From: Heterotrichella gracilis
Lineage: Eukaryota > Sar > Xanthophyceae > Tribonematales > Xanthonemataceae
Length of the DNA: 64,000 nt
Reading direction: 5' to 3'
Assembly: GCA_032358255.1 (NCBI GenBank)
Contig: JAULBX010019300.1
Location: 18,947 to 82,946, forward strand
The translations under genes and the position numbers were made by a program. The notes under the pieces are model-generated. The model worked only from the letters and a program-made list of their open reading frames with translations. It did no database searches and was not told where the DNA came from. This document shows positions 1-64,000 of the stretch, piece after piece; within the stretch, counting starts at the first letter, position 1; the number at the start of each line of letters is the position of its first letter.

Positions 1-125
1 GATACCCGCATTCCCCAGGCCCCCCACGATGACAGCCAGTAGGCATGCACCACTGAAGCCTACATACCAAATACCAAATACTAAATATCCGCATTCCCCA
101 GCCCGCCCACAATGACAGCCAGGGT
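1..125. repeat. Imperfect direct duplication at the left edge
   Basis: Bases 1-40 and about 90-125 are two copies of one segment sharing CCGCATTCCCCAG and ATGACAGCCAG. They are separated by a short A/T-richer spacer with ACCAAATACC-like units. The left copy is cut by the window edge, so the period (about 87 bp) and copy number are minimum estimates. The segment could hold a (-) strand coding piece ending LAVIVGGLGNA, but I cannot tie it to a family. Confidence 0.6.
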
Positions 126-481
126 GCAGGCCTCCAAGTCCAGCCAACGGAACAGCACGGTGCTGCTGCATGCAGGTGCGCAGCACCTCATCCAACAGTG
201 CGTGCGACCCCCGTCCCCCTCAGCATGACGGGCCACCCATGCACCCCTCCTTGTGCCAGGCAATGGAGCTGATGCCTGAGTGCATGCACACACCAGCAAG
301 GCCAACGGCTGATGCATGCCATAAGTTCCCCCCATCACAGCATGTGCCCGCCCACTACTCCTTGTCCACTTAAACCCAGCTGCTAGACGGATGCATATAA
401 ACACAATGCGACCGACGCCTCACGCATGCCATTGGATACACCATAGCATCCGACGGCGCATGCCTTCCCCAGCCCCCTCAC
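1..481. other. Left-edge stretch without an assignable exon
   Basis: This holds the edge duplication and a (-) strand open stretch (81-404) with no recognisable domain. The missing 3' exons of the FRA10AC1 homologue should lie here or beyond position 1. The expected family segment, a basic FGFRWR-like motif followed by a Cys-containing GKGQF-type motif, is not visible. Confidence 0.4.
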
Positions 482-1169
482 CTTGACATGTCCGCAATGC
501 AGTACTCCTTGTACAGGCGTGCGTAGTAGCGCCTGGCCAGCGCCACCTCCCACCTGTCGCCACCCGTGTCGTCAGTCTCCTCACGGATGAACCTGGGGCA
601 AGGGGGGGGGGGCGGGGTCAAATACATAAAACATATAGATAAATAAATTCAATGTTTACGCAGCCTGTCGTCCGTCTCCTTGCGAATGAACCTGGGGCAA
701 AGGGGGTGGGGGTGGGGGTTTCACAGGGGAGGAAACCCTTGACAAGGGTACGGAAGCACTGCCAGAGGGGGTCCAGCAGCATGCCATGGTCCATGCGAGC
801 TGTCACCTTAAGCCGTAACTTGGCAAACCCTGAAACCAAGTTTACAACCCCCAACCTGTACGTCTCCCGCAGCACATCGCGATGCACATGGCCACCTAAA
901 AGCCTACTTTCCAAAGCCTGACACCCTGACCCGCCAACCCCAAAACCCGAATCTGCCCACCCCCACCTGTAGGTATCCCGCAGCACGTCATGGTCTGTGC
1001 GGGTGGCCACCTGGTGGGTCTCAGGCAGCTTGCCCCCGTAGTATGTGATGTAGTCATGCATCAGCTGCTTGTGGCGGTCATAGGCAGACAAGCCCATGAG
1101 GTGCAAGCGCTGCTGGGCATGGCGGGCGCGGGCGTCTGCGCCCGCTTGGATGGCGCCAAACCCCGCCAT
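482..1169 (-). CDS. FRA10AC1: FRA10AC1 family protein (3'-incomplete)
   Basis: Two exons are readable on the minus strand: 1169-967 and 592-482. They join in phase (AG|G) to give DTYRFIREETDD. Exon 1 carries LSAYDRHKQLMHDYITYYGG and TDHDVLRDTYR. Exon 2 carries RRYYARLYKEYCIADMS. These are the two most conserved blocks of the FRA10AC1 family, nuclear proteins linked to the spliceosome in plants and animals. The start at 1169 is the best-placed ATG, but animal homologues have about 80 more N-terminal residues and the frame stays open upstream, so a 5' exon is possible. The donor after 482 (GTGAGG) implies further exons to the left that I cannot identify. The intron contains degenerate copies of both flanking exon edges. 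Confidence 0.8.
655..900 (-). repeat. Intronic copies of FRA10AC1 exon edges
   Basis: Within the 593-966 intron, 663-705 repeats the exon 2 acceptor and start, encoding FIRKETDD against FIREETDD. Bases 856-900 repeat the exon 1 end and donor, encoding DVLRETYR against DVLRDTYR. Bases 745-808 are a more decayed copy of the same exon 1 end. All three exon-1-type units stay in one open frame. Confidence 0.7.
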
Positions 1170-4100
1170 AGGGTTTGGGTGCGGGCGGTGGAGGTGAATG
1201 CCGGGGGAATGGGGTGGGAATGGGGGTGTGCCTGTTGAAATAGAGGGTGTGGTGGGTGTGGTGGCTGGGTCCCTTGGAGTGGGGCATTTGGTGGCAGAGA
1301 CGCGGGGAGGCGGGTGGGTGGTATGCGTAGCGGGGCTGGCGAATGCGGCTAAGCCCTGGCTTGCAATAGGTGGGGGTGCAATAATGCTTTTACTGTGTCT
1401 TGGTTGTGCAAGGCATGGGAGGCAACCACAAATGAGGTGAGGGGACGCGTGCACGCTTGGGGCGTTGCGCCTGGAGAGAGCAGCGCCTCCAAGTGGGACA
1501 GTGCCTGTGCACCGCTGGTGACTGTTCCGGAGGCGTGGTGCTGACGTTCCCAACTGTGGTATGATGGTGCAAAGCCAACTTTTTCCATGCAAAATTTCAC
1601 GTACCTGGGGTGCAGTGGTGGCTTGTAGGCACGTGTTGGCCCTCCTTTCGCGCCCTGGCCAGAACTCAGTCTTCCAGGTCCAAATACCTAGGGTGCGTTG
1701 AAACCACTTAAAGGCACAAAACTGTAATACAATAAGCCCCTAGACAAGTGAGCAACCAGCACCAGCTTGTCACTGCAAGAGGAGACAGGACTTACGGCGC
1801 AAGGTCTGGGGAGAGGCGAGGGGTATGCAGGAATTTAGTCAGTGGGTCACTTGTCGCGACCTGAACTGTGTCGCCAAGAACCACCACCTCTTCCTCGTAC
1901 AGATTTCCTGTAAACAGTAGTCCCCACGTATGGCGTTGGCGTGCTCGGTACACATCTGTCCAATGGTTTCCACAATGCATGCATATGCAACGCATGCATG
2001 TGGCAACAGGTCGTTTAAAACCTCCCTACCCGTGCCAACCAAGTCTTTCTCAGTGAAGTACTTTGCAATTAATGTGGATTTGCAGTCCAACCAGGTTCGC
2101 TTGTATTTCTCCAGCAACTGTTGCTCGTTTACGGTGCCCATACTTTGACATGCATGCATGCAGTGCACACCAAAAGAAAGGTAAGGGCGTTGATGTGGTC
2201 GGTGAAATGGGAGTTGATAGCCTAGTAATGGTAAATTCTAATAGCTGTTGCCCATTAAGTGATAGAAATAGCACTCGTGGTCCGACTCCCTCACAATGCA
2301 GCGAGTTTTCCCGCCCACATAAAACTCCGAAACCTGCTGGCACCAGTTAAGTTGACGCGGCTTGCCCTGTCACTGTCAACTTCACTATTGATGTCACCAA
2401 TGCCATTCTACCGTAGCAGGTTGAAACCAGTGAGGCCTTGCCTTTGAGAGATTTATGTGCCAGTGTGCTTAATCCCAACCTTGAGAAGTACATAGACCAC
2501 TTACGCGTGACCTTGCAACAAAACACGTTGCTTTGGCCTTCAGTTACCACAATATTATGTTTCGGAAGTTCTTGGCTGGTATTGGTGGTGTTGTGTTGTG
2601 GGCGGTCTTTGGAGATGCGCATGCACATGCAGGTCAAAGAACGTTGCTACAGGTTGGTGTCCCACCACAGGCACATACCTGCCACCACTGTATCCCTGCA
2701 CTTGTCCCTACCCCTGCACCTAACATTCGTGCACCTGCACCTGACACCTATACCAAGCCACACCCGGTGAATTGTCCAGTGCACACCTCGCCGTCTCCAC
2801 ACTGAACCTCAACCCCAACTGCATATAGGAGGAGTCTTGCAAAGACGACTTTGTGAAGGGATTGGCTGTGGGCATCGTATCAGGTATGCCAGTGTTCAGC
2901 AGCAGTGCATGCTATGCTGTGACAGTGGCTGTGGTTTTCCGTTGCCTGGGTGACTGATCTCAGCTCTGCCGGTATGCCAGGGTTTATAGGAGGAGTCGTG
3001 ATGGCTGGGGTGGGGCTTGCGTTCTGGTCCTGTTACTTCAGCAACCACTTCAATCCAGCACAGCACAGAGGCGAGCTGCACTGCCTGCGACCACCCAACA
3101 ACCCCTTGTCAGACGCGACGACTAGCAGCAGGCAAAACTCGCTAGGCAGCTTCTATTAGACGTGAAGGGTTGCAACTGCAGTGACAGCGGGCTGGTTGTT
3201 GGACAGATTGACACAATGAGTGGCCAAAGGCACTGACAACATATCTTGCCCACGCAAGGTTGTTGAGCCAGCTTGGCAAGGCAGGCAACACCAGCTGAAG
3301 AGCAAGCCATTGCCCTGGAGAAACGTCCATCCTATAGACAACTTGGGTTTGATTGGTCATCACTGGTGGGTAGCCTACCATTGCCACGGGTAGGCTATTA
3401 GTAGTCGGATACCAACAACCGGGAAGCCACTTGTGCCTTACCAAGCTGCCAGCAGTCTGAATTCAGTTGTGCTGCATTGACAACGCCTTCTGGCTGGTTT
3501 GGGTGCCCTGGAGCATCCCAGTGGCCCCTTAACTCTGCCGCTGTGCGTTCCCTTTCTTTTGAAGAAAATGCTTTCTTTCTTTAGGTGATTTAAACTCCTA
3601 GTGCTGCACTTGGAAAATGAGCAGGTGGCTGGGCTGCATGTGAGCGTGACGCACTGAAAGACGGGGCATCTATCCAACGGTGCAACGGTTGCACCTCAGG
3701 TTGCAAATCAGACTGACTCTAGTCTGAGTTGGCCTCTGTGCGTCCCCTTTCCAAAAAATCATTCTAGGTGAGCCTGGCTTCTTCTCTGAGGTGACTCAGT
3801 GACTGAGTGGACACTTCTGGCAGAGAATAAATTTACAAAGAGTAACTCTCAGCAACTTGATTCAATCAATGCAGTTTGCTGATAGGCTGCCTTACAGCAG
3901 ACCTGGTGCCGTTTGCACAAGGGGCGTACAGTATGCTCCCATCAGAATGTTGTATGACAATCACCACAGTGGAAAACTTTGAGGGCTTGGCAACTCGTAC
4001 ACCACTGAATAGTTCAACCAGTGAGTACGGTGTTCAACGAAAAGGGCTTGAATTGGCCAGTGGACAACAGCAGGTGCTATCGGTACCAGCAAGAATCATA

Positions 4101-4860
4101 CGTGTACATGCAAACCAACCTAACCCACTATGAACTGGAATGAAAGTCCCTGGCTACACTGCATCAACAAAGCGCCACTGCGCCGAAGCATCTGTACAAC
4201 TGCGCAGCAAGCCACTTGCACAGCGTGCACCTTGTATTGGGTTAATAAGCAACTCGTATAGCCTTACCGAAACAAATACCCTTGTTTGGTCTGTGGCAGC
4301 TCCCTGCCTGTAGCAGATATGCACGCACTAGTGGTTGGTTGAGTGAATCAGATCCCCGGTACCCTATGTGTGGTAGTTCAATTGCTAGACAACAAAGACC
4401 CTGGAAAAAAGAACTACACAGAGATAAGTAGCTTCAACGTTGAAAGAGAGTTATGAACCCCCGTCCGAAATCCAACACAAAGTTTATTGAGTTGGACCAG
4501 CAATTAAAAAAAGGGGGCTGCCAGCAGTGGCATCTAGCTGGGCAAGGCGCCCACAGTCAATGATAAATCAAAACACTGCAATCTGGCAGGGAAACTGCCT
4601 GGCTCCCACTGCGCACACAGGAAGTAGTTCCAACAGGTGATAGCCCCCTTCAACAACCTACGTGTCGTTGGAGCTAAGCTCAGAATACAGCCTCCCAAGC
4701 AAGGTGGGTGAGTACTCGCACAGGAGAGAGTCCTTCTTTGCTGCCTGCAACAGGGTATAAAATACCTGTTACCATCAATGCAGTCTTGGAGGCGCGTGTG
4801 GAATGGACTTCTAGGCACGTGCTCTTCGGGGCCACAGTCAACAGCAACTCCTGCTGCCGC
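1170..4860. other. Gene-poor stretch with repeats and unassigned open pieces
   Basis: I find no gene I can name. The 5' region of FRA10AC1 occupies the left part and the 3' untranslated region of the bZIP gene the right part. Short protein-like pieces occur on both strands. On (-), 1839-2168 contains KYKRTWLDCKSTLIAKYF. On (+), 2438-2560 contains NPNLEKYIDHLRVTLQQ, and 2950-3159 contains a hydrophobic segment FIGGVVMAGVGLAFW. No splice model unites them. They may be remnants of a gene or mobile element. Two copies of a dispersed CTGTGCGT-type repeat lie at 3489-3583 and 3731-3760. Confidence 0.4.
3489..3760 (+). repeat. Two copies of a dispersed pyrimidine-tailed repeat
   Basis: Bases 3489-3583 share a block with 27411-27500: TGCCCTGG, then CAGTGGCCCC, TAACT, then CTGTGCGTTCCCTT followed by CTTT-type repeats. 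A shorter copy of the core, CTGTGCGTCCCCTTTCC, is at 3735-3752. Further copies lie near 42330 and 59490, all in the same orientation. Confidence 0.6.
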
Positions 4861-7423
4861 TCAGTACAGGAAGGAGTTGGGAAAGTGGGCGTCTCTTGGG
4901 CCATCCATGTGGGCTTGCATGCGGCTGGCAAGCTGCATGTCGTTCCGGCTGGCCTGGAAAACAATTAACCAGGGTTCACACGCGGCGCACTGACGGCAGG
5001 TAGGCTGTGCAGGCAACAAACAACCGATGCCAAACTGCCGCCCGGGCCCAGCAGTGCCATATGTACGACAAATACCTTGGGGTACTGAGATAACTAGTGC
5101 CACACAGATACCAATAGCACACCATTTCAGCCAAAGGCGTTGAGTATACAGCCACTAGACCCACCTGGAGCAGCTCTTGGCCAAAGCCCATGATGTTCTC
5201 ACTCAGCTCACGGCTGCTGTGTCCTGACATGCCGCTGAGGCCGTTGGCAGAGTGGTGGTTGTTGTGCCCAGACAGCATCTGCTGGTAGCTGGCAGAGTCC
5301 ATGCCGCTGGGCTGCCCAGAGTTGCCTGCAAAGATAAGGGGAGCAGTTGTTAGTTCCAGTTCAAGAGCACAAGGGTGATGCGGAAACCCTTTGTCAACAG
5401 GCGGCAACACTGTGTGGCGTGTTGACAGCAAGAATGCACAGCAGCCTCCACCGCTCTAGACCCCTTGGTACTGCGGCACACACCTTTCATTGCGCCACTG
5501 CTCTGGGAGTGCCCCCCCCTGCCCTGCAGCATCTCAGCTGCGGTCAGGCCGGACATCCCCTGCTCCATGCCGTTCTTGGTGTTCTGTCCCTGCAAGGAAG
5601 CAAGGCACATGCGTTAGTCACAGCCAACCCATGTGGATGTGAAGCTCCAGTTCTAGTTGCAGGTACTAAAACTGGGCTCAGCTAACATGTGACGAATATA
5701 ACAGATGGTAATTCGGATATGGACAGCCTCCCATTTCGCTGCGTTACATAACCGTACCTCCAGAACGCCGCGCAGGGTGTTATTCTCGCTATTGAGCCGC
5801 ACGTTCTCAGAGTTGAAGAGGCTCAGCCGTTCCCGGAGCGTGGCCAGCTGAGAGAAGAGCAGGTTCTTCTGGTTCTCAAGTGTGGACACGTACGCCACCA
5901 GCCTCTGGTTTTGCTGGGTCAACAGCTGGAGCTGCACGCACAGGAGGAAAGAATCACTTTTGGGCTGCAAAAGCTGAAGTTTGCTAGACTCTGGCTACTA
6001 TGAGTGGGCACCAATGCAGGCGGGTTGCAAGCTGCGAGCCACGGCAGACAACAAAGCAGGCAGGTTTGTGACTGGAGGGTGGTGGCTGCACGACTCACCC
6101 GACCAGAGCAGTCGTCCATCAGCTCCTGGCGCTTCTGGCGGACACGCCTGGCAGATTCGCGGTTGGCAATCCGCCTGCGGTGGACAGCGCAACAGCGGTC
6201 AGTACCTAGCAACAGCTCTGAGTGCACAGCAACAGGCAGAGTGCATGGTCCTGTCACACAGCAGGTCAAGTCGATAGCCAGCAGGTTGCTAGGTACCTCT
6301 TGATGCGCCTCCTCTCGTCCTCAGTTAGGCGGGGGTCGTTGGGGTCCCCGTTGTAGGCTATGGGCCTCCCAACCTTCTTCTTGCCTTTGTCCTTGCCCCC
6401 CATCTGAGGTGGCGCAGACCTGGCCTGGTTGGGCGAGCCCAGCCCCCCAGCTCCCCGCTTCCTGCTGCTGAGCCCACTCTCCTCCATGCTGTACACGTCG
6501 TCATCGTTGTCCTCCTCGTCGCTCTCAGAGTCGCTGCCCTCGTCCAGTATATCCTCCTCCTCCTCCTTGTAGGTCTGCTGCCTGCTGGCCCTCGAGTGCT
6601 GCTGCATGTTGTTGCCAGCAATGTTGGTGGTGATGGTGCGCGTGTCTGGCTGGTTGTTGATGAAGCTCCTGAAGCTGGCGGTGGGGAGCCCACTGGCGGG
6701 GTCTTTGTAGCACACTGTGCGGAGCACGCGCTCGTTGTTGGACTGCTGCTGGGCCTGGTTGGGTTGGCCGTGGAGGAAGGGGTCTATGCCCTCAAACTGG
6801 AAGTTGGCTTCGCTGGACAGCAGGCTGGATGTTTGGTACGCGTTTGCCAGTGCCTGGCGGGTTTCTTCTGCAGGCACACACAGGTTCCAGTTAGGAGGGG
6901 ACGCCCGAGCGTCTTCGAAGTGGTTCGACCACCAGCGTCGTGCACTTCGACGAGGAAGACGAGGCAAGCAGATGACATCCAACAAAGATTGGTTTGAGGT
7001 ACGAACCTGGAAAAGACGCGAAGTTGCTGTTCTGCAGGTTATAGAGATCTGCGCTCCTGCCCAAACCCTGCAGCAAGGTTTTGTCTTGTTAACCCCGGGT
7101 TGCCCTTCCTGTCGGTGGCACAATCAATGCCACGCATGGCACACACCCAGGTTGACACAAACTGTGCCTAGGGTTTGTGCGCACTGTGTGTGCACGCAGT
7201 ACCCAAACATCAGCAGGCAACAGTGCGCAAATTGGCCCCTAGCCCACCGCCCCTAGCCCAACGTAATCCAGGTCAGTGCCAGCCCGCAACATGGCACCCA
7301 TCGACCTGCGCAACGGAGGCATGCACGTACTTGCAGAGGCTTCTCGTCAAGGACTTCGGCCGCAGTGCGTATCCTCGGTGGAACTTGAGGTGCAGACACG
7401 CCGGAGTCAGTCAGTCCCGACAT
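4861..7423 (-). CDS. bZIP transcription factor (acidic N-terminal region)
   Basis: Eight coding exons on (-): 7423-7331, 7067-7007, 6867-6297, 6174-6099, 5931-5758, 5589-5484, 5325-5165 and 4953-4861. All junctions are in phase and give 444 residues. Residues 242-258 hold the basic region RRIANRESARRVRQKRQ with the invariant Asn and the Arg nine positions on. Residues 268-325 form a long leucine-zipper coiled coil on a single exon. The 571-bp exon encodes an acidic stretch (EEEEDILDEGSDSESDEED) and a basic KDKGKKKVGRP segment, likely activation and nuclear-localisation parts. The C-terminus is rich in Gly, Ser, His and Met. The start at 7423 lies 38 nt inside an exon with a good acceptor at 7460. 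A non-coding 5' exon probably ends at 7879 (donor GTAAGC). It is a DNA-binding nuclear regulator; target and subgroup cannot be read from sequence. Confidence 0.9.
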
Positions 7424-7878
7424 ACGGACACAGGCGGTCCTAAGAGGTCCTGGCGTCACCCTGCAGGCGATGCCGACGTGAGCACAGGCAAGGTTGCAAG
7501 TGACGCAACACCACCACGATGTGTAGTAACGCGGGCACAGGTACAATTGGTCAGCTAAAAGGAGCGAGTGTAACACATGGTCGCTGCTTTTTGGGCGGGT
7601 TTTAGGCAACGACAATGCGGGAGGACGGTGCAGCGAAGCTGCGCGTGCAGGTAGTCCGCATATGCAGCCACGTTGATGGACATCCAAGCTACGCGCAAAG
7701 GACACAAAACACCCAGAGTTCCGGAGAGTCACAGCAGCATATATGCGGGCCACGAGGCAGGTTGATTGGCAGGGGATCAGCAACCACTGCAGATATGTAC
7801 AGTGGAGCACATATCTGGCCGCTGGGTGCCCCACAGAGGTTTCCTGGGCGGGACGAAGGGTTCTCGCGGGTGGCTTAC

Positions 7879-8000
7879 CGTCTCAGACGAGGAAGAGGAG
7901 AACAATTTGAACGGCTCGCCTCGGGCACTTTGCAAGTAGACGTTGACTGGTTTGCTGGGGTGCTGGGTGCTGGTTGTTGGGTGCCCCACAAGGTGCCTGC
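7879..8000 (-). other. Probable 5' UTR exon of the bZIP gene
   Basis: On (-) the sequence up to 7879 ends in TCTGAGACG|GTAAGC, a strong donor. The acceptor CGCCTGCAG ends at 7461, before the exon with the start codon. The upstream limit is a guess. The joined exons are not open in the phase of the start codon, so I treat this as untranslated. Confidence 0.4.
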
Positions 8001-9030
8001 TGGTGACGTCTACTGGGTGTTGCCTCGCACAGTCTGCAGGGGACTACAAAGGGTAGCGTACACTTGGTTTCGCTGTAAGGTTGTGTGACACAGGAGCAAG
8101 GGAAAACCATGCGTCCGTTTGGGGCAGGTTGTCTGCTTTCAAAAACCAAAAACGACGATAAATATGTTGTCGACACCTGACGGCATGCCTACGTCGGCAA
8201 ACAATGCTGATAAGGATTAGCGCGGCAGTACTATCATCATGACTAACTTGTCAAATTCTTAAGGCCACTGGTACTGATCGTGCGTACCAAATCTGATTAG
8301 CAACTGATCGGACGCCCATATTGGGACCAAGTTTTGCCCAAAATGGTCCATAAGGTGCTGGCGTAGGCCGGAAATGGCCCTGGATGACGCAATGCTGCGT
8401 AAAAGGATTAGCGCAATAGTAGGTTTTGACAAGGCGTCATTCTAATCACCCGCTTGCGTACACGACAGCTGTTTTTTGCTCCGACAACCAGAGCTTGCAC
8501 AGATAGGGCTACCTTGCACACGTCAGGCCAGTCACCGTGGCACAGGTGAGCCAGGGACAAGCACATCCGGCGCCCACTTGCTGTAACTACGTGCACCCAC
8601 AACAGTGCTGCAACATGTGCCATGTGTGGGGACAAAAGTTGGATGTTTGACTAGTTCTATCTGGATATCACCGCCCCCAAGGCTATTAGAAAAGGAAGAG
8701 CTGAAGAATTGAGCTCGAGCTGCTGTCCCCTGTGAAGAGCTTTTGCATAGGTATCCGATACAAGTGACTTTGCATGGCACTGTGCCACAACCCTAGTTCC
8801 CAAGAAACCCTAACTGTCTATTCAGCTGGCTAAGCCTAAGCGGGCCGCTTGCCTAGAAGTTCTATGGGATCGTCTTACCATACACGTAGACACGCTTGAG
8901 GGTTGGTTTTCGTGCCGGACCACGTTACTTCTCGTTGTCATCAGCACTGCAACCTTTTCCGGTTGTAACAGGCTGGCCGTACGTGCACAGTTCCCTTCAA
9001 ACATCACCCCACACCGCAAATAGCTGCACT
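8001..9030. other. Intergenic region between divergent genes
   Basis: About 1 kb separates the bZIP 5' end (-) from the small cysteine-rich gene (+). No coding exon is supported. A 12-base direct repeat AAGGATTAGCGC occurs at 8212-8223 and 8403-8414. Promoters for both genes presumably lie here. Confidence 0.4.
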
Positions 9031-9746
9031 ATGTGCTACAAGGCTACGTGTGCCACTTGTCACAAACCAACATGGAAAGGCTGTGGGAAGCATATCGACA
9101 CTGTACGTACCCGCACCCTTATCTTCTGGCCAACCTGTTGCTCATATGCATGCATATCCAGAGCAGAGTGTGTGTGTGTGAAAGAAGCATGGCACTGGCC
9201 TTGCCACGGTTGCTGTCATGTATTCCAAGCGTTGCTGCCCAAGCAGCATATGCATGCACGGTGGTTGCACCAATAAAGCTGCATGTGCACAGGCACCCAT
9301 GCCCGCTGCGCAGCTGTCTACTTTTCTAGTCCAGTGCGACGCCCATGCATGTGGCTCGTGCCCTATTCATCTGATAGGGTGGGGGGGCGTTTGCAGCATA
9401 CTGCCGAATTGCATCCCTGTCCTGCACTTACTGCAGCCACAGTGCAACTGCCCCTCATCCCCAGCCATGCCCAGCTCCCACACAGGCGCACCTCACGTGA
9501 AGAGGAACAACTGCCTTTTCTGTCCAGCGTCACCTGTCAACGTAATGCATAGGCGGCCAGGCCAGGTTGCACATGCCGCCTTGCACCTTGCCTATTATTG
9601 CCAAGGGTACGCGTCTCAGCTGTTGCCACCTGTCTGCGCAGGCCCTGGCGGATGTCCCGGTGGAGCAGCGCTGCACCTGCAAAGCCCCCACACAGGAGAA
9701 GCATGATGCGGAGGGAGGGGGCGGGACGGGATGCAGCATCTTGTGA
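9031..9746 (+). CDS. Small cysteine-rich protein, CxxC type, with CaaX-like C-terminus
   Basis: Two exons, 9031-9102 and 9642-9746, join in phase 0 across a GTACGT...CGCAG intron and give 58 residues. The N-terminal half reads CATCHKPTWKGCGKHIDT and exon 2 begins ALADVPVEQRCTCK. The order CxxCxKPTWxGCGxH, about nine residues, then VPxxxRCxCK is a pattern I know from a widespread small uncharacterised protein of plants, algae, fungi and bacteria. The Cys/His arrangement suggests a metal site. Its function is unknown. The C-terminus is Gly-rich and ends CSIL, which fits a CaaX prenylation box. A TGTAA signal lies 74 nt past the stop. The small size and conserved exon junction make this a likely real gene. 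Confidence 0.85.
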
Positions 9747-9819
9747 GGGGTGGGAGCCCTTGTAGGGTCATCTTTACAGGTGGGGATGCCAATCCTGCTC
9801 CAAAGCGTAGCCTAAGCTT

Positions 9820-9824
9820 TGTAA
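9820..9824 (+). terminator. Putative TGTAA polyadenylation signal
   Basis: TGTAA is the usual chlorophyte polyadenylation signal. It lies 74 nt after the stop codon of the small cysteine-rich gene, a normal 3' UTR length. The motif is short and could occur by chance. Confidence 0.4.
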
Positions 9825-12732
9825 TTGCTTGCTGCAAGTATGTTTTACATACACTATATATCGGGGGATATTGCTATCGGCCGTGCATAAGGCCTACCGC
9901 GAGAGGTGGCACAAGGTACTGATAGGCTTGGCAGTGGTACCTTCACAAGGCGGCGCCACAGCATAGGTGCAGTAGCCTTCAGGGGTTAGCCCTACTGTCA
10001 GCCTGAGACCATCGCAGCAACCTGCATGGGGCAATGGGTGGTTGCGTTCGAGGAGCTGTAGTATTGCTGCCAGAGCCAGGCCACAGAGCAGCGTGTGCAC
10101 CGTGTAGTAGAGACCCTTCCGTCAGATCTGCATGCCTTGCGCCAACCAACCCTATCCTGGCGCTGCCCGTACCCTCTCTGCGCTGACATCGTCTGTGCTA
10201 AATTACGCAACATAAGACTGGCGTATTTGTGGATCGCATGTAGAAACCTAATCAACAAGATAACAAATTCATTGCTGAAGTTGGTTAAAAGGCCCGTTGC
10301 GTGGTTCTCATAATTTTAGAGTGCATTCCTCAAAATCTCCTTTGAGAAAGCCCTGCTGATGTGGTTCTCATAATTTTATAGTGCATTCCTCAAAATCTTA
10401 TGTACATTGCTAGATAAGTTGAGGGACACACGGGCCATTGAGGTTGAGCAGGATGCATGGGCATGGCTCAGTGAGGGGCGTGCGGCCACTGTGCAGGTCT
10501 TGCATGGCAGCATTGACCACCAGGCCAGAAGCAAGCAGCAGGAGCTTACAATGCTTGGGAGGCAGCAGTGGACTGAATTTGGCAGCTGTGCATACTGGTG
10601 GTGGTGGCTGCGTAAAGTTCAATAAATATGACACAGACAGTTAGTCCCGGGGTACCGCACATGCAGCTGCCTGGGCCTGGTCCATGTGTGCGGCAGACTG
10701 CAGAAGTGGGGTTGTCACGTGGATATGCAAGGGAGCTCCTGGCTGGTCTCCGTGCAGGCAGCGTGCGCGAGTGTGAGATGCCATTTCTTACTACTGCAGG
10801 CATGAGGAGGATTCAAGGAAGTGTACTAATGGCCAGCCTTTGATACACCCTGTGTTTGAGCGTGACGTCGTCTGGACATGGTCTGCTAGGTGTTGTTGAC
10901 ATGTCTGCTTTGTTTCTGTCAATAAGTATGCCATACGCATTGCCATATTTGCAAACGCAGTGTGTAGTTGGCTTCAAACCAAAGTGGGGCAAATGGCAAG
11001 CACAAATCGGCTTGCAATACACATGTGGCGCAGCAAGGTAGCGGTGCTCAACAGCCTGCACACTCCTCTAGTTCAAGACTCGCTGCTTGATTCAGCTGGT
11101 AGGGGACATCTTGGACAGATGGGCCAGTCCTTTCAATTTCGAAGTCGTTTCCTTTACCTGAGTTGATTATGCCTGTTCAAGAAGAGGCTGCATGATGTGT
11201 AATCGTTTAGTGCACTGATGAGCTGCTGCAGTGAGCCAATGGGATGTGACGGCTGCAACTCAATGGCATCTTAATGACGTGTGCACACCATGACGTAGGG
11301 TTGACCGCTCACGTGCGGCCATGCTACGGGGGCACTAGTGCTCGGACCGTACGCATAGTCATGTAGCCAATAAGGTGACCCCATCTGAATCATACGCATC
11401 CACTGGGGTGGTACCATTTAGCGCCATGCAAGGGCACATCGTTTGCATGCACAATATCATGTTGCTCAGATGAGGGTTGGGGACAGGACACTGCCCATGA
11501 CGTGTGCCCTGACCACCCTGATAGCTTGAATCACGACTCTGGAAATCATCCTGGGTTCTTAGAACTAGACTAGGGTAACCCTGGAACCGTTCCAGGTTTT
11601 ATCTAGTGTGCCCGAATGGCGGTAGCCCTGCACTGCCCAGCTGAGTGCACTGTCCTGACGCATTACAAGGGTGCCTCCAGATTTGAGCCATTGCCCTACC
11701 AGCGGCCTGCTGCTGCCGTTTATAATGGCACCCTTTGGCGGCCGTTGCGCCACATACCCATAACTGACAATGATGGTTTCCATGATGGCATGGCTGATGA
11801 TGCCACCGCGCAGCCAGCTAACAGGACCTTGATTGTAGTGGTGCATCTTTGTTTGACTAGGTCAGCAATTTTGGTTAGACTGTGTAGCAATTTTTGGATG
11901 TGTCAACAGTCCCTGGGACCAGGGGGGTGATCAATTGAAGGAGAAGGGGAGACAACAGTCCATGGAAATACCACCACGAAAATCGACCAGCAGCATATAG
12001 TTCGGGTTTATTTGCGCGCTGGGGCTGTAGGACTGTAGAAAAGGTGCACTTTCATGCAGCTTTCACACAGTCGAACAGCGAGTCTGGGCTGCAAAGTTTG
12101 TTTTCTTCACATATGGCTTTGCTGGGTGAGTTGGGTGCATGGTCCTGTGAGGGGTACACGCTGAAAACGTATATGCCATACGTTCAACGTTCGCCCACCA
12201 CAAAACAAGTGTTGTAAAACCTCTATACGAAGTGTATTGCCTTGTCCCTGTTAGTTTTCCCACTTTCGCACTTAACTTGATGCCAACATATCGTTTTTTA
12301 TTCACAGGAAGCAGCACAGCAGCCCACAAGCGTCAGTCGCAGCCCCGACATTCGACCCAGTTGCTGTGCAGTCAGCCAACCGCCTGGATAAACTAACTCA
12401 ATAGCAGTACGTACTGGAGCAGCTTTAAAACCACTGGTATATCCAGTGGTGCTGTCTGAGGGTAGGTGGGTACCAGGCTTTTAAGATACTTGAACACAAG
12501 GGTGGTGGCATATTCATATTCACGTTGCCCCTTCTCCAGGTCTGCTATATCAACTTCGTCATTCCTGCTGTGGCTGCTCTCATAGCTATACATCGCAGTT
12601 TCCCACGCCCTGCAAGGGCGCAGTACCAGGCGCACCCACTAAGCCCAGTCAGCACACCCCAGCCTTACAGAGTCACTGGAATTCATCACAGGGCTGCCAA
12701 AACAGCATATTAAGCATTCAGGAATCTCTAAA
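9825..12732. other. Gene-poor stretch of about 2.9 kb
   Basis: Several open stretches of 60-105 codons exist on both strands (for example 10407-10625, 11616-11930 on + and 12393-12635 on -). None shows a recognisable domain or a consistent splice model. A 60-bp-period direct repeat sits at 10301-10398. The right end carries the promoter of the carrier gene. Confidence 0.4.
10301..10398. repeat. Two-copy 60-bp tandem repeat
   Basis: GTGGTTCTCATAATTTTA and the following GTGCATTCCTCAAAATCT occur at 10301-10338 and again at 10361-10398, differing at one base in the 38-base core. The spacers between the cores are unrelated. Confidence 0.85.
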
Positions 12733-15700
12733 ATGCCGCAGCGCATTGCCCTACAAAGCCACCCTGCCACATGTGATGTGGCGCCGCACAGCGCGTTCCT
12801 CAGCCAGCGGTGCTCTCTTCAAGAGGGCTTGAGCTCGCCCTCTGGCAGCATGGATCAGTTGCGCCCCATGTGCAGCCAATTACCCCTCCCAATCTTTGAC
12901 TTGGCAGAAAACGTGGAAGAGCCAAAGGGTGTTCTCAAACCCTTGAAGGGTTTTGTACAGCGGCTGCAACACAAAGCACACAGAAATGGTGCGGCCAGCG
13001 TAAAACCCAGCCCTCAACGGGACCATCGCCAGGCTTTGAATGCACTATCCCCACCAGCCCTGGGAGCTGTGACACTTCACCAACACAGCACGCACAGCAG
13101 GCCAGGCACCAGGGCGAGGGCAGAGCGCGGCGGGTGGCAAGCCCAGCTGGCGGAGGCTTCCCATGCGCAGCTGCAGGCGCTGATCCTTGTGCGGGAGCGA
13201 GTGCGGCACATCACCCAGGCGTGGCCGCAGGTCACTCGCAGGCTGGTGGCGGGCGGGTTTGCAGGTATGCGTAGAGCAACAAACGCGCTGCACCATGGTT
13301 CAGTAGGTTGCTGCATGTGCTAGTATGTAGTTGTGCAGTATGCCGGTGGAGTCGTGAAAATTGGGACCACAGCCTAAATGCCAATTGTCACTGAGCCCTG
13401 TCTCGCCTGCAGGCGCCATCAGCAAGACCGCCACCGCCCCGCTGGAGAACATACGCATGCAGATCATGACGTCAACGGTGGGTGGGATTAGGGTGAAGGG
13501 TTTGTGGTGCAGAGCGGCGTAGTTGGGGTTTGGATTCACACCATGCAGGTCACGACTCTGAACTAGTACACACCTGTGGGCAGAGAAATGGCATGCGGGT
13601 CAGGGCAGGGCTGGCTGGCGCAAGGCATGATTGACAGACTGCTAATCTGGCCGGCACGCATGAAACAACTAATAACACCCGCAATCAATCAACACCGATC
13701 AGTACAGGTGTTGCTGTGGCATTTTGACCATTGCGAAACTGAGCCCATTAGCACACTACACCCACCTTGTCTTGCTTCTTATGGTGCAAAGAGATCCCTA
13801 AACCAAAATTTATCAATAATAGATATTGTGGCCCACCGCAGGCCAAAACCGCGGCAGATTGCGCGCGCATTACCTGGGCCCGTGCCGGACCCTTAGGGTT
13901 CTTCTCTGGCAACTGGGCTGACGTGGTGCGGGTGGTGCCCTCACGCGGGATTGAGCTGGCAGCCTTTGACGCATACAAGACTGCGCTGAGTCCCAAGGAT
14001 GCGCAAGGGCGCAGGATTGGGGATCCCGGCGGGGTGGCCACCTTCTTTGCGGGAGCTGCCGCAGGTACTTGCCTTTGGAAACCCTCCCTAAGGGTATAGG
14101 ATGTCGGTGATTGGGCGTGCATGGGGACACATCCCGTTCTTTGCGGATTATCGTTCCTCCATGCATATCTCCTGGTGGCCGATGGTGTAGGCATAACACT
14201 GGTTGTGAAAAGTGGCAAATGCACAGCTGCAGGGCGCAACTTGTGCAAGGGCCGCTGCTACTATGGCTGCGCCAGAGATCTGCATGTCAGTAAACCTACA
14301 GATCTGCAACTTGCAGCATGATGACAGTGTGATTCAGATTGGCCAGAGTCCAAGAGTATGGCAAGGGCAAGGGGCACAGTCAGAGTTTGTGCTGCGGGTG
14401 TTGATCTTAAAACAGTACCAGCACACTTCACCTCAACACGCTGCGGAGGCAACCACTAAACCTGCTTTGCCCTTGCCAACCCTGTTACTCCCAAACCCCC
14501 CAGGCGTGACCAGCATGCTGTCCCTCTACCCCCTGGAGACCATCCGCACCCGCCTGGCCGCCAGCCCAGGCGTGTACAAGGGCATGACAGATGCCTTTGT
14601 GCGGATTGCCAAGCAGGATGGGGTGCTGTCCTTCTACAGGGTACGTGTCAACCTTTGCTGTAGGGATGGCAATAGGCCTGAACGTCCACATGCATGTGAT
14701 GAATAGCGCCTGTGACGTCACCAAACTGTACTCTTTGACCAGTGATGCACACTGCACTTCGACGGATGTTGACATGGCATGGGACTCTGCCCTAGCAAAC
14801 GCAGGTAACGTGCCCATGCCGGTGCACTAGTTGTCTTACCCACCATTGAGATGGTCACCTGGTGGCGTGCTGCTGTCAAGTGGGGTACGGTAGTTACGGT
14901 AGTTGATCACCGGCATGCCAATGCTGCTGTACTGGCATCGTCCACTAGGTGCTCCTGCTGGGCCACGAGGTTGAATAGTTGAGCAATGAGGGTCATAGCA
15001 CTTCTGGGTTCTAGCAGCACTTCAGCAAGCAACAAGGGTCGAGCTGCTGAGGCCACCAGGTTGACGATACGACAGCTGCAATGCATCACGCTCATGCGCA
15101 CTATTCTCTTGTGCGTGCTTTGTGCATGCTGCTCGCTTACTGTGTGTGCGCCGCGGTGTGCAGGGCCTGGATGCCAGCTTGGTAGGCATGGTGCCCTATG
15201 CCGCCATCCGCCTGGGCATGTACGATGGGCTGAAGCGCGCATACAAGAAGGTGGGTGCAGTGATGGGACTCGCCAGTGGTTTGAAGTTCAGCAAAAGATT
15301 GCAATAGTAAAAGCATTATATGCAGTTTCATCATTTGGATAGAACCCTCGTGATAGTTTACCCCCATCCATTACTTCCTTTTGGCAATGGCTCCATCATT
15401 AGTTTCTTTTGTACATAATCATTGGAGCGTCTTTTCATGCATGCCCCTTGCGCAGACCACCGGCAGTCGCGAGGTGCCCCACCACTGCTCCATCGCCTTT
15501 GGGGCCCTGGCCGGCCTGGTATCCTCCACCGCCACCTTCCCTCTGGAGGTGGCGCGCCGCAGGATGATGATGGGCGCGGCCTACCCCAACGCCGTCGCCG
15601 CCATCACAGGCATCGCCGCCGCGGAGGGTGTGAGCGCGCTCTACCGGGGCCTGCTCATCACATGGCTGAAGCAGGTGCTGTAATGTATCACTATGCACGG

Positions 15701-15974
15701 CAAATTGGGCAACTGCTGCCGTGCATTTTTTATTATTATTATATGCTTACTGCACCCGCCGTGATTTATATATATCGTTACCTTATCGCCATTGTATGAC
15801 TCAATCCATTGCTTGGCATGGACGCCCGGTATGTACTCGATGTAGATAATTAGTGGTGTATTTTGGCAGAAATCCCACTCGTAAGAAGCCCTTCCCCTCT
15901 TGGTGCAGGTACCCCAGTACGCGCTGACTTTCTGGGCCTATGATTTGACCAAGGAATGGATGCAGAGTGACTGA
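12733..15974 (+). CDS. Mitochondrial-carrier-family transporter, BT1 (Brittle1)-like
   Basis: Seven exons: 12733-13264, 13413-13477, 13842-14064, 14504-14640, 15164-15250, 15456-15674 and 15909-15974. They are in phase throughout and give 442 residues. The three carrier signatures PLENIR (187-192), PLETIR (283-288) and PLEVAR (377-382) mark the three two-helix repeats. FSGNWADVVRVVPSRGIEL and SLVGMVPYAAIRLGMYDGL match the plant Brittle1 adenine-nucleotide carriers of plastids and mitochondria better than generic SLC25 members. About 165 residues precede the first helix, far longer than a normal carrier, and could include a transit peptide. An internal Met encoded at 12850 is an alternative start. 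The exact substrate is inferred only from family resemblance. If the last intron were retained, translation would end at once (Val-Leu-stop). Confidence 0.9.
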
Positions 15975-16864
15975 GAGGAGGGGGTGGGTCGTTGTTGACA
16001 ATATTGAGGACTGGGTGACGTGCACAATTCAGTGCCTGGAGGGCATTGTTGGGGTATACTGGGGTGGGGACCCTGGAGGCGGCTGTTGCATCCCAGGGTT
16101 GCGCCACATGACAAGGGGCTGTGCCTAGGCGGACAGGTGGCAAAGAGATGGGCGACTATGCATTTGGTTGCTACTTGTGTATCAAAAACCGCAATTGGGT
16201 GGAGGTTGTTTTGTCCACTGCAAATTTTTCAGGAGCTATTGCTCCTCTTCCTGCTTCAGCCTGTATATGATTTACAAACGCAAGTGGTAGTGGTTTTGTA
16301 GTAGCAGTGATGTGGCAGCCAGTCTGGTAGGCATCTTGTAGGCAATTCGTATCACTTCTGATGGCCATGATGGGAGTTGGCAGCTCTGCGCCCGTGGGTG
16401 CAAGCTTGCAAGGCTGAGTTCAATGGATCGTAGTTATGAGGCACAGAGATGCACATGGGGGATGAATAGGGCATGAGGCGACATGCCACAGCAATTATGC
16501 CATGGCACTCTCTCCACTGCCGTGTTATGCTGTCAAGACCCTGGACCTGTCCTTTTTGCAGCGATTAATTTGTGTATATGGGTGTTGTTGACTTTAACGT
16601 GTTCGTGGTGTTCTTTTGCTTTTTTTCAAAAAGGGCCCATAAAAGGAGCTGACATTCGAGTAGACTGGCGGCAGCCAAAAAAAGGTACAAGCTTTACCGT
16701 GACAGCAAGCAATAGATGCACTGACTCGCCACTGATTATCTCTACTGTTTCTTCTTTGTCTACACCTCGTCACATACAAACTGCCAACTACTGTTACTGG
16801 TCACCCTGGTTCCCTGCTTGGTTCCCTGCCATCGTTTCTGTTGCTCACACGCGCACCAGCAAAC
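15975..16864. other. Intergenic, same-strand genes
   Basis: The 3' flank of the carrier gene and the promoter of the next gene lie here. I see no supportable exon. A 16483-17028 open stretch is a shadow overlapping the next coding exon in another frame. Confidence 0.4.
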
Positions 16865-17809
16865 ATGAGGGTAGCCATGTTGAACACCAGGCAATGCAGT
16901 CCCAGCACAGTGTGCAGACAGCGGTTGACACACTCCTCTCACTTGGGCGCGGTGCGACCTTTCAGGGCTGGCGCAGTCAGGCCAGTCAGGGCACGCACCA
17001 CCCCTGTGTGCCAAGCCCAGGAGGCTGAGGTGGGCAAGCTCATCTCCCAGACCGAAATCCCAGCCTTCATCCCCAGGTCTGACCTCATCGACCAGCTGCT
17101 GCGTTGGGCCTACATCGACGTTGAGCAGGGCGGCGTTAGGACGTTTGGGTACATCATGAAGGTCACACCCACCTTCTACCAAGAAATGGCGTGGGGGTTC
17201 AGGATCCAGTTCATCGATGATGGCCAGGTTGTGACGGAGTTGAGCATCGAGTTTGATAAGGAGAACACGTCAAAGGCGGAGTGGGTGGGACGTGGGGCAG
17301 ATGGCTTCCCCGTCCAAGAGGGCAACGTGGAAGAGGTGCTGGGCAAGAACTTGGTCATCAGGTATGGTGGCTAGCCAGCCCAACCAGCTGACAGTATGCA
17401 GCCAGTAACTAGGCAACGTGGGCACTGGCTATATCATAATGATAGCACGGTAACAAGGTAACTAGGCAAATTGCTGTCTTCTAGGGACAGCGGGGCCATG
17501 GTAGCTAGGTATAAGTAGGTGGCTGTGCCACTGTTGGCAGGGACCTGCCACCGCTAGCTTTTCCCTAGCAGTAGTATTCTGGTAATAAGGCCTAACTGTC
17601 AGGTCTTTCTGAGGTTTGCTCTGACACCTTCCAGTCTTGAACCTCAATAATGTGCTCAACGGAGTCTCGGTGCCACATGCAGGAAGGTGGATGCCAACCC
17701 AGTGACTGAGGACCTGCGCGCCTCCATCCGGGAGGTGTGCAAACAGCTGGTGGCGGCAGTCAACAAGTACTACGCCTTTGGCTCGGTGTTCGCTGATGAC
17801 ACCACCTAG
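16865..17809 (+). CDS. Unrecognised protein with a plastid-type transit peptide
   Basis: Two exons, 16865-17361 and 17683-17809, join AG|G and give 207 residues. The first 50 or so residues are rich in Arg, Ser, Thr and Ala, almost without acidic residues, and end in RARTTPVCQAQ. This is typical of an algal chloroplast transit peptide. The mature part starts AEVGKLISQTEIPAFIPRSD and is soluble, with no membrane segment. It carries a beta-rich stretch (WGFRIQFIDDGQVVTELSIE) and an acidic, aromatic end (NKYYAFGSVFADDTT). I do not recognise the family. The even amphipathic pattern and clean splice sites make it a credible conserved plastid protein. The ATG at 16865 has an A at -3; one at 16877 is an alternative. 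Confidence 0.75.
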
Positions 17810-19433
17810 ACAACCTGCGCTTGGCTCACATGCCGCGTTTTAAGCTTGGTTCACACTGGCTATTATTTGGCCAGCAACGGATGCATAGTAATAACACTTC
17901 ACAGGCCCTTTTAGGCCACTCTACCTGCACAGCCAGGTATTCCAGTTCTAGCTCACTGCTGTATTTCAGCACATTTTGAGGGTCGATATTAACCTTGCCC
18001 AAAACATGCTTGATGTTTCGGCAGTAACCTTGCAGTGGACAAAGATGTCAGCTTTGCCCTGTATATGACAGTACCTTTGAAGCTGCTACTGTTTTATGCC
18101 GTGCAATAGTGAGCGTGGAGGTGTGGGACCTCCAATTGTTCAGAGAACAGGCTGTAGTTGGGCTGACACCACGTTCACCTTGTAAGACAATCAATGACTG
18201 CATTCTCCTGACAATTGGCAACAATGTAGCCAAATATGCACTGTTGCATGGGGGCTCCCTTCCCAGGCCCTGTGAGCAACCATGGGTTCCAGAGCACAGA
18301 AATTTGCTGGCACTCGGGCACGTAGTGGTTCGGTCATGGTGACTGCAAGCAGAGACTCCTGCCGCAGGTTTTCCGGGGGACTGAAATGCTTAAACTTTGT
18401 GCAAAGACACCACCGGTTTGTAAAGGTACGCGACATCGACACAAACAGCTGAGACTCCAACAACTTGAAAAGATATTGAGGTCACTAGAATAGCCTGTCA
18501 GAATGGTGCACCAGTGCCATTGGCATGCAGCCACCCTGTGTGTAAAGAATGTACCCGTAGTCTAGTTCACCGATAGTGGCGTTATGCCCTGAGCAGCCTA
18601 CTGACGTGCCCACCCTTGAAGGGGCCATGCATTCTACCCAATCTATACGTAATACAATCTAGAACTAGCTACAAAAAGAAAGCCCGCCCAACAACTGCAG
18701 CAAAGGCGCTACCAAGAAATGACACTGCTAGCCGTTGCCAAAACACGGCATTGATGCTCTCTATGTATTTGGATGAATGTGTTGCAATGCCACTTCCTTC
18801 CTTGCTTATGCATGATGTGGTGTCTGCTCTAGCATTCTTTAGTGCTACTGCAGCGTAAGGTTCGTTCCATAAAATATTAAATCTAAAACACGTGCCCAGA
18901 TTCATTTGTCTCGACCTACTACAAATACAAAACACCAGGGCTTCAACAACGCTGCAAAAAACCTTTCCACCATTCCCATAAATCCCAGGAGCCAATATCG
19001 CTCCCATGAATCCACTGTGGATGTACATGGGTGCTCTCTCAGCGTGGTTGGAATCGCTAACGTCATAGACGCACTGTGGCTGATGTTGGTCGGGTGGTCT
19101 CCGAAACTGGCATGGTGACTAGCAGTGCTTTCAGGTCTCACGACGACCCAGCTGCAGAAGTCCACTGGTACATTCCTCTCCCGCATGCCTCTGCCAGCAA
19201 GGCTTGGTGTGAGATGATGGCATCAGATGTGATCATGATCATCTCATACCACCTGGATCATGTTGAGGAGCTGGACCAACGCCACACTTGGATCACCCTG
19301 CAAGTTGCCAAGGTGCGTCAGTCAGCTGGCAATGGTAGGGGTTGATGAGAAAAGTGTGCGACAGTCAGCAGCTCCACATCTCAGCTGCTTTTTTGCTATT
19401 TTTTGCATGACATGACACACGTCATGCTACAAG
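17810..19433. other. Intergenic between convergent genes, nothing assigned
   Basis: This contains the 3' flanks of the plastid protein (+) and the second bZIP gene (-). Open stretches at 18669-19028 (-) and 19076-19345 (+) have no recognisable domain, splice context or composition that would support a gene. Confidence 0.4.
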
Positions 19434-22296
19434 TCAGCACATGCTGATGCCATCCCTGCCTTTTCCTCGCAGCAAATCAAAGTAGACCTTTGATTTTGCA
19501 GGCAGAGAAGCATGCCCCCATTTCACCTGGCACAGCAATGTAATTGCACACCCAACATGCTGCCGGATTGCCCCCATCCACACCCTCCACACCGCACCCA
19601 CCTTGCATGCATGCAACGCAGCTGCAGCCATCCTGGTAGCCTCCATGTCCCCCACCACCCGCTGGGGCCGGAACCCCTTCACCTCCAAAATGGCCTTGGA
19701 TTTCTCCAACACCAGCTTCATTCGCGCGTTCCCCGCCAGGCTGGGGGTGCCAATCCGGGGACCCAATTTTGAGGGCCCGGGACTGGCAGCTGGGGGTGCC
19801 ATGGGGCTGGAAGTGATTGCCACCTTTTGTGGTGTGCCAGGCTGGCTGGGTATTTGCGTGCGTGCGGGCGAGGCGGGCACGGTGGCGGTGGCGATGGTGG
19901 AGCTGGTGAGGCCTGTGGGGGCAAGGTGACATGAATATATGTTTATTTGTGGCAGCAGGCAATTCTCCGTCATGTGACTCTTAACATCAGAAAAACAATG
20001 TTTAGAACCCTATCGCCATGGACACGAATTCCAAACCAGACACAGTCCCTGTAGAATCCCAATCGCCGCGCACCTGAGGTGGAGGGCTTGGGTTGCTGCT
20101 GCGCCTTCATGTCAGGCACAGCGGGAGCTAGCGAGTGGTGCTGCAGCACCATGCCCTGCGGCGCCATGGCGTGCGACGGCGCCTGTGGGGGCGGCATGGG
20201 GCCAGAATGTATCTTGATGACCTGGCGCTGCCCTGGCTGTGCGGGGGGCAGCACGCTGGCCAGCACCTGCTTCAGGGTGCAGTTCTCCTTGGTGATGCGG
20301 TCAGCCTGGGGGCAAGGGGAAATAGGGTTACGAACTGCTTGAATTTGATACCAGGAGTGGGCCAGCCTGTGCCAGGTGGTTTAAGGTGGTTAAAGCAAGT
20401 GGTTAAGGGTCTGCATGATGCGCTTGGATCGAAACAGGGGGGAAGCGGGTCAATGTCATAGGATGGAATAGGTGCTGTTGGAGGCACATGTGTGGAGATG
20501 GTGGGCCTTTTGGCGCAGGCGCAAAAGTTGTGGCCGGTACAGGTCCATGATTAATTAACTAATTTCTGCACACAGTCCCCACCAGCCCCCACCAATTCAT
20601 GCTACCCTGCTCACTGCAGACCCATCCCCAACTTGATGTGGCATGCCGCTGTAGTAATCAGTTCCATGCGCCGCTGGGCGGTATGGCAGGGACACATGGG
20701 GTGCATCACCATTCCTCATGCGGGATGATTGATTGTGCTACCACACGACGGCAGGGATCGGAATGCATGCAACTAGACTCATACCTGGGTGATGCTGATA
20801 TAGCGTCATTGCTGGAAGTCTGCAACTAGACTTGTGCCTCTCTTACCAACCCCACTCGACCCACACCTTCCACCCAACCCTACCTGTGCCACCACGTCCT
20901 TGAGCTTATTGCTGATGGACTTATTCTGCTCCACCAGGCGCGCCACCTCAGCCTGCAGCCGCACGATGGCCTGCTGCCGCTTGGCACGGGTGCGCTTGGC
21001 GGCCTCGCGGTTGCGCGCCCGCTTCAGCGCCAGGTTGCGCTGCTCGTCGTTCATGTTGCCGTGCAGGCTGGTGCCTCCCATTAACAGGCTGCGCGGGGAC
21101 AGTGGCCAATGGGTTTATTGTAGGCGAAGGTGCAGATGGTACATGGCTGAGCGGTGAATTTAGGAAGGATTATGCAAGCAGCTCTGTGGGGATGTGTGCT
21201 TGTTGGCAGCAGCGGTGGGAACCATGGGATGAAGAGTGTCAGGGCTAGTGGTGCAAGAAGGAGCACAAGCCAGGACAATACTTTGGCGGCATGTGCACCC
21301 ATTACCCGCTATTCAGTGGGTTTCAACCCTGCACCCTGCACGATGCAAAACGTACTCGTCATATTTGTTCTGCTCCGTCCCATCCAAGCTGTCCTCTGAG
21401 TCGCTGTGGGTGGAGCTGGGGGGGTCCTCCACACTGGCTGCCGCCAACCTGCCTGTGAAGGTCTTGCGGAACTTGCTGGGATGCTCACCGTGGGCGCCCC
21501 GCATGGAGTGCTGGCTATCAGCAGCCTTTTCGTCAGACCCTGGTGATGTGTCAAGGTGGGACGTCACGCGTTGCCAGCCAGAGCAAAGGAGGTGGGGGTT
21601 ACCACAACGAGCAATAGGGCACCAGTTTGTGCTGCTGCAAGCTGGGAGTCATGGGGAAGGATGCACAGGCAGGTGTGCACAAATGGAATGCATCTTCAGT
21701 ACCTAGGATACTGCCGTCTGGCGGTGACACGGTTGCGTTCCTCCTGGCGCTGCGGCGCAATGCCGTCCTTCCACCCGCGGGCAACGAGGTGTCAGTCCCT
21801 GACCCTGGGGTGGTGGTCTTGGTTTGACACAGCTCCCCCAGAATGTGATCCAAGGCTACCACGCTCTCCCCCGCCCCGCTAAAAGTGTTCTTTTGCCTGG
21901 CGTGCGAGCCGAGCCCTGATGGGTCATCATCCTTGCCATTTGTGGCAATCAGGTCGTGGAAGACTGCATCTATGGTAGGGTAGCACTTGGCATCTTCCAG
22001 CAAGGTCCCAGTGTTTGCTGGAGTGTCTGCAACCCACAAGGAGGCAGCTTGAACCTGATGCCAATGTACCACAGCTACAGCAGGAAGCAGTCCCTTTGCA
22101 GCACTGAGGGGCCCGCCTAGGCATGATGGGGTCCCCACCAAGAAAGCACATGGATGCGATGCACAGAGGCCCTGTGATCCAGCTGGCGCTCACCTTTGAC
22201 AGGACCAAACAGCAGGTTGTCTACAAACTCGTCAAACGATGCAGACTTCTCAAGTGGGGTGCAGCCCACAGCAGGGACGTTGGAGACTTGTGCCAT
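19434..22296 (-). CDS. bZIP transcription factor (second)
   Basis: Seven exons on (-): 22296-22194, 22026-21703, 21539-21356, 21088-20884, 20305-20074, 19912-19602 and 19487-19434. Phases match and give 470 residues. Residues 225-242 are the basic region LKRARNREAAKRTRAKRQ with Asn230 and Arg238 in the canonical spacing. The zipper runs on through LQAEVARLVEQNKSISNKL and across the next junction to ENCTLKQVL. The N-terminal half is acidic and Ser-rich (HSDSEDSLDG). The C-terminal half is Pro/Gln/Ala-rich, as in an activation region. A few untranslated bases precede the ATG after the acceptor at 22314. The last 18-codon exon rests on a weak acceptor (CAAAG), so the C-terminus is the least certain part. 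It is a nuclear regulator; DNA target unknown. Confidence 0.88.
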
Positions 22297-23812
22297 CTTG
22301 GACGGATGGGCACCTGAACCACAAACAGGCAGATTCCGTCAGAGCAGCAGACGGTTGCTGGGACTTGAAACATGCATGTGTGGGCGTGGTGTTGTTCAGA
22401 GGTTCTGAAGAGGTGCGGCAACGACCGGTGTTCACCCTGGTACGTGGAGGGCAGCGTCCACGGACCTTCTCAAGCAACTGAATGGCACTGGTGCAAGTTT
22501 GAGGTGGGCGGACAAGCCTAGGAGGCCATGTTGGTTTATTCTGATGAACAATTGTTTATTGCAGATTAATTGGTAGGCAAGAAATAGCTAGTATTGGGTG
22601 CAAACGGACGCCACATCGCCAGTGCCATGCCCAGCGTGATGTGGATGATTGCTTACGATACGCCGGAAACTAGGAAGCTTACAGTGCACGGGTACAATAG
22701 CGAACTTTTGACCACAGAAACCATGTCTTGGAGTAGCAAGTGGTAAACAAGGCTGCAACTGAACAGTCTCGGGCCTGGTCAACGTGGGCCTCCAAGAAAA
22801 ACGGTTTGTTGCAATTCCACCTCGCCACCGCCACTGCTGCTGGCAGCCACGTTCACCAGCGCTTCACTGAGAACTTTGAAGCTATTAGATATCCTTTCAC
22901 CGCCAAAACAGGTCTGTGAGGGTGAGGTTCGCCATATAGGCCACTCACCGAGCTTTGCTCTCGAATCCCGCGGGCTCTGCCAAAGGTCAATCAGCCACTA
23001 CAGCAACTTCCAGCAGTTTGTGCCTCACACCGTTGCCCCGAAAGCCTTCAACCCCGCTGAAGTTCACAACTGTTGGTGGGAAGAGGGGCATGGATGCTGC
23101 GTTTTTGGAGGTTTATACGCTCCGGAAGGGCGACTCGACTTCCGCTGCTCGAATGGCGGGAATTCTCTCCAAGGGGGGAAGACGGCCATCTGGCAAAAAT
23201 CCTGGCATGCATACATTCTGCCAAATTTACTCTAAGAAGTTGTGGCAAACGTGCACCGGCTGAACGCCCAAGAACGCACCCACCTTAGTGATAGCCCTAC
23301 GGCAGGTTACTACATGCGCCATTGCCTGTTTTTGTCAGTCAGGGTGGGCGCACTCTAGTAAAAGCTAGTAAAAGCCAAGACTTGTGTTACAACACCGCAT
23401 GAACTCCAAGGTCCAGTCTAATCACGCTGCAACTTAGTCCTTATGGAATTGCCAGGTCAAAGTGTATTATGGCTGCACTCTCCTCCTATCGCTAAAACTC
23501 ACAACAATGCCAACCAGTGCACGCCAGCAGGTGCAGTTTTCACAGCACAATCCCCTGCCCATTCACAACCCACGGCACAATCACCACCCTGCATATACAC
23601 AGGCAGCATTGGCTTGAACCCGCTCGCTATGCTTCAACTGCTCAACACCACCCGTGCGCGCCGCAATGACCAATACAACCCAATGCATCCCCAACCCATA
23701 AACACCAAACAGCCACTGCAACAGTGGCCCAGGAGCAGAGTGGCTCCTCCGTCACGCCACCCACCATATGCCCTTCTTGCATCCATTCGCAAACCACCCA
23801 CCCATCCCCAGA
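22297..23812. other. Region between two (-) strand genes
   Basis: The promoter and 5' leader of the second bZIP gene and the 3' UTR of the ankyrin gene lie here. A TTACA (TGTAA on -) near 23384 may be the ankyrin gene's polyadenylation signal. A (+) open stretch at 22955-23263 (GKRGMDAAFLEVYTLRKGD) reads somewhat like protein, but it has no supporting signals and I do not annotate it. Confidence 0.4.
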
Positions 23813-26800
23813 TCACCTGCGCCGCGAGCCCAGCAGCAGCAGCCCAGCCACACAGACACCCGCCCCCACTGCCAGCCCCGACGCAACCAAGGCGCTGTTT
23901 GCAGCAGTCCACTCCCTCACATCCTTGGCACCCGATTCCCCAAACAAGCTCTCCAATGGCAGCGAATCCAGGATTGACCCAACCGCTGGCCCATCCTTGA
24001 CCTCAGCAACGCCACCATGAGGAAGAGGAACTGCTGCTGCTGCCGGTTGGGCCCCACTTTCCTCATCCGCTGCTGGCTCAATCTCAGCCCTTTCCTCCTC
24101 CCGCTCCTCCTCATCCGCTTCGCTGATCGCCCCACTCATGGGCTGGCTGGCCGACGCTACCCCCAACCGCGGCGCGTCACTCGGCGCGTCTGGCGGGAAG
24201 GCATCGCTCACCGACACATGCCCTGACATGCCCTCGCCATCCATGGCGGGCGTGGGTGGCGGCGAGTGCGCCCCGCCGCCATCCGCACTCAGCACCGAGA
24301 AGCCCGACAGCGACTTTGGGTACTCTGAGCCATCCACTGACATGACAGAGGTGCGGTCCACGGGGATGGGCAAGGGGTCCGATGCAGGCGCCGCCCGGTG
24401 ACCATTAGCGGGCCTGAAGTCCGGCACGGATGACATCTCCCCGCCATTCAGCATCTCATGCGTGAGGCTGGCCGCGGGGGCCGACCCACTCGCGCTGCTG
24501 CTGCTGCTCCCGCCATGCGCCTCCTCGTCCAGCGCCTCGGGGGTTTCATCCACTTCTGGGATGGTGGAGGACGTCCCCGGGATGGGCGCATCGCCCCCGT
24601 GGGGATGCTCCACCTCATCTGGGTCCCCCTGGGAGAAGTCCACAGAATACGAGCAGACTGAGGCATTGTCAAAGTCCTTGGCAGACAGCTCCGAGGCGCA
24701 GGGGATGGTTGATGAGCCGCAGATGGACAGCACAGATGCGCGCTCGATGTGCCCGTCGGACAGGGCGTCTGCCTCGGCATGCTGGGCAGCGGGGGCTGGC
24801 TGGCTAGGTGAAGAAATGGGCACAACAGCAGGACTGGCGGGGACATGGGGAGGAGCAGCGCTGGCGCTGGCACTGGTGCTAGCCTGTGCGCTAGGTGGCT
24901 CCTCGCCAGCTGGCTCGGCGGGGACGATGACTGGCATGTGGTCCTTTTCTGGGTCGTGGGCGCCGCCTTGCAGCAGCACGCCCTCCACGTTGCACTGCTC
25001 AAACTTCCGGCTGAACTGCACCGCAATGGAATGAACATGAGCTTGGCGTGCAGACCCCAGTGAGGCGACAGGGAAGTATGGGTTTGGGATTTTAGGGTTT
25101 ACACATCAGGGTTTGAAGTTTTAGGGCACTTGCTATATCGAGACCTGGCGAGTTGATTTGAACAGAGCACACCCTGGATAGCCCCCTTGGAAGAAAGATG
25201 AGCACCCTGCCTTGGAGGAGCACCCCACTTGAATCCAGATGCAAATGCTGCTGGAACGCAATGCAGGTTCTCCCTGGCACGGTTTGACAAACTGGTGAAA
25301 AATGCACCGACCTCCCGAAGCCCATACACACCTGCAGCGGCGTTTGGCCAAACTTGTTTGGCACCTCCACGTTGGCCCCTGCCTTCAAAAAGATCTGCAG
25401 GATCTCCACATTGCCAAGCTTGGCTGCCAGGTGCAGGGGTGAGATCCCCGTCAGCGTGTCGAGCTCATCGCCCTTGAAGTGCGGGTTCTGCTCAAGCACA
25501 GCCTGCAGGAACAAACGGGGGTAGGTAAGTTCAGGGCAACATGTGCTAACCTGACAGAGCAGGACCTCAATCTGGCAGGAAAAAACTATCAACACGGTGG
25601 AACCATAGGTAACCCCGGCATAGGGTAAACCAGACCCTAGCATAGGGTCAGCAGTTGTCGTCACAAGAACACCAGTACCAGGAGGTACTTCTGCCAGCTC
25701 AGTAGACCCTGTACCCTATACACTACCACTGTTATTGTGTCTGCTGTCTCAGCGGGTCGGCCTCACCTGTACTTGCTCAGCGTTGCCAGCCCCTATCGCC
25801 TCGCAGGTGTAGTCCACCAGCTGCGCCAGCTCGCCCTTCTCTGCCCACAGCTGCGCCACGGGCGGTGTCAGGTTCTTGGTGAGCACCATCTCAAGGGCCT
25901 CGTCTCGGCTGACCTTGAGGCCCGCATCCTGGGACCACTTCCACAGGCAGATGGCCTTCTTCTCTTGGTTCAGGGTGATGTCCGGCTACAAGGGGGAAAC
26001 GCAGGTGTCAAGCCAAGGTGTTGCGGTGAAAGAGGCAACTATGTAAGGGCTGTAGCGCACCTTTTTGGGTTCCGAGCCCTGCTTGGTGACTACCACTGCC
26101 CTCTCGTCGCCGATACCGCTGCTGGTGGTAGCCAGCCCTAGGCTCTCTGCCAGGCTGCAAGGGGAGGGGTGTGTTAAGAGTAGAGGCCTTGCACCTGGCA
26201 TTGCACTGCTTTCACATTCTGCAAGCTGAAGTTTGTTTGCAGGGTACACTTACAGGTGGATATCACGCCGGCGCTCTTTGGGGAGCAAGGTGGAAAACGC
26301 CAGGCGGGCACTGGGATCCCCCTCACACCCTTTCTGAAACCAGGCTAGCAATGGCGCCAAGCTGGTCCACTTGTCCTGCGGGTAAGGAAGACGCTGAAAC
26401 CCTTGGCTGGGGATGTTTTGTCAAGGGATGAACCCAATGTGCACAAGGCAACCACTAATGCATATTGGTGTGCCACATGGTTTTGCTTGTGGGTTGTCAC
26501 ATAGAGACATAGTGAAACGCAAGGACTTCTGACTTGGCTCACCATCACATAGTGCAGCCCTTGATCACTTCCGCCATCGCTGCCGTTCTGAACCACCTTG
26601 GCTGGCACTTCTGCGGGGGAATGAAGTAGAATCGGTGCCGGCATCTGCCCATGACTCACCGGCAGATATCGGTGACAAGCTCACAGCAAATCCATAACAA
26701 CACACATCAGGCCATACCTAGACCTTCCAAGCTCTCATAGAAATCTGGCTCGGCTATCAGCTGCACCTCCAACGCCTTGCCCGCAGGAGTGGGTATCTCT

Positions 26801-26901
26801 TCTTTTGGAAACTCCGGCTGATTGGCTGCTGCAGCCCTGGGCTTCCCAGAGGCCTTGCCCTTATTCTTCTTGTTATTAGAGTGGTGTCGAGACTTCCCCA
26901 T
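23813..26901 (-). CDS. Ankyrin-repeat protein with C-terminal membrane anchor
   Basis: Seven exons on (-): 26901-26718, 26610-26543, 26375-26254, 26154-26061, 25985-25767, 25502-25332 and 25015-23813. They are in phase and give 686 residues. The start is a Lys/Asn-rich tail (MGKSRHHSNNKKNKGK). Residues 230-286 hold an ankyrin unit (GISPLHLAAKLGNVEILQIF, then NKFGQTPLQ). Residues 287-655 are Ser/Pro/Ala/Glu-rich and probably disordered. The last 25 or so residues are a single hydrophobic helix (SGLAVGAGVCVAGLLLLG) ending in three Arg. With no signal peptide this is the layout of a tail-anchored protein. The short basic tail suggests the outer membrane of plastids or mitochondria (inference). 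I do not recognise a named orthologue. The long last exon shows codon-biased GC-rich coding. Confidence 0.82.
25081..25131 (-). repeat. Degenerate telomere-like repeats near an acceptor
   Basis: TTTAGGG-related units (GGGTTTGGG, TTTTAGGGTTTA, CAGGGTTTG, TTTTAGGG) lie inside the ankyrin gene's last intron, 70-120 bases upstream of the acceptor. On the gene's sense strand they read CCCTAAA-like. Confidence 0.6.
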
Positions 26902-27483
26902 AGTGAAAGGTCACCTAGCCAGAGTACTGTAGGTACCAGGACGAACCCTGGCGAGAAACGCGCTGCAGCAGTTTTGGTGCAAGTGGGGGCGTCACCCAAA
27001 ACAGAGCTCACTACAGCTTGGCAGCCCTTTGCCGTGGTACGAAGCGATACAATCAGTGAGCAACCTAGAGCCTGCCTAGAGCAACGGTTTGCCCTATTTA
27101 GAAGATAGTCTTCTCGCGAGTTCTCGCCTATCCCGAAAGCTTTGCGGCGTAAATATTGAGGGCAAATTTTGCTTACAAACCCTAAATCCTTAACCCTAGG
27201 GTAAACTAATGGCATGCCTGTAAGTGCCACTGGTGCACGGTGCACTCGAGGCCCTTGGTTAGCTAACGTGCAGACTTCGTGGGGTTGGCTAAACGTGTTG
27301 ACTTGAGTGTTAATCATTGCTAGTGGCCGCACGCAGGTGTGTGTAGCAACCAGAGTGTGATTGCACTGGAAGCAAGGTGCTGGAAATTGATGATGATGCC
27401 TATACTTGACCAGCCGCTCTGGCTGGTGTGGTGCCCTGGTGCGAGCCAGTGGCCCCCTAACTACGCCTCTGTGCGTTCCCTTC

Positions 27484-27515
<32 letters not shown>

Positions 27516-27754
27516 TTGTTTGAATAAAAACCGCTGCGGAGTTGTCTGAAGCAAGACAGGCCTAGGCATTGCCAAGTATCTTGCAGAAGAAGAAAATAAA
27601 ATGAACGCAGTATGTGTACAATAGTTGCTGGAATCCATTTTGAAAACCATAGCAGCACAAAATTGAAGCTCGACGTGCACCACCAGCCGCAGCACTGCAC
27701 GCGTATTGCGGACCATCACCGCGACCACTGCGTACTTTGTGCTGGGGTTGTGTG
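26902..27754. other. Intergenic, with a dispersed repeat and CTTT microsatellite
   Basis: This holds the promoter of the ankyrin gene and the 3' flank of RAD1, both on (-). A telomere-like patch (CCCTAAATCCTTAACCCTAG) is near 27180. A dispersed repeat with a CTTT run lies at 27411-27535. No coding exon is supported. Confidence 0.5.
27411..27535 (+). repeat. Dispersed repeat ending in a (CTTT)n tract
   Basis: This is the longest copy of the element also seen at 3489-3583. GCTGGT, TGCCCTGGTGC, CCAGTGGCCCCCTAACT and CTGTGCGTTCCCTT come in the same order, followed by an uninterrupted (CTTT)n run at about 27483-27514. Confidence 0.65.
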
Positions 27755-30700
27755 TCACCGCACAGTCATTGGGTCGTCCTCCAGGCTATCATCCAGGGGT
27801 AGAATCATAAACTGCACCACGCCAACCCTGCCGCTGCCAGTGGCACGCGTCTGTGGGCAAGGGAGAGGCAATCTCAGGTCCATGTGTTGCCAAGGCTGTG
27901 CCTAGCCCACCTCAATCTTGTGCTGCCCAAAACTGGCAACAGAGGTGGTGGTATTGTATGCCCATGTGCATGCCTCAAGCCTGCCTGGCAACATACCAAA
28001 GCTAGGCGGAGCATCTTGATGCGCACCAATGCAACTAGGGGCATGCAGCCAGTCCAAATGCACTGTTACTGCGCCCTGTAGTCAGGACGGGGCTGTGAAA
28101 ACGGATTCGGGGGAGTCGCAATGCCAAGCCTTCGAAGTTCTATTTGGATCCAATATCCGGGGGAAGCACACCTGGGACTCAAGGTAGGAGGTTGGTGCGG
28201 GTCCTGGCAGGTGCTGGTCCGCCCCTGATTGCAGGTTGATCATGTGTGTCACCTTCATCATGCCATTCGCGTCAAAAGTGACCTGCACGGAAGCGTGGTG
28301 GGGGTGCAATCACCAGTGTTGTGATGCAATTGACTAGCGCGAATTAGGCATGTGCATTTTCTCGAGTGTCCCATTGCTCTCGCGCTTGAACCATTGACAT
28401 ACATGAAAGCATGGCACGCATGAAACCAAGGCACCTAATGGTGCACTATGGGTAAATTCATGAAGGGCTTTGCCATCAAACTGCCATGCACCCCACACCG
28501 TCTCGTATACGATCTAGGCTCAAGGTCTCCAGGTGAGGGGCATACTTCTTGGTACCTACCTAAGGTGTGTCCCTGATACACACGCATTGCCACCACGATT
28601 GTCAACAGGAAACGCCTAATTCCCCACCTTGGTTGACACGTTTGCCGGCTCCTTGTGGTGCGGTATGTGGCTGAGCGCAGTCTGCAGGTGCTTGTACTTG
28701 TAGCTGTGCTCCAGCTGGGGCTGGGCGCAGTTGAAGCCAGACAGGCCCTCCACGGGCAGGGAGATCTGCACAAGTGCAAACACCGCATTGGCAGAATGCA
28801 GCCACTGCATGGAAAAGCTTGCATTTCCAGCAAGGGGTTATTGCTGATAAACAGCAGTCCAAATGGACTGAGCCGCTTTGTACACATCGCCAGCCTACAA
28901 TCGGCATCCACTCACACCTTTCAACCCGACTGGGCTGTTGCCTTGTGACCTACACAGCCTAGGCTGCTAAAGGAACCAAGCACATTAAAAGTATAGCTGT
29001 GCTGCCCCCAAGCATTATTCTTGCCACAAGTATTGGCACCAGCAGTGCATATGGGGTGGATTTTCATATTGTAAAGCTACCTTGAGGGTCCCCGGGATTC
29101 CCAGTGAGCTGAGCACGATTTTTGCCGGATCCCGCTGCACGTTGATGGTTACGCTTGCATTGGGCCAATCCAGGTCGTCAATCGCCTCCTTCAAAACAGC
29201 CCCTGTGGTGCAAAATGGCATGGATTATATGTGCACATAATAATGGGGGTCAGATGTAGTGAACAACTCGAGTGTGGATAGGCAATACCCAGTGCCAGGT
29301 GTCACATGTCCATACTTGGCATGCAAATGCATTTACAATTGGCATTTTCATGCAGCTACATTGCTCAGGCTTAAATCAACAATGTCCCCACACCTAGCAC
29401 CTAAATGAGAGAACATGCATAATGGAGAGAATCCTCCATGGAATCCTGGGGAACGAATCCGTCCCACGCGCCAACCGCAAGCAGCACAGGGCACATGCGA
29501 AGAGGATCATATGCACACAAGGACATGGCCAACAGCAAACACCCAGGGGGCGCACCTTGCATGAGGAAGTAGGATGAAGGGTCTTCCCAGTAGTCGCTCA
29601 GGTCCCTGGGTATGGGCTGTGAGATGCTGTCTATGCGCGCGTACACGCACACCTGGCTCGCACCACTCCCCTCTTGCATCCTGGGGGTGGAGCACAGGCA
29701 AGATGGTTGGGAGTCTGCAGTTTTACGTTATGGTTACAACGCTGGAGTGCACTTGCCTACTGCGGGACCAGCACAGGCCCTGCATCCCGATCAATCCTCC
29801 GAGACGGTATATGCCCCGGCCATAACTTCAGGACCAGATTTTGCAGAAAGAAATGAGGATGGCATCAGATTTTCTCTTTGCTTCTCAGATTCTGAACGGA
29901 TTTCCCACATTTGGCCAAGTGGATAACAGCCCTGCTCCCCACACGAATCACCCAGCACAAACCATCGCATGCACTCACTGGAGCGCCAGCTCGTTGTTTG
30001 GCCCCGGGTATCTCAGCTCCAGCTCTGCCCCAGGGGTGGAAGATGAGAACACAGACAGGGTGTCCAGCAGGCTGCTCAGCGCGAGGCCAAACACCTTGCG
30101 AGCCCCCGGGCAGTGGTACTCTGAAAACAGCTGCGGGGCACAGGTGAGGTTGTGGTTGTGCTTTAATTCATTTGTGGCTGCGCAAGGGCCACTGCAAATC
30201 TGGCTGTGCAAGCAGGTGCTTTTGGATTCTTTTATATCAAACTCGCTGAGTGACTGCAGCCCATAGTGGCCAAGGGTGTTGTTGAACAGTGCGAAAGGTA
30301 AGGAAAGAGTAGGACTATTTATTACCATTTGTCGTGCATGCCTTGAAGGATGCCCATGCAGCTGTTCTTAAATACACCCTGAAGTCGATGCAAAAGGTCC
30401 TTCTGGGCAGTGCCCCAAAAGATACATAGTATGGCTTCAGCTGCCAAGGTCGTCCACAGCCTGGGTACAGTAAGGGTACCCTACAGGGTGCTTCAACCTC
30501 ACCTCTGGCCTCAGGAACACCGAGGACTGCATGCTCTTGGAGTCGTCCTCCCACTTGATGGACAGGCCATCTGCTCCAAGCACAACGGTGCAGTGCTGCA
30601 GCAAAAAAACACCCCAATGCACCAAATGTCAGTATGGTGAAAAATGCTTTTCTTGTATTGCCAGGATCTACACAACCCAGTTTGTCTAAATTATGTGCCG

Positions 30701-30858
30701 CACATCGAGAATGCAAACGTTGAGCCAGTGCAGTCGCAGTCCCAACAGAGCAGTGTGTGCATCTTGTTACATACCTGCTTTGTGCCGCTCTTGATGGCGT
30801 TGAGCGCGGTCAGCAAGCCCTTGACGTTGGTGGTGCGGATACAAGATTGTACAGACAT
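27755..30858 (-). CDS. RAD1: RAD1 checkpoint clamp subunit (9-1-1 complex)
   Basis: Eight exons on (-): 30858-30775, 30595-30503, 30130-29979, 29680-29556, 29202-29081, 28765-28628, 28282-28172 and 27850-27755. All phases match and give 306 residues, normal for RAD1 (about 280-310). RAD1 forms the PCNA-like RAD9-RAD1-HUS1 ring loaded at damaged DNA to signal to the checkpoint kinase. Recognisable blocks are GLLTALNAIKSG, LGADGLSIKWED, LLDTLSVFSSS, RYPGPNNELAL, VLKEAIDDLDWP and SYKYKHLQTALSHIP. MMKVTHMINLQ then leads to the last strand VVQFMILPL, in the order of plant RAD1. An upstream in-frame ATG at 30894 would add 12 residues; 30858 fits the family start better. It lies head to head with the BUD23-type gene. 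Confidence 0.93.
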
Positions 30859-31691
30859 GGTTACCAGGTCGTGTTCATAGCACGGGAGGCTCAATCAAGA
30901 AGCAACAGCCAGTGTGGGTGCACAAGCATGCATATAAAATGTGCATGCATGCATCACTGTTTAAGCAGTGTCACTCCATCGCCGTCCGCTGTGGGTTCGT
31001 TGCAGGTCTGGAGTACGCCTATGCTTTACCGAATTAGGTTTCAAGGTGCTTATTGTAGGGAGTGAAACGGACCAAGTTGCAAACACCTAGGCTGAAACTT
31101 ACAGGTGTAAGGTTTGCCAACAACCGACAAGTAACCGTACTGGAAACCGCCCAATCCACCTTTGAGATAAATTATCACACCGAAAGGTTTAGTGGGTTGT
31201 CAAAATAACCGGAATAAGTACTTCAAAAGTTGTTAAAGGGTTGCTAGAATGCCCAGCAGGAACTTGAGTTTGCTTGCCAACATTCAACTTTAGTATGTGT
31301 GACAAACACCTTTGCTAAAGCCGATTGGCAGTGGTTTAAAGATGTAGTTCGCGTCGTCTGCACACTGTTTACCCCAGCTGTGCAGCTGCAACAAAGCGCA
31401 TATGCGCCAGTTTGTGCATGCATGCAAACTCGGTTTATGCATGCATGCCCCACTACCCTTGAAGTGACCCGTGTTCGACTCCGTTCACTACTCTTGCCGT
31501 CACTCCACTCCTTACCTCTTCACCATCTGCAGTCACACAACACAGCAGGCATACAAGCCAGCTGCCCGTGCCTTCTAACTGGCCCTATCAGCCCCACCCA
31601 ACCCAACCACCCCACGCAACAACAACACCTCAGGCAGGCAGAGAGTATCCAGTAATAGACAGGCAGACATTAGCCAGCGGTCTCGGGTTCG
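30859..31691. promoter_or_regulatory. Shared upstream region of RAD1 (-) and the BUD23-type gene (+)
   Basis: 833 bp separate the two start codons. No exon is supported. The stretch is rich in GCATGC-type palindromes (around 30925-30955 and 31414-31446). No clear TATA box can be assigned; a bidirectional promoter is inferred from gene orientation only. Confidence 0.35.
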
Positions 31692-34600
31692 ATGCGGGCC
31701 GCTGGTACCAGGCCCGAGCGCAGCAAGGAGGCAGCCCAGTACTATGGCACGGATGAGGCGCAGCGCTACACTGACAACGCCCACGTGACCAAAGTGCAGC
31801 AGGAGCTCACCGAGTGTGCACTGGAGCTGCTGGGAGGCCAGGTGAGGGTCCAGGATTGTGTGTGATGGCTGCTGTTGATGAGATGTATGCCCACGCAACT
31901 GCACCCTTGGGCCATATGTGTACCTCACAAGGGTGCGGCAGTCCCGGGTGCAAGGGGTTTATCGGTAGTAACAACGGCACCTTAGCACCACAAGCAAAAC
32001 ACTGGCACTCGGGCGCAGCAAAACCCCTGCAATTATTTGTTTTTCAAAACCATTTTGTTTGAAATTCCTGCCCCGACAACCCCCACCGGCCATTCCCACA
32101 GGTGGACCATCGACTGGTGCTGGATCTGGGCTGTGGCTCAGGCCTCAGCTCGCAGGTGCTTGCCGCCAGACGCTGCCACGCGCTGTGCATGGATGTGAGC
32201 GCTGACATGCTGCAGATCGCCAGGCAAGACACGGGCATGAGGCAGGCAAGTGTGGTGCGCATTGGTGTGTATGTGAGTATGCGACCAGATGATGCGCATG
32301 CACTGCTGCATCCTGTGTGACCACTGGCATCCGATTCGTCTTTAGGGTGTAAATGTCCAATCACTAGTCTTTACTGCGTAGTGGACCTGTGTCACTAGTG
32401 GCACTACATGCGGTACTAGTTAAGCCAGATGACCTCAGGCATGTTGCCAACGCACTGTTAACCACCCATGTGCAGTACTGCGACTTTGTGCAATGCGACT
32501 TTGGCCAGGGCCTGCCGGTCAGGCAGGGGGCGTTTGACGCCGCAGTCAGCATCTCAGCCATACAGTGGCTCACGCACCATGCCAGGGCTGATGCGCCGGA
32601 TGCCTTCTTCAGCTGCCTGCACAGCTGCCTGGTGCCTTGCCAGCTGGCAGTGCTGCAGCTGTACATGGAAGGTGGGGTGCGTGCAGAGTGTGCACGGCAG
32701 TCGTAAGTAGGGCTGCAAGTGGTGCTCGGTGGCCAATTGATTGTCAATTGGGTGATCATATACAATTACAATCACAATACAATAATAAACAACAACAGCA
32801 AGGCACTTCCAGCACCCCTTATGCGCATGTTGTAAAACACCTCCTCCGGTGAAGGTGTGTTTATAAGGTGCTTACTCCTCCGCCGGTGAAGGTGTGCCCC
32901 CACGCGATTGCACACATCGCCAGCCCCACCCTTCCGTCCCGCCCGTGCAGACTCCCAGCAAGGCCAGACCCTGCTCCAGTCCGCCCGGCGCTGTGGATTT
33001 GCCACCTCAGCCACCTGCGTGGCCCTGCCGCACAGCAACCCTGCGCGCAAGCACTTCATGTGCCTCCAGAAGGGCGGGGGTCAGGTGGTGCAGCCAGGGG
33101 GGAGCTGCCCACTGGCCTGGCCACTGGAAGGTGACTTGCGAACATATGGCTTTTTGGCCTTGAATTATTGGGAATTTTGTCCATTCAAGCAAGATCATAT
33201 ATGAGTTAAATATATATATAATACTGGCATTCTTTTCTTTTTTTGGGGATTAGTCTGTACTGATTGCATCATCATATTTGTTAGTACCAGTGAGATTCCA
33301 TGTTGACCACTTGTTCATTTGCCTTGATCATGTGACCCCCCCTGCAGGCACATGCGCCAGCTGGTGGGTGCATCACGTGCTGGGGCCAAGGCGCATGGGA
33401 AAGAAAACCCTAGAGGGCCACCTCGCCAAGCTGTCAGAAACCCTACACAGAAACCACATCAAGCTGGCGCGCCGCATGCTGCGGCTACTACAGTATGCCA
33501 AGCAGCACTCGGTCGCAAAATTACAGCCAGCTGGGGGGGGAGTTACACCTGCAGATCAAACCGCTCCACAGCCACAGTCTAGGGTTTGCGCAGGCAATGG
33601 GACAGCACAGGCTACCGTTCCATGTCAGAATGCACCGCGGACACAGCCTGGGGTTTCAGCAGGTGACGGGGCGGTGCCGGAACCCTTGAGAGGGTTTACC
33701 CTCCGCCTGCAGCTGGTTCTGCAGGGCTCTGTACCCCAAGGGTTTTATTTATCGTGCTGCGCCCCCCTGGTGGTGGAAATCCTGCTGGCGCCAGGGGAGT
33801 ATGCAGTAGAACAACCTGGGGACGGCAATGACCAGGCTGGGGGGGAGGAGCCTGGCTTGGAGGAGTACTGCGCATGTGTGGAGGGTGTATTGGGTGGCGA
33901 GATGCCGATATTACACGCGCAGGTGAGCTGACCCGTCCATGTGCATGTTGTGCAGTGATGTGTTCCTATGTCATATGTACTAGTGCCAGCATTGCCATAG
34001 GCTCCTGTATACTCAGGTGCGTGCATGTGCCCACCAGCTATGTGTCGCCCATTCCCTTTCAATAATTCCCTCTCATGACCTGTCCATTTTTGGCAGGTGG
34101 AGCGGCTGCAAGCAGCAGAGCCCAGCAGCAGCGCAACCCCGCATGGGCGCAAGAACCGCCACCCCCATGCCGCCCACCTCCACCCGCTGTGCACATGCAC
34201 ATGCTCCTGCGGCACAGCATCGGCGGGGAGCCAAGATTTAATACCAGGGCTGGAGTGTGAAGGAAGGGACGGCGAGGATCCTGGCAGTGGCAGTGGGGTG
34301 GTGGTTTCTGCCTGCTGGCACCGACTGGCTGTGGAGAAGGCCGCCCCCATGCTGCTCCTGGAGGTGCACTTGGCACCGAGTCAACATATTGGGGGTCATG
34401 GTCCAGCTACTTGGAAATCGGCTGGTCCACAGCCAGCTGCCCAAACACCTACCAGTGGTTCAGAACGCCTGGCTCAGCTCCAAAGATGTGCCCAAGCGCG
34501 GAATTCAGAAGCTGGTGGACAAGCGCTTGCGGCAGCACCTGATGGTCCTGGCAAGGTGGGAATTGATCCCCAGATGGCACCCACAGCAACCATTATGGCA

Positions 34601-34828
34601 GCAGTGGGGGAAGCAATGAAGGGGTTGCGGGTCGCAATCGCAGCATTCAGCGCACATGCGCTGGGCCCCTATGCAGTGCGCGTGGAGCTGAGAGGGGCTT
34701 GCTGTGGTTTATCGGTGCTGGGGCATTACAATGGCACGCAGGAGGTGGCGCTGCCCATGCTGCGGCAAGTGGTGGCTGACATGTGCCAGGCTCTGGGCAG
34801 CTCCATGCCTGACTGTAAGCAGCACTGA
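31692..34828 (+). CDS. BUD23-type rRNA methyltransferase with long C-terminal extension
   Basis: Six exons: 31692-31841, 32102-32245, 32476-32671, 32951-33130, 33348-33922 and 34097-34828. They are in phase and give 658 residues. Residues 1-223 match BUD23/WBSCR22, the SAM-dependent enzyme that makes N7-methylguanine in 18S rRNA. The blocks are YYGTDEAQRYTDN, the SAM motif VLDLGCGSGLSSQVL, CDFGQGLPVRQGAFDAAVSI, SAIQWL and ALPHSNPARKHFMCLQKG. The normal family C-terminus (a Lys/Arg-rich tail of about 60 residues) is not seen. Instead the frame runs on for some 435 residues rich in Gln, Ala, Gly and Pro, starting CASWWVHHVLGPRRMGKK, without a domain I know. Exon 2 ends in a GC donor (CAG|GCAAGT). 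A separate downstream gene is an alternative, but no ATG or promoter signal suggests one. Confidence 0.75.
32841..32896. repeat. Short tandem duplication before exon 4 of the BUD23-type gene
   Basis: CTCCTCCGGTGAAGGTGTG at 32841-32859 recurs at 32875-32896 with three extra bases (CTCCTCCGCCGGTGAAGG...). It lies in the intron, ending 54 bases before the acceptor. Confidence 0.8.
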
Positions 34829-35713
34829 AGCTCAAAGAGCACTAGTAGTACCGTATTGTTTACAATAGCATACAGTGATGCCACCGTGTTAATAGCACAG
34901 TTGCACACTGCAAAATCACTGTCACAAAGGACCACGTTGTGTCCCATGATGGACAGATGATCTCCCCGGAGCACATTTTGTCGAGGTGCACCATGCCAAA
35001 GACTTGGCTCTAAACTCGCTGCAATGATCGCATTACATCAATTGATTTAGGGCCTAGACTCCCTGGGAGGGTGGGCCACCAGTTGCCGCAAATATATATA
35101 GAGCCCCACACCCACACCCACGGCTGTGGGCTTGTTACATGTCTCATTCCATGAAAATCCTCTCAGACTAAAACAAAGCTCCATGTGCTGCAAGTCCACA
35201 GCTAAGCTACCCCCTCCCCCCTGAATGCTAAGTTGACCATCCCCACCCACCCACCCAACTCACCCCTGGCTTTGGGGTGGCAGATCCCTCAGCCAAAGCC
35301 GCAGCATGTGCTGACATGACCAACCCCCAACCTTGCGCATGGGCCATGTGGCCTGGCGCATGCGTAAATGGTTGATCCCAAGAACTATCACTGCTGTAGA
35401 ACGTGCTGAAATAGTCACCCTTGCTACGCTCCCCACCCCCGTCAACATGGCACCATTGGCCAGCTGATCCCAGTCATCACACAGGCCAATCCCAGTCAAC
35501 CTGCCGCCGCCTCAAAACTTGCAACACAACCCGCCCCCATCAGCTTGTCATCGCATGGCGCAACCCCAGCCACCATCCGCTGCCTTGATACTTGCTTGTC
35601 CAGCTGATCGCAGTCAGCGCTGGGCAACCCCAACCACCATCCACCGCCTCAGAACTTGCTTCTCCAGCTGATCCCCAGTCAGCGCTGGCCAATCCCAGCC
35701 ACCAGCCACCGCC
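34829..35713. other. Intergenic between convergent genes
   Basis: This holds the 3' flanks of the BUD23-type gene and RsfS. The right third is a degenerate 65-bp tandem array that continues into the RsfS stop codon. TTACA at about 35129 (TGTAA on -) may serve RsfS. No exon is supported. Confidence 0.45.
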
Positions 35714-35745
35714 TCAGAACTTGCTTGTCCAGCCCACCTCCTTGT
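35455..35745 (-). repeat. 65-bp tandem array including the RsfS stop codon
   Basis: Units begin at about 35590, 35654 and 35720, each with CTTGCTT(G/C)TCCAGC. The first two continue with CAGTCAGCGCTGG, CCA(C/G)CCACCGCCTCAGAA. Two or more older, decayed units extend left to about 35455. The unit's CCTCAGAA is where the RsfS stop codon lies (35714-35716). Confidence 0.8.
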
Positions 35746-37716
35746 CCTGCTTGAGGAAGGGCAGGTCAACCTCCTCTGCTGTGGCGTAGAAGCCCTCAAT
35801 GTCGTAGTACTCGCGCTGCTCCGCTGTCAGAACGTGCACAATCACGCCGCCGAAATCCAGGCACTCCCACACACCCCTGCAGAAGTGGGACAAGGCACGT
35901 GAGTGGGGCGCTGCGTGCTGTGCTGCATAGGATTGAAAAGGCGTGCGATGTGACGGGTTCCGGTTTGTGCAGATCCGTGGATGTGTGCTTGGATTGGTGT
36001 TTTTGTGCGTCGCCAAGTGTCGGGCAGGGTCACTGTGGTGGATTATGCAGCTGCAATTTACAGTGTGAGGGTGTGTGCGATGTAAGAAGCAAAGCCAGGG
36101 GTGCATCTGAAATGTCATGCAGAGGGCGGGTGTCACATCGTGCGCTGCAATGGTGCTGATCCTGGTCGTTGCCCTGCCTAAAGCATAAGCCCCGAACCAA
36201 CGCCATGCAAGCGGTGCAGCAAATTGCACTGCAGCACAGTGCTGTGCCCCACAGCCCAGTGGAATGAATTCGCAACGAACAGAAGCGTGAACTGCTAGGG
36301 TTTAGGGTTTAGGGTTTTGAGGGTGTCCCACTCACTTCCCAGGGGAGGTGCCCATGGCCGTCCTGTCCCACCGCTCCGCGGCTTCCTTGCCCATCCTGGC
36401 AAGCATGGCCAGCAGCTGGGGCCGTGAGAACACGCTGACAAACACCATGTAGCTGGTCCAGTACACCAGGGGGGCCACGTCGAGCACCATGATTTCCTCC
36501 CCTTTGGTTTCGTCAGCCACCTTGGCCAGGGCGATGGCAAACTCGCGGTCCACGTCGGGGCCGCTGTCTTCTGCGAGGGATTCTTCGTCGATGTTGAAAC
36601 GTACCGGGAGCTCCTGTGTGGGAGGGGGGTGGGGCAAGGTGAGCAGGGGGGCGCCTGCCTCCAGTTGGGGTGGGGCCATGGTGGCGGTCAGCTGTGCATA
36701 GTGGGCGCCACAGTTAAAACCACGTGCAGCTCCGCTGAATGGGCCATGCTTCTGGTTACTATGGTTTGTGTAGGTCGTAGTGTGGACGTGGGCATGAGGG
36801 CGGTGTGCGCTGAGGGGGTGAGCATGGCGTACTGGCTTAGGGTTCTGTAGGGTTGGGCTAGGGGCGTACAATCCCCTCGTCGTCGTCGTCCTCGTCAACA
36901 TACGCGGCACTCTCCACAGCTGCTGCACGCTGCTGCACCCTGCTCCACGCTCCGTGGAGGGGCTTGGGAGCACCCTGCACAATAAAACACCACTGGTGAG
37001 CCATGCCACTGGTCAGGCATGCCAAGGCATGGGAGTGCGCTGATGGGGTGCGCTGGTGCTCAGGTTGTGCAGTACCTTGCATATTCCGGTACAACCTACT
37101 ACAAAGTGACGGTCATACGTTATACGTGGATACTGATTACAGGAGGGAGCAGGCACCACGCATGCATGCATTGTTGTTACCTACCCTTTGCACCACTGAC
37201 TGGCCAGTCCATCGCCCACTTGGCCCATGCAGGAGCCTGCGACTGCTTGAGGCTGCTTGTGAGCTCCCAACTCCCCTGACTGCTGACGTATGCATTGCAA
37301 AGGTTGTGTGTTTCCACTGAGGTTATGTGGCGGTGTTGTCACCACAAGGCAACCCAGACTCCGCGAGCAACAGATAGGAGCTGACAAGCGATACCGCTTA
37401 AGTGTGTAGCCAGGGACACCTAACTAGGTTTTAGAATAAACAACTAGCAGCTCTGATAGTCCCAAAAGAGTCACGTTACCAGCAGCCGTATTGCGTGGTG
37501 CCCAGAAAAACGATGCCGGTGGCCACCGTACAGTAATGCGCACGAAGAGACAACGTGTGGAATGCAACAGCAGCGTTGAGTGAGAAAGGAAGCCAGCTTC
37601 GGTACAAACTGTCGAGAATGGAGCCATCTGTGGCTAGAAAAGTGCTGCCAGGATGCCGCCAAGTTAAAAGGTGGGCTCCACCTACAGGGGCGGCCGGTGG
37701 CCTTCAGGTTTTCCAT
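35714..37716 (-). CDS. Ribosomal silencing factor RsfS / Iojap, organellar
   Basis: Four exons on (-): 37716-37480, 36974-36870, 36613-36336 and 35876-35714. They are in phase and give 260 residues. RsfS binds uL14 on the large ribosomal subunit and blocks subunit joining; the plant form (Iojap) acts in plastids. The core runs from FAIALAKVADETKGEEIMVL through VYWTSYMVFVSVFSRPQLLA to ECLDFGGVIVHVLTAEQREY and YDIEGFYATAEEVDLPF, matching plant Iojap closely. The first exon is a Ser/Arg/His-rich presequence typical of organelle import. It is assigned from splice phase and composition, so it is less certain than the core. An acidic linker (VDEDDDDEG) precedes the domain. The stop codon lies inside a tandem repeat. 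The gene is head to head with the EGF-RING gene, 406 bp away. Confidence 0.87.
36295..36319 (-). repeat. Telomere-like run just inside a donor site
   Basis: TAGGGTTTAGGGTTTAGGG on (+) equals (CCCTAAA)n on the gene's sense strand. It starts about 17 bases after the exon 2 donor of the RsfS gene. Confidence 0.75.
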
Positions 37717-38122
37717 GTCGAAGAACGCCTAAAATTGGACACAACCTTGCTATGCGCCCCAGAACTTGTGCTGTCAATTGTGACTTTGACGTATTTCTAC
37801 AACCAGCTTGTGTCAGCGGAACTTTATCGCTGGAATAACCCCCATCTCGGTGACAAGGGATTGGTGGGAATCCCCACACCCGGGTGTGCTCCGGGTGAAT
37901 CGGGGTTCGCCTGTTGTGCAACCCTTGCAAGTTGCTTTGGATTGTAGTATACCAGCCAGATGTAGGCGTTGGACTTCCTTCACTCGCTTACATTAAAAGA
38001 TAGGGACGCCTGTTCCACCACACAGCTCAAACGTTGCGGTTTTACCTTCCGCTGCAAAAGGTTGGCTATCTGTCACACAAAACGTACTGGAGGAGCTGTG
38101 ACTAGAAACCACTGCTGCAACC
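37717..38122. promoter_or_regulatory. 406-bp divergent promoter, RsfS and EGF-RING genes
   Basis: The start codons are 407 bases apart on opposite strands, so both core promoters must lie here or in the leaders. No TATA box stands out. Confidence 0.4.
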
Positions 38123-41100
38123 ATGCCGCCTTCAGCACGCGTTGCCTCTCTTTTTTGCTTGGTAGCTTCCCTAGCAGTGTCCAGCGTGTTGGGGGCAATT
38201 CCACAAACTCGGCCAGGAAAAGCCTGGATACCCAATACAGCTATACCAACAGGGGTTCATGGTGTTCAGTCCACGGGCCAGGCAGGCTCTGGGAACAGCT
38301 CCCAAATCTACGACACAACAGATGTTGGTAAGTGTGGGAAAACTGCATGCCACCCTGCTTGACAAACCCTGCTGCCTGCCAACCCCTCCTTATCACGGAA
38401 TTGCTCTTATCATGCTGGTGTGCTTTCAACAGGTGATACAGGTTTGGTGCAACTGCGGTTGTGCGAGTGTGAGAGGGGGAACGGCCCTCCCAACGGCCTC
38501 TCCTGCGACAAGGAGGGCTGGTTTGTATCTTCCTTCGAGTATGTGGGCTCCTGGGTAAGACATCTATCGCTTCTGACACTCCCTGTCCTTGCTGTTGCTA
38601 TGGTGGCACCTCTAGCCCCTCATTTTTCTAACAGCACGTTGACTGCCCTTTGTTGCTTTGCAGCTGACAGGAGGGGGATTGGTCCCCTTGTCCCACGCCA
38701 TTTGCTGCCGCCCCTGCTTGCCAGCCGAGCTCCCACCCCCACTGGCAGAGGTTGTGGGCGCAGATAACAAGCCCATAGCGCTGCTCAGCTACGGCTGCCA
38801 CCCATCCATAAACCCACTGCCCCAAAAGCTGCACTGCGAGTTTTCAGGGGGCAACATGGTCCAAGGGTTTTCAGACGCGCTGGCGGTCAGCGCAACCCTG
38901 GACAAGTACTATCCAGTGGAGGCGGTGGACTGCTGCACGCCATCCCTGCTGCTTGCTTCCGGCGATGCGGTACAGCTGGAGCGGTGCGACTGCGTGATGT
39001 CCAGGGATGTCAACTGCGGGGGCACCAGCACGCACCGCGTCCTGTATGGCTTCAGCCAGTTCAGGTAGGGAGGCACTCTAGGAGGATCTTTACACCCCTT
39101 GTACGTACATTGCTTATCCAAGTAAACCTGGTTGCAGCACCAGCTGCTGCAGGCCCCTTCCTTGAGTCCGATAATTCAACTGGTGTCGTATTGTTTGTTT
39201 AGGGTCGGCCGGGGCGGTTCCCTGGTGCCTGTGGCTCCAGCCCAGTGTTGCAAGATCTGCCTTCCCCCAAAGCTGCCCCCTGTGCAAACCTGCCTGGGCC
39301 TGAACAACTGCCACGGCAACGGCTACTGCCACATGGGCGATTGCCAGTGCTTTGATGGCTGGCTGGGCTCGGACTGCTCGCAGAAGGTAGGGTTTAGGGT
39401 TCAGGGTTGGAACCACAGGTTTAGGGTTTAGGGCCTGACACTAGTGCATGATTGGAGGAGACGCAGTGGAGTACTGCACCGCCGCGAAATGCCGCACCTT
39501 GCATTGTCCCCCGGCCAAATTCCACTATGTTTGCCGATTAGTCACCATGCGTCGCCTCAAGCCTGTGGGTAGTTTAGATGTATGTGGTCCAACAGTACAG
39601 CCAGATATCGGTCAGTCTGCACAGCTTGCATACCTGCTCTGCGTTGGGCAGGCCGTACACCATGTATAACCGTAAAACAACTACATCCTTAGCAGCATGT
39701 GAGATCACCATTGCCAGCGGCACCCACTCCTCGCTGTGTGTGTGCCAGGATGGCGGCGGCAACGACACCCTTCCCCAGTGGCTGCTGTCCCTCATCATCC
39801 TGGCATCAACCGCCACGCTCTGCCTGCTGCTGTTCATCGTTGGGCGGATCATGCGCATCTACCGCGACAACATCATAGGTAAGAGCATGCGCAGCCTGCA
39901 GCGCACCTCTTTATGCCTGGGCGGTCATGGCAGCAGGGCCTGTCAGTGGAGGCAATGGGGTCAGTTGCGGGCAGGAGGCGTCCAATCCTCTTGGGAAGCC
40001 TCACCACATTTGTCTTGCAGGGTGTGGTTGACAACATGCGATGCGGATGCAAAATACCGCTGTGGGCAAACATGCTTGTTCTGAAGAGTGCATGGACCCA
40101 CCTGCATGCGCTTTGCACCCACCTAGTACTTCCGCATGCGGCCGCAATCATGCTTGCAATAAGGGCGCTCATGCTTTCCATGGTACCATACCTCTGCATT
40201 TGTTTTAATTGCTAGTGGTTGGTCTTTGCCTGCTGATCGTGTGTTGGTTTGCCTTTGTTTCAGCTGACAACGAGGGCCAGCAGCTGACTGAGCCGCTGCT
40301 GCTGCGGATTGACGGTGACGAGGGCAGTGTGGGTAGCGAGGACACGACTGATGATGAAGATGAATGCAATGCGGATGATGAGCCGGCAGGTGAGGCCCTC
40401 CTGTGGTCAAGTCCAGGATCACATGTGCTTCTAAATGTACCATTGCAAATGCGAGTACAATTCAGAAGAGCAGGAAAGGTTATATAAATTAATCTATATG
40501 CAAAATGGCAATGACGTGTGTTACACATGCCCTGTGTACTGTATGGAGTCTTGCTGCTGGATTCATCTGCATGCATTGCTCATATGCCAATTTGTCAAGA
40601 TGCACCCACACCCACATCGCCAAGGAGTGCCGCCGTATGGATACTCATAGCACATGGCACCTGATTGCACTTGCGCCAAAACACGCCGCCCAAAGTCACA
40701 CTCAGAGCTGCTGGAGGAAGGCCAGTATGTGGGCTGTGGATGCACAAGTCCATCATGCATGCCCCACGCTTACCATTCTATCTGGTAAGGTGGCTGACTC
40801 CCTGGTCGCTGGTGCAGGGTTACAATATGAGATGCCTCGGCGGGGCCCTACCCTGAGCCCACCCAATGCAGAGGCTGCTGTTGCTCCAGGGCCAGGCGGT
40901 GCTGCTGTGGTGGAGGGGACGGTGCGGCATGGGGTGGCGTATCAGGAGGTGCGCTAAGCCGGTCGCCTGCTTGTTGCTGTGAAATTGGCGCTGATGGATT
41001 CTGCACCATGCTATGTTTCCACCACCTTGAAAAGAAAGGAAAGCAAATCAAGGACACGAATAATGTGGCACAGCATGTATGCACAGCCCCATTACCACCC

Positions 41101-41782
41101 TGCATACTTTATTTCACACCAAGGACGTATTACCTCCTGGACTAAACTTGAATGTGACAACCTGCATCACACTTGGTTGTATCGATGCTACTTATGCTTC
41201 TATACATTGTGGTGGCAAATGGAGTTTTGGTTCCCCTTGGCGATCACAGCATCTGCGACCACATCAAGCTGTCTTTGCCCAACACATCGCGTGGCAAGCG
41301 TCAGCTTAATGCATGGTGTCAGACTCTGCAGAATGCATGGAGCTCTCATATTTCCATGCTAATCATTGCAAGTGGCATGGGTGCAGGCCATGGGCAGCGG
41401 GCCAGCGCCGACCGGGGCAGAATCACACGCGATTGAGGGACACGTGTCCGACGGGGAGGAAACAGAGGTTGACAGCGGCAGTGATGACGAGATCCAGGAG
41501 GTGCAGCCGCCATCGGGGCTGCGCAGCCCCCCTCCCCTGCCCGAAGGCGAGCACCCCCTTGACAAGGAGGAGGGCGCCAAGGAGGATGAGGAGGCGCGGG
41601 AGGAGGGGGATGGGCTGCTGACTGCGGTGGACTGCAGCGTGTGCATGTGCCGCCCCGTGCAGGTGGTGGTCATCCCCTGCGGCCACGCGTGCATGTGCCG
41701 CAGGTGCAGCAGGCGGCTCAGCAGGTGCCCCATCTGCCGCAAGGAAATTGTGCGGCGACAGCGCCTGTACCTGGGCGGGTGA
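38123..41782 (+). CDS. Membrane protein with EGF-like ectodomain and cytosolic RING finger
   Basis: Eight exons: 38123-38327, 38433-38554, 38664-39064, 39203-39386, 39749-39878, 40264-40389, 40818-40948 and 41387-41782. They are in phase and give 564 residues. Residues 1-24 are a signal peptide (LFCLVASLAVSSVLG). The Cys-rich ectodomain ends in an EGF-like unit at 273-301 (six Cys; NCHGNGYCHMGDCQCFDGW). A single membrane helix spans about 316-337 (LLSLIILASTATLCLLLFIV). The cytosolic part is acidic. It ends in a RING at 516-550 (CSVC ... PCGHACMCRRC ... CPICR) of the MGRN/LUL type, with a hydrophobic VRRQRLYL tail. It is probably a membrane-bound E3 ubiquitin ligase responding to something outside the cell or in an endomembrane lumen (inference). 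An exon-like piece at 40700-40787 with a good donor does not fit the phase and is left out. Confidence 0.85.
39387..39433 (+). repeat. Intron starting with telomere-like repeats
   Basis: The donor after exon 4 of the EGF-RING gene reads GTAGGGTTTAGGGTTCAGGG, so the splice site itself is part of a TTTAGGG-type run. A second run, GTTTAGGGTTTAGGG, follows at 39418-39432. Confidence 0.8.
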
Positions 41783-43001
41783 AAGCAGCAGGGTGTGCAC
41801 TTGCGTCTGCCAGCTCTGTGACAGCCTTGAGTGCTATGTACTTGTCTGCTTGTCCAAGTACCTATTGCTTTGCGCACAGACTTTTGCTTTTCCCCTGTAG
41901 CTTTGGGTATGCTACATGGTGTTGCTGCTGGGAGCCTTGTGGTTCTATCCTGTTGCAACAGCTGCTACCACTGCGCGTGCCTGCCTATCTCAGTGCTTAA
42001 TGACCAGTCCCTCTCTTTTGTACAATATTTGTATACAATGCGTTTCCTGACTTCAGTGCAGTGCAAGATGTCACACTGGTGTTGTTCGGCCTGCCATGAT
42101 TCAGTGTTACTAGGCCAGTAGCGCTGTGGGAGTGGCAGTGGGTAGGGCGGTTGGATACCGTTGTCTACCAGGCTGTGCACTTCTGAGTGCACATGATCAT
42201 GCCAGATCTGTGGTTCTCTTTCTGTTTCGTTCACAATGGTGTCATTTGCTTAGCTTTTCCCGCGTTCCCTGGCCTGCCACGATGCTACGGCCTACATGTA
42301 CATGTGTAACTCCGCATCAGATAGCATTGCTGTGCGTCCCCTTCCAGAAAGGACCTTTTTTCTTTCTTTTTGTCCTGCCACATTGCCAGTAACCTGTCAC
42401 TGTGACGGCGCCTTGGCCAGATAAGCAAGGTGAACAAGTTGTACAAAATTAATGATATCATTTTATATAGTACAATTATTGCAACCAATCTGAATGAGCA
42501 ACTAGCAGGCCTGCAGCAGCTGAGGAAGGTATCGCGCGCCAGTGCCGCCCATCTCCGACGGCCGGTACTTGCTGCGGGTCCTATGTTATAAACAAAAAAT
42601 AGCTGCTCAGTGAGAGCCTAGGCCATGGCGCCTAAGGCTTACATCTCGCTCAACGATGCAATTGGCCCAGGCCAGACTCTGTGCGCCAGCCTGGCAGTGA
42701 TCACTGACAGTGCATTTATTTTTTACCATCATAATGCTATAAAATCAGATTCCAGGCTGGGATTTAATTTCCTGATACGAATTCTCATAAGGAATTATTT
42801 CAGACTGCATGCACGATTTGCATGGCAAAGGAGGGGTCACCACATGAACACGCCATATCGATGAGGAGTAATAGATAGAAACAAAGTCCTCAAGGAGCAT
42901 CAAGTACAAAAAGACTAGCTGGCTGGCAATGTCAACGGTCAGTTGGCTTGGTGGTCTGTATTCTGTACTTGCAGGCTGCACAATGCTTCCAAAGTTTTAG
43001 C
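41783..43001. other. Intergenic between convergent genes
   Basis: This holds the 3' flanks of the EGF-RING and RWA genes. A short copy of the dispersed repeat core (GCTGTGCGTCCCCTTCCAG, then a T-rich tract) is at 42329-42375. No coding exon is supported. Confidence 0.5.
42329..42375 (+). repeat. Short copy of the dispersed pyrimidine-tailed repeat
   Basis: TGTGCGTCCCCTTCC followed by a pyrimidine tract with TTTCTTTCTTTTTG. It has the same core and orientation as the copies near 3541, 3735, 27470 and 59490. Confidence 0.5.
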
Positions 43002-44676
43002 CTATACGGCAACATAGACATTGAGCAATGCGGCTGACAAGAAAAAGAGCCCCGCTGCAACCCCGATCATCATGATTGTGTTCCTCAGCAGCATCTTGTT
43101 GTTGTCGTGGGGCACAAACGCGGTCTTCAGGTCGTTGGTGATGGTGAACAACCGCCGTGACACCACCACGTAGATGGCTGTTGTCAAGAAGAAGTTGAGC
43201 AGCGGGTAGCCAGGGACGAGTGTGAGCAGGGACTTGGGCTGGCCATCTGGGATGTCGGTCCTCATCCATATGTGGAACTGGCCGATGTAGGTCTCCAGCG
43301 TGATGATCCCCAGCCAGCCGTACAGTCCCAGGGAGTAGGACCGCATCTCCGGGAGGATGTTCCGCAGGATGATCCACAGGGTGATGGGGATCCACGATGT
43401 GTATGGGTGCAGCTGGTTGTACTCCAGCTTGGGGAGCAGGAACACATACTCCACCCACAGGTAGCCCGCTGTGAGGCACAGCGTGATGATGAGCGTCTTG
43501 ATCAAGGCCTTGGTCCTGATGGGGGCGTTGCCAACCCACTGCAGCGCCTTGTCGCAGTAGGGGTGGAGGAAGGCGCACAGCATGCCGTGGATCCACACGT
43601 AGCGGTCCAGCGAGGACCTGAAGTACCACTCGTGCAGGGAGTCCCCGTCAGGCTTCCTGGGGTCTGTGTAGCCCATGAGGAAGGCAAATGGCCCCCAGAT
43701 GGTGTAGAACACCGCCTTGATGTCCCAGCACACAAAGACCACCACCAGGGAGCCAATGATCTTGCACAGCACGCCGAATCTGCTCTTGTTGTACTGGTTG
43801 CCGATGCCCAGGCTCGCGTAGACCAGGACGGTGTACAAGGTGTGCATGGGGCAGATGTAGTAGAGCATGTAGCTGTTCTGCAGGATGACGCAGGCGAAGA
43901 ACACCAGGAAGTTCAGCCGCCACATCATCTGCCCAAACCGGCCGATGCTGAAGTCCCCGGTCTTGTAGTAGTAGTGGAAGTTGCCATAGCCTGTCATCCA
44001 CACGTAGGCTGCAATGAACACGCGGATCGCGTTGTATATCTCCTTGGCCTCAAAGTAGTGGTACAGCAGGAACAGAACCTGCAAGTTAGAAGCTTAGTCA
44101 GCATATGGTAGGGGTGGGTTGCAAGTGGGTGAAGCATCACAACCTTGTACTGTCAACCACCTAGCTACACCACTGTACCTGCATCCACCCCTTCCACTCC
44201 TCTGTTTGGTCCCGGTTCAACAAGCTTGAGGTCCGTGACTTCTTTAGGGAAACGCCAAACGCCACTGCTGTCAGGAGTGTGTACAGGAAGGTGAGCAGGT
44301 CCCTGCTGTAGCTCTTGGGCCCCTCCTGGAACACCTCTGTGCGATCGGCCACATAGAACCACAGCATGAGGAACCCAAACTCCACGATGGACCGCAACGT
44401 GGGCTTGGCATCAAACAACGCCTTGTTGTCCAGCTTCAGGCACTTGAAGAACTCGTTGTTGACGTAGGACAGCGGTACGTCAGGTGCTGCAACCTTGACA
44501 TGATCTGTGTCCTTGCCATTCTCCACTGTCAGCAGCGCGTCAGCCTCTTCGCTGATGACGTCGCTGCTCTTGCGGCGACCCTTGCAAGTTTTGCTGAAGA
44601 CCTCTGCCCACGCCCACAAGAAGCTGGCCACACCGAAAGCGATGAGACAGGCAACCTGGCCAGCAGTAGCCAGCAT
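43002..44676 (-). CDS. RWA-type O-acetyltransferase, Cas1p 10TM domain
   Basis: Two exons on (-), 44676-44179 and 44078-43002, join in phase 0 and give 524 residues. This is the usual length of plant REDUCED WALL ACETYLATION proteins, Golgi membrane proteins needed to O-acetylate wall polysaccharides. An N-terminal helix (VACLIAFGVASFLWAWAEVF) is followed by a loop and about ten more membrane segments. Cas1p-domain motifs include RVFIAAYVWMTGYGNFHYYY, GPFAFLMGYTDP, LHEWYFRSSLDRYVWIHGM and LGLYGWLGIITLETYIGQFH. The GDS-type catalytic ectodomain found in fungal and animal Cas1 proteins is absent, as in plant RWAs. The second exon is long (1,077 bp), unlike the small exons of its neighbours. The conserved GNFHYYY and ETYIGQFH blocks make the family assignment firm; the glycan substrate in this alga is unknown. 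Confidence 0.93.
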
Positions 44677-45372
44677 GGTTGCTCAAGTTTGGCCACCCCC
44701 CTAGCTGTGACCGATCGGGCCGAGCAACGTTATGCTTAATACGATCCACTAAGCTGCAGCCTGTTGAGGGGACACCATAACGGGTGAAACAAAGTTGACA
44801 CTGCCTGGAGTACACATCAGTTGGGTACAAGGTTTGAAATTCCACAGAGTCAAGTTGCGACAGTGTAGGCGGTACAACTGGTGCCGACACGACACGATCC
44901 GACAGCGGCTGGACGAGCTGCACGAGATCTAACCCGTTTTGTGTCCAGCAACTGCTATAGCAACCCACGTTAAGGTAGAGGCAGGCACCTGTTTGCACAA
45001 CCCACATTATTTTATGCACAGGTCTCCCCTCGTTTCGTTTCAGTATCTACAGGCCCAGTGCATGCACCCTCTAGTCGTTTATAACTGAGGAGGCGCTACA
45101 GAAAGGGCTCAAAAGGCTTGAACTTAAAGATGCACTTGCTGGGTATTGTGGGCGACTCCTGCAGCTTCGTGTAGTCTGCCATGGCCCCCTCTTCTTGGCG
45201 GTGATGTGGTAGTGGTTTTTACAGTGGTAGTACCCGCAGCTTTGAGTGAAGAGAACCAGTAGCAAGCGAGGTTTATCAATATTTGTATTGAAGTATTGCC
45301 CACTTCTTGCATCTGTTGTCCCCAAGACCACGCAGCCAGGTGCTTCCGTTTTGAACGCCCAGTGACATCGCC
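44677..45372. promoter_or_regulatory. Divergent promoter region, RWA (-) and ZnT (+)
   Basis: 696 bp lie between the start codons of the two membrane-protein genes. There is no exon, and no element I can name beyond orientation. Confidence 0.35.
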
Positions 45373-47983
45373 ATGGCTCAACCTGGGGACACAGCAACAG
45401 CGCCACTGTTGGAGGTCCCGAGCCCTTCACCTCGCCGTCTATCACACTTTGTTTTGGGTGCGTGGCAGATTGGCTGTGTGTGTTTTTCAGGCCTTCCACC
45501 TGCACATGGCTCCACGTGACTGATGCGTTTTTGTATTTGCTGTCTGGTGCAGACCTAGGGCCAAGAAACAACTCTTGCTTCTTGTCTGAGGGCTTGCAAA
45601 GGTCCGAGGAAAAGCACAACACGGTAAGAACGGCCGTGCGCCCAGACAGCACTTACTGGAGTGTTGCAACCACCCCCTGGCTGTGGGTGAAAAGTTCACA
45701 CTGTGAACTGGTATACCTTTGCCATACAGGTGCAAAGGAAGCTGATTTTTGCGCTGGGGCTATGTTTCGTATTCATGATCGTGGAGGTGGTGGGAGGTTT
45801 TATTGCGCACAGCCTGGCCATCATGGCTGATGCGGCGCACCTCTTGGCTGATGTCAGCGGCTTTGCTGTCTCTGTCTTCGCTGGGTTGTATGCCGCGAAG
45901 AAGAGCCATAATTCTTTTTCATACGGGTAAGTCTCTGCAATGGCCACCTGCTAAAACTATCACACCAGTTCAGCGTTGCTCCACCATGTTGGGGGCCGTC
46001 ATATTGGTGTGACTACTACTGCAGGTATCACCGGGTGGAAGTTCTTGGGGCGCTTGCATCGGTGCTCACGGTGTGGCTGGTAACTGGTGTGCTGGTGTTT
46101 GAGGCAGTGGATAGAGTGATGTCACCAGTATATGTCAACGGCAAAGGTGCGTTGCACGCCCATCCCTACACTCATCCCAAACTCACGCTGCTAGTGCCTT
46201 GTATTACGTTGAAGCAGACTTAATTTCCTGTATGCCTGCTGTGCACTGTGTTCATACAGCAGCTGGCTGCACACTGCTAACGGGCCATATTGGTGCATGG
46301 CACACTGGCGGGGCATATTTGACGCGTGGCAAACCAGTGGGGTGCGGCCCGATCATGGGCCTTTGTCCTGGCGGCTTACAGTGTCCCTGGTGTGCAGTGA
46401 TGACCATCCTGGGCCTGGCAGCTGTGGGCGTGAACGTGGTCCTCTTCTTCACCCTGGGCCACCACGGGCACAGCCACGGGGGGCACGGCCACGAGGAGGG
46501 CGCCAGCCCCTGCACCTCAGCGCTGGCCATCGCGGCGCCTGAACCAGACACCTCCTCCCACTCCTCAAAGAGCGGCCACGACCACAGCCACGGCGCACAC
46601 GGCCACAGCCACGACCACCCGGCGCACAGCCACGATGCAGAGTGTGGCCACAGCCACAGCCACAGCCACGGGCATGGGCACAGCGATGCGGCTGCCGGGA
46701 TCAGCGCGAGTGCGGAGGGTGTTGTCGCGACCCCCAACGGTCACAGCCATGCAGGGGGGGAAGGGCACAGCCACGACTACGGGGAAGGACACAGTCACAG
46801 CCATGGGCATGAGCATGGTCACGGGCATGGTGGGCATGGGCACGACCACAATATGAACCTGCAGGGCGCGGTGCTGCACGTGATTGGCGACCTGGTGCAG
46901 AGCATGGGGGTGGTGGTGGCGGGCCTGCTCATCTGGTGGAACCAGGTGCGCCTGCTGGGCCAGTGTGCTCACTACTGGGCAATGCTCATTTGAAGTTAGT
47001 GTGCACATGTCTGGGCAATAATTGCACCAATGCAGCCATGTGCATCACATGCAATGCGAGGAGGAGTTATCCTGCATTCCTGGGCCCTGCGATGGTGCTG
47101 CTCCCATTCCCCTCCCTGCTCACACACATGCAGGATGACTCCTGCTCGCATTTTGCTGACTGCGCATGTGCCTCCCCTAACCTCTTAACCCCAAATTCTA
47201 AACTGTTGACTCTACCTTGCATCCGCAGGACGACCCCCGCTGGTACATTGCCGACCCCATCTGCACCTTCTTCTTTGCGGTGCTGGTCATGTACACCACC
47301 ACCGCCATCCTGCGGGACATCTCAGACGTGCTCATGGAGCGCGCGCCGCGGCATGTGGACCCTGAGGCGATTGCGGCCGACATGGTCAAGGTGGGTGCGC
47401 CAGGGGGGCCATGGTGGAAGTGGTGGGGGGTGGGGTGATCATGATTGGGTGGGGGATGCCGCGAGTTGCGTGCCCAAGGGGAGCCATGGTGGGAATGTGT
47501 GGCTGTGCATGTGCTGCTGATTGGTCTGGTGGTGGCATGGATGGCGGGCATGGTAGCGGCTGTCTACGTCATTGGATGTGGATGCCTTGTGGCTGGAGTC
47601 CTCCCTGCATTGTGCACAAATTAACAACTCTTAAAATTTAAATGAAAACATTTGTTTAATTGTTCAAAAGAAAATTGATCTTCAACAATGCCAAGAGTAT
47701 AACTAAGCTGTGTGTGCAGATCGAGGGAGTGACTGGGCTGCACGACCTGCACGTGTGGTCCCTCACCCCAGGCATCCCCCTCCTGGCGGCGCACGTCAAC
47801 ATCTCCACCGATGCGGATGCCACAGCGGTGCTGTCTAGCCTCACCCGCTACACGCGCAAGCTGGGCATCACGCACACCACCTTCCAGCTGGTGGCGGCTG
47901 GCAACCACTGCCCCTGCCCCTGCGTCACCTCGCCTGGGGGGGAGGTGCGGTGCCCGCCGGCACCTGACAGTGGGAGCCATTGA
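45373..47983 (+). CDS. Zinc transporter, cation diffusion facilitator (ZnT/MTP1-like)
   Basis: Seven exons: 45373-45457, 45553-45623, 45730-45926, 46025-46146, 46398-46945, 47229-47390 and 47720-47983. They are in phase and give 482 residues. CDF proteins exchange Zn2+ for protons and fill vesicles or the vacuole. Helix 2 holds MADAAHLLAD (His89, Asp93) and helix 5 holds HVIGDLVQ (His319, Asp323), the HD-HD zinc site of the ZnT/MTP1 group. Between helices 4 and 5 is a loop of roughly 135 residues with about 36 His (repeats of GHSH, HGHGH).  The C-terminal cytosolic domain has GLHDLHVWSLTPG and ends in a Cys-rich tail (NHCPCPCV). The N-terminus has FLSEGLQRSEEKHNT before helix 1, where plant MTP1 also has a conserved Cys. 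The first two small exons are supported by phase and by the family start. A TGTAA lies at 48598, about 0.6 kb past the stop. Confidence 0.94.
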
Positions 47984-49171
47984 CGGGTGGATTGGGATAA
48001 GGAGTGGGGGGAATGGGGAGTGGTGGGGCAAGTGTAGGCACTGCAAAATTGACTTTGTTTGGTGTTTTCTCCAGGGTTGAGTGGGTTGTTGGCACACAAG
48101 CTGGTGCTTTTAAGGTTGCACTGGCGGGCTTGGCAGTGTTGGGGTTGAATAGCATATGGCCTAGGAGTTTACAGGCTGAAATGCCATGTTATCCATGCAT
48201 GGTTCGTTCCTCTATTTGCGATACTCTTTTCCTCAACAAGTGCTGGCAGGTATCGTGGATTACAAACAACCGCCTTATTATTATGGATCATTCTTGGTGC
48301 GTAGGAGTCTTTAGCATCTGGGGTTCGGGTAGTAAGTGTATCTGATAAGTAGTGTTGGAGGCCTGCGCTTGGAGGTAGTGATGCATATTGTTCCATCACC
48401 TTGTTCGGTACCGTTACCTTGCTCACTGCCTTGTGTGAAGCTCGAGCCAGAGTCAACACTTGTATCAACGCTGTTTTCTTTGATATTTACATGTACCCAG
48501 CCATGGGTCAACTTTGGCACTGCATTGCTGCCTGCAATATTTGCATTTACTGAATGCTGCGCTCAAGGGGCAGGTCACTGCTGGTGGTGGGGGCCGCTGT
48601 AACAGCTGAATTTCAACGCGATGGTGTTCCACCACTATGCGTTGCTATGGGATGTCTCCCCTTTTGCAAACAAGGAGAAGATTAGCAATTCTGACAAGAG
48701 GCATATGCTTGATCAGGTGGTGAAAAAGCAGACTCCAGTGACTGGTGGAGTTGGGACTGGAGCATGAGGAGTACTGCATGTTCTGGTTCTCATTATTCAA
48801 ATGTATTGGACAAAATGTTGATGAATAAAAACAAAATGTACGCATAAACAGGCATAAAACGAAGGTTTGTGATACTGGGTTTATCAACGCGAACTTGGGC
48901 TGTACAAACGCTTTCAAAGCAGGAACAAGGAAGTTTATCAAGTGGTTTCTCCTTCTCCTGCTCTGCACATGGGCGTTCAATCTTGTTGCAGGTTTATGCA
49001 TGCATGTTGATCAACAGTGTGGACTCCCCGTGTGTGCACCCACGAACCAGCCTTCCTATCTCGCCTTGTGCAACCCGTGCTGGGAGCACGTTTCCTTTCT
49101 CGTCCTACACGCCAAGCACGCACAGCCGGTTTTGCATCTGCCACTGCATGCATGTGAACTCTTGAGACACC
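47984..49171. other. Intergenic, same-strand genes
   Basis: This is the 3' flank of the zinc transporter and upstream region of the augmin-like gene. I looked here for the missing N-terminal exons of augmin subunit 3 (a GY...FxW...W-type domain) and saw none. There is an in-frame TGA nine bases before the downstream ATG. Confidence 0.45.
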
Positions 49172-50678
49172 ATGGCTTCTGAGGGGCTGGCAGCAGCAAA
49201 GAGTGCAGTGGAGGAGGCAGACCAGGCTGTCAACGCGGAGCTTCAGTCCATATCTCACCTGGCAGAAAGCGTGTCGCGGCTAGTGGGCGTGGACTGCGCC
49301 CAAGCGCTCCTGTGCGTGCAGCCATGGGAGCAGTTCAAAACGCAGTACGAGGCACACGTGGGTGCACTGTCCACTGCTTCCGAAGCCCAGCCTCAGCCTG
49401 AAGCCCTAGCCAGGGAAGCAGACCGCCTCCAAAGCGAGGTGGACGAAGCAACCGACACAAGTGCAGTGGGCTTCCAGCGCCATGCTGATGCCCTCGCTGA
49501 CACCGCCTATCAAGAGGCCAAGCTGTTCATGCTCCAGCGCCACGCCTCACAGGGAGAGGCCTCCTCAGCTTCCATCAGCCGGCAGGGCCTGCTGCTGCAG
49601 CAGCAAAGCCTGCAGCAGCAGGTCAGGGACCTCACTGAGAGGAGGGAGCTGCTGACACAGCAGGTACAGCACCTGGCGAACCCTAGCCCTTAAACCCTGA
49701 ATGGGAGACCGCGCCAGATGGTGGACGCATAGGTGTGTGGTGGGGGGTGGAATTTGGGGTACTCAAACTGGACATATGCTGTTTCACAGGCGCGTCTACG
49801 CTGTTTTTACCTACGCCCCAACCAGCACCAATGCCCTTCCTCACCTGCGCTAGGTTCACCAACACAAGCACGAGGCTGGGCTGCAGGACAGGTGCACACT
49901 CCTCAAGGCGCAGTACCAGGACAGCCTGCACGAGGCACAGCACACCCTCCAGCTGAAGCGGGACCAGCTGGCAGCCCTTGTCAAGCACCAAGCAGTGCTG
50001 CAGCTACTAGACATGTGCACCGCCGGGGAGGCAGCCCAACTGCAGGAGCTGGCATCCCTCCTGCAGGCAGTGGTAGCTGACCTGGGTACGGCAGAGGAGA
50101 GGCACCTAGCCCGGCTTGAGGCCTACCAAACCCACAAGGAAAGTCTGCAGCCCACCAGCACGCTCAAGCTCCTGGAGCTGCTCCGGAAACTGGCGCCTCC
50201 CCTCCCAGACGACCAAGTGAGTGACGCACCTGAAGCCACGCGTTCACAACAAGCACCTTCCGCCCAACACACGTCATCAGTTCCACCACCCCTTGGCCCC
50301 AGTCTCCAACGCCTGGTGGACAGCAGCCAGGATACCCATGACAACCTCCTGCAGCAAGTGGAGAGGCTGGATGGCGACCACCTCAAGCCCCTCGGTGCGG
50401 CAGCCAATCGGGCAAGGAGCCTGCTGTACGAAGGCTGCACCATCACCGCCACCTCGTACACCAACGGGGTCCTCTCGGGGCCGATGCAGAAGCTGCGGTG
50501 TGCTGTGGAGGAGCTGGAACAGGCGCAGGAGCAGGTGGTTGCCGAGCACAAAAGGCTGGCTGCCATCGCTGCACAGCAGCAGCCCCTCAAGGAGGCTGAG
50601 CAGGAGCTTTTCAGCGCTTTTTACACGAACCCCAGTGCCCTGCCTGGTGTGTTGCAGCGGTTCAGGCCGGTATCATGA
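49172..50678 (+). CDS. Augmin (HAUS) subunit 3-like coiled-coil protein, short N-terminus
   Basis: Two exons, 49172-49663 and 49854-50678, join in phase and give 438 residues. The whole protein is helical and coiled-coil-like. DRCTLLKAQYQDSLHEAQHT, then LAALVKHQAVLQLLDM, aligns in order with the AUG3 segment containing LKxxRQEYYINRQK and ARHQFLK. The end, ELFSAFYTNPSALPGVLQRF, matches the AUG3 C-terminal FFxNPxRLxxxVxxL motif. Augmin recruits gamma-tubulin to existing microtubules for branching nucleation in spindles. Plant AUG3 is about 615 residues and starts with a conserved globular domain that is missing here. The ATG has a good context (ACCATGG) and an upstream in-frame stop. A possible donor at 50217 is not used because the frame reads through. 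A TGTAA lies at 50881. The assignment rests on weak similarity. Confidence 0.6.
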
Positions 50679-51322
50679 CGCGCTCCTTGCCTTGGGGTGG
50701 GACAGTGACATTTTACTACGACTCACTGGCTGTGTTGAACTTTGTCACAGTTCCAGCTCCTGTTGGTTTGTACCAAGGTGTCGTTTCATCAACTTGATGC
50801 ACAGTGCTCCACCTGGTTCATTTTGCGTGGCCGTGTGCGTTCTTGTCAACAAACTGAGTGCTTGCTCCCGTGGCTGGAGGTGTAACAAGTGCTGCACGTT
50901 GTTGCCACCAACACAAAATCAAGGAATGTGCATTGGAGGCAGAGTACTGCTGGCAGAATCAGTGACTGCCACCCAGCGCTGCAGCCCGGCTGGGCCATGG
51001 CCTCGTGCCTAGTAGGGTGCTTGGAGGGTGCAGCTCAAACCCCAAATTGGGGTTTTCCTGCCGGCCCAAGTGTTGCAACGCATGCGTGTGGAACGTTTGC
51101 AAGGAATCAGCGTATAGAAGCGAGAACATTCTCGACTCTATGAGCACTGTACACTAAAGGCAAAGCCTTGCGCGCCTGTTGGTGGCCGAACAGCAACCAG
51201 GCCACGGTAACCACCTCATCGTGATAAACAAAGCAAGTACCCTCGGGTTTGCGTTCGCCTAGGACAACCCACAAACTCTCGTAAGGCTCTTGTTTGGCCA
51301 AAGCCTGTAGGGTGCTGCCAAG
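50679..51322. other. Intergenic, upstream of PEX5
   Basis: 644 bp hold the 3' flank of the augmin-like gene, with TGTAA at 50881-50885, and the PEX5 promoter. No exon is supported. Confidence 0.45.
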
Positions 51323-54300
51323 ATGGCCCTCCGGGACTTTGTCACTGGCAGCGACTCCTGCACCGTGCCAGACGGGGCTGGCCCCTCCAATGCAGCTGCC
51401 AGCTTCGCAAACGCGTTGTTGGGACAGAGCTCCAAAACCCACGACCGACTAAAGGAGGTAAGGACACCACTCGTATCATGTTTCTCGCATGACCTGGGGT
51501 ACTGGACGGTGATAAACCTGCTTGTCACACCCACAATGTAGCTCCCTAGAATGTTTCTGAGCTGTGTCGTGTGCTGCCCCGCTTTCCCCAGCTGCCTGGA
51601 TACCGGGCCGGGCCATCTATCAGCGCATCAACTCCGTTACAGCCACAGAGTATCGAGGAAGCTGCACATGCCGCAATCCACGGTGGGTTCTGCGTTTTGG
51701 TATATGCATGCATAATGGGTACTGTCACCCCCACTTCTTGCTTTGTCAAAAGCACTTTAGATACCCTTGTTGCTTGCACAATGTGGTATAGGGTTACACC
51801 GCGTGGCGTCGTGTTCACATATACAGGATACCGCAATGTGGGTATCGCTTCTGCTCAGCAATGACAGGAGGCGACACTCCCCATTGCTTGCTTGTACTTG
51901 CCGTAAGCTCTGCTGAATGTACCAGTCTAATTAGGCAAGGCAGGACGCACTTGTCATCTACTGGCAAACGCACCACAGGTAGGCTGGCTGCAGTCCTCAA
52001 AACCCTAAACCCTATGCACCGCAGGCGAGCTCCCTGCTATCCCGGGGCTGCACCCCAGCAGCAGCGCCGCAGCGGATGTGCAGGACTTTCTCCACAGCTT
52101 GGATGCACCACACGCCGCGCCCTTTGCGGAGTTTGATGCTATCTACAACCAGGGCCAGCGAGGCATGCCTGGTGGCCCGCCGCACATGCCGCAGGGGGGG
52201 GTGCCACTGGCACCGTTCTTGCATGTAAGTGCCTTCCCTTGGTACTTGGTATGGTTTCCCATAAGCACGCATGGAATGCACAATGAGATGGGGACAGGCG
52301 CATCTTATCTGCACACCAGTACCCTCCCATGTGTATACCCATGTCTCGTCCCGCTGCTGTTACAAGTGCTCAGGGCACATATTGCTTCAAGGAATTGTCT
52401 CCTCCTCTAGTGAAATATATTACTCAAGTGCATTCCAGCAATACAGCCAAATCGGCAAGGAAAGGGGTTGGGGTGCACTGCGCGGGAGCAGTGACAGCCA
52501 GAGCGACAGCAACAAAATTTTACAACCAAATAGGCCCATGTGTCCCTTCCATCCTTTGCATCCCGTGCCTTGCCACCCATGCATTCCCGTCACCCTTTCT
52601 CCCTCCCTCCCTTCAGGCCTTCCTCAACAGCGGCGCGTCACGTGCCCAGTTTATGCCCCTCCCGATGCCACCTGTCGAGCTGTCAGTGGCCGACAAGTGT
52701 CGCATCAGGGACCGAGGCACGATCATGGCGCGGCACCTGTATGCGGACCAGGGGAACGAGTTTGCAGATCAACAGGTGGGGAGTTTTGGTTTTAAAAATA
52801 GCCGGTTTCCGACACACCCAATTTTCCTTTGGGATTTGTTTCCTGTTCTTATTCGTATAAATATTGCAGAGTGACTGTGACGGTGGTTTAGTCCCTGTCA
52901 GAAAAATTAAAAAAATATATTACAGGTACCGACCGCCAGCCCACCTGTCCTTTGGCTGATGCGCCCCCCCATCTGGTGCTTGGCTGCTTGCATTTGTGAA
53001 ACTTTGTAAAAGTAGTTTCGATGAACTGGCTAATGGTTTGCCAGGTGGCGCGTCTCGTCAAAAGGGTGTACAATATAAAATCTATAAACTAGTCAATCTG
53101 AAAAACTATTATTTACACTTTTTCCATGATATCCCCTGTTATGCCAGGTGGCGCGGCTCCTGGACTCTCTGCGCATTAATGCAGCGGAGCTGCCTGCCAG
53201 GGCGGAGGCGCAATGGGAGGGGCTGTACGCAAATGCCAGTCGGGCGGGGGAACCAATGGTGGCGCAGGACGTGGCGGCAGGTACGGTTTGGTGCACGCGG
53301 GAAACCCTAGTAGGGTCTGGATTGCACTGGATGAAACCCTGCCTGGGCAGCATTCTAACTGCACACAGCTGCACGCAGGCACAGGCACATACCTGCCCCG
53401 CTGTGATTTTGCATGCGTAAAGAGAGCGAATGTGTATCACCCTGTCCCGCACACTCCCCACCGCGCATTGCATTGCATGTATCACCGCTCGCCCCTCCCC
53501 TTCCCAACTCGCCTTGGGGCCTATTCACAGCTGCCACAGGTGCCCATGCCACCTTGGGCGCTCATGCATGCGTGCATTGCACCCCTCCCTGCACCATCAT
53601 CGCCCACTCAATTCTGTACGCAGCGTTGTCCCACCGTGCGGGTTACAGATACAATCCCAATACAATGTACAACTGCAGGCGCCGCAGCCGCGCACGCCGC
53701 TCCTGGGTCCTGGGCCAATGAATTCTCTCGCATGTCGCTGCATAACCAGGCGGGGCCTCAGGGGTGGGCAGGGGAGTTCCAGCAACAGCAGCAGCGGCAG
53801 CAGCCAGGTGGCGCGTGGGCGGAGGAGTTCCAGCAGCGGAATGGTGCGGGGTGTTTGCTTGGGGAGGGTCCGAGGATTCGTTGGTGTGATGAGGACTTGG
53901 TGGGGGGCATAGGACTGGTATCAAGTTTTTGGAAAGAATGTGGCGATATGATGCGGTGTTTAAGGGCTGAGGGGCAAGGGCGACTGCGCATCCGGCCATA
54001 CTGCTGGGGGAGCAAAGACTGCGCAAAGAATTGACAACCATTTTTCCTTTCCCAGGGTGGGCGGAGGAGTTCCAAGCCACCCAATCCACCTCAGCCGCTG
54101 CACGCGACACCCAGCTGTCCAATGCGGCAGCGCTAGCCCAAACCCACCAGCTGGTGGAGACCCTGAGCGCCAACAAGGACCCCAAATTCCAGAGCTCGAA
54201 TTTCCTCAAATTCCTGTCCAAGATGTCCCGGGGGGAGCTCATACTCGAGAACAACGGGGTGTCAAGCAGCACCGCGCGGCAGTGGGTGGATGAGTTTGGG

Positions 54301-57268
54301 CAGGCGGGGCCCAGCACAAGCACAAGCGCAGCGGCGGAGGGGGGGTGGGCAGGGGAGTACATGGCCGAGGCAAAAGGTGGGGTCCCCCGTTGGCATGCCC
54401 GATCGGGGAATGGGGTCTTAAAGGCTTTTTTAATTTTATCTGACTTGGTTGGTGATTTGTACACCGGTGTGTGTAATGGTGGCCTTGCACATGTGTATAT
54501 GCATCGATACATCACAACCCGCGGAAAAGGATCAATGATAAAAAGCTCAATGTGTGCACGGCCACCCACCTTGCGCCTGCCTCCCCGGGTAAGCACAATT
54601 ACAGCCGTGATCGCTACCTTAATCCACAATCGCAATGCACATGCCCCCCACCTCGTCTGGCTTTTGTGCCGGAACACTCGTGATGGTAAAAATAATAATA
54701 AATAAATAAATAAGAATAACAACAACATGCCTCCTGCAGGCAACTCTTCTTGGGTTGAGGAGTTCTCCGACCACTTTGCCGACGGCCTGGGTGCGGAGTG
54801 GGAGCAGGAGTACTTTGGCGACATGGAGCGGGCAGCCGCGCTGCTGTCTGGAGAGCACGGCGAGTACCGCTTTGCACCCAACAACCCCTTCCTCACTGAC
54901 CTGGCCAGCGTGGAGAAGGGCAAGGAGCTGTTCAAGTCGGTGAGGGCAAGGAAATACTCTTAGCCCTAAAACCCTAAACCCTAAACTCCATCCTCACTGA
55001 CGTGGCCAGCGTGGAGAAGGGCAAGGAGCTGTTCAAGTCGGTGAGGGCAAAGAAAACCCTAATTCCCATGTACGAAGTCCTGGCTAGGAGTGGGCTTGGG
55101 TGGGTACTACAGTGGGCTTGATCATCGCTGTGAATACCTTTTTTTGGGACAGCAGTGTTGAGCGCTGTGCAAAGGTGTACTAATGCAACCATGGGGTAGC
55201 CACCCCTAACCTCTTAACACACCAACACAGCCATATACCCCCCCATGTCCAACCCACCCACCCACCCCCTCACCCTTGATCCCTCTGATCCCTCCCAGGG
55301 CCGCCTTTGAGGCCGAGGCGCAGCGCCAGCTCGGCAACGTCGAGGCCTGGCGCCTGCTGGGCACCGTGCACGCCGAGTCTCTAAATCCAAATCCTTCATG
55401 GATTGCAGATTCAGCATCCTTAGTGATTTTTGTAATTCCTTCACAAACCCTGAATCATAAACCAAAACTTGCTACCCACCCTCCCAGGGTCTTCTCTCCG
55501 AGGCCGTCCTCGCCTTCGAAGCGGAAGCCCAGCGCCAGCCCGGCAACGTCGAGGCCTGGCGCCTGCTGGGCACGGTGCATGCCGAGAACGACGACGACGC
55601 CACCGCCATCGCCGCCATGTCGCGCGCGCTGGCGGCCGCGCCCGACCACCTGGACGTCATGCTGGCGCTGGGTGTGAGCCACACGAATGAGCTTGACCAG
55701 GGCGAGGCGCTGCGCTACCTGCACGGCTGGCTGGCCATGCACCCCTCCTTCAGCCAGGTGGGGGGTGGTGGTGGGGAGGGGGGAGGCAGGCTGAGGTCAA
55801 GGCGCTATCACCATGCATGCATGCCAACGCCGGTCCTTCTCAGTACCAGATTCTATCATTATTATTGTTATTATTATTAAATATTGAATCATGCAGATAG
55901 TTAGATTTCCTGTTGTCTGGTACATGCAGGTATGTTGTTGGGGCTCAAAGCTGTGTGCATGCGACACCACGCTCCATACAGTGCTGCACCCCACCCTCCT
56001 TCAAGTTTTCACCCCACCCACCCCCCACCGCCGCAGATTGCCAAGGAGAGCCCCGGACCCCCCGACTCCAGCCAGCGCCTGTCTTGGGTGATCGGCCTGT
56101 TTGAGAAGGGCGCGCGCAGCATGCCGGGTGACGCTGACATCCACACCGCGCTGGGCGTGCTGTACAACCTTGCCAGGCACTACGAGGGGGCCGTGGGGGC
56201 ATTCAGGGCGGCGCTGCAGATACGGCCGCAGGACTACTCGTTATGGAACAAGCTGGGTGCGTGCGGGGGTGAATTGCATGGGAGGGCGGGGAAGATCAAT
56301 GCCGCATCATCCTGTGTTGCTGGCATATGGTAGTGGCAATGCCACTGGGTGACCACAGGGGTCAATTTTCTACCCTGCCGCAGCGCCGGGCACTGCACCG
56401 CATCCAATGGGATTCACCATCCAGGGTTTCTCTAGCCGCCCACCCCCCGGTTATCTTGCCCCACAAGCGTTTTCCATGCAATTCCGTCCCTGCCCACTCC
56501 CCAACTGCACCTTCACTGCCCAAACCCTGCTCCCCGTATCCCTCCGACGCTGTGTACCCTTGGCCAACCCCTCCCCCATGTCTTTCAGCCTTCCTCCTCC
56601 CGCCTATCATGCACCCCTTGCTTCACCTGCCCTCCAACCACTCCCACCCCCTCCCCCACAGGCGCCACCCTTGCCAACTCCTCCCACTCCTCCGAGGCCA
56701 TCTCTGCCTACCAGAAGGCGCTGGACCTCAAGCCAAACTACATGCGCGCCTGGACAAACATGGTGCGGGGGCATGTGGGTGTGGGTGTGGGCGTGTGTGT
56801 GCGGAAGGGTACTGAATTCATGTGCACCATGGCATTGAGGGCGTGCTCAGGCCAAACCTCACCACACACCCTAAATCCTAAATATAAACCCTAAACGGGG
56901 CACCTGCGGCCGTACCTCACCACAAACCCTTGACCTCAGTCCTCGTCGCCTACCACCCACACCACCACCCTGGCCCTACCCATCCCACCCACTCAAAAGA
57001 TATTCCATGCCACCTGCACCAACGTACCTTCACCAAAGGCCCCACCCCCACCCCCCACCCCCCACCACAGGGCATCAGCCAGGCCAACACCGGCAACTAC
57101 GACGCCAGCTGTCGCTACTACGTGCGCGCGCTGCAGCTCAACCCGCGTGCAGCTGCTGTGTGGGGATACCTGCGCACCAGCCTGTCATGTGCAGGCAGGT
57201 TGGAGCTTCTGGGGGCGGTGGAGGAGGCGGACCTGGGCAGGCTGCTGCAGGAGATGCCGCTGGCGTGA
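51323..57268 (+). CDS. PEX5: Peroxisomal targeting signal receptor PEX5
   Basis: Twelve exons: 51323-51457, 51592-51682, 52025-52224, 52617-52775, 53148-53280, 53679-53843, 54056-54376, 54740-54939, 55488-55757, 56037-56256, 56662-56762 and 57071-57268. They are in phase and give 730 residues, the length of plant PEX5. It binds PTS1 cargo in the cytosol and delivers it to the peroxisome. The start MALRDFVTGSDSCTVP matches plant PEX5 and holds the N-terminal Cys used for ubiquitin-dependent recycling. Eight WxxxF/Y motifs for PEX14/PEX13 follow (WANEF, WAGEF, WAEEF twice, WVDEF, WAGEY, WVEEF, WEQEY). Exons 9-12 hold the TPR domain (EAWRLLGTVHAENDDDATAI, HTALGVLYNLARHYEGAVGA, GNYDASCRYYVRALQLNP). 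Four exon edges have duplicate copies in adjacent introns or the 3' flank, and introns carry telomere-like runs. Confidence 0.96.
53037..53060 (+). repeat. Decayed copy of the PEX5 exon 5 acceptor and start
   Basis: TTGCCAGGTGGCGCGTCTCGT at 53038-53058 resembles the true exon 5 junction TATGCCAGGTGGCGCGGCTCCT starting at 53140, 104 bases downstream. Confidence 0.55.
54689..54728. repeat. A/T-rich microsatellite before PEX5 exon 8
   Basis: An AATA/AAT/AAC-type run (AATAATAATAAATAAATAAA...) ends 12 bases before the exon 8 acceptor. Confidence 0.8.
54890..55054 (+). repeat. Tandem copy of the PEX5 exon 8 end with telomere-like spacer
   Basis: The exon 8 end plus donor (54890-54953) recurs at 54991-55054, 101 bases on, with only two or three differences over about 64 bases. 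Between them lies CCCTAAAACCCTAAACCC (54964-54981). Confidence 0.92.
55290..55585 (+). repeat. Upstream copy of the start of PEX5 exon 9
   Basis: Bases 55290-55376 repeat 55480-55582, including the acceptor CCTCCCAG|GG. The copy lacks about 16 bases near the start. Over 25 aligned codons seven differences are silent and one replaces Pro with Leu. Confidence 0.9.
55853..55880. repeat. (ATT)n microsatellite
   Basis: TCATTATTATTGTTATTATT-type run inside PEX5 intron 9. Confidence 0.8.
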
Positions 57269-57411
57269 GGGGAAGACCCTTAGCTGGGGTAAAGGAACCA
57301 GAGAGTGAAGGGGACCCTACCCAACAGGCTGCTGCAGGGGATGTCGGTGGCGTGAGGGGAAACCCTTAGGTGGGGTATGGGAACCAGAGAGCAAGGGAGA
57401 CCCTACCAACA
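57240..57411 (+). repeat. 87-bp tandem duplication over the PEX5 stop codon
   Basis: 57240-57326 (end of exon 12, stop and 3' flank) is followed directly by a second copy at 57327-57411. GGCTGCTGCAGG, TGGCGTGAGGGGAA, CCCTTAG, GAACCAGAGAG and GACCCTACC recur in order. The second copy has the equivalent TGA. Confidence 0.92.
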
Positions 57412-58632
57412 GCGTTCAGTAACTGACAATGCTGTTATAGTAATTGGGCTAGAGGTGCAAAAAGCCTACGGAAGGGTTTGGAGGCGGCCAGGAAACAATA
57501 GGGTGGGATTGCCCCTGGCAGAGGGTGGTGGTGCTGACCTGGGCGCTGTGGGTGTGGTGGGGAGTGGCGCAGGGTTGGGGCGTGTGCACTATAACCAGAC
57601 TAGGCAGCAGTTGCTGGCTACATCTTCTGCAACAGCTGAGATTGTGCCATGCCCCTCTGTCAGTGGTGGGTTGCTTGGCACTGTACCCTGCTTGATTTTG
57701 GGTGCTGCAGAGTTCGGGAGGCAGCGCCATGTGTGTGTTGCCTGTTGCTGTCAGTTATGTGCCCCCGCCCCTGCAGGCAACACGCAGCAGGGCTACCAGC
57801 ACTAGTAGGGCATTTGTAGCCACAGCGGTGGTCAGTAACAAGTGATGGCGTTGGGACTAGTCTGCAGTGCGAGTAACGTCCGCAGTATGTTGCAAGCCTT
57901 GGACCAGTGCCAGTGGGCCGTGGGGCGTGTGGCACGTCAGTGGCTGCTGTGGTTCACAGGTGGAACGCCGCAAAGTGGGTGCAGTTTTCTGTATTACACC
58001 TTGCCAGGGAGGACTTTGATGTCGCAGGCGCCTCGTGCAAGCTCTATGCAGTTGGGCATGTGCAGCCTTGTGCTTGGGACACCACGTATCACGTACTGGT
58101 AACCCACGCCAGGAGCTTCGTGAGGCCCAATGGAGCGGTCTTGCCGCTGGTTCGAATTACAGCACACACCACAATAGGCCCTAGTCGGACTAATCAGCCC
58201 ACAATCAAAGTAAGCTGCAACTGTTATGTAGCATATGCCAAACATGATCATGCATGCTGTTCACACTGCTATGTGGCAAAACAAGTGAAAACGGATGTGG
58301 AACCTTGCCACACAAACGTCCTCACTGTGGAATTGAGGCACATGCATATTGATGCATGTGGTCGAGCCAAGTCGAGTTTTGCCCAGAAAAGGCTAGAAAT
58401 ACAGCACAATAGCTTCTGGCAAACTTGTTGGCCACAAGTACAATATCCAGACTTGCAGCAGTCAGTGCTGAACGTAAAAGGAAGTTTCTGCTGCACCCCA
58501 TCCCACACAGCCCCCAAAAGAAGTAATTTTGATACATCCGCTGCCTGGCAAGGAGCATCAACACCAAGATGGTCCCATAACCCAACTGCCAAGCCTCCCT
58601 TGCCCCCGTAGAACTGCTTGTAGCCCAGCAGC
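57412..58632. other. Intergenic between convergent PEX5 and NDUFS7
   Basis: This holds the 3' flanks of both genes. A (+) open stretch from 57907 to 58611 is long but has no ATG start, no known domain and lies opposite the probable NDUFS7 3' UTR, so I do not call it a gene. Confidence 0.5.
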
Positions 58633-59142
58633 CTACTTGTTGAACCACACTTGTGTCCGCTTGGTGCGCCCAATCTTCTTTTGCAGCTGCAGGAGCCCGT
58701 ACAGCAGCGCCTCTGCAGTTGGCGGGCAGCCAGGCACGTAGATGTCCACCGGCACGATCCTGTCGCACCCCCTGACCACGGCGTACGAGTAGTGGTAGTA
58801 GCCTCCCCCGTTGGCGCAGCTGCCCATGGAGATGACCCAGCGGGGCTCGGGCATCTGGTCGTACACCTTCCTCAGGGCCGGCGCCATCTTGTTGGTAAGG
58901 GTCCCCGCCACGATCATGACGTCGGACTGGCGGGGGCTGGGCCGGAAGATTATGCCAAACCTGTCCAGGTCATAGCGTGCTGCGCCCGTGTGCATCATCT
59001 CCACTGCACAGCAGGCCAAGCCAAAGGTCATTGGCCATAGCGAGCCCTTGCGGGCCCAGTTGACGAGGGAGTCCACCTTCGAGACCACGAAGTCGGCAGT
59101 GCTGGGTTTGGCCAAGGCCGAAGCGGCCTGCTTGAGGCTCAT
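58633..59142 (-). CDS. NADH dehydrogenase complex I subunit NDUFS7 (PSST / NuoB)
   Basis: A single exon on (-). From the ATG at 59142 it gives 169 residues. The frame is open to another ATG at 59265, which would give 210. The protein carries the N2 iron-sulfur cluster, last in the electron path to ubiquinone in the mitochondrial inner membrane. Ligand and core motifs are visible: [50 protein letters not shown], and [16 protein letters not shown]. The Cys pair, single Cys and last Cys are all present. The C-terminus ends normally. The sequence just upstream of 59142 (pyrimidine-rich, TTTTGTTTTCTCGAGCAAG) may be an intron end, so a short targeting exon further upstream is possible. It is unusual here in having an uninterrupted coding core. 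Confidence 0.94.
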
Positions 59143-60038
59143 CTTGCTCGAGAAAACAAAACAAGGGGCTGGGACTGGGATGTTGGGTGGTGTGTGGGTA
59201 GCAGCGTCTGTTGGACGAGTGGTGGTTGTGAGGACAAAAGACGCAAACACTGTCAACCCCTCCACAGCAAAGGCCGTTCAAACGCGTGTTGCAGAAGTGT
59301 AACAGCTTGCCATGGCTTAATATCTGGGTAAAATACAGGGTGAAACAATAGCGGCACAAATTGGTTGGCTTCTCCTTAGGATTAAAAGCATGAAGGAAAC
59401 CCTAGCAAACAGGGGGCGCCAGAGCCTGTGTGGGGAAGCCAGGATGGGCAACTGTTCACATCGTTGGTGGCATTAGAGTTCAGCAATAGGAGCAGCCTTT
59501 GTGCGTCCCCTTTCTTTCTTTCTGCTTTCTTATTAAGAATGGATCAGTGGCAGAAATGATGGTGCGATGAGCAAGCCGCTTCACTAGTGTCCACGCAAAG
59601 CACCGTGTACCGTTTACAGACTCTGAGGCTGGACAAGTAAGCCTGTCAATGGGACAAAAAAACTACCTATGCACCAGTGGTAGTGGCACCAGCTTGGCAA
59701 AAACTACATCCAGACAGTCACTGGGTGCATTGCACTGCGTTGCCAGCCACGCTGGCACAGCACCAGATATCACTCAACGAACTTGAACAACGTACGCTTC
59801 AGTTGGAGATTCAGGCCACATCACAACAGCACACAACTAGTTTAGGCACTAGCAGCCCGCAACGTCTTGGGTCACAGAAACAAATTTCCTTCTTGTCCAA
59901 GCCCCACCAACCACAACTTGTGTCACGCACCAAAAGCAGCAGGGCATAATCATGCCCTACACCCCGCAGCTTGCCCCAGCACCTGTCCCCAGCATCCCCA
60001 TGCCCCAACAACTGTCCCCAGCATCCCCATGTCACAGC
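59143..60038. other. Between two (-) strand genes
   Basis: This holds the NDUFS7 upstream region and the 3' flank of the RRM gene (TTACA near 59613 may be its TGTAA on -). A copy of the dispersed repeat is at 59488-59535. No further exon is supported apart from a possible NDUFS7 presequence. Confidence 0.45.
59488..59535 (+). repeat. Copy of the dispersed pyrimidine-tailed repeat
   Basis: TTTGTGCGTCCCCTTTCTTT followed by CTTTCTGCTTTCTT. Core and orientation are the same as in the other four copies. Confidence 0.55.
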
Positions 60039-63000
60039 CTACATGCGGCCCCGGCCCCCACCGCCGCCACCATCCCGGTACCGGCTGCCCCCCGGCGTGC
60101 CCTGCATACCGCCGCCTGTGCGCGGCACCTGATCCATGCCCCCTATGCGCCGATTGGATGGCGCCCCTTGCATGTCCCTCCCCATCGGGTCCCGCGCCTG
60201 CATGTTGCGCCCCCCCTGCAAGTCGCGCCCCCCCTGGATATCGCGCCCTCCCTGCATTGCCCGTCCCCCCTGCATATCGCGTCCCCCCTGCAGGTCGCGG
60301 TGCACCGGCGGCGGCGGGCGGCGCTGATCCGACATGCGCGACGATTCCTGCATGCCCCGATCGGGAACGCGGTCGTTGTGCACCTTGGGCTGCATGTGCG
60401 GCGGGACGCTGGCGTGCAGGGCGCTGCGGTTGGGGGGCTTTACGAAGACGTTGTTGCGTTGCGGGTGGCCGTACGAGATCTTGAGGATGGCTGAATTAGG
60501 GTCCTCGGCGTCCAGGTTGTAACCCTGCATGGGGGGAAGGCACAGGAGGTGTGAGAATTGGAGAGGGTCAGTTCGTCCCCAGTTGTAACACAGTGGAAAT
60601 GGCGGAGGCAGATAACACTGAGTGGCACAAGCAGTACAAAGCACACTGCACAAAAGCATAGCGGTGAGGCGTGACAAGAAGCCAAGAGGTAACACCTGTG
60701 CAGCAATATGCAAGCAGCACGCAAGCAGGCGTGGTAGGGTAGGGCACGTACATCCAGCACGTTCTTGGCTGCATACGCATTCCCTGGGGTGGCGAAGTCC
60801 ACAAAAGCCATGGTGATCTGCTCCCCCTTGATCTTCTTCGAGTCCTTCACCACCAGCCGCACTTTCTGTAGGGGCAAGGGGGGCACGGCTCAGCATTGGG
60901 GCATCACCATGGGTACACATAGGTGGGTACAGGTCCCCACACACATGGGCCGCCAACCAGCGCAGCCAGAACGTAGCCACAGCACAGAGGGGTGCGCTGT
61001 CATGCGACACAGCACAGAAGGAGTGTGCTCTCATGTATCACAGCAACAACCGTGTACTGAACTCCTCACCGCAAACTCTTTCTGCAATACCACTTGGCAG
61101 AGTGCTGGTGCAGTACTGATAATGCTGTGAACCCCCAGACCTGCGTGTAATGGTGCCGTGTGAGGACTACACGTACAACCACAGATGCGTTCCAGCCCTA
61201 CCTGGTACCCCTCAAAGGGCCTGAAGATGTGCGCCACCTCCCGCTTGGTGCAGTCATTGGGCAGGCCATCGACGTACAAGATGTTGACGGCATCTGCGGG
61301 CACCTCCGGGACGCTGCCAATGGGGGCCAGGGGAGGCACGTTCACATTTGGCGCCATGTTGCCCATGTTGCCCATGATGCCAGGTGGCACCATCTGCATG
61401 GAGGGGGCATCGGCATGGCCATGGCCCATCATGTCCTGCTGCATGCCGCCCTGCACAAAACAGCAACCCAAGGGGAGTCAGGCGCCTGCATGATGCAATG
61501 CTTGACACCCGATGATCTAACACACAGTGAAGAGCTGCTTAAGGGCCTGCTAGGTGCAACTGGGCCAGCAGGCAAGTACAAAGATAGCGTATTGGAAAGG
61601 CCAGTCATGGAGACTGCGCAAACTTGCAAGCACATGCAGGGCACTTGCATGCACATGCAGGGCATCAAAAACAGAAGTGTGTGCACATGATGGGGAACAC
61701 CTGTGCGCCATGCCCTGGGGCCCCACCTGCATTATGTTGCCGTTCTGCATGCCATTCTGCATGCCGCTCTGCATGTTACCCTGCATGTTGCCCTGCATAT
61801 TGCCCTGCATGCCGCCCTGCATGCCGCCCTGCTGCTGCATGCCCATGTTCATCCCCCCTTGCACACCGCCCTGCCTGCCGCCCTGCATCCCACCCATCAT
61901 GCCCTCCTGCTGCTGCTGCTGCATGCCCCCCTGCATCTGCTGCTGCACAGGCAGAATGGGGCTGGGGCCCAGCCCGGGGATGCCGTCGGTATCCTCCTGA
62001 ACCCTGCCCTGCATCATGCCACCCATGCCTCCCATGCCCATGCCGCCCATCATGCCGCCGCCGCCGCCACCGCTCATCATGCCCCCGCCGCCGCCGCCCA
62101 TCATGCCGCCAGCGTCTGACATCATCTGCGGATTGTTGGTGTTGGGCATGCCGCCGCCACCCCCGCCCATCATGCCGCCACCCATCATGCCACTGCCAAT
62201 GATCCCCATCTGCTCCGGCTTGATGACTGCGTTGCCGCCCATGCCCTGCATGCCCATCTGGTTGTTGAGCCCCCCTCCATATGAGTCGTTGCTGCTGCCC
62301 TGGATCCCCATGCCCATCCCCATGTTGCCCTGGGACATCCCGCCCTGGCCCATGTTGCTGGTCTGGCTGATGGGGTTGCCCATGTTGCCGCCCATGTCCA
62401 GCATGCCGCCCTGCTGCTGCATGCTGTTGGTGTTGACGCCCTGGCCACCGCCCATGCCTGGAGGTACGATAGCAAGGGGCGATGTCAGAGCATGGACATG
62501 GGGCGGGAGCCACATGGCAGGCCATGGATTGAGATGCAGCCCATACGCACAGAGGTGTGGGTGCAGCAATTGCGGGTGAGCGCACCTTGCATGGAACGGC
62601 CACTGTCAGTGAAGCCTTCGTTGTTGAAGGATCTGCCCATCATGCCACCTGCACCATTACAAATGGGGTGAGCTGAAGCTGTGTAAGGACACGGCCACAA
62701 TTGGCTGAACCAACTACACAGATGACTGTCCATTGCTGGCACTTGCAAGGAAGTTCTGCACCGTACCTTGTATCGCAGTGTTAAGCGGCAACCCAGATCC
62801 CATGCCATTGCCCATGCTCGGCGCTGCGACGGCACAGTCAAAGTTTAGCACATAAAGGATACCGATGCCTTGTGCAGTGCGTATTCCATTGCACGCACTT
62901 GAAAACCTATCACAACAAAAACAGGAGGCAGCAGCCCCGCAGCAACGCAGCAAAACAGGTCCCACCTGCTGCTGCATTGCTCTGCACTATTCCTGGACCG

Positions 63001-63599
63001 GCATTCATACCTGCATGACACAGCGCAACGAATGAGACACAGCACACTTGCACCAAGTGTATGATGGCAAAACGCACATTCCGCTCCAATCAGTCAGCTT
63101 GCACAGTAGCTTACCCTGTATGCCATGCATCCCGCCGGATCCCATCCCAATGCTGCCCTGCATCCCAACTGGAACACCCATGCCTGCACCATACAGCCAC
63201 AGTCGATCAGGTGCCACCAACCTGGTATGTCACACAAAATTACGCACGAGCAACTTGAAAGGCACAGAAAGTCACAAGTACGCCATGCAGCAGCCCTCTT
63301 CTACGCACGCATTACTGCCATGGATGCAAGCCACTGACCTTGCCCCATGCCCATGCTGCTGCCCATGCCTCCCCTGCCATCCATCGCGCCATTGCCCATG
63401 CCCCCCGCAGCCCCCTGGATGGTGCCTCCTGCAGCTCCCTGCACAAACCAATTGGCAAGTCAGATTCGCTGCGGCTATGCAGACATGCCATGTGCTTGCG
63501 TACAGGTTCAGGGTTGCGATAATAGGGTGGCTTGGAGCAATGTTGGAGCGGTGTATGGCCACGCCTTTGGGAGGAGTGCTGTTGGTGTGGATGTTTCAT
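60039..63599 (-). CDS. RRM protein, nuclear-speckle RNA-binding (NSR)-like, with Met/Gly-rich tails
   Basis: Ten exons on (-): 63599-63504, 63438-63339, 63183-63115, 63010-62966, 62823-62767, 62648-62586, 62457-61727, 61450-61202, 60865-60752 and 60524-60039. They are in phase and give 669 residues. The single RRM spans about 443-525 over three exons: NILYVDGLPNDCTKREVAHI, FRPFEGYQ, VRLVVKDSKK and the RNP1-like ITMAFVDF, then AILKISYGH. GLPxxCTxREVAHIFRPFxGY is the hallmark of the plant NSRA/NSRB family, which binds RNA and affects splicing. Residues 33-387 are Met/Gly/Gln/Asn-rich low complexity (MGGNMGN, GGGMMGGG, MQGNMQGN). The C-terminus has RDMQGGR-type repeats and ends GGGGRGRM. The first exon (from 63599) is tentative. 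Intron splitting of short Met/Gly repeats is notable. Confidence 0.85.
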
Positions 63600-64000
63600 G
63601 AGGCTCCAAGCTGCATGAAGCAGTGTACGCAAGCGTTGATTGCTCGGTTGCCATTGTGGCTGGTCAACAGTAACACCACCTGGAAGGTGCAACATACCCC
63701 AATGAATTAAGCTGCAGCAAAGGTTATGCGCATGACATGCAGCCGCAAGAACGCTCGTTTTGTGTTGTGCGTCCTGCTGTAGATGGTGTTCCAATTGGGC
63801 TTAATTAAGTGCTCATATACAGCTGACGGCTGACCACTAATTAGGCTGTGCTGGAATGAGTGTACCAAGTAAGCAAGTAAGTAAGTAAGTATTTGCTTTC
63901 CAGCTTTGAAGCCAGGTTAGCAAGTCTGGGTATGCCTCATCCCAGTCCTAGAGCCAAGGCTTAACTGACACTGTTTCCAGTGTGGCAGATGGTGGCCAAC
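63600..64000. other. Right-edge flank of the RRM gene
   Basis: This is the upstream region of the RRM gene, or an earlier 5' exon. A (GTAA)n microsatellite is at about 63868-63890. Nothing else is seen. Confidence 0.4.

Follow-up and report, generated by a model that had tools for sequence, protein, structure and literature searches.

How do the ends of exons come to stand twice in the same gene? In the window analysed here, one continuous stretch of 64 kb, short segments that span a splice border or a stop codon recur in the adjoining intron or 3′ flank, and this raises the question of what makes such copies and whether it prefers exon ends. We consider it probable (roughly 0.7) that the copies stem from independent tandem duplications of 65–260 bp, produced by end-joining of staggered breaks, which survived at exon ends and stops and then decayed. 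Duplication of this sort is already familiar; the bias towards exon ends is likely but unproven.

The window is eukaryotic, and the gene map against which these copies were judged comprises 17 genes scoring above 10, with 66 introns (exons totalling 18,354 bases and introns 18,810 bases). Pfam scans of five proteins yielded FRA10AC1 (Fra10Ac1, E = 1.2e-13), RsfS (E = 1.1e-18), a zinc transporter of the cation-efflux type and a component of respiratory complex I, its 20-kDa subunit, whose top structure match is 7arc, from the green alga Polytomella. The PEX5 gene was assigned by structure matching, with PEX5 structures among the top matches, ranked under one engineered TPR protein. PEX5, together with segments of three other genes, served to train the codon and splice parameters, which were refined by self-training in a run whose models fused genes; the first of two settings was kept. 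The exon borders of PEX5 were placed by eye and the start of its exon 2 (51643) was set by hand, where the modelled protein is two residues short. For FRA10AC1 exon 2, the model overran to a false stop at 478, and the donor was placed at 481 from the sequence. No tRNA was found in the 64-kb window, and an Rfam scan of it returned 0 matches at the gathering score. A search of viral contigs for relatives gave four pattern matches with the PEX5 protein, none confirmed, and no relative with a 23-base pattern from PEX5 exon 9.

Local repetition in the window has a strong orientation. Using ungapped segment pairs (+1/−1 scoring, score of at least 19) with four low-complexity stretches masked (27470–27530, 46430–46850, 60150–60320 and 61350–62460), we found ten same-strand pairs at 20–100 bp and six at 100–300 bp, against one and zero inverted pairs, respectively. 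In four wider bins beyond 300 bp, the last two sampled at a quarter of the offsets, same-strand pairs numbered 0, 1, 1 and 1, and so did inverted pairs. Adjacent copies in the same orientation thus exceed inverted ones by 16 to 1 at 20–300 bp, which is the mark of small tandem duplication. A BLAST self-comparison (unmasked, at least 36 bits, up to 2 kb) likewise produced 11 same-strand pairs, two of them low-complexity, and one inverted pair. The preliminary description had reported same-strand copies at exon edges and stops of FRA10AC1, RsfS and PEX5 and had held that the process seems to recur. The copies are indeed present, all on the same strand and spaced 64–258 bp apart; their occurrence at several loci, their graded divergence, with edge-copy identity falling from 94% to 68%, and the same-strand excess over inverted and distant controls support a recurring local same-strand duplication process.

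It had also been suggested that exon edges be compared with exon centres for matches in their own introns, and the window bears out the expected difference. For each of the 132 edges of the 66 introns, 50 exon bases and 8 intron bases were aligned to the edge's own intron, the controls being reverse-complemented edges (132), edges aligned to another intron (132) and exon centres (67). At p < 0.001, six of the 132 edges matched their own intron, compared with 0/132 reverse complements, 0/132 edges against another intron and 0/67 centres. The six edges fall in four introns: both edges of FRA10AC1 intron 1 and of PEX5 intron 8, and the acceptor edges alone of PEX5 intron 4 and zinc-transporter intron 1. 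The corresponding counts at p < 0.01 are 6/132, 1/132, 1/132 and 3/67, and of the three centres two belong to introns already positive for edges. At p < 0.05 they are 14/132, 11/132, 4/132 and 6/67, and the edge signal is therefore confined to the extremes. A shuffle-free ranking singled out the same six of 132 edges, for which the own intron tops all 65 others; in reverse, the own intron comes first for two of 132, where chance predicts about two. The six edges score 16–56 against means of 8.1–8.7; among the six that follow in z-score, the highest score is 14. The copies in FRA10AC1 intron 2 (2–254) and the two stop arrays lie outside this test and, with the edge copies, are collected in the table.

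Table. Copied segments and their sources in the window, with aligned pairs (identity, length, spacing)
Feature	Position	Strand	Basis	Aligned pair
FRA10AC1 exon 2, from which head and tail were copied	482–592	−	gene model, Pfam	
FRA10AC1 exon 2 head copy with C-rich tract and CAG, intron 1	666–716	−	edge test, acceptor-edge p 8e-9	567–617/666–716: 84%, 51 bp, spacing 99
FRA10AC1 exon 1, from which the tail was copied	967–1169	−	gene model	
FRA10AC1 exon 1 tail and intron 1 start, copy 1	806–878	−	edge test, donor-edge p 9e-9	806–878/917–989: 68%, 73 bp, spacing 111
FRA10AC1 exon 1 tail copy 2, more decayed	772–808	−	alignment	772–808/976–1012: 76%, 37 bp, spacing 204
FRA10AC1 exon 2 tail and donor region copy, intron 2, GT lost	189–254	−	alignment	189–254/447–512: 70%, 66 bp, spacing 258
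Degenerate FRA10AC1 exon 2 donor-edge copy, intron 2	85–131	−	27-bp core 81% identical to 462–488	
Tandem sister of the 85–131 copy	2–48	−	83% over 47 bp, spacing 83	
RsfS stop-codon array, 64–65 bp tandem repeat	35456–35733	−	self-alignment	
Zinc-transporter exon 2 head copy (weak), intron 1	47127–47171	+	acceptor-edge p 5e-4	
Zinc-transporter exon 2 donor-edge copy (weak), intron 2	47464–47497	+	79% over 34 bp, spacing 75	
PEX5 exon 5 head copy (short) with CAG, intron 4	53034–53056	+	acceptor-edge p 5e-5	53034–53056/53137–53159: 87%, only 23 bp, spacing 103
PEX5 exon 8 tail and donor, source	54883–54954	+	gene model, alignment	
Spacer between PEX5 exon 8 copies, 29 bp, telomere-type CCCTAAA repeats	54955–54983	+	sequence	
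PEX5 exon 8 tail copy, identical donor (decoy donor 55041)	54984–55055	+	edge test, donor-edge p below rounding	54883–54954/54984–55055: 94%, 72 bp, spacing 101
PEX5 exon 9 head copy, CAG before, frame broken, no donor at end	55302–55377	+	edge test, acceptor-edge p 2.5e-4	55302–55377/55511–55586: 89%, 76 bp, spacing 209
PEX5 stop region tandem copy	57325–57412	+	87-bp tandem pair	57238–57327/57325–57412: 87%, 90 bp, spacing 87

The spare copies share one disposition: they lie on the non-coding side, those of donor edges downstream of the donor, those of acceptor edges upstream of the acceptor and those of stops in the 3′ flank. PEX5 intron 8 reads, in order, exon 8 tail, exon 8 copy, exon 9 head copy and exon 9. 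By reading of the sequence, the copy of exon 8 is without an acceptor and that of exon 9 has suffered a net loss of 20 nt at its start; in copy 1 of FRA10AC1 exon 1, AG and GT are 40 nt apart and out of frame, again by reading. The RsfS array consists of about three clear copies and one older one, its first unit containing the last RsfS codons and the stop; its segments are 82–91% alike, and an older gapped segment is 72% alike. The donor edge of zinc-transporter exon 2 did not fall under p 0.001 in the edge test. Two candidates of other kinds were set aside. An 18-bp match encoding WAEEFQ (53815/54057) reflects a peptide motif that recurs in PEX5 rather than a relic of an exon edge, and tandem exon duplication of the kind that yields mutually exclusive exons was rejected, since by reading none of the copies amounts to a whole exon in frame. 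The spacer at exon 8, which coincides with a telomere-type cluster at 54968–54988, is compatible with filler DNA left at a joint.

In several of these loci the copied unit appears to cross the exon–intron junction. When the intronic parts were considered alone, exon 8 gave p 0.0027, FRA10AC1 exon 2 p 0.018, FRA10AC1 exon 1 p 0.033 and PEX5 exon 9 p 0.049, while PEX5 exon 5 (p 0.32) behaved like chance. Since the intronic parts are related for exon 8 and weakly so for the next three, the unit appears to extend across the junction there. As had been described, the copies keep the orientation of their source and some retain the splice signal. A decoy scores within 3 units of the real site in four of seven comparisons (real/copy 4.44/4.44 at the exon 8 donor and 8.19/7.30 at the exon 9 acceptor, 9.38/8.49 at the FRA10AC1 exon 2 acceptor and 8.31/5.44 at its exon 1 donor) and is clearly weaker in three (−0.40 against 5.97 at the exon 5 acceptor; 3.45 and 3.59 against 7.52 for the copies of the FRA10AC1 exon 2 donor), the scores at PEX5 sites being dependent on a training set that includes PEX5. 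Positions 55041, 55299, 691 and 855 are among the candidate decoy junctions. With respect to codon position, third positions account for 13 of 15 differences in three pairs chosen after looking (exon 9 head, FRA10AC1 exon 2 head and FRA10AC1 exon 1 copy 1), which is odd for a non-coding copy in decay. Across all eight pairs tallied in this way the differences are distributed as 13, 9 and 21 over the three positions, the third accounting for 21/43 (p 0.025 against one third).

Is the duplication biased towards exon ends? We counted repeat clusters at a score of at least 17 and a spacing of at most 300 after masking, which removed 40 segments under the same limits. Eight of 16 clusters include a splice border or a stop, compared with 3.6 under rotation over the gene map (p 0.015); the other eight have no exon edge, so that local repeats arise partly elsewhere. 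The rotation p-value ranges from 0.008 to 0.044 over four score cut-offs and four margins, and from 0.017 to 0.051 in one separate run at the strictest margin. Depending on the margin, edge clusters number 6/16 (8 bases inside), 8/16 (0) or 10/16 (10 outside), the last figure taking in the motif cluster of PEX5 as well as a repeat that lies 3 bases away from another stop; the exon 9 pair goes uncounted at every margin, as its match reaches the edge only with gaps. Without the motif cluster the count is 8/15 against 3.4 by rotation (p 0.012). Some events are neighbours, since FRA10AC1 accounts for four clusters and PEX5 intron 8 for two, and collapsing these by hand leaves 6/12 (p ~0.03), or 6/11 without the motif cluster (p 0.019). 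A simulation under our own assumptions of purging within exons, detection bias and slower decay of exon copies places 22–23% of clusters at edges. At its 10-base margin and with the motif cluster dropped we see 9/15 (p 0.0016), and hence simple selection leaves an excess. All these p-values flatter the hypothesis, since the same window both prompted and tested it. Thus, a duplication bias towards exon ends in this window is likely but unproven, and exon-end copying as a habit of the genome is unproven, as judged on one 64-kb window.

How might such copies arise and persist? Two close nicks on opposite strands would give a break with long overhangs, and if these were filled in and joined, the segment between the nicks would be doubled. 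Most duplications internal to exons would then be purged by selection. One that spans an edge or a stop would be tolerated because the outer copy stays exon and the spare copy, now intron or 3′ flank, falls outside the reading frame, where it could decay. The graded identities of 94–68% are as expected of separate events differing in age. The preliminary description had named replication slippage and repair duplication side by side as possible sources; both remain compatible with the copies, and we infer from the unit sizes and the mostly two-copy loci that break repair fits better. Slippage or unequal exchange may likewise have taken the place of fill-in. Two introns are copied at both ends, which would seldom be expected of independent rare events and counts against the reading given here.

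Purging and easier detection would favour exon ends yet fall short of the full excess in the window, to which breaks near splice-proximal G- or C-rich tracts may be a further contributor. Taken further, this leads to a stronger and rather unlikely proposal, in which duplication is truly targeted to exon ends through breaks linked to transcription or splicing, for example at the G-rich tract that follows donors and the C-rich tract that precedes acceptors; introns would then, with the same modest likelihood, lengthen from both sides by gaining copies of their own splice borders. The edge excess over both rotation and the purging simulation speaks for targeting, as does the copying of both edges in two of the four positive introns. 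Runs of at least five G or C occur within all three FRA10AC1 pairs examined; the PEX5 segments covered, namely the copy of exon 5, the pairs at exons 8 and 9 and the stop, have none. Moreover, 62 of the 66 introns have no edge copy at p < 0.001, and targeting was drawn from the very window in which the collapsed count is only 6/12. Were it true, decoy splice sites, some nearly equal in strength to the real ones, would have to be ignored by position. Decoys of such strength might instead be at work, as alternative splice sites or as poison exons that regulate through decay of mis-spliced RNA, and splicing at the decoy of exon 8 or of exon 9 would, by reading, run into an early stop. We regard this as improbable, given that three of seven decoys are clearly weaker, that none of the copies forms a complete in-frame exon and that decay proceeds down to 68%.

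The third-position differences of the three selected pairs resemble allelic divergence of coding sequence, and the copies sit at exon–intron borders, where exons of two haplotypes would collapse and introns would not. Nevertheless, an assembly artefact that placed two diverged haplotypes in series is very improbable. More than two copies are present at the RsfS array and at the tails of FRA10AC1 exons 1 and 2, identities are graded, indels are present and the window is free of N. The exon 9 copy is out of frame and lacks a donor, and the nested order of donor, donor copy, acceptor copy and acceptor is unlike two introns in series; nowhere do we find two equally diverged copies with intact frames, the pattern of false duplication. 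Least probable of all is the suggestion that introns are being made by duplication of AGGT-type sites. Eight of the 66 spliced junctions do read AG/GT, including, by reading, FRA10AC1 intron 1 and PEX5 intron 4. But in the 66 introns the donor and acceptor flanks, compared in register, are identical at 8.00 of 32 positions, where mismatched introns give 8.10 ± 0.30, and the best flank match is 12 where the mean maximum is 14.3, so that the idea failed its register test. The copies, besides, lie within existing introns or beyond stops.

Small tandem duplications are best known from mammals and land plants, and those made at staggered breaks sometimes carry extra sequence at the joint. Studies of paired nicks in plants and of insertions in rice reportedly provide matching plant cases. 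Minisatellites are tandem arrays whose unit measures tens of bases, and the RsfS array (64–65 bp, about four copies) is one; several other loci in the window are two-copy, some with a spacer. Intron gain by AGGT duplication shares with the window a regional tandem duplication touching splice signals. It differs in that a segment within a coding exon is duplicated, which leaves a new intron with matching flanks, a signature absent from the 66 introns of the window, in which the ends of existing introns are copied. In mammalian cells, fill-in of 3′ overhangs by CST–Pol α gives small tandem duplications (PMC8355091). Duplications at staggered breaks resemble those described here in that the copies stand side by side in direct orientation and measure tens to hundreds of bases; unlike induced-break duplications, the copies in the window are old and decayed, show an apparent preference for exon ends and derive from a process that we infer.

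Among the open-licence titles listed, none describes exon-edge tandem copies as a green-algal habit, in line with the preliminary description. Should the edge bias prove general across the genome, it would offer a simple route for intron growth, duplicated splice sites as raw material for alternative splicing, and natural, near-identical pairs of real and decoy sites on which the choice made by the spliceosome could be tested. Even if it fails, the window remains a record of small tandem duplications in an alga.

A minor observation concerns the telomere-type sequence. Plant telo boxes are interstitial CCCTAAA-type units, for which one study proposes an origin at free DNA ends and reports a peak in the 5′ UTRs of Arabidopsis and rice, with introns slightly below expectation (PMC3022908). 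The window shares with these genomes the presence of such units inside genes and differs in their placement: seven of its eight telomere-type CCCTAAA clusters lie in predicted introns, and only one, that of PEX5 exon 8, marks a duplication joint.

Third codon positions carry 13 of the 15 differences from the real exon in the copies of the PEX5 exon 9 head (55302-55377), the FRA10AC1 exon 2 head (666-716) and the FRA10AC1 exon 1 tail (806-878, the first copy of that tail), unlike the remaining five tabulated exon/copy pairs, in which they account for 8 of 28. Within PEX5, exons 6-8 (53679-54939) encode eight W-x-x-x-F/Y motifs, counted in the predicted protein; motifs of this form serve as docking motifs of PEX5, and the WAEEFQ DNA repeat at 53815/54057 is part of this motif set.

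The 38-bp direct repeat at 10301-10398 (spacing 60, 97% identity) has no predicted exon nearby and is a young duplication at a location other than an exon edge. On a larger scale, a 58-bp repeat is present in two same-strand copies 24 kb apart with 84% identity (3502-3559 and 27430-27487), the second reaching a CTTT microsatellite; this dispersed repeat is possibly a short mobile element.

Telomere-type (CCCTAAA)n stretches, identified over 12 bases with one mismatch, form eight clusters across the window versus 0-2 in five resampled controls. Predicted introns, 29% of the window in total, contain seven of the eight. Five of these intronic clusters are C-rich on the sense strand, and the two G-rich ones both fall within a single gene model of weak support.

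Positions of (CCCTAAA)n clusters in the window
Position	Location
25090	predicted intron
27177	outside introns
36295-36319	predicted intron
39387-39408	predicted intron
39417-39434	predicted intron
51998	predicted intron
54968	predicted intron
56868	predicted intron
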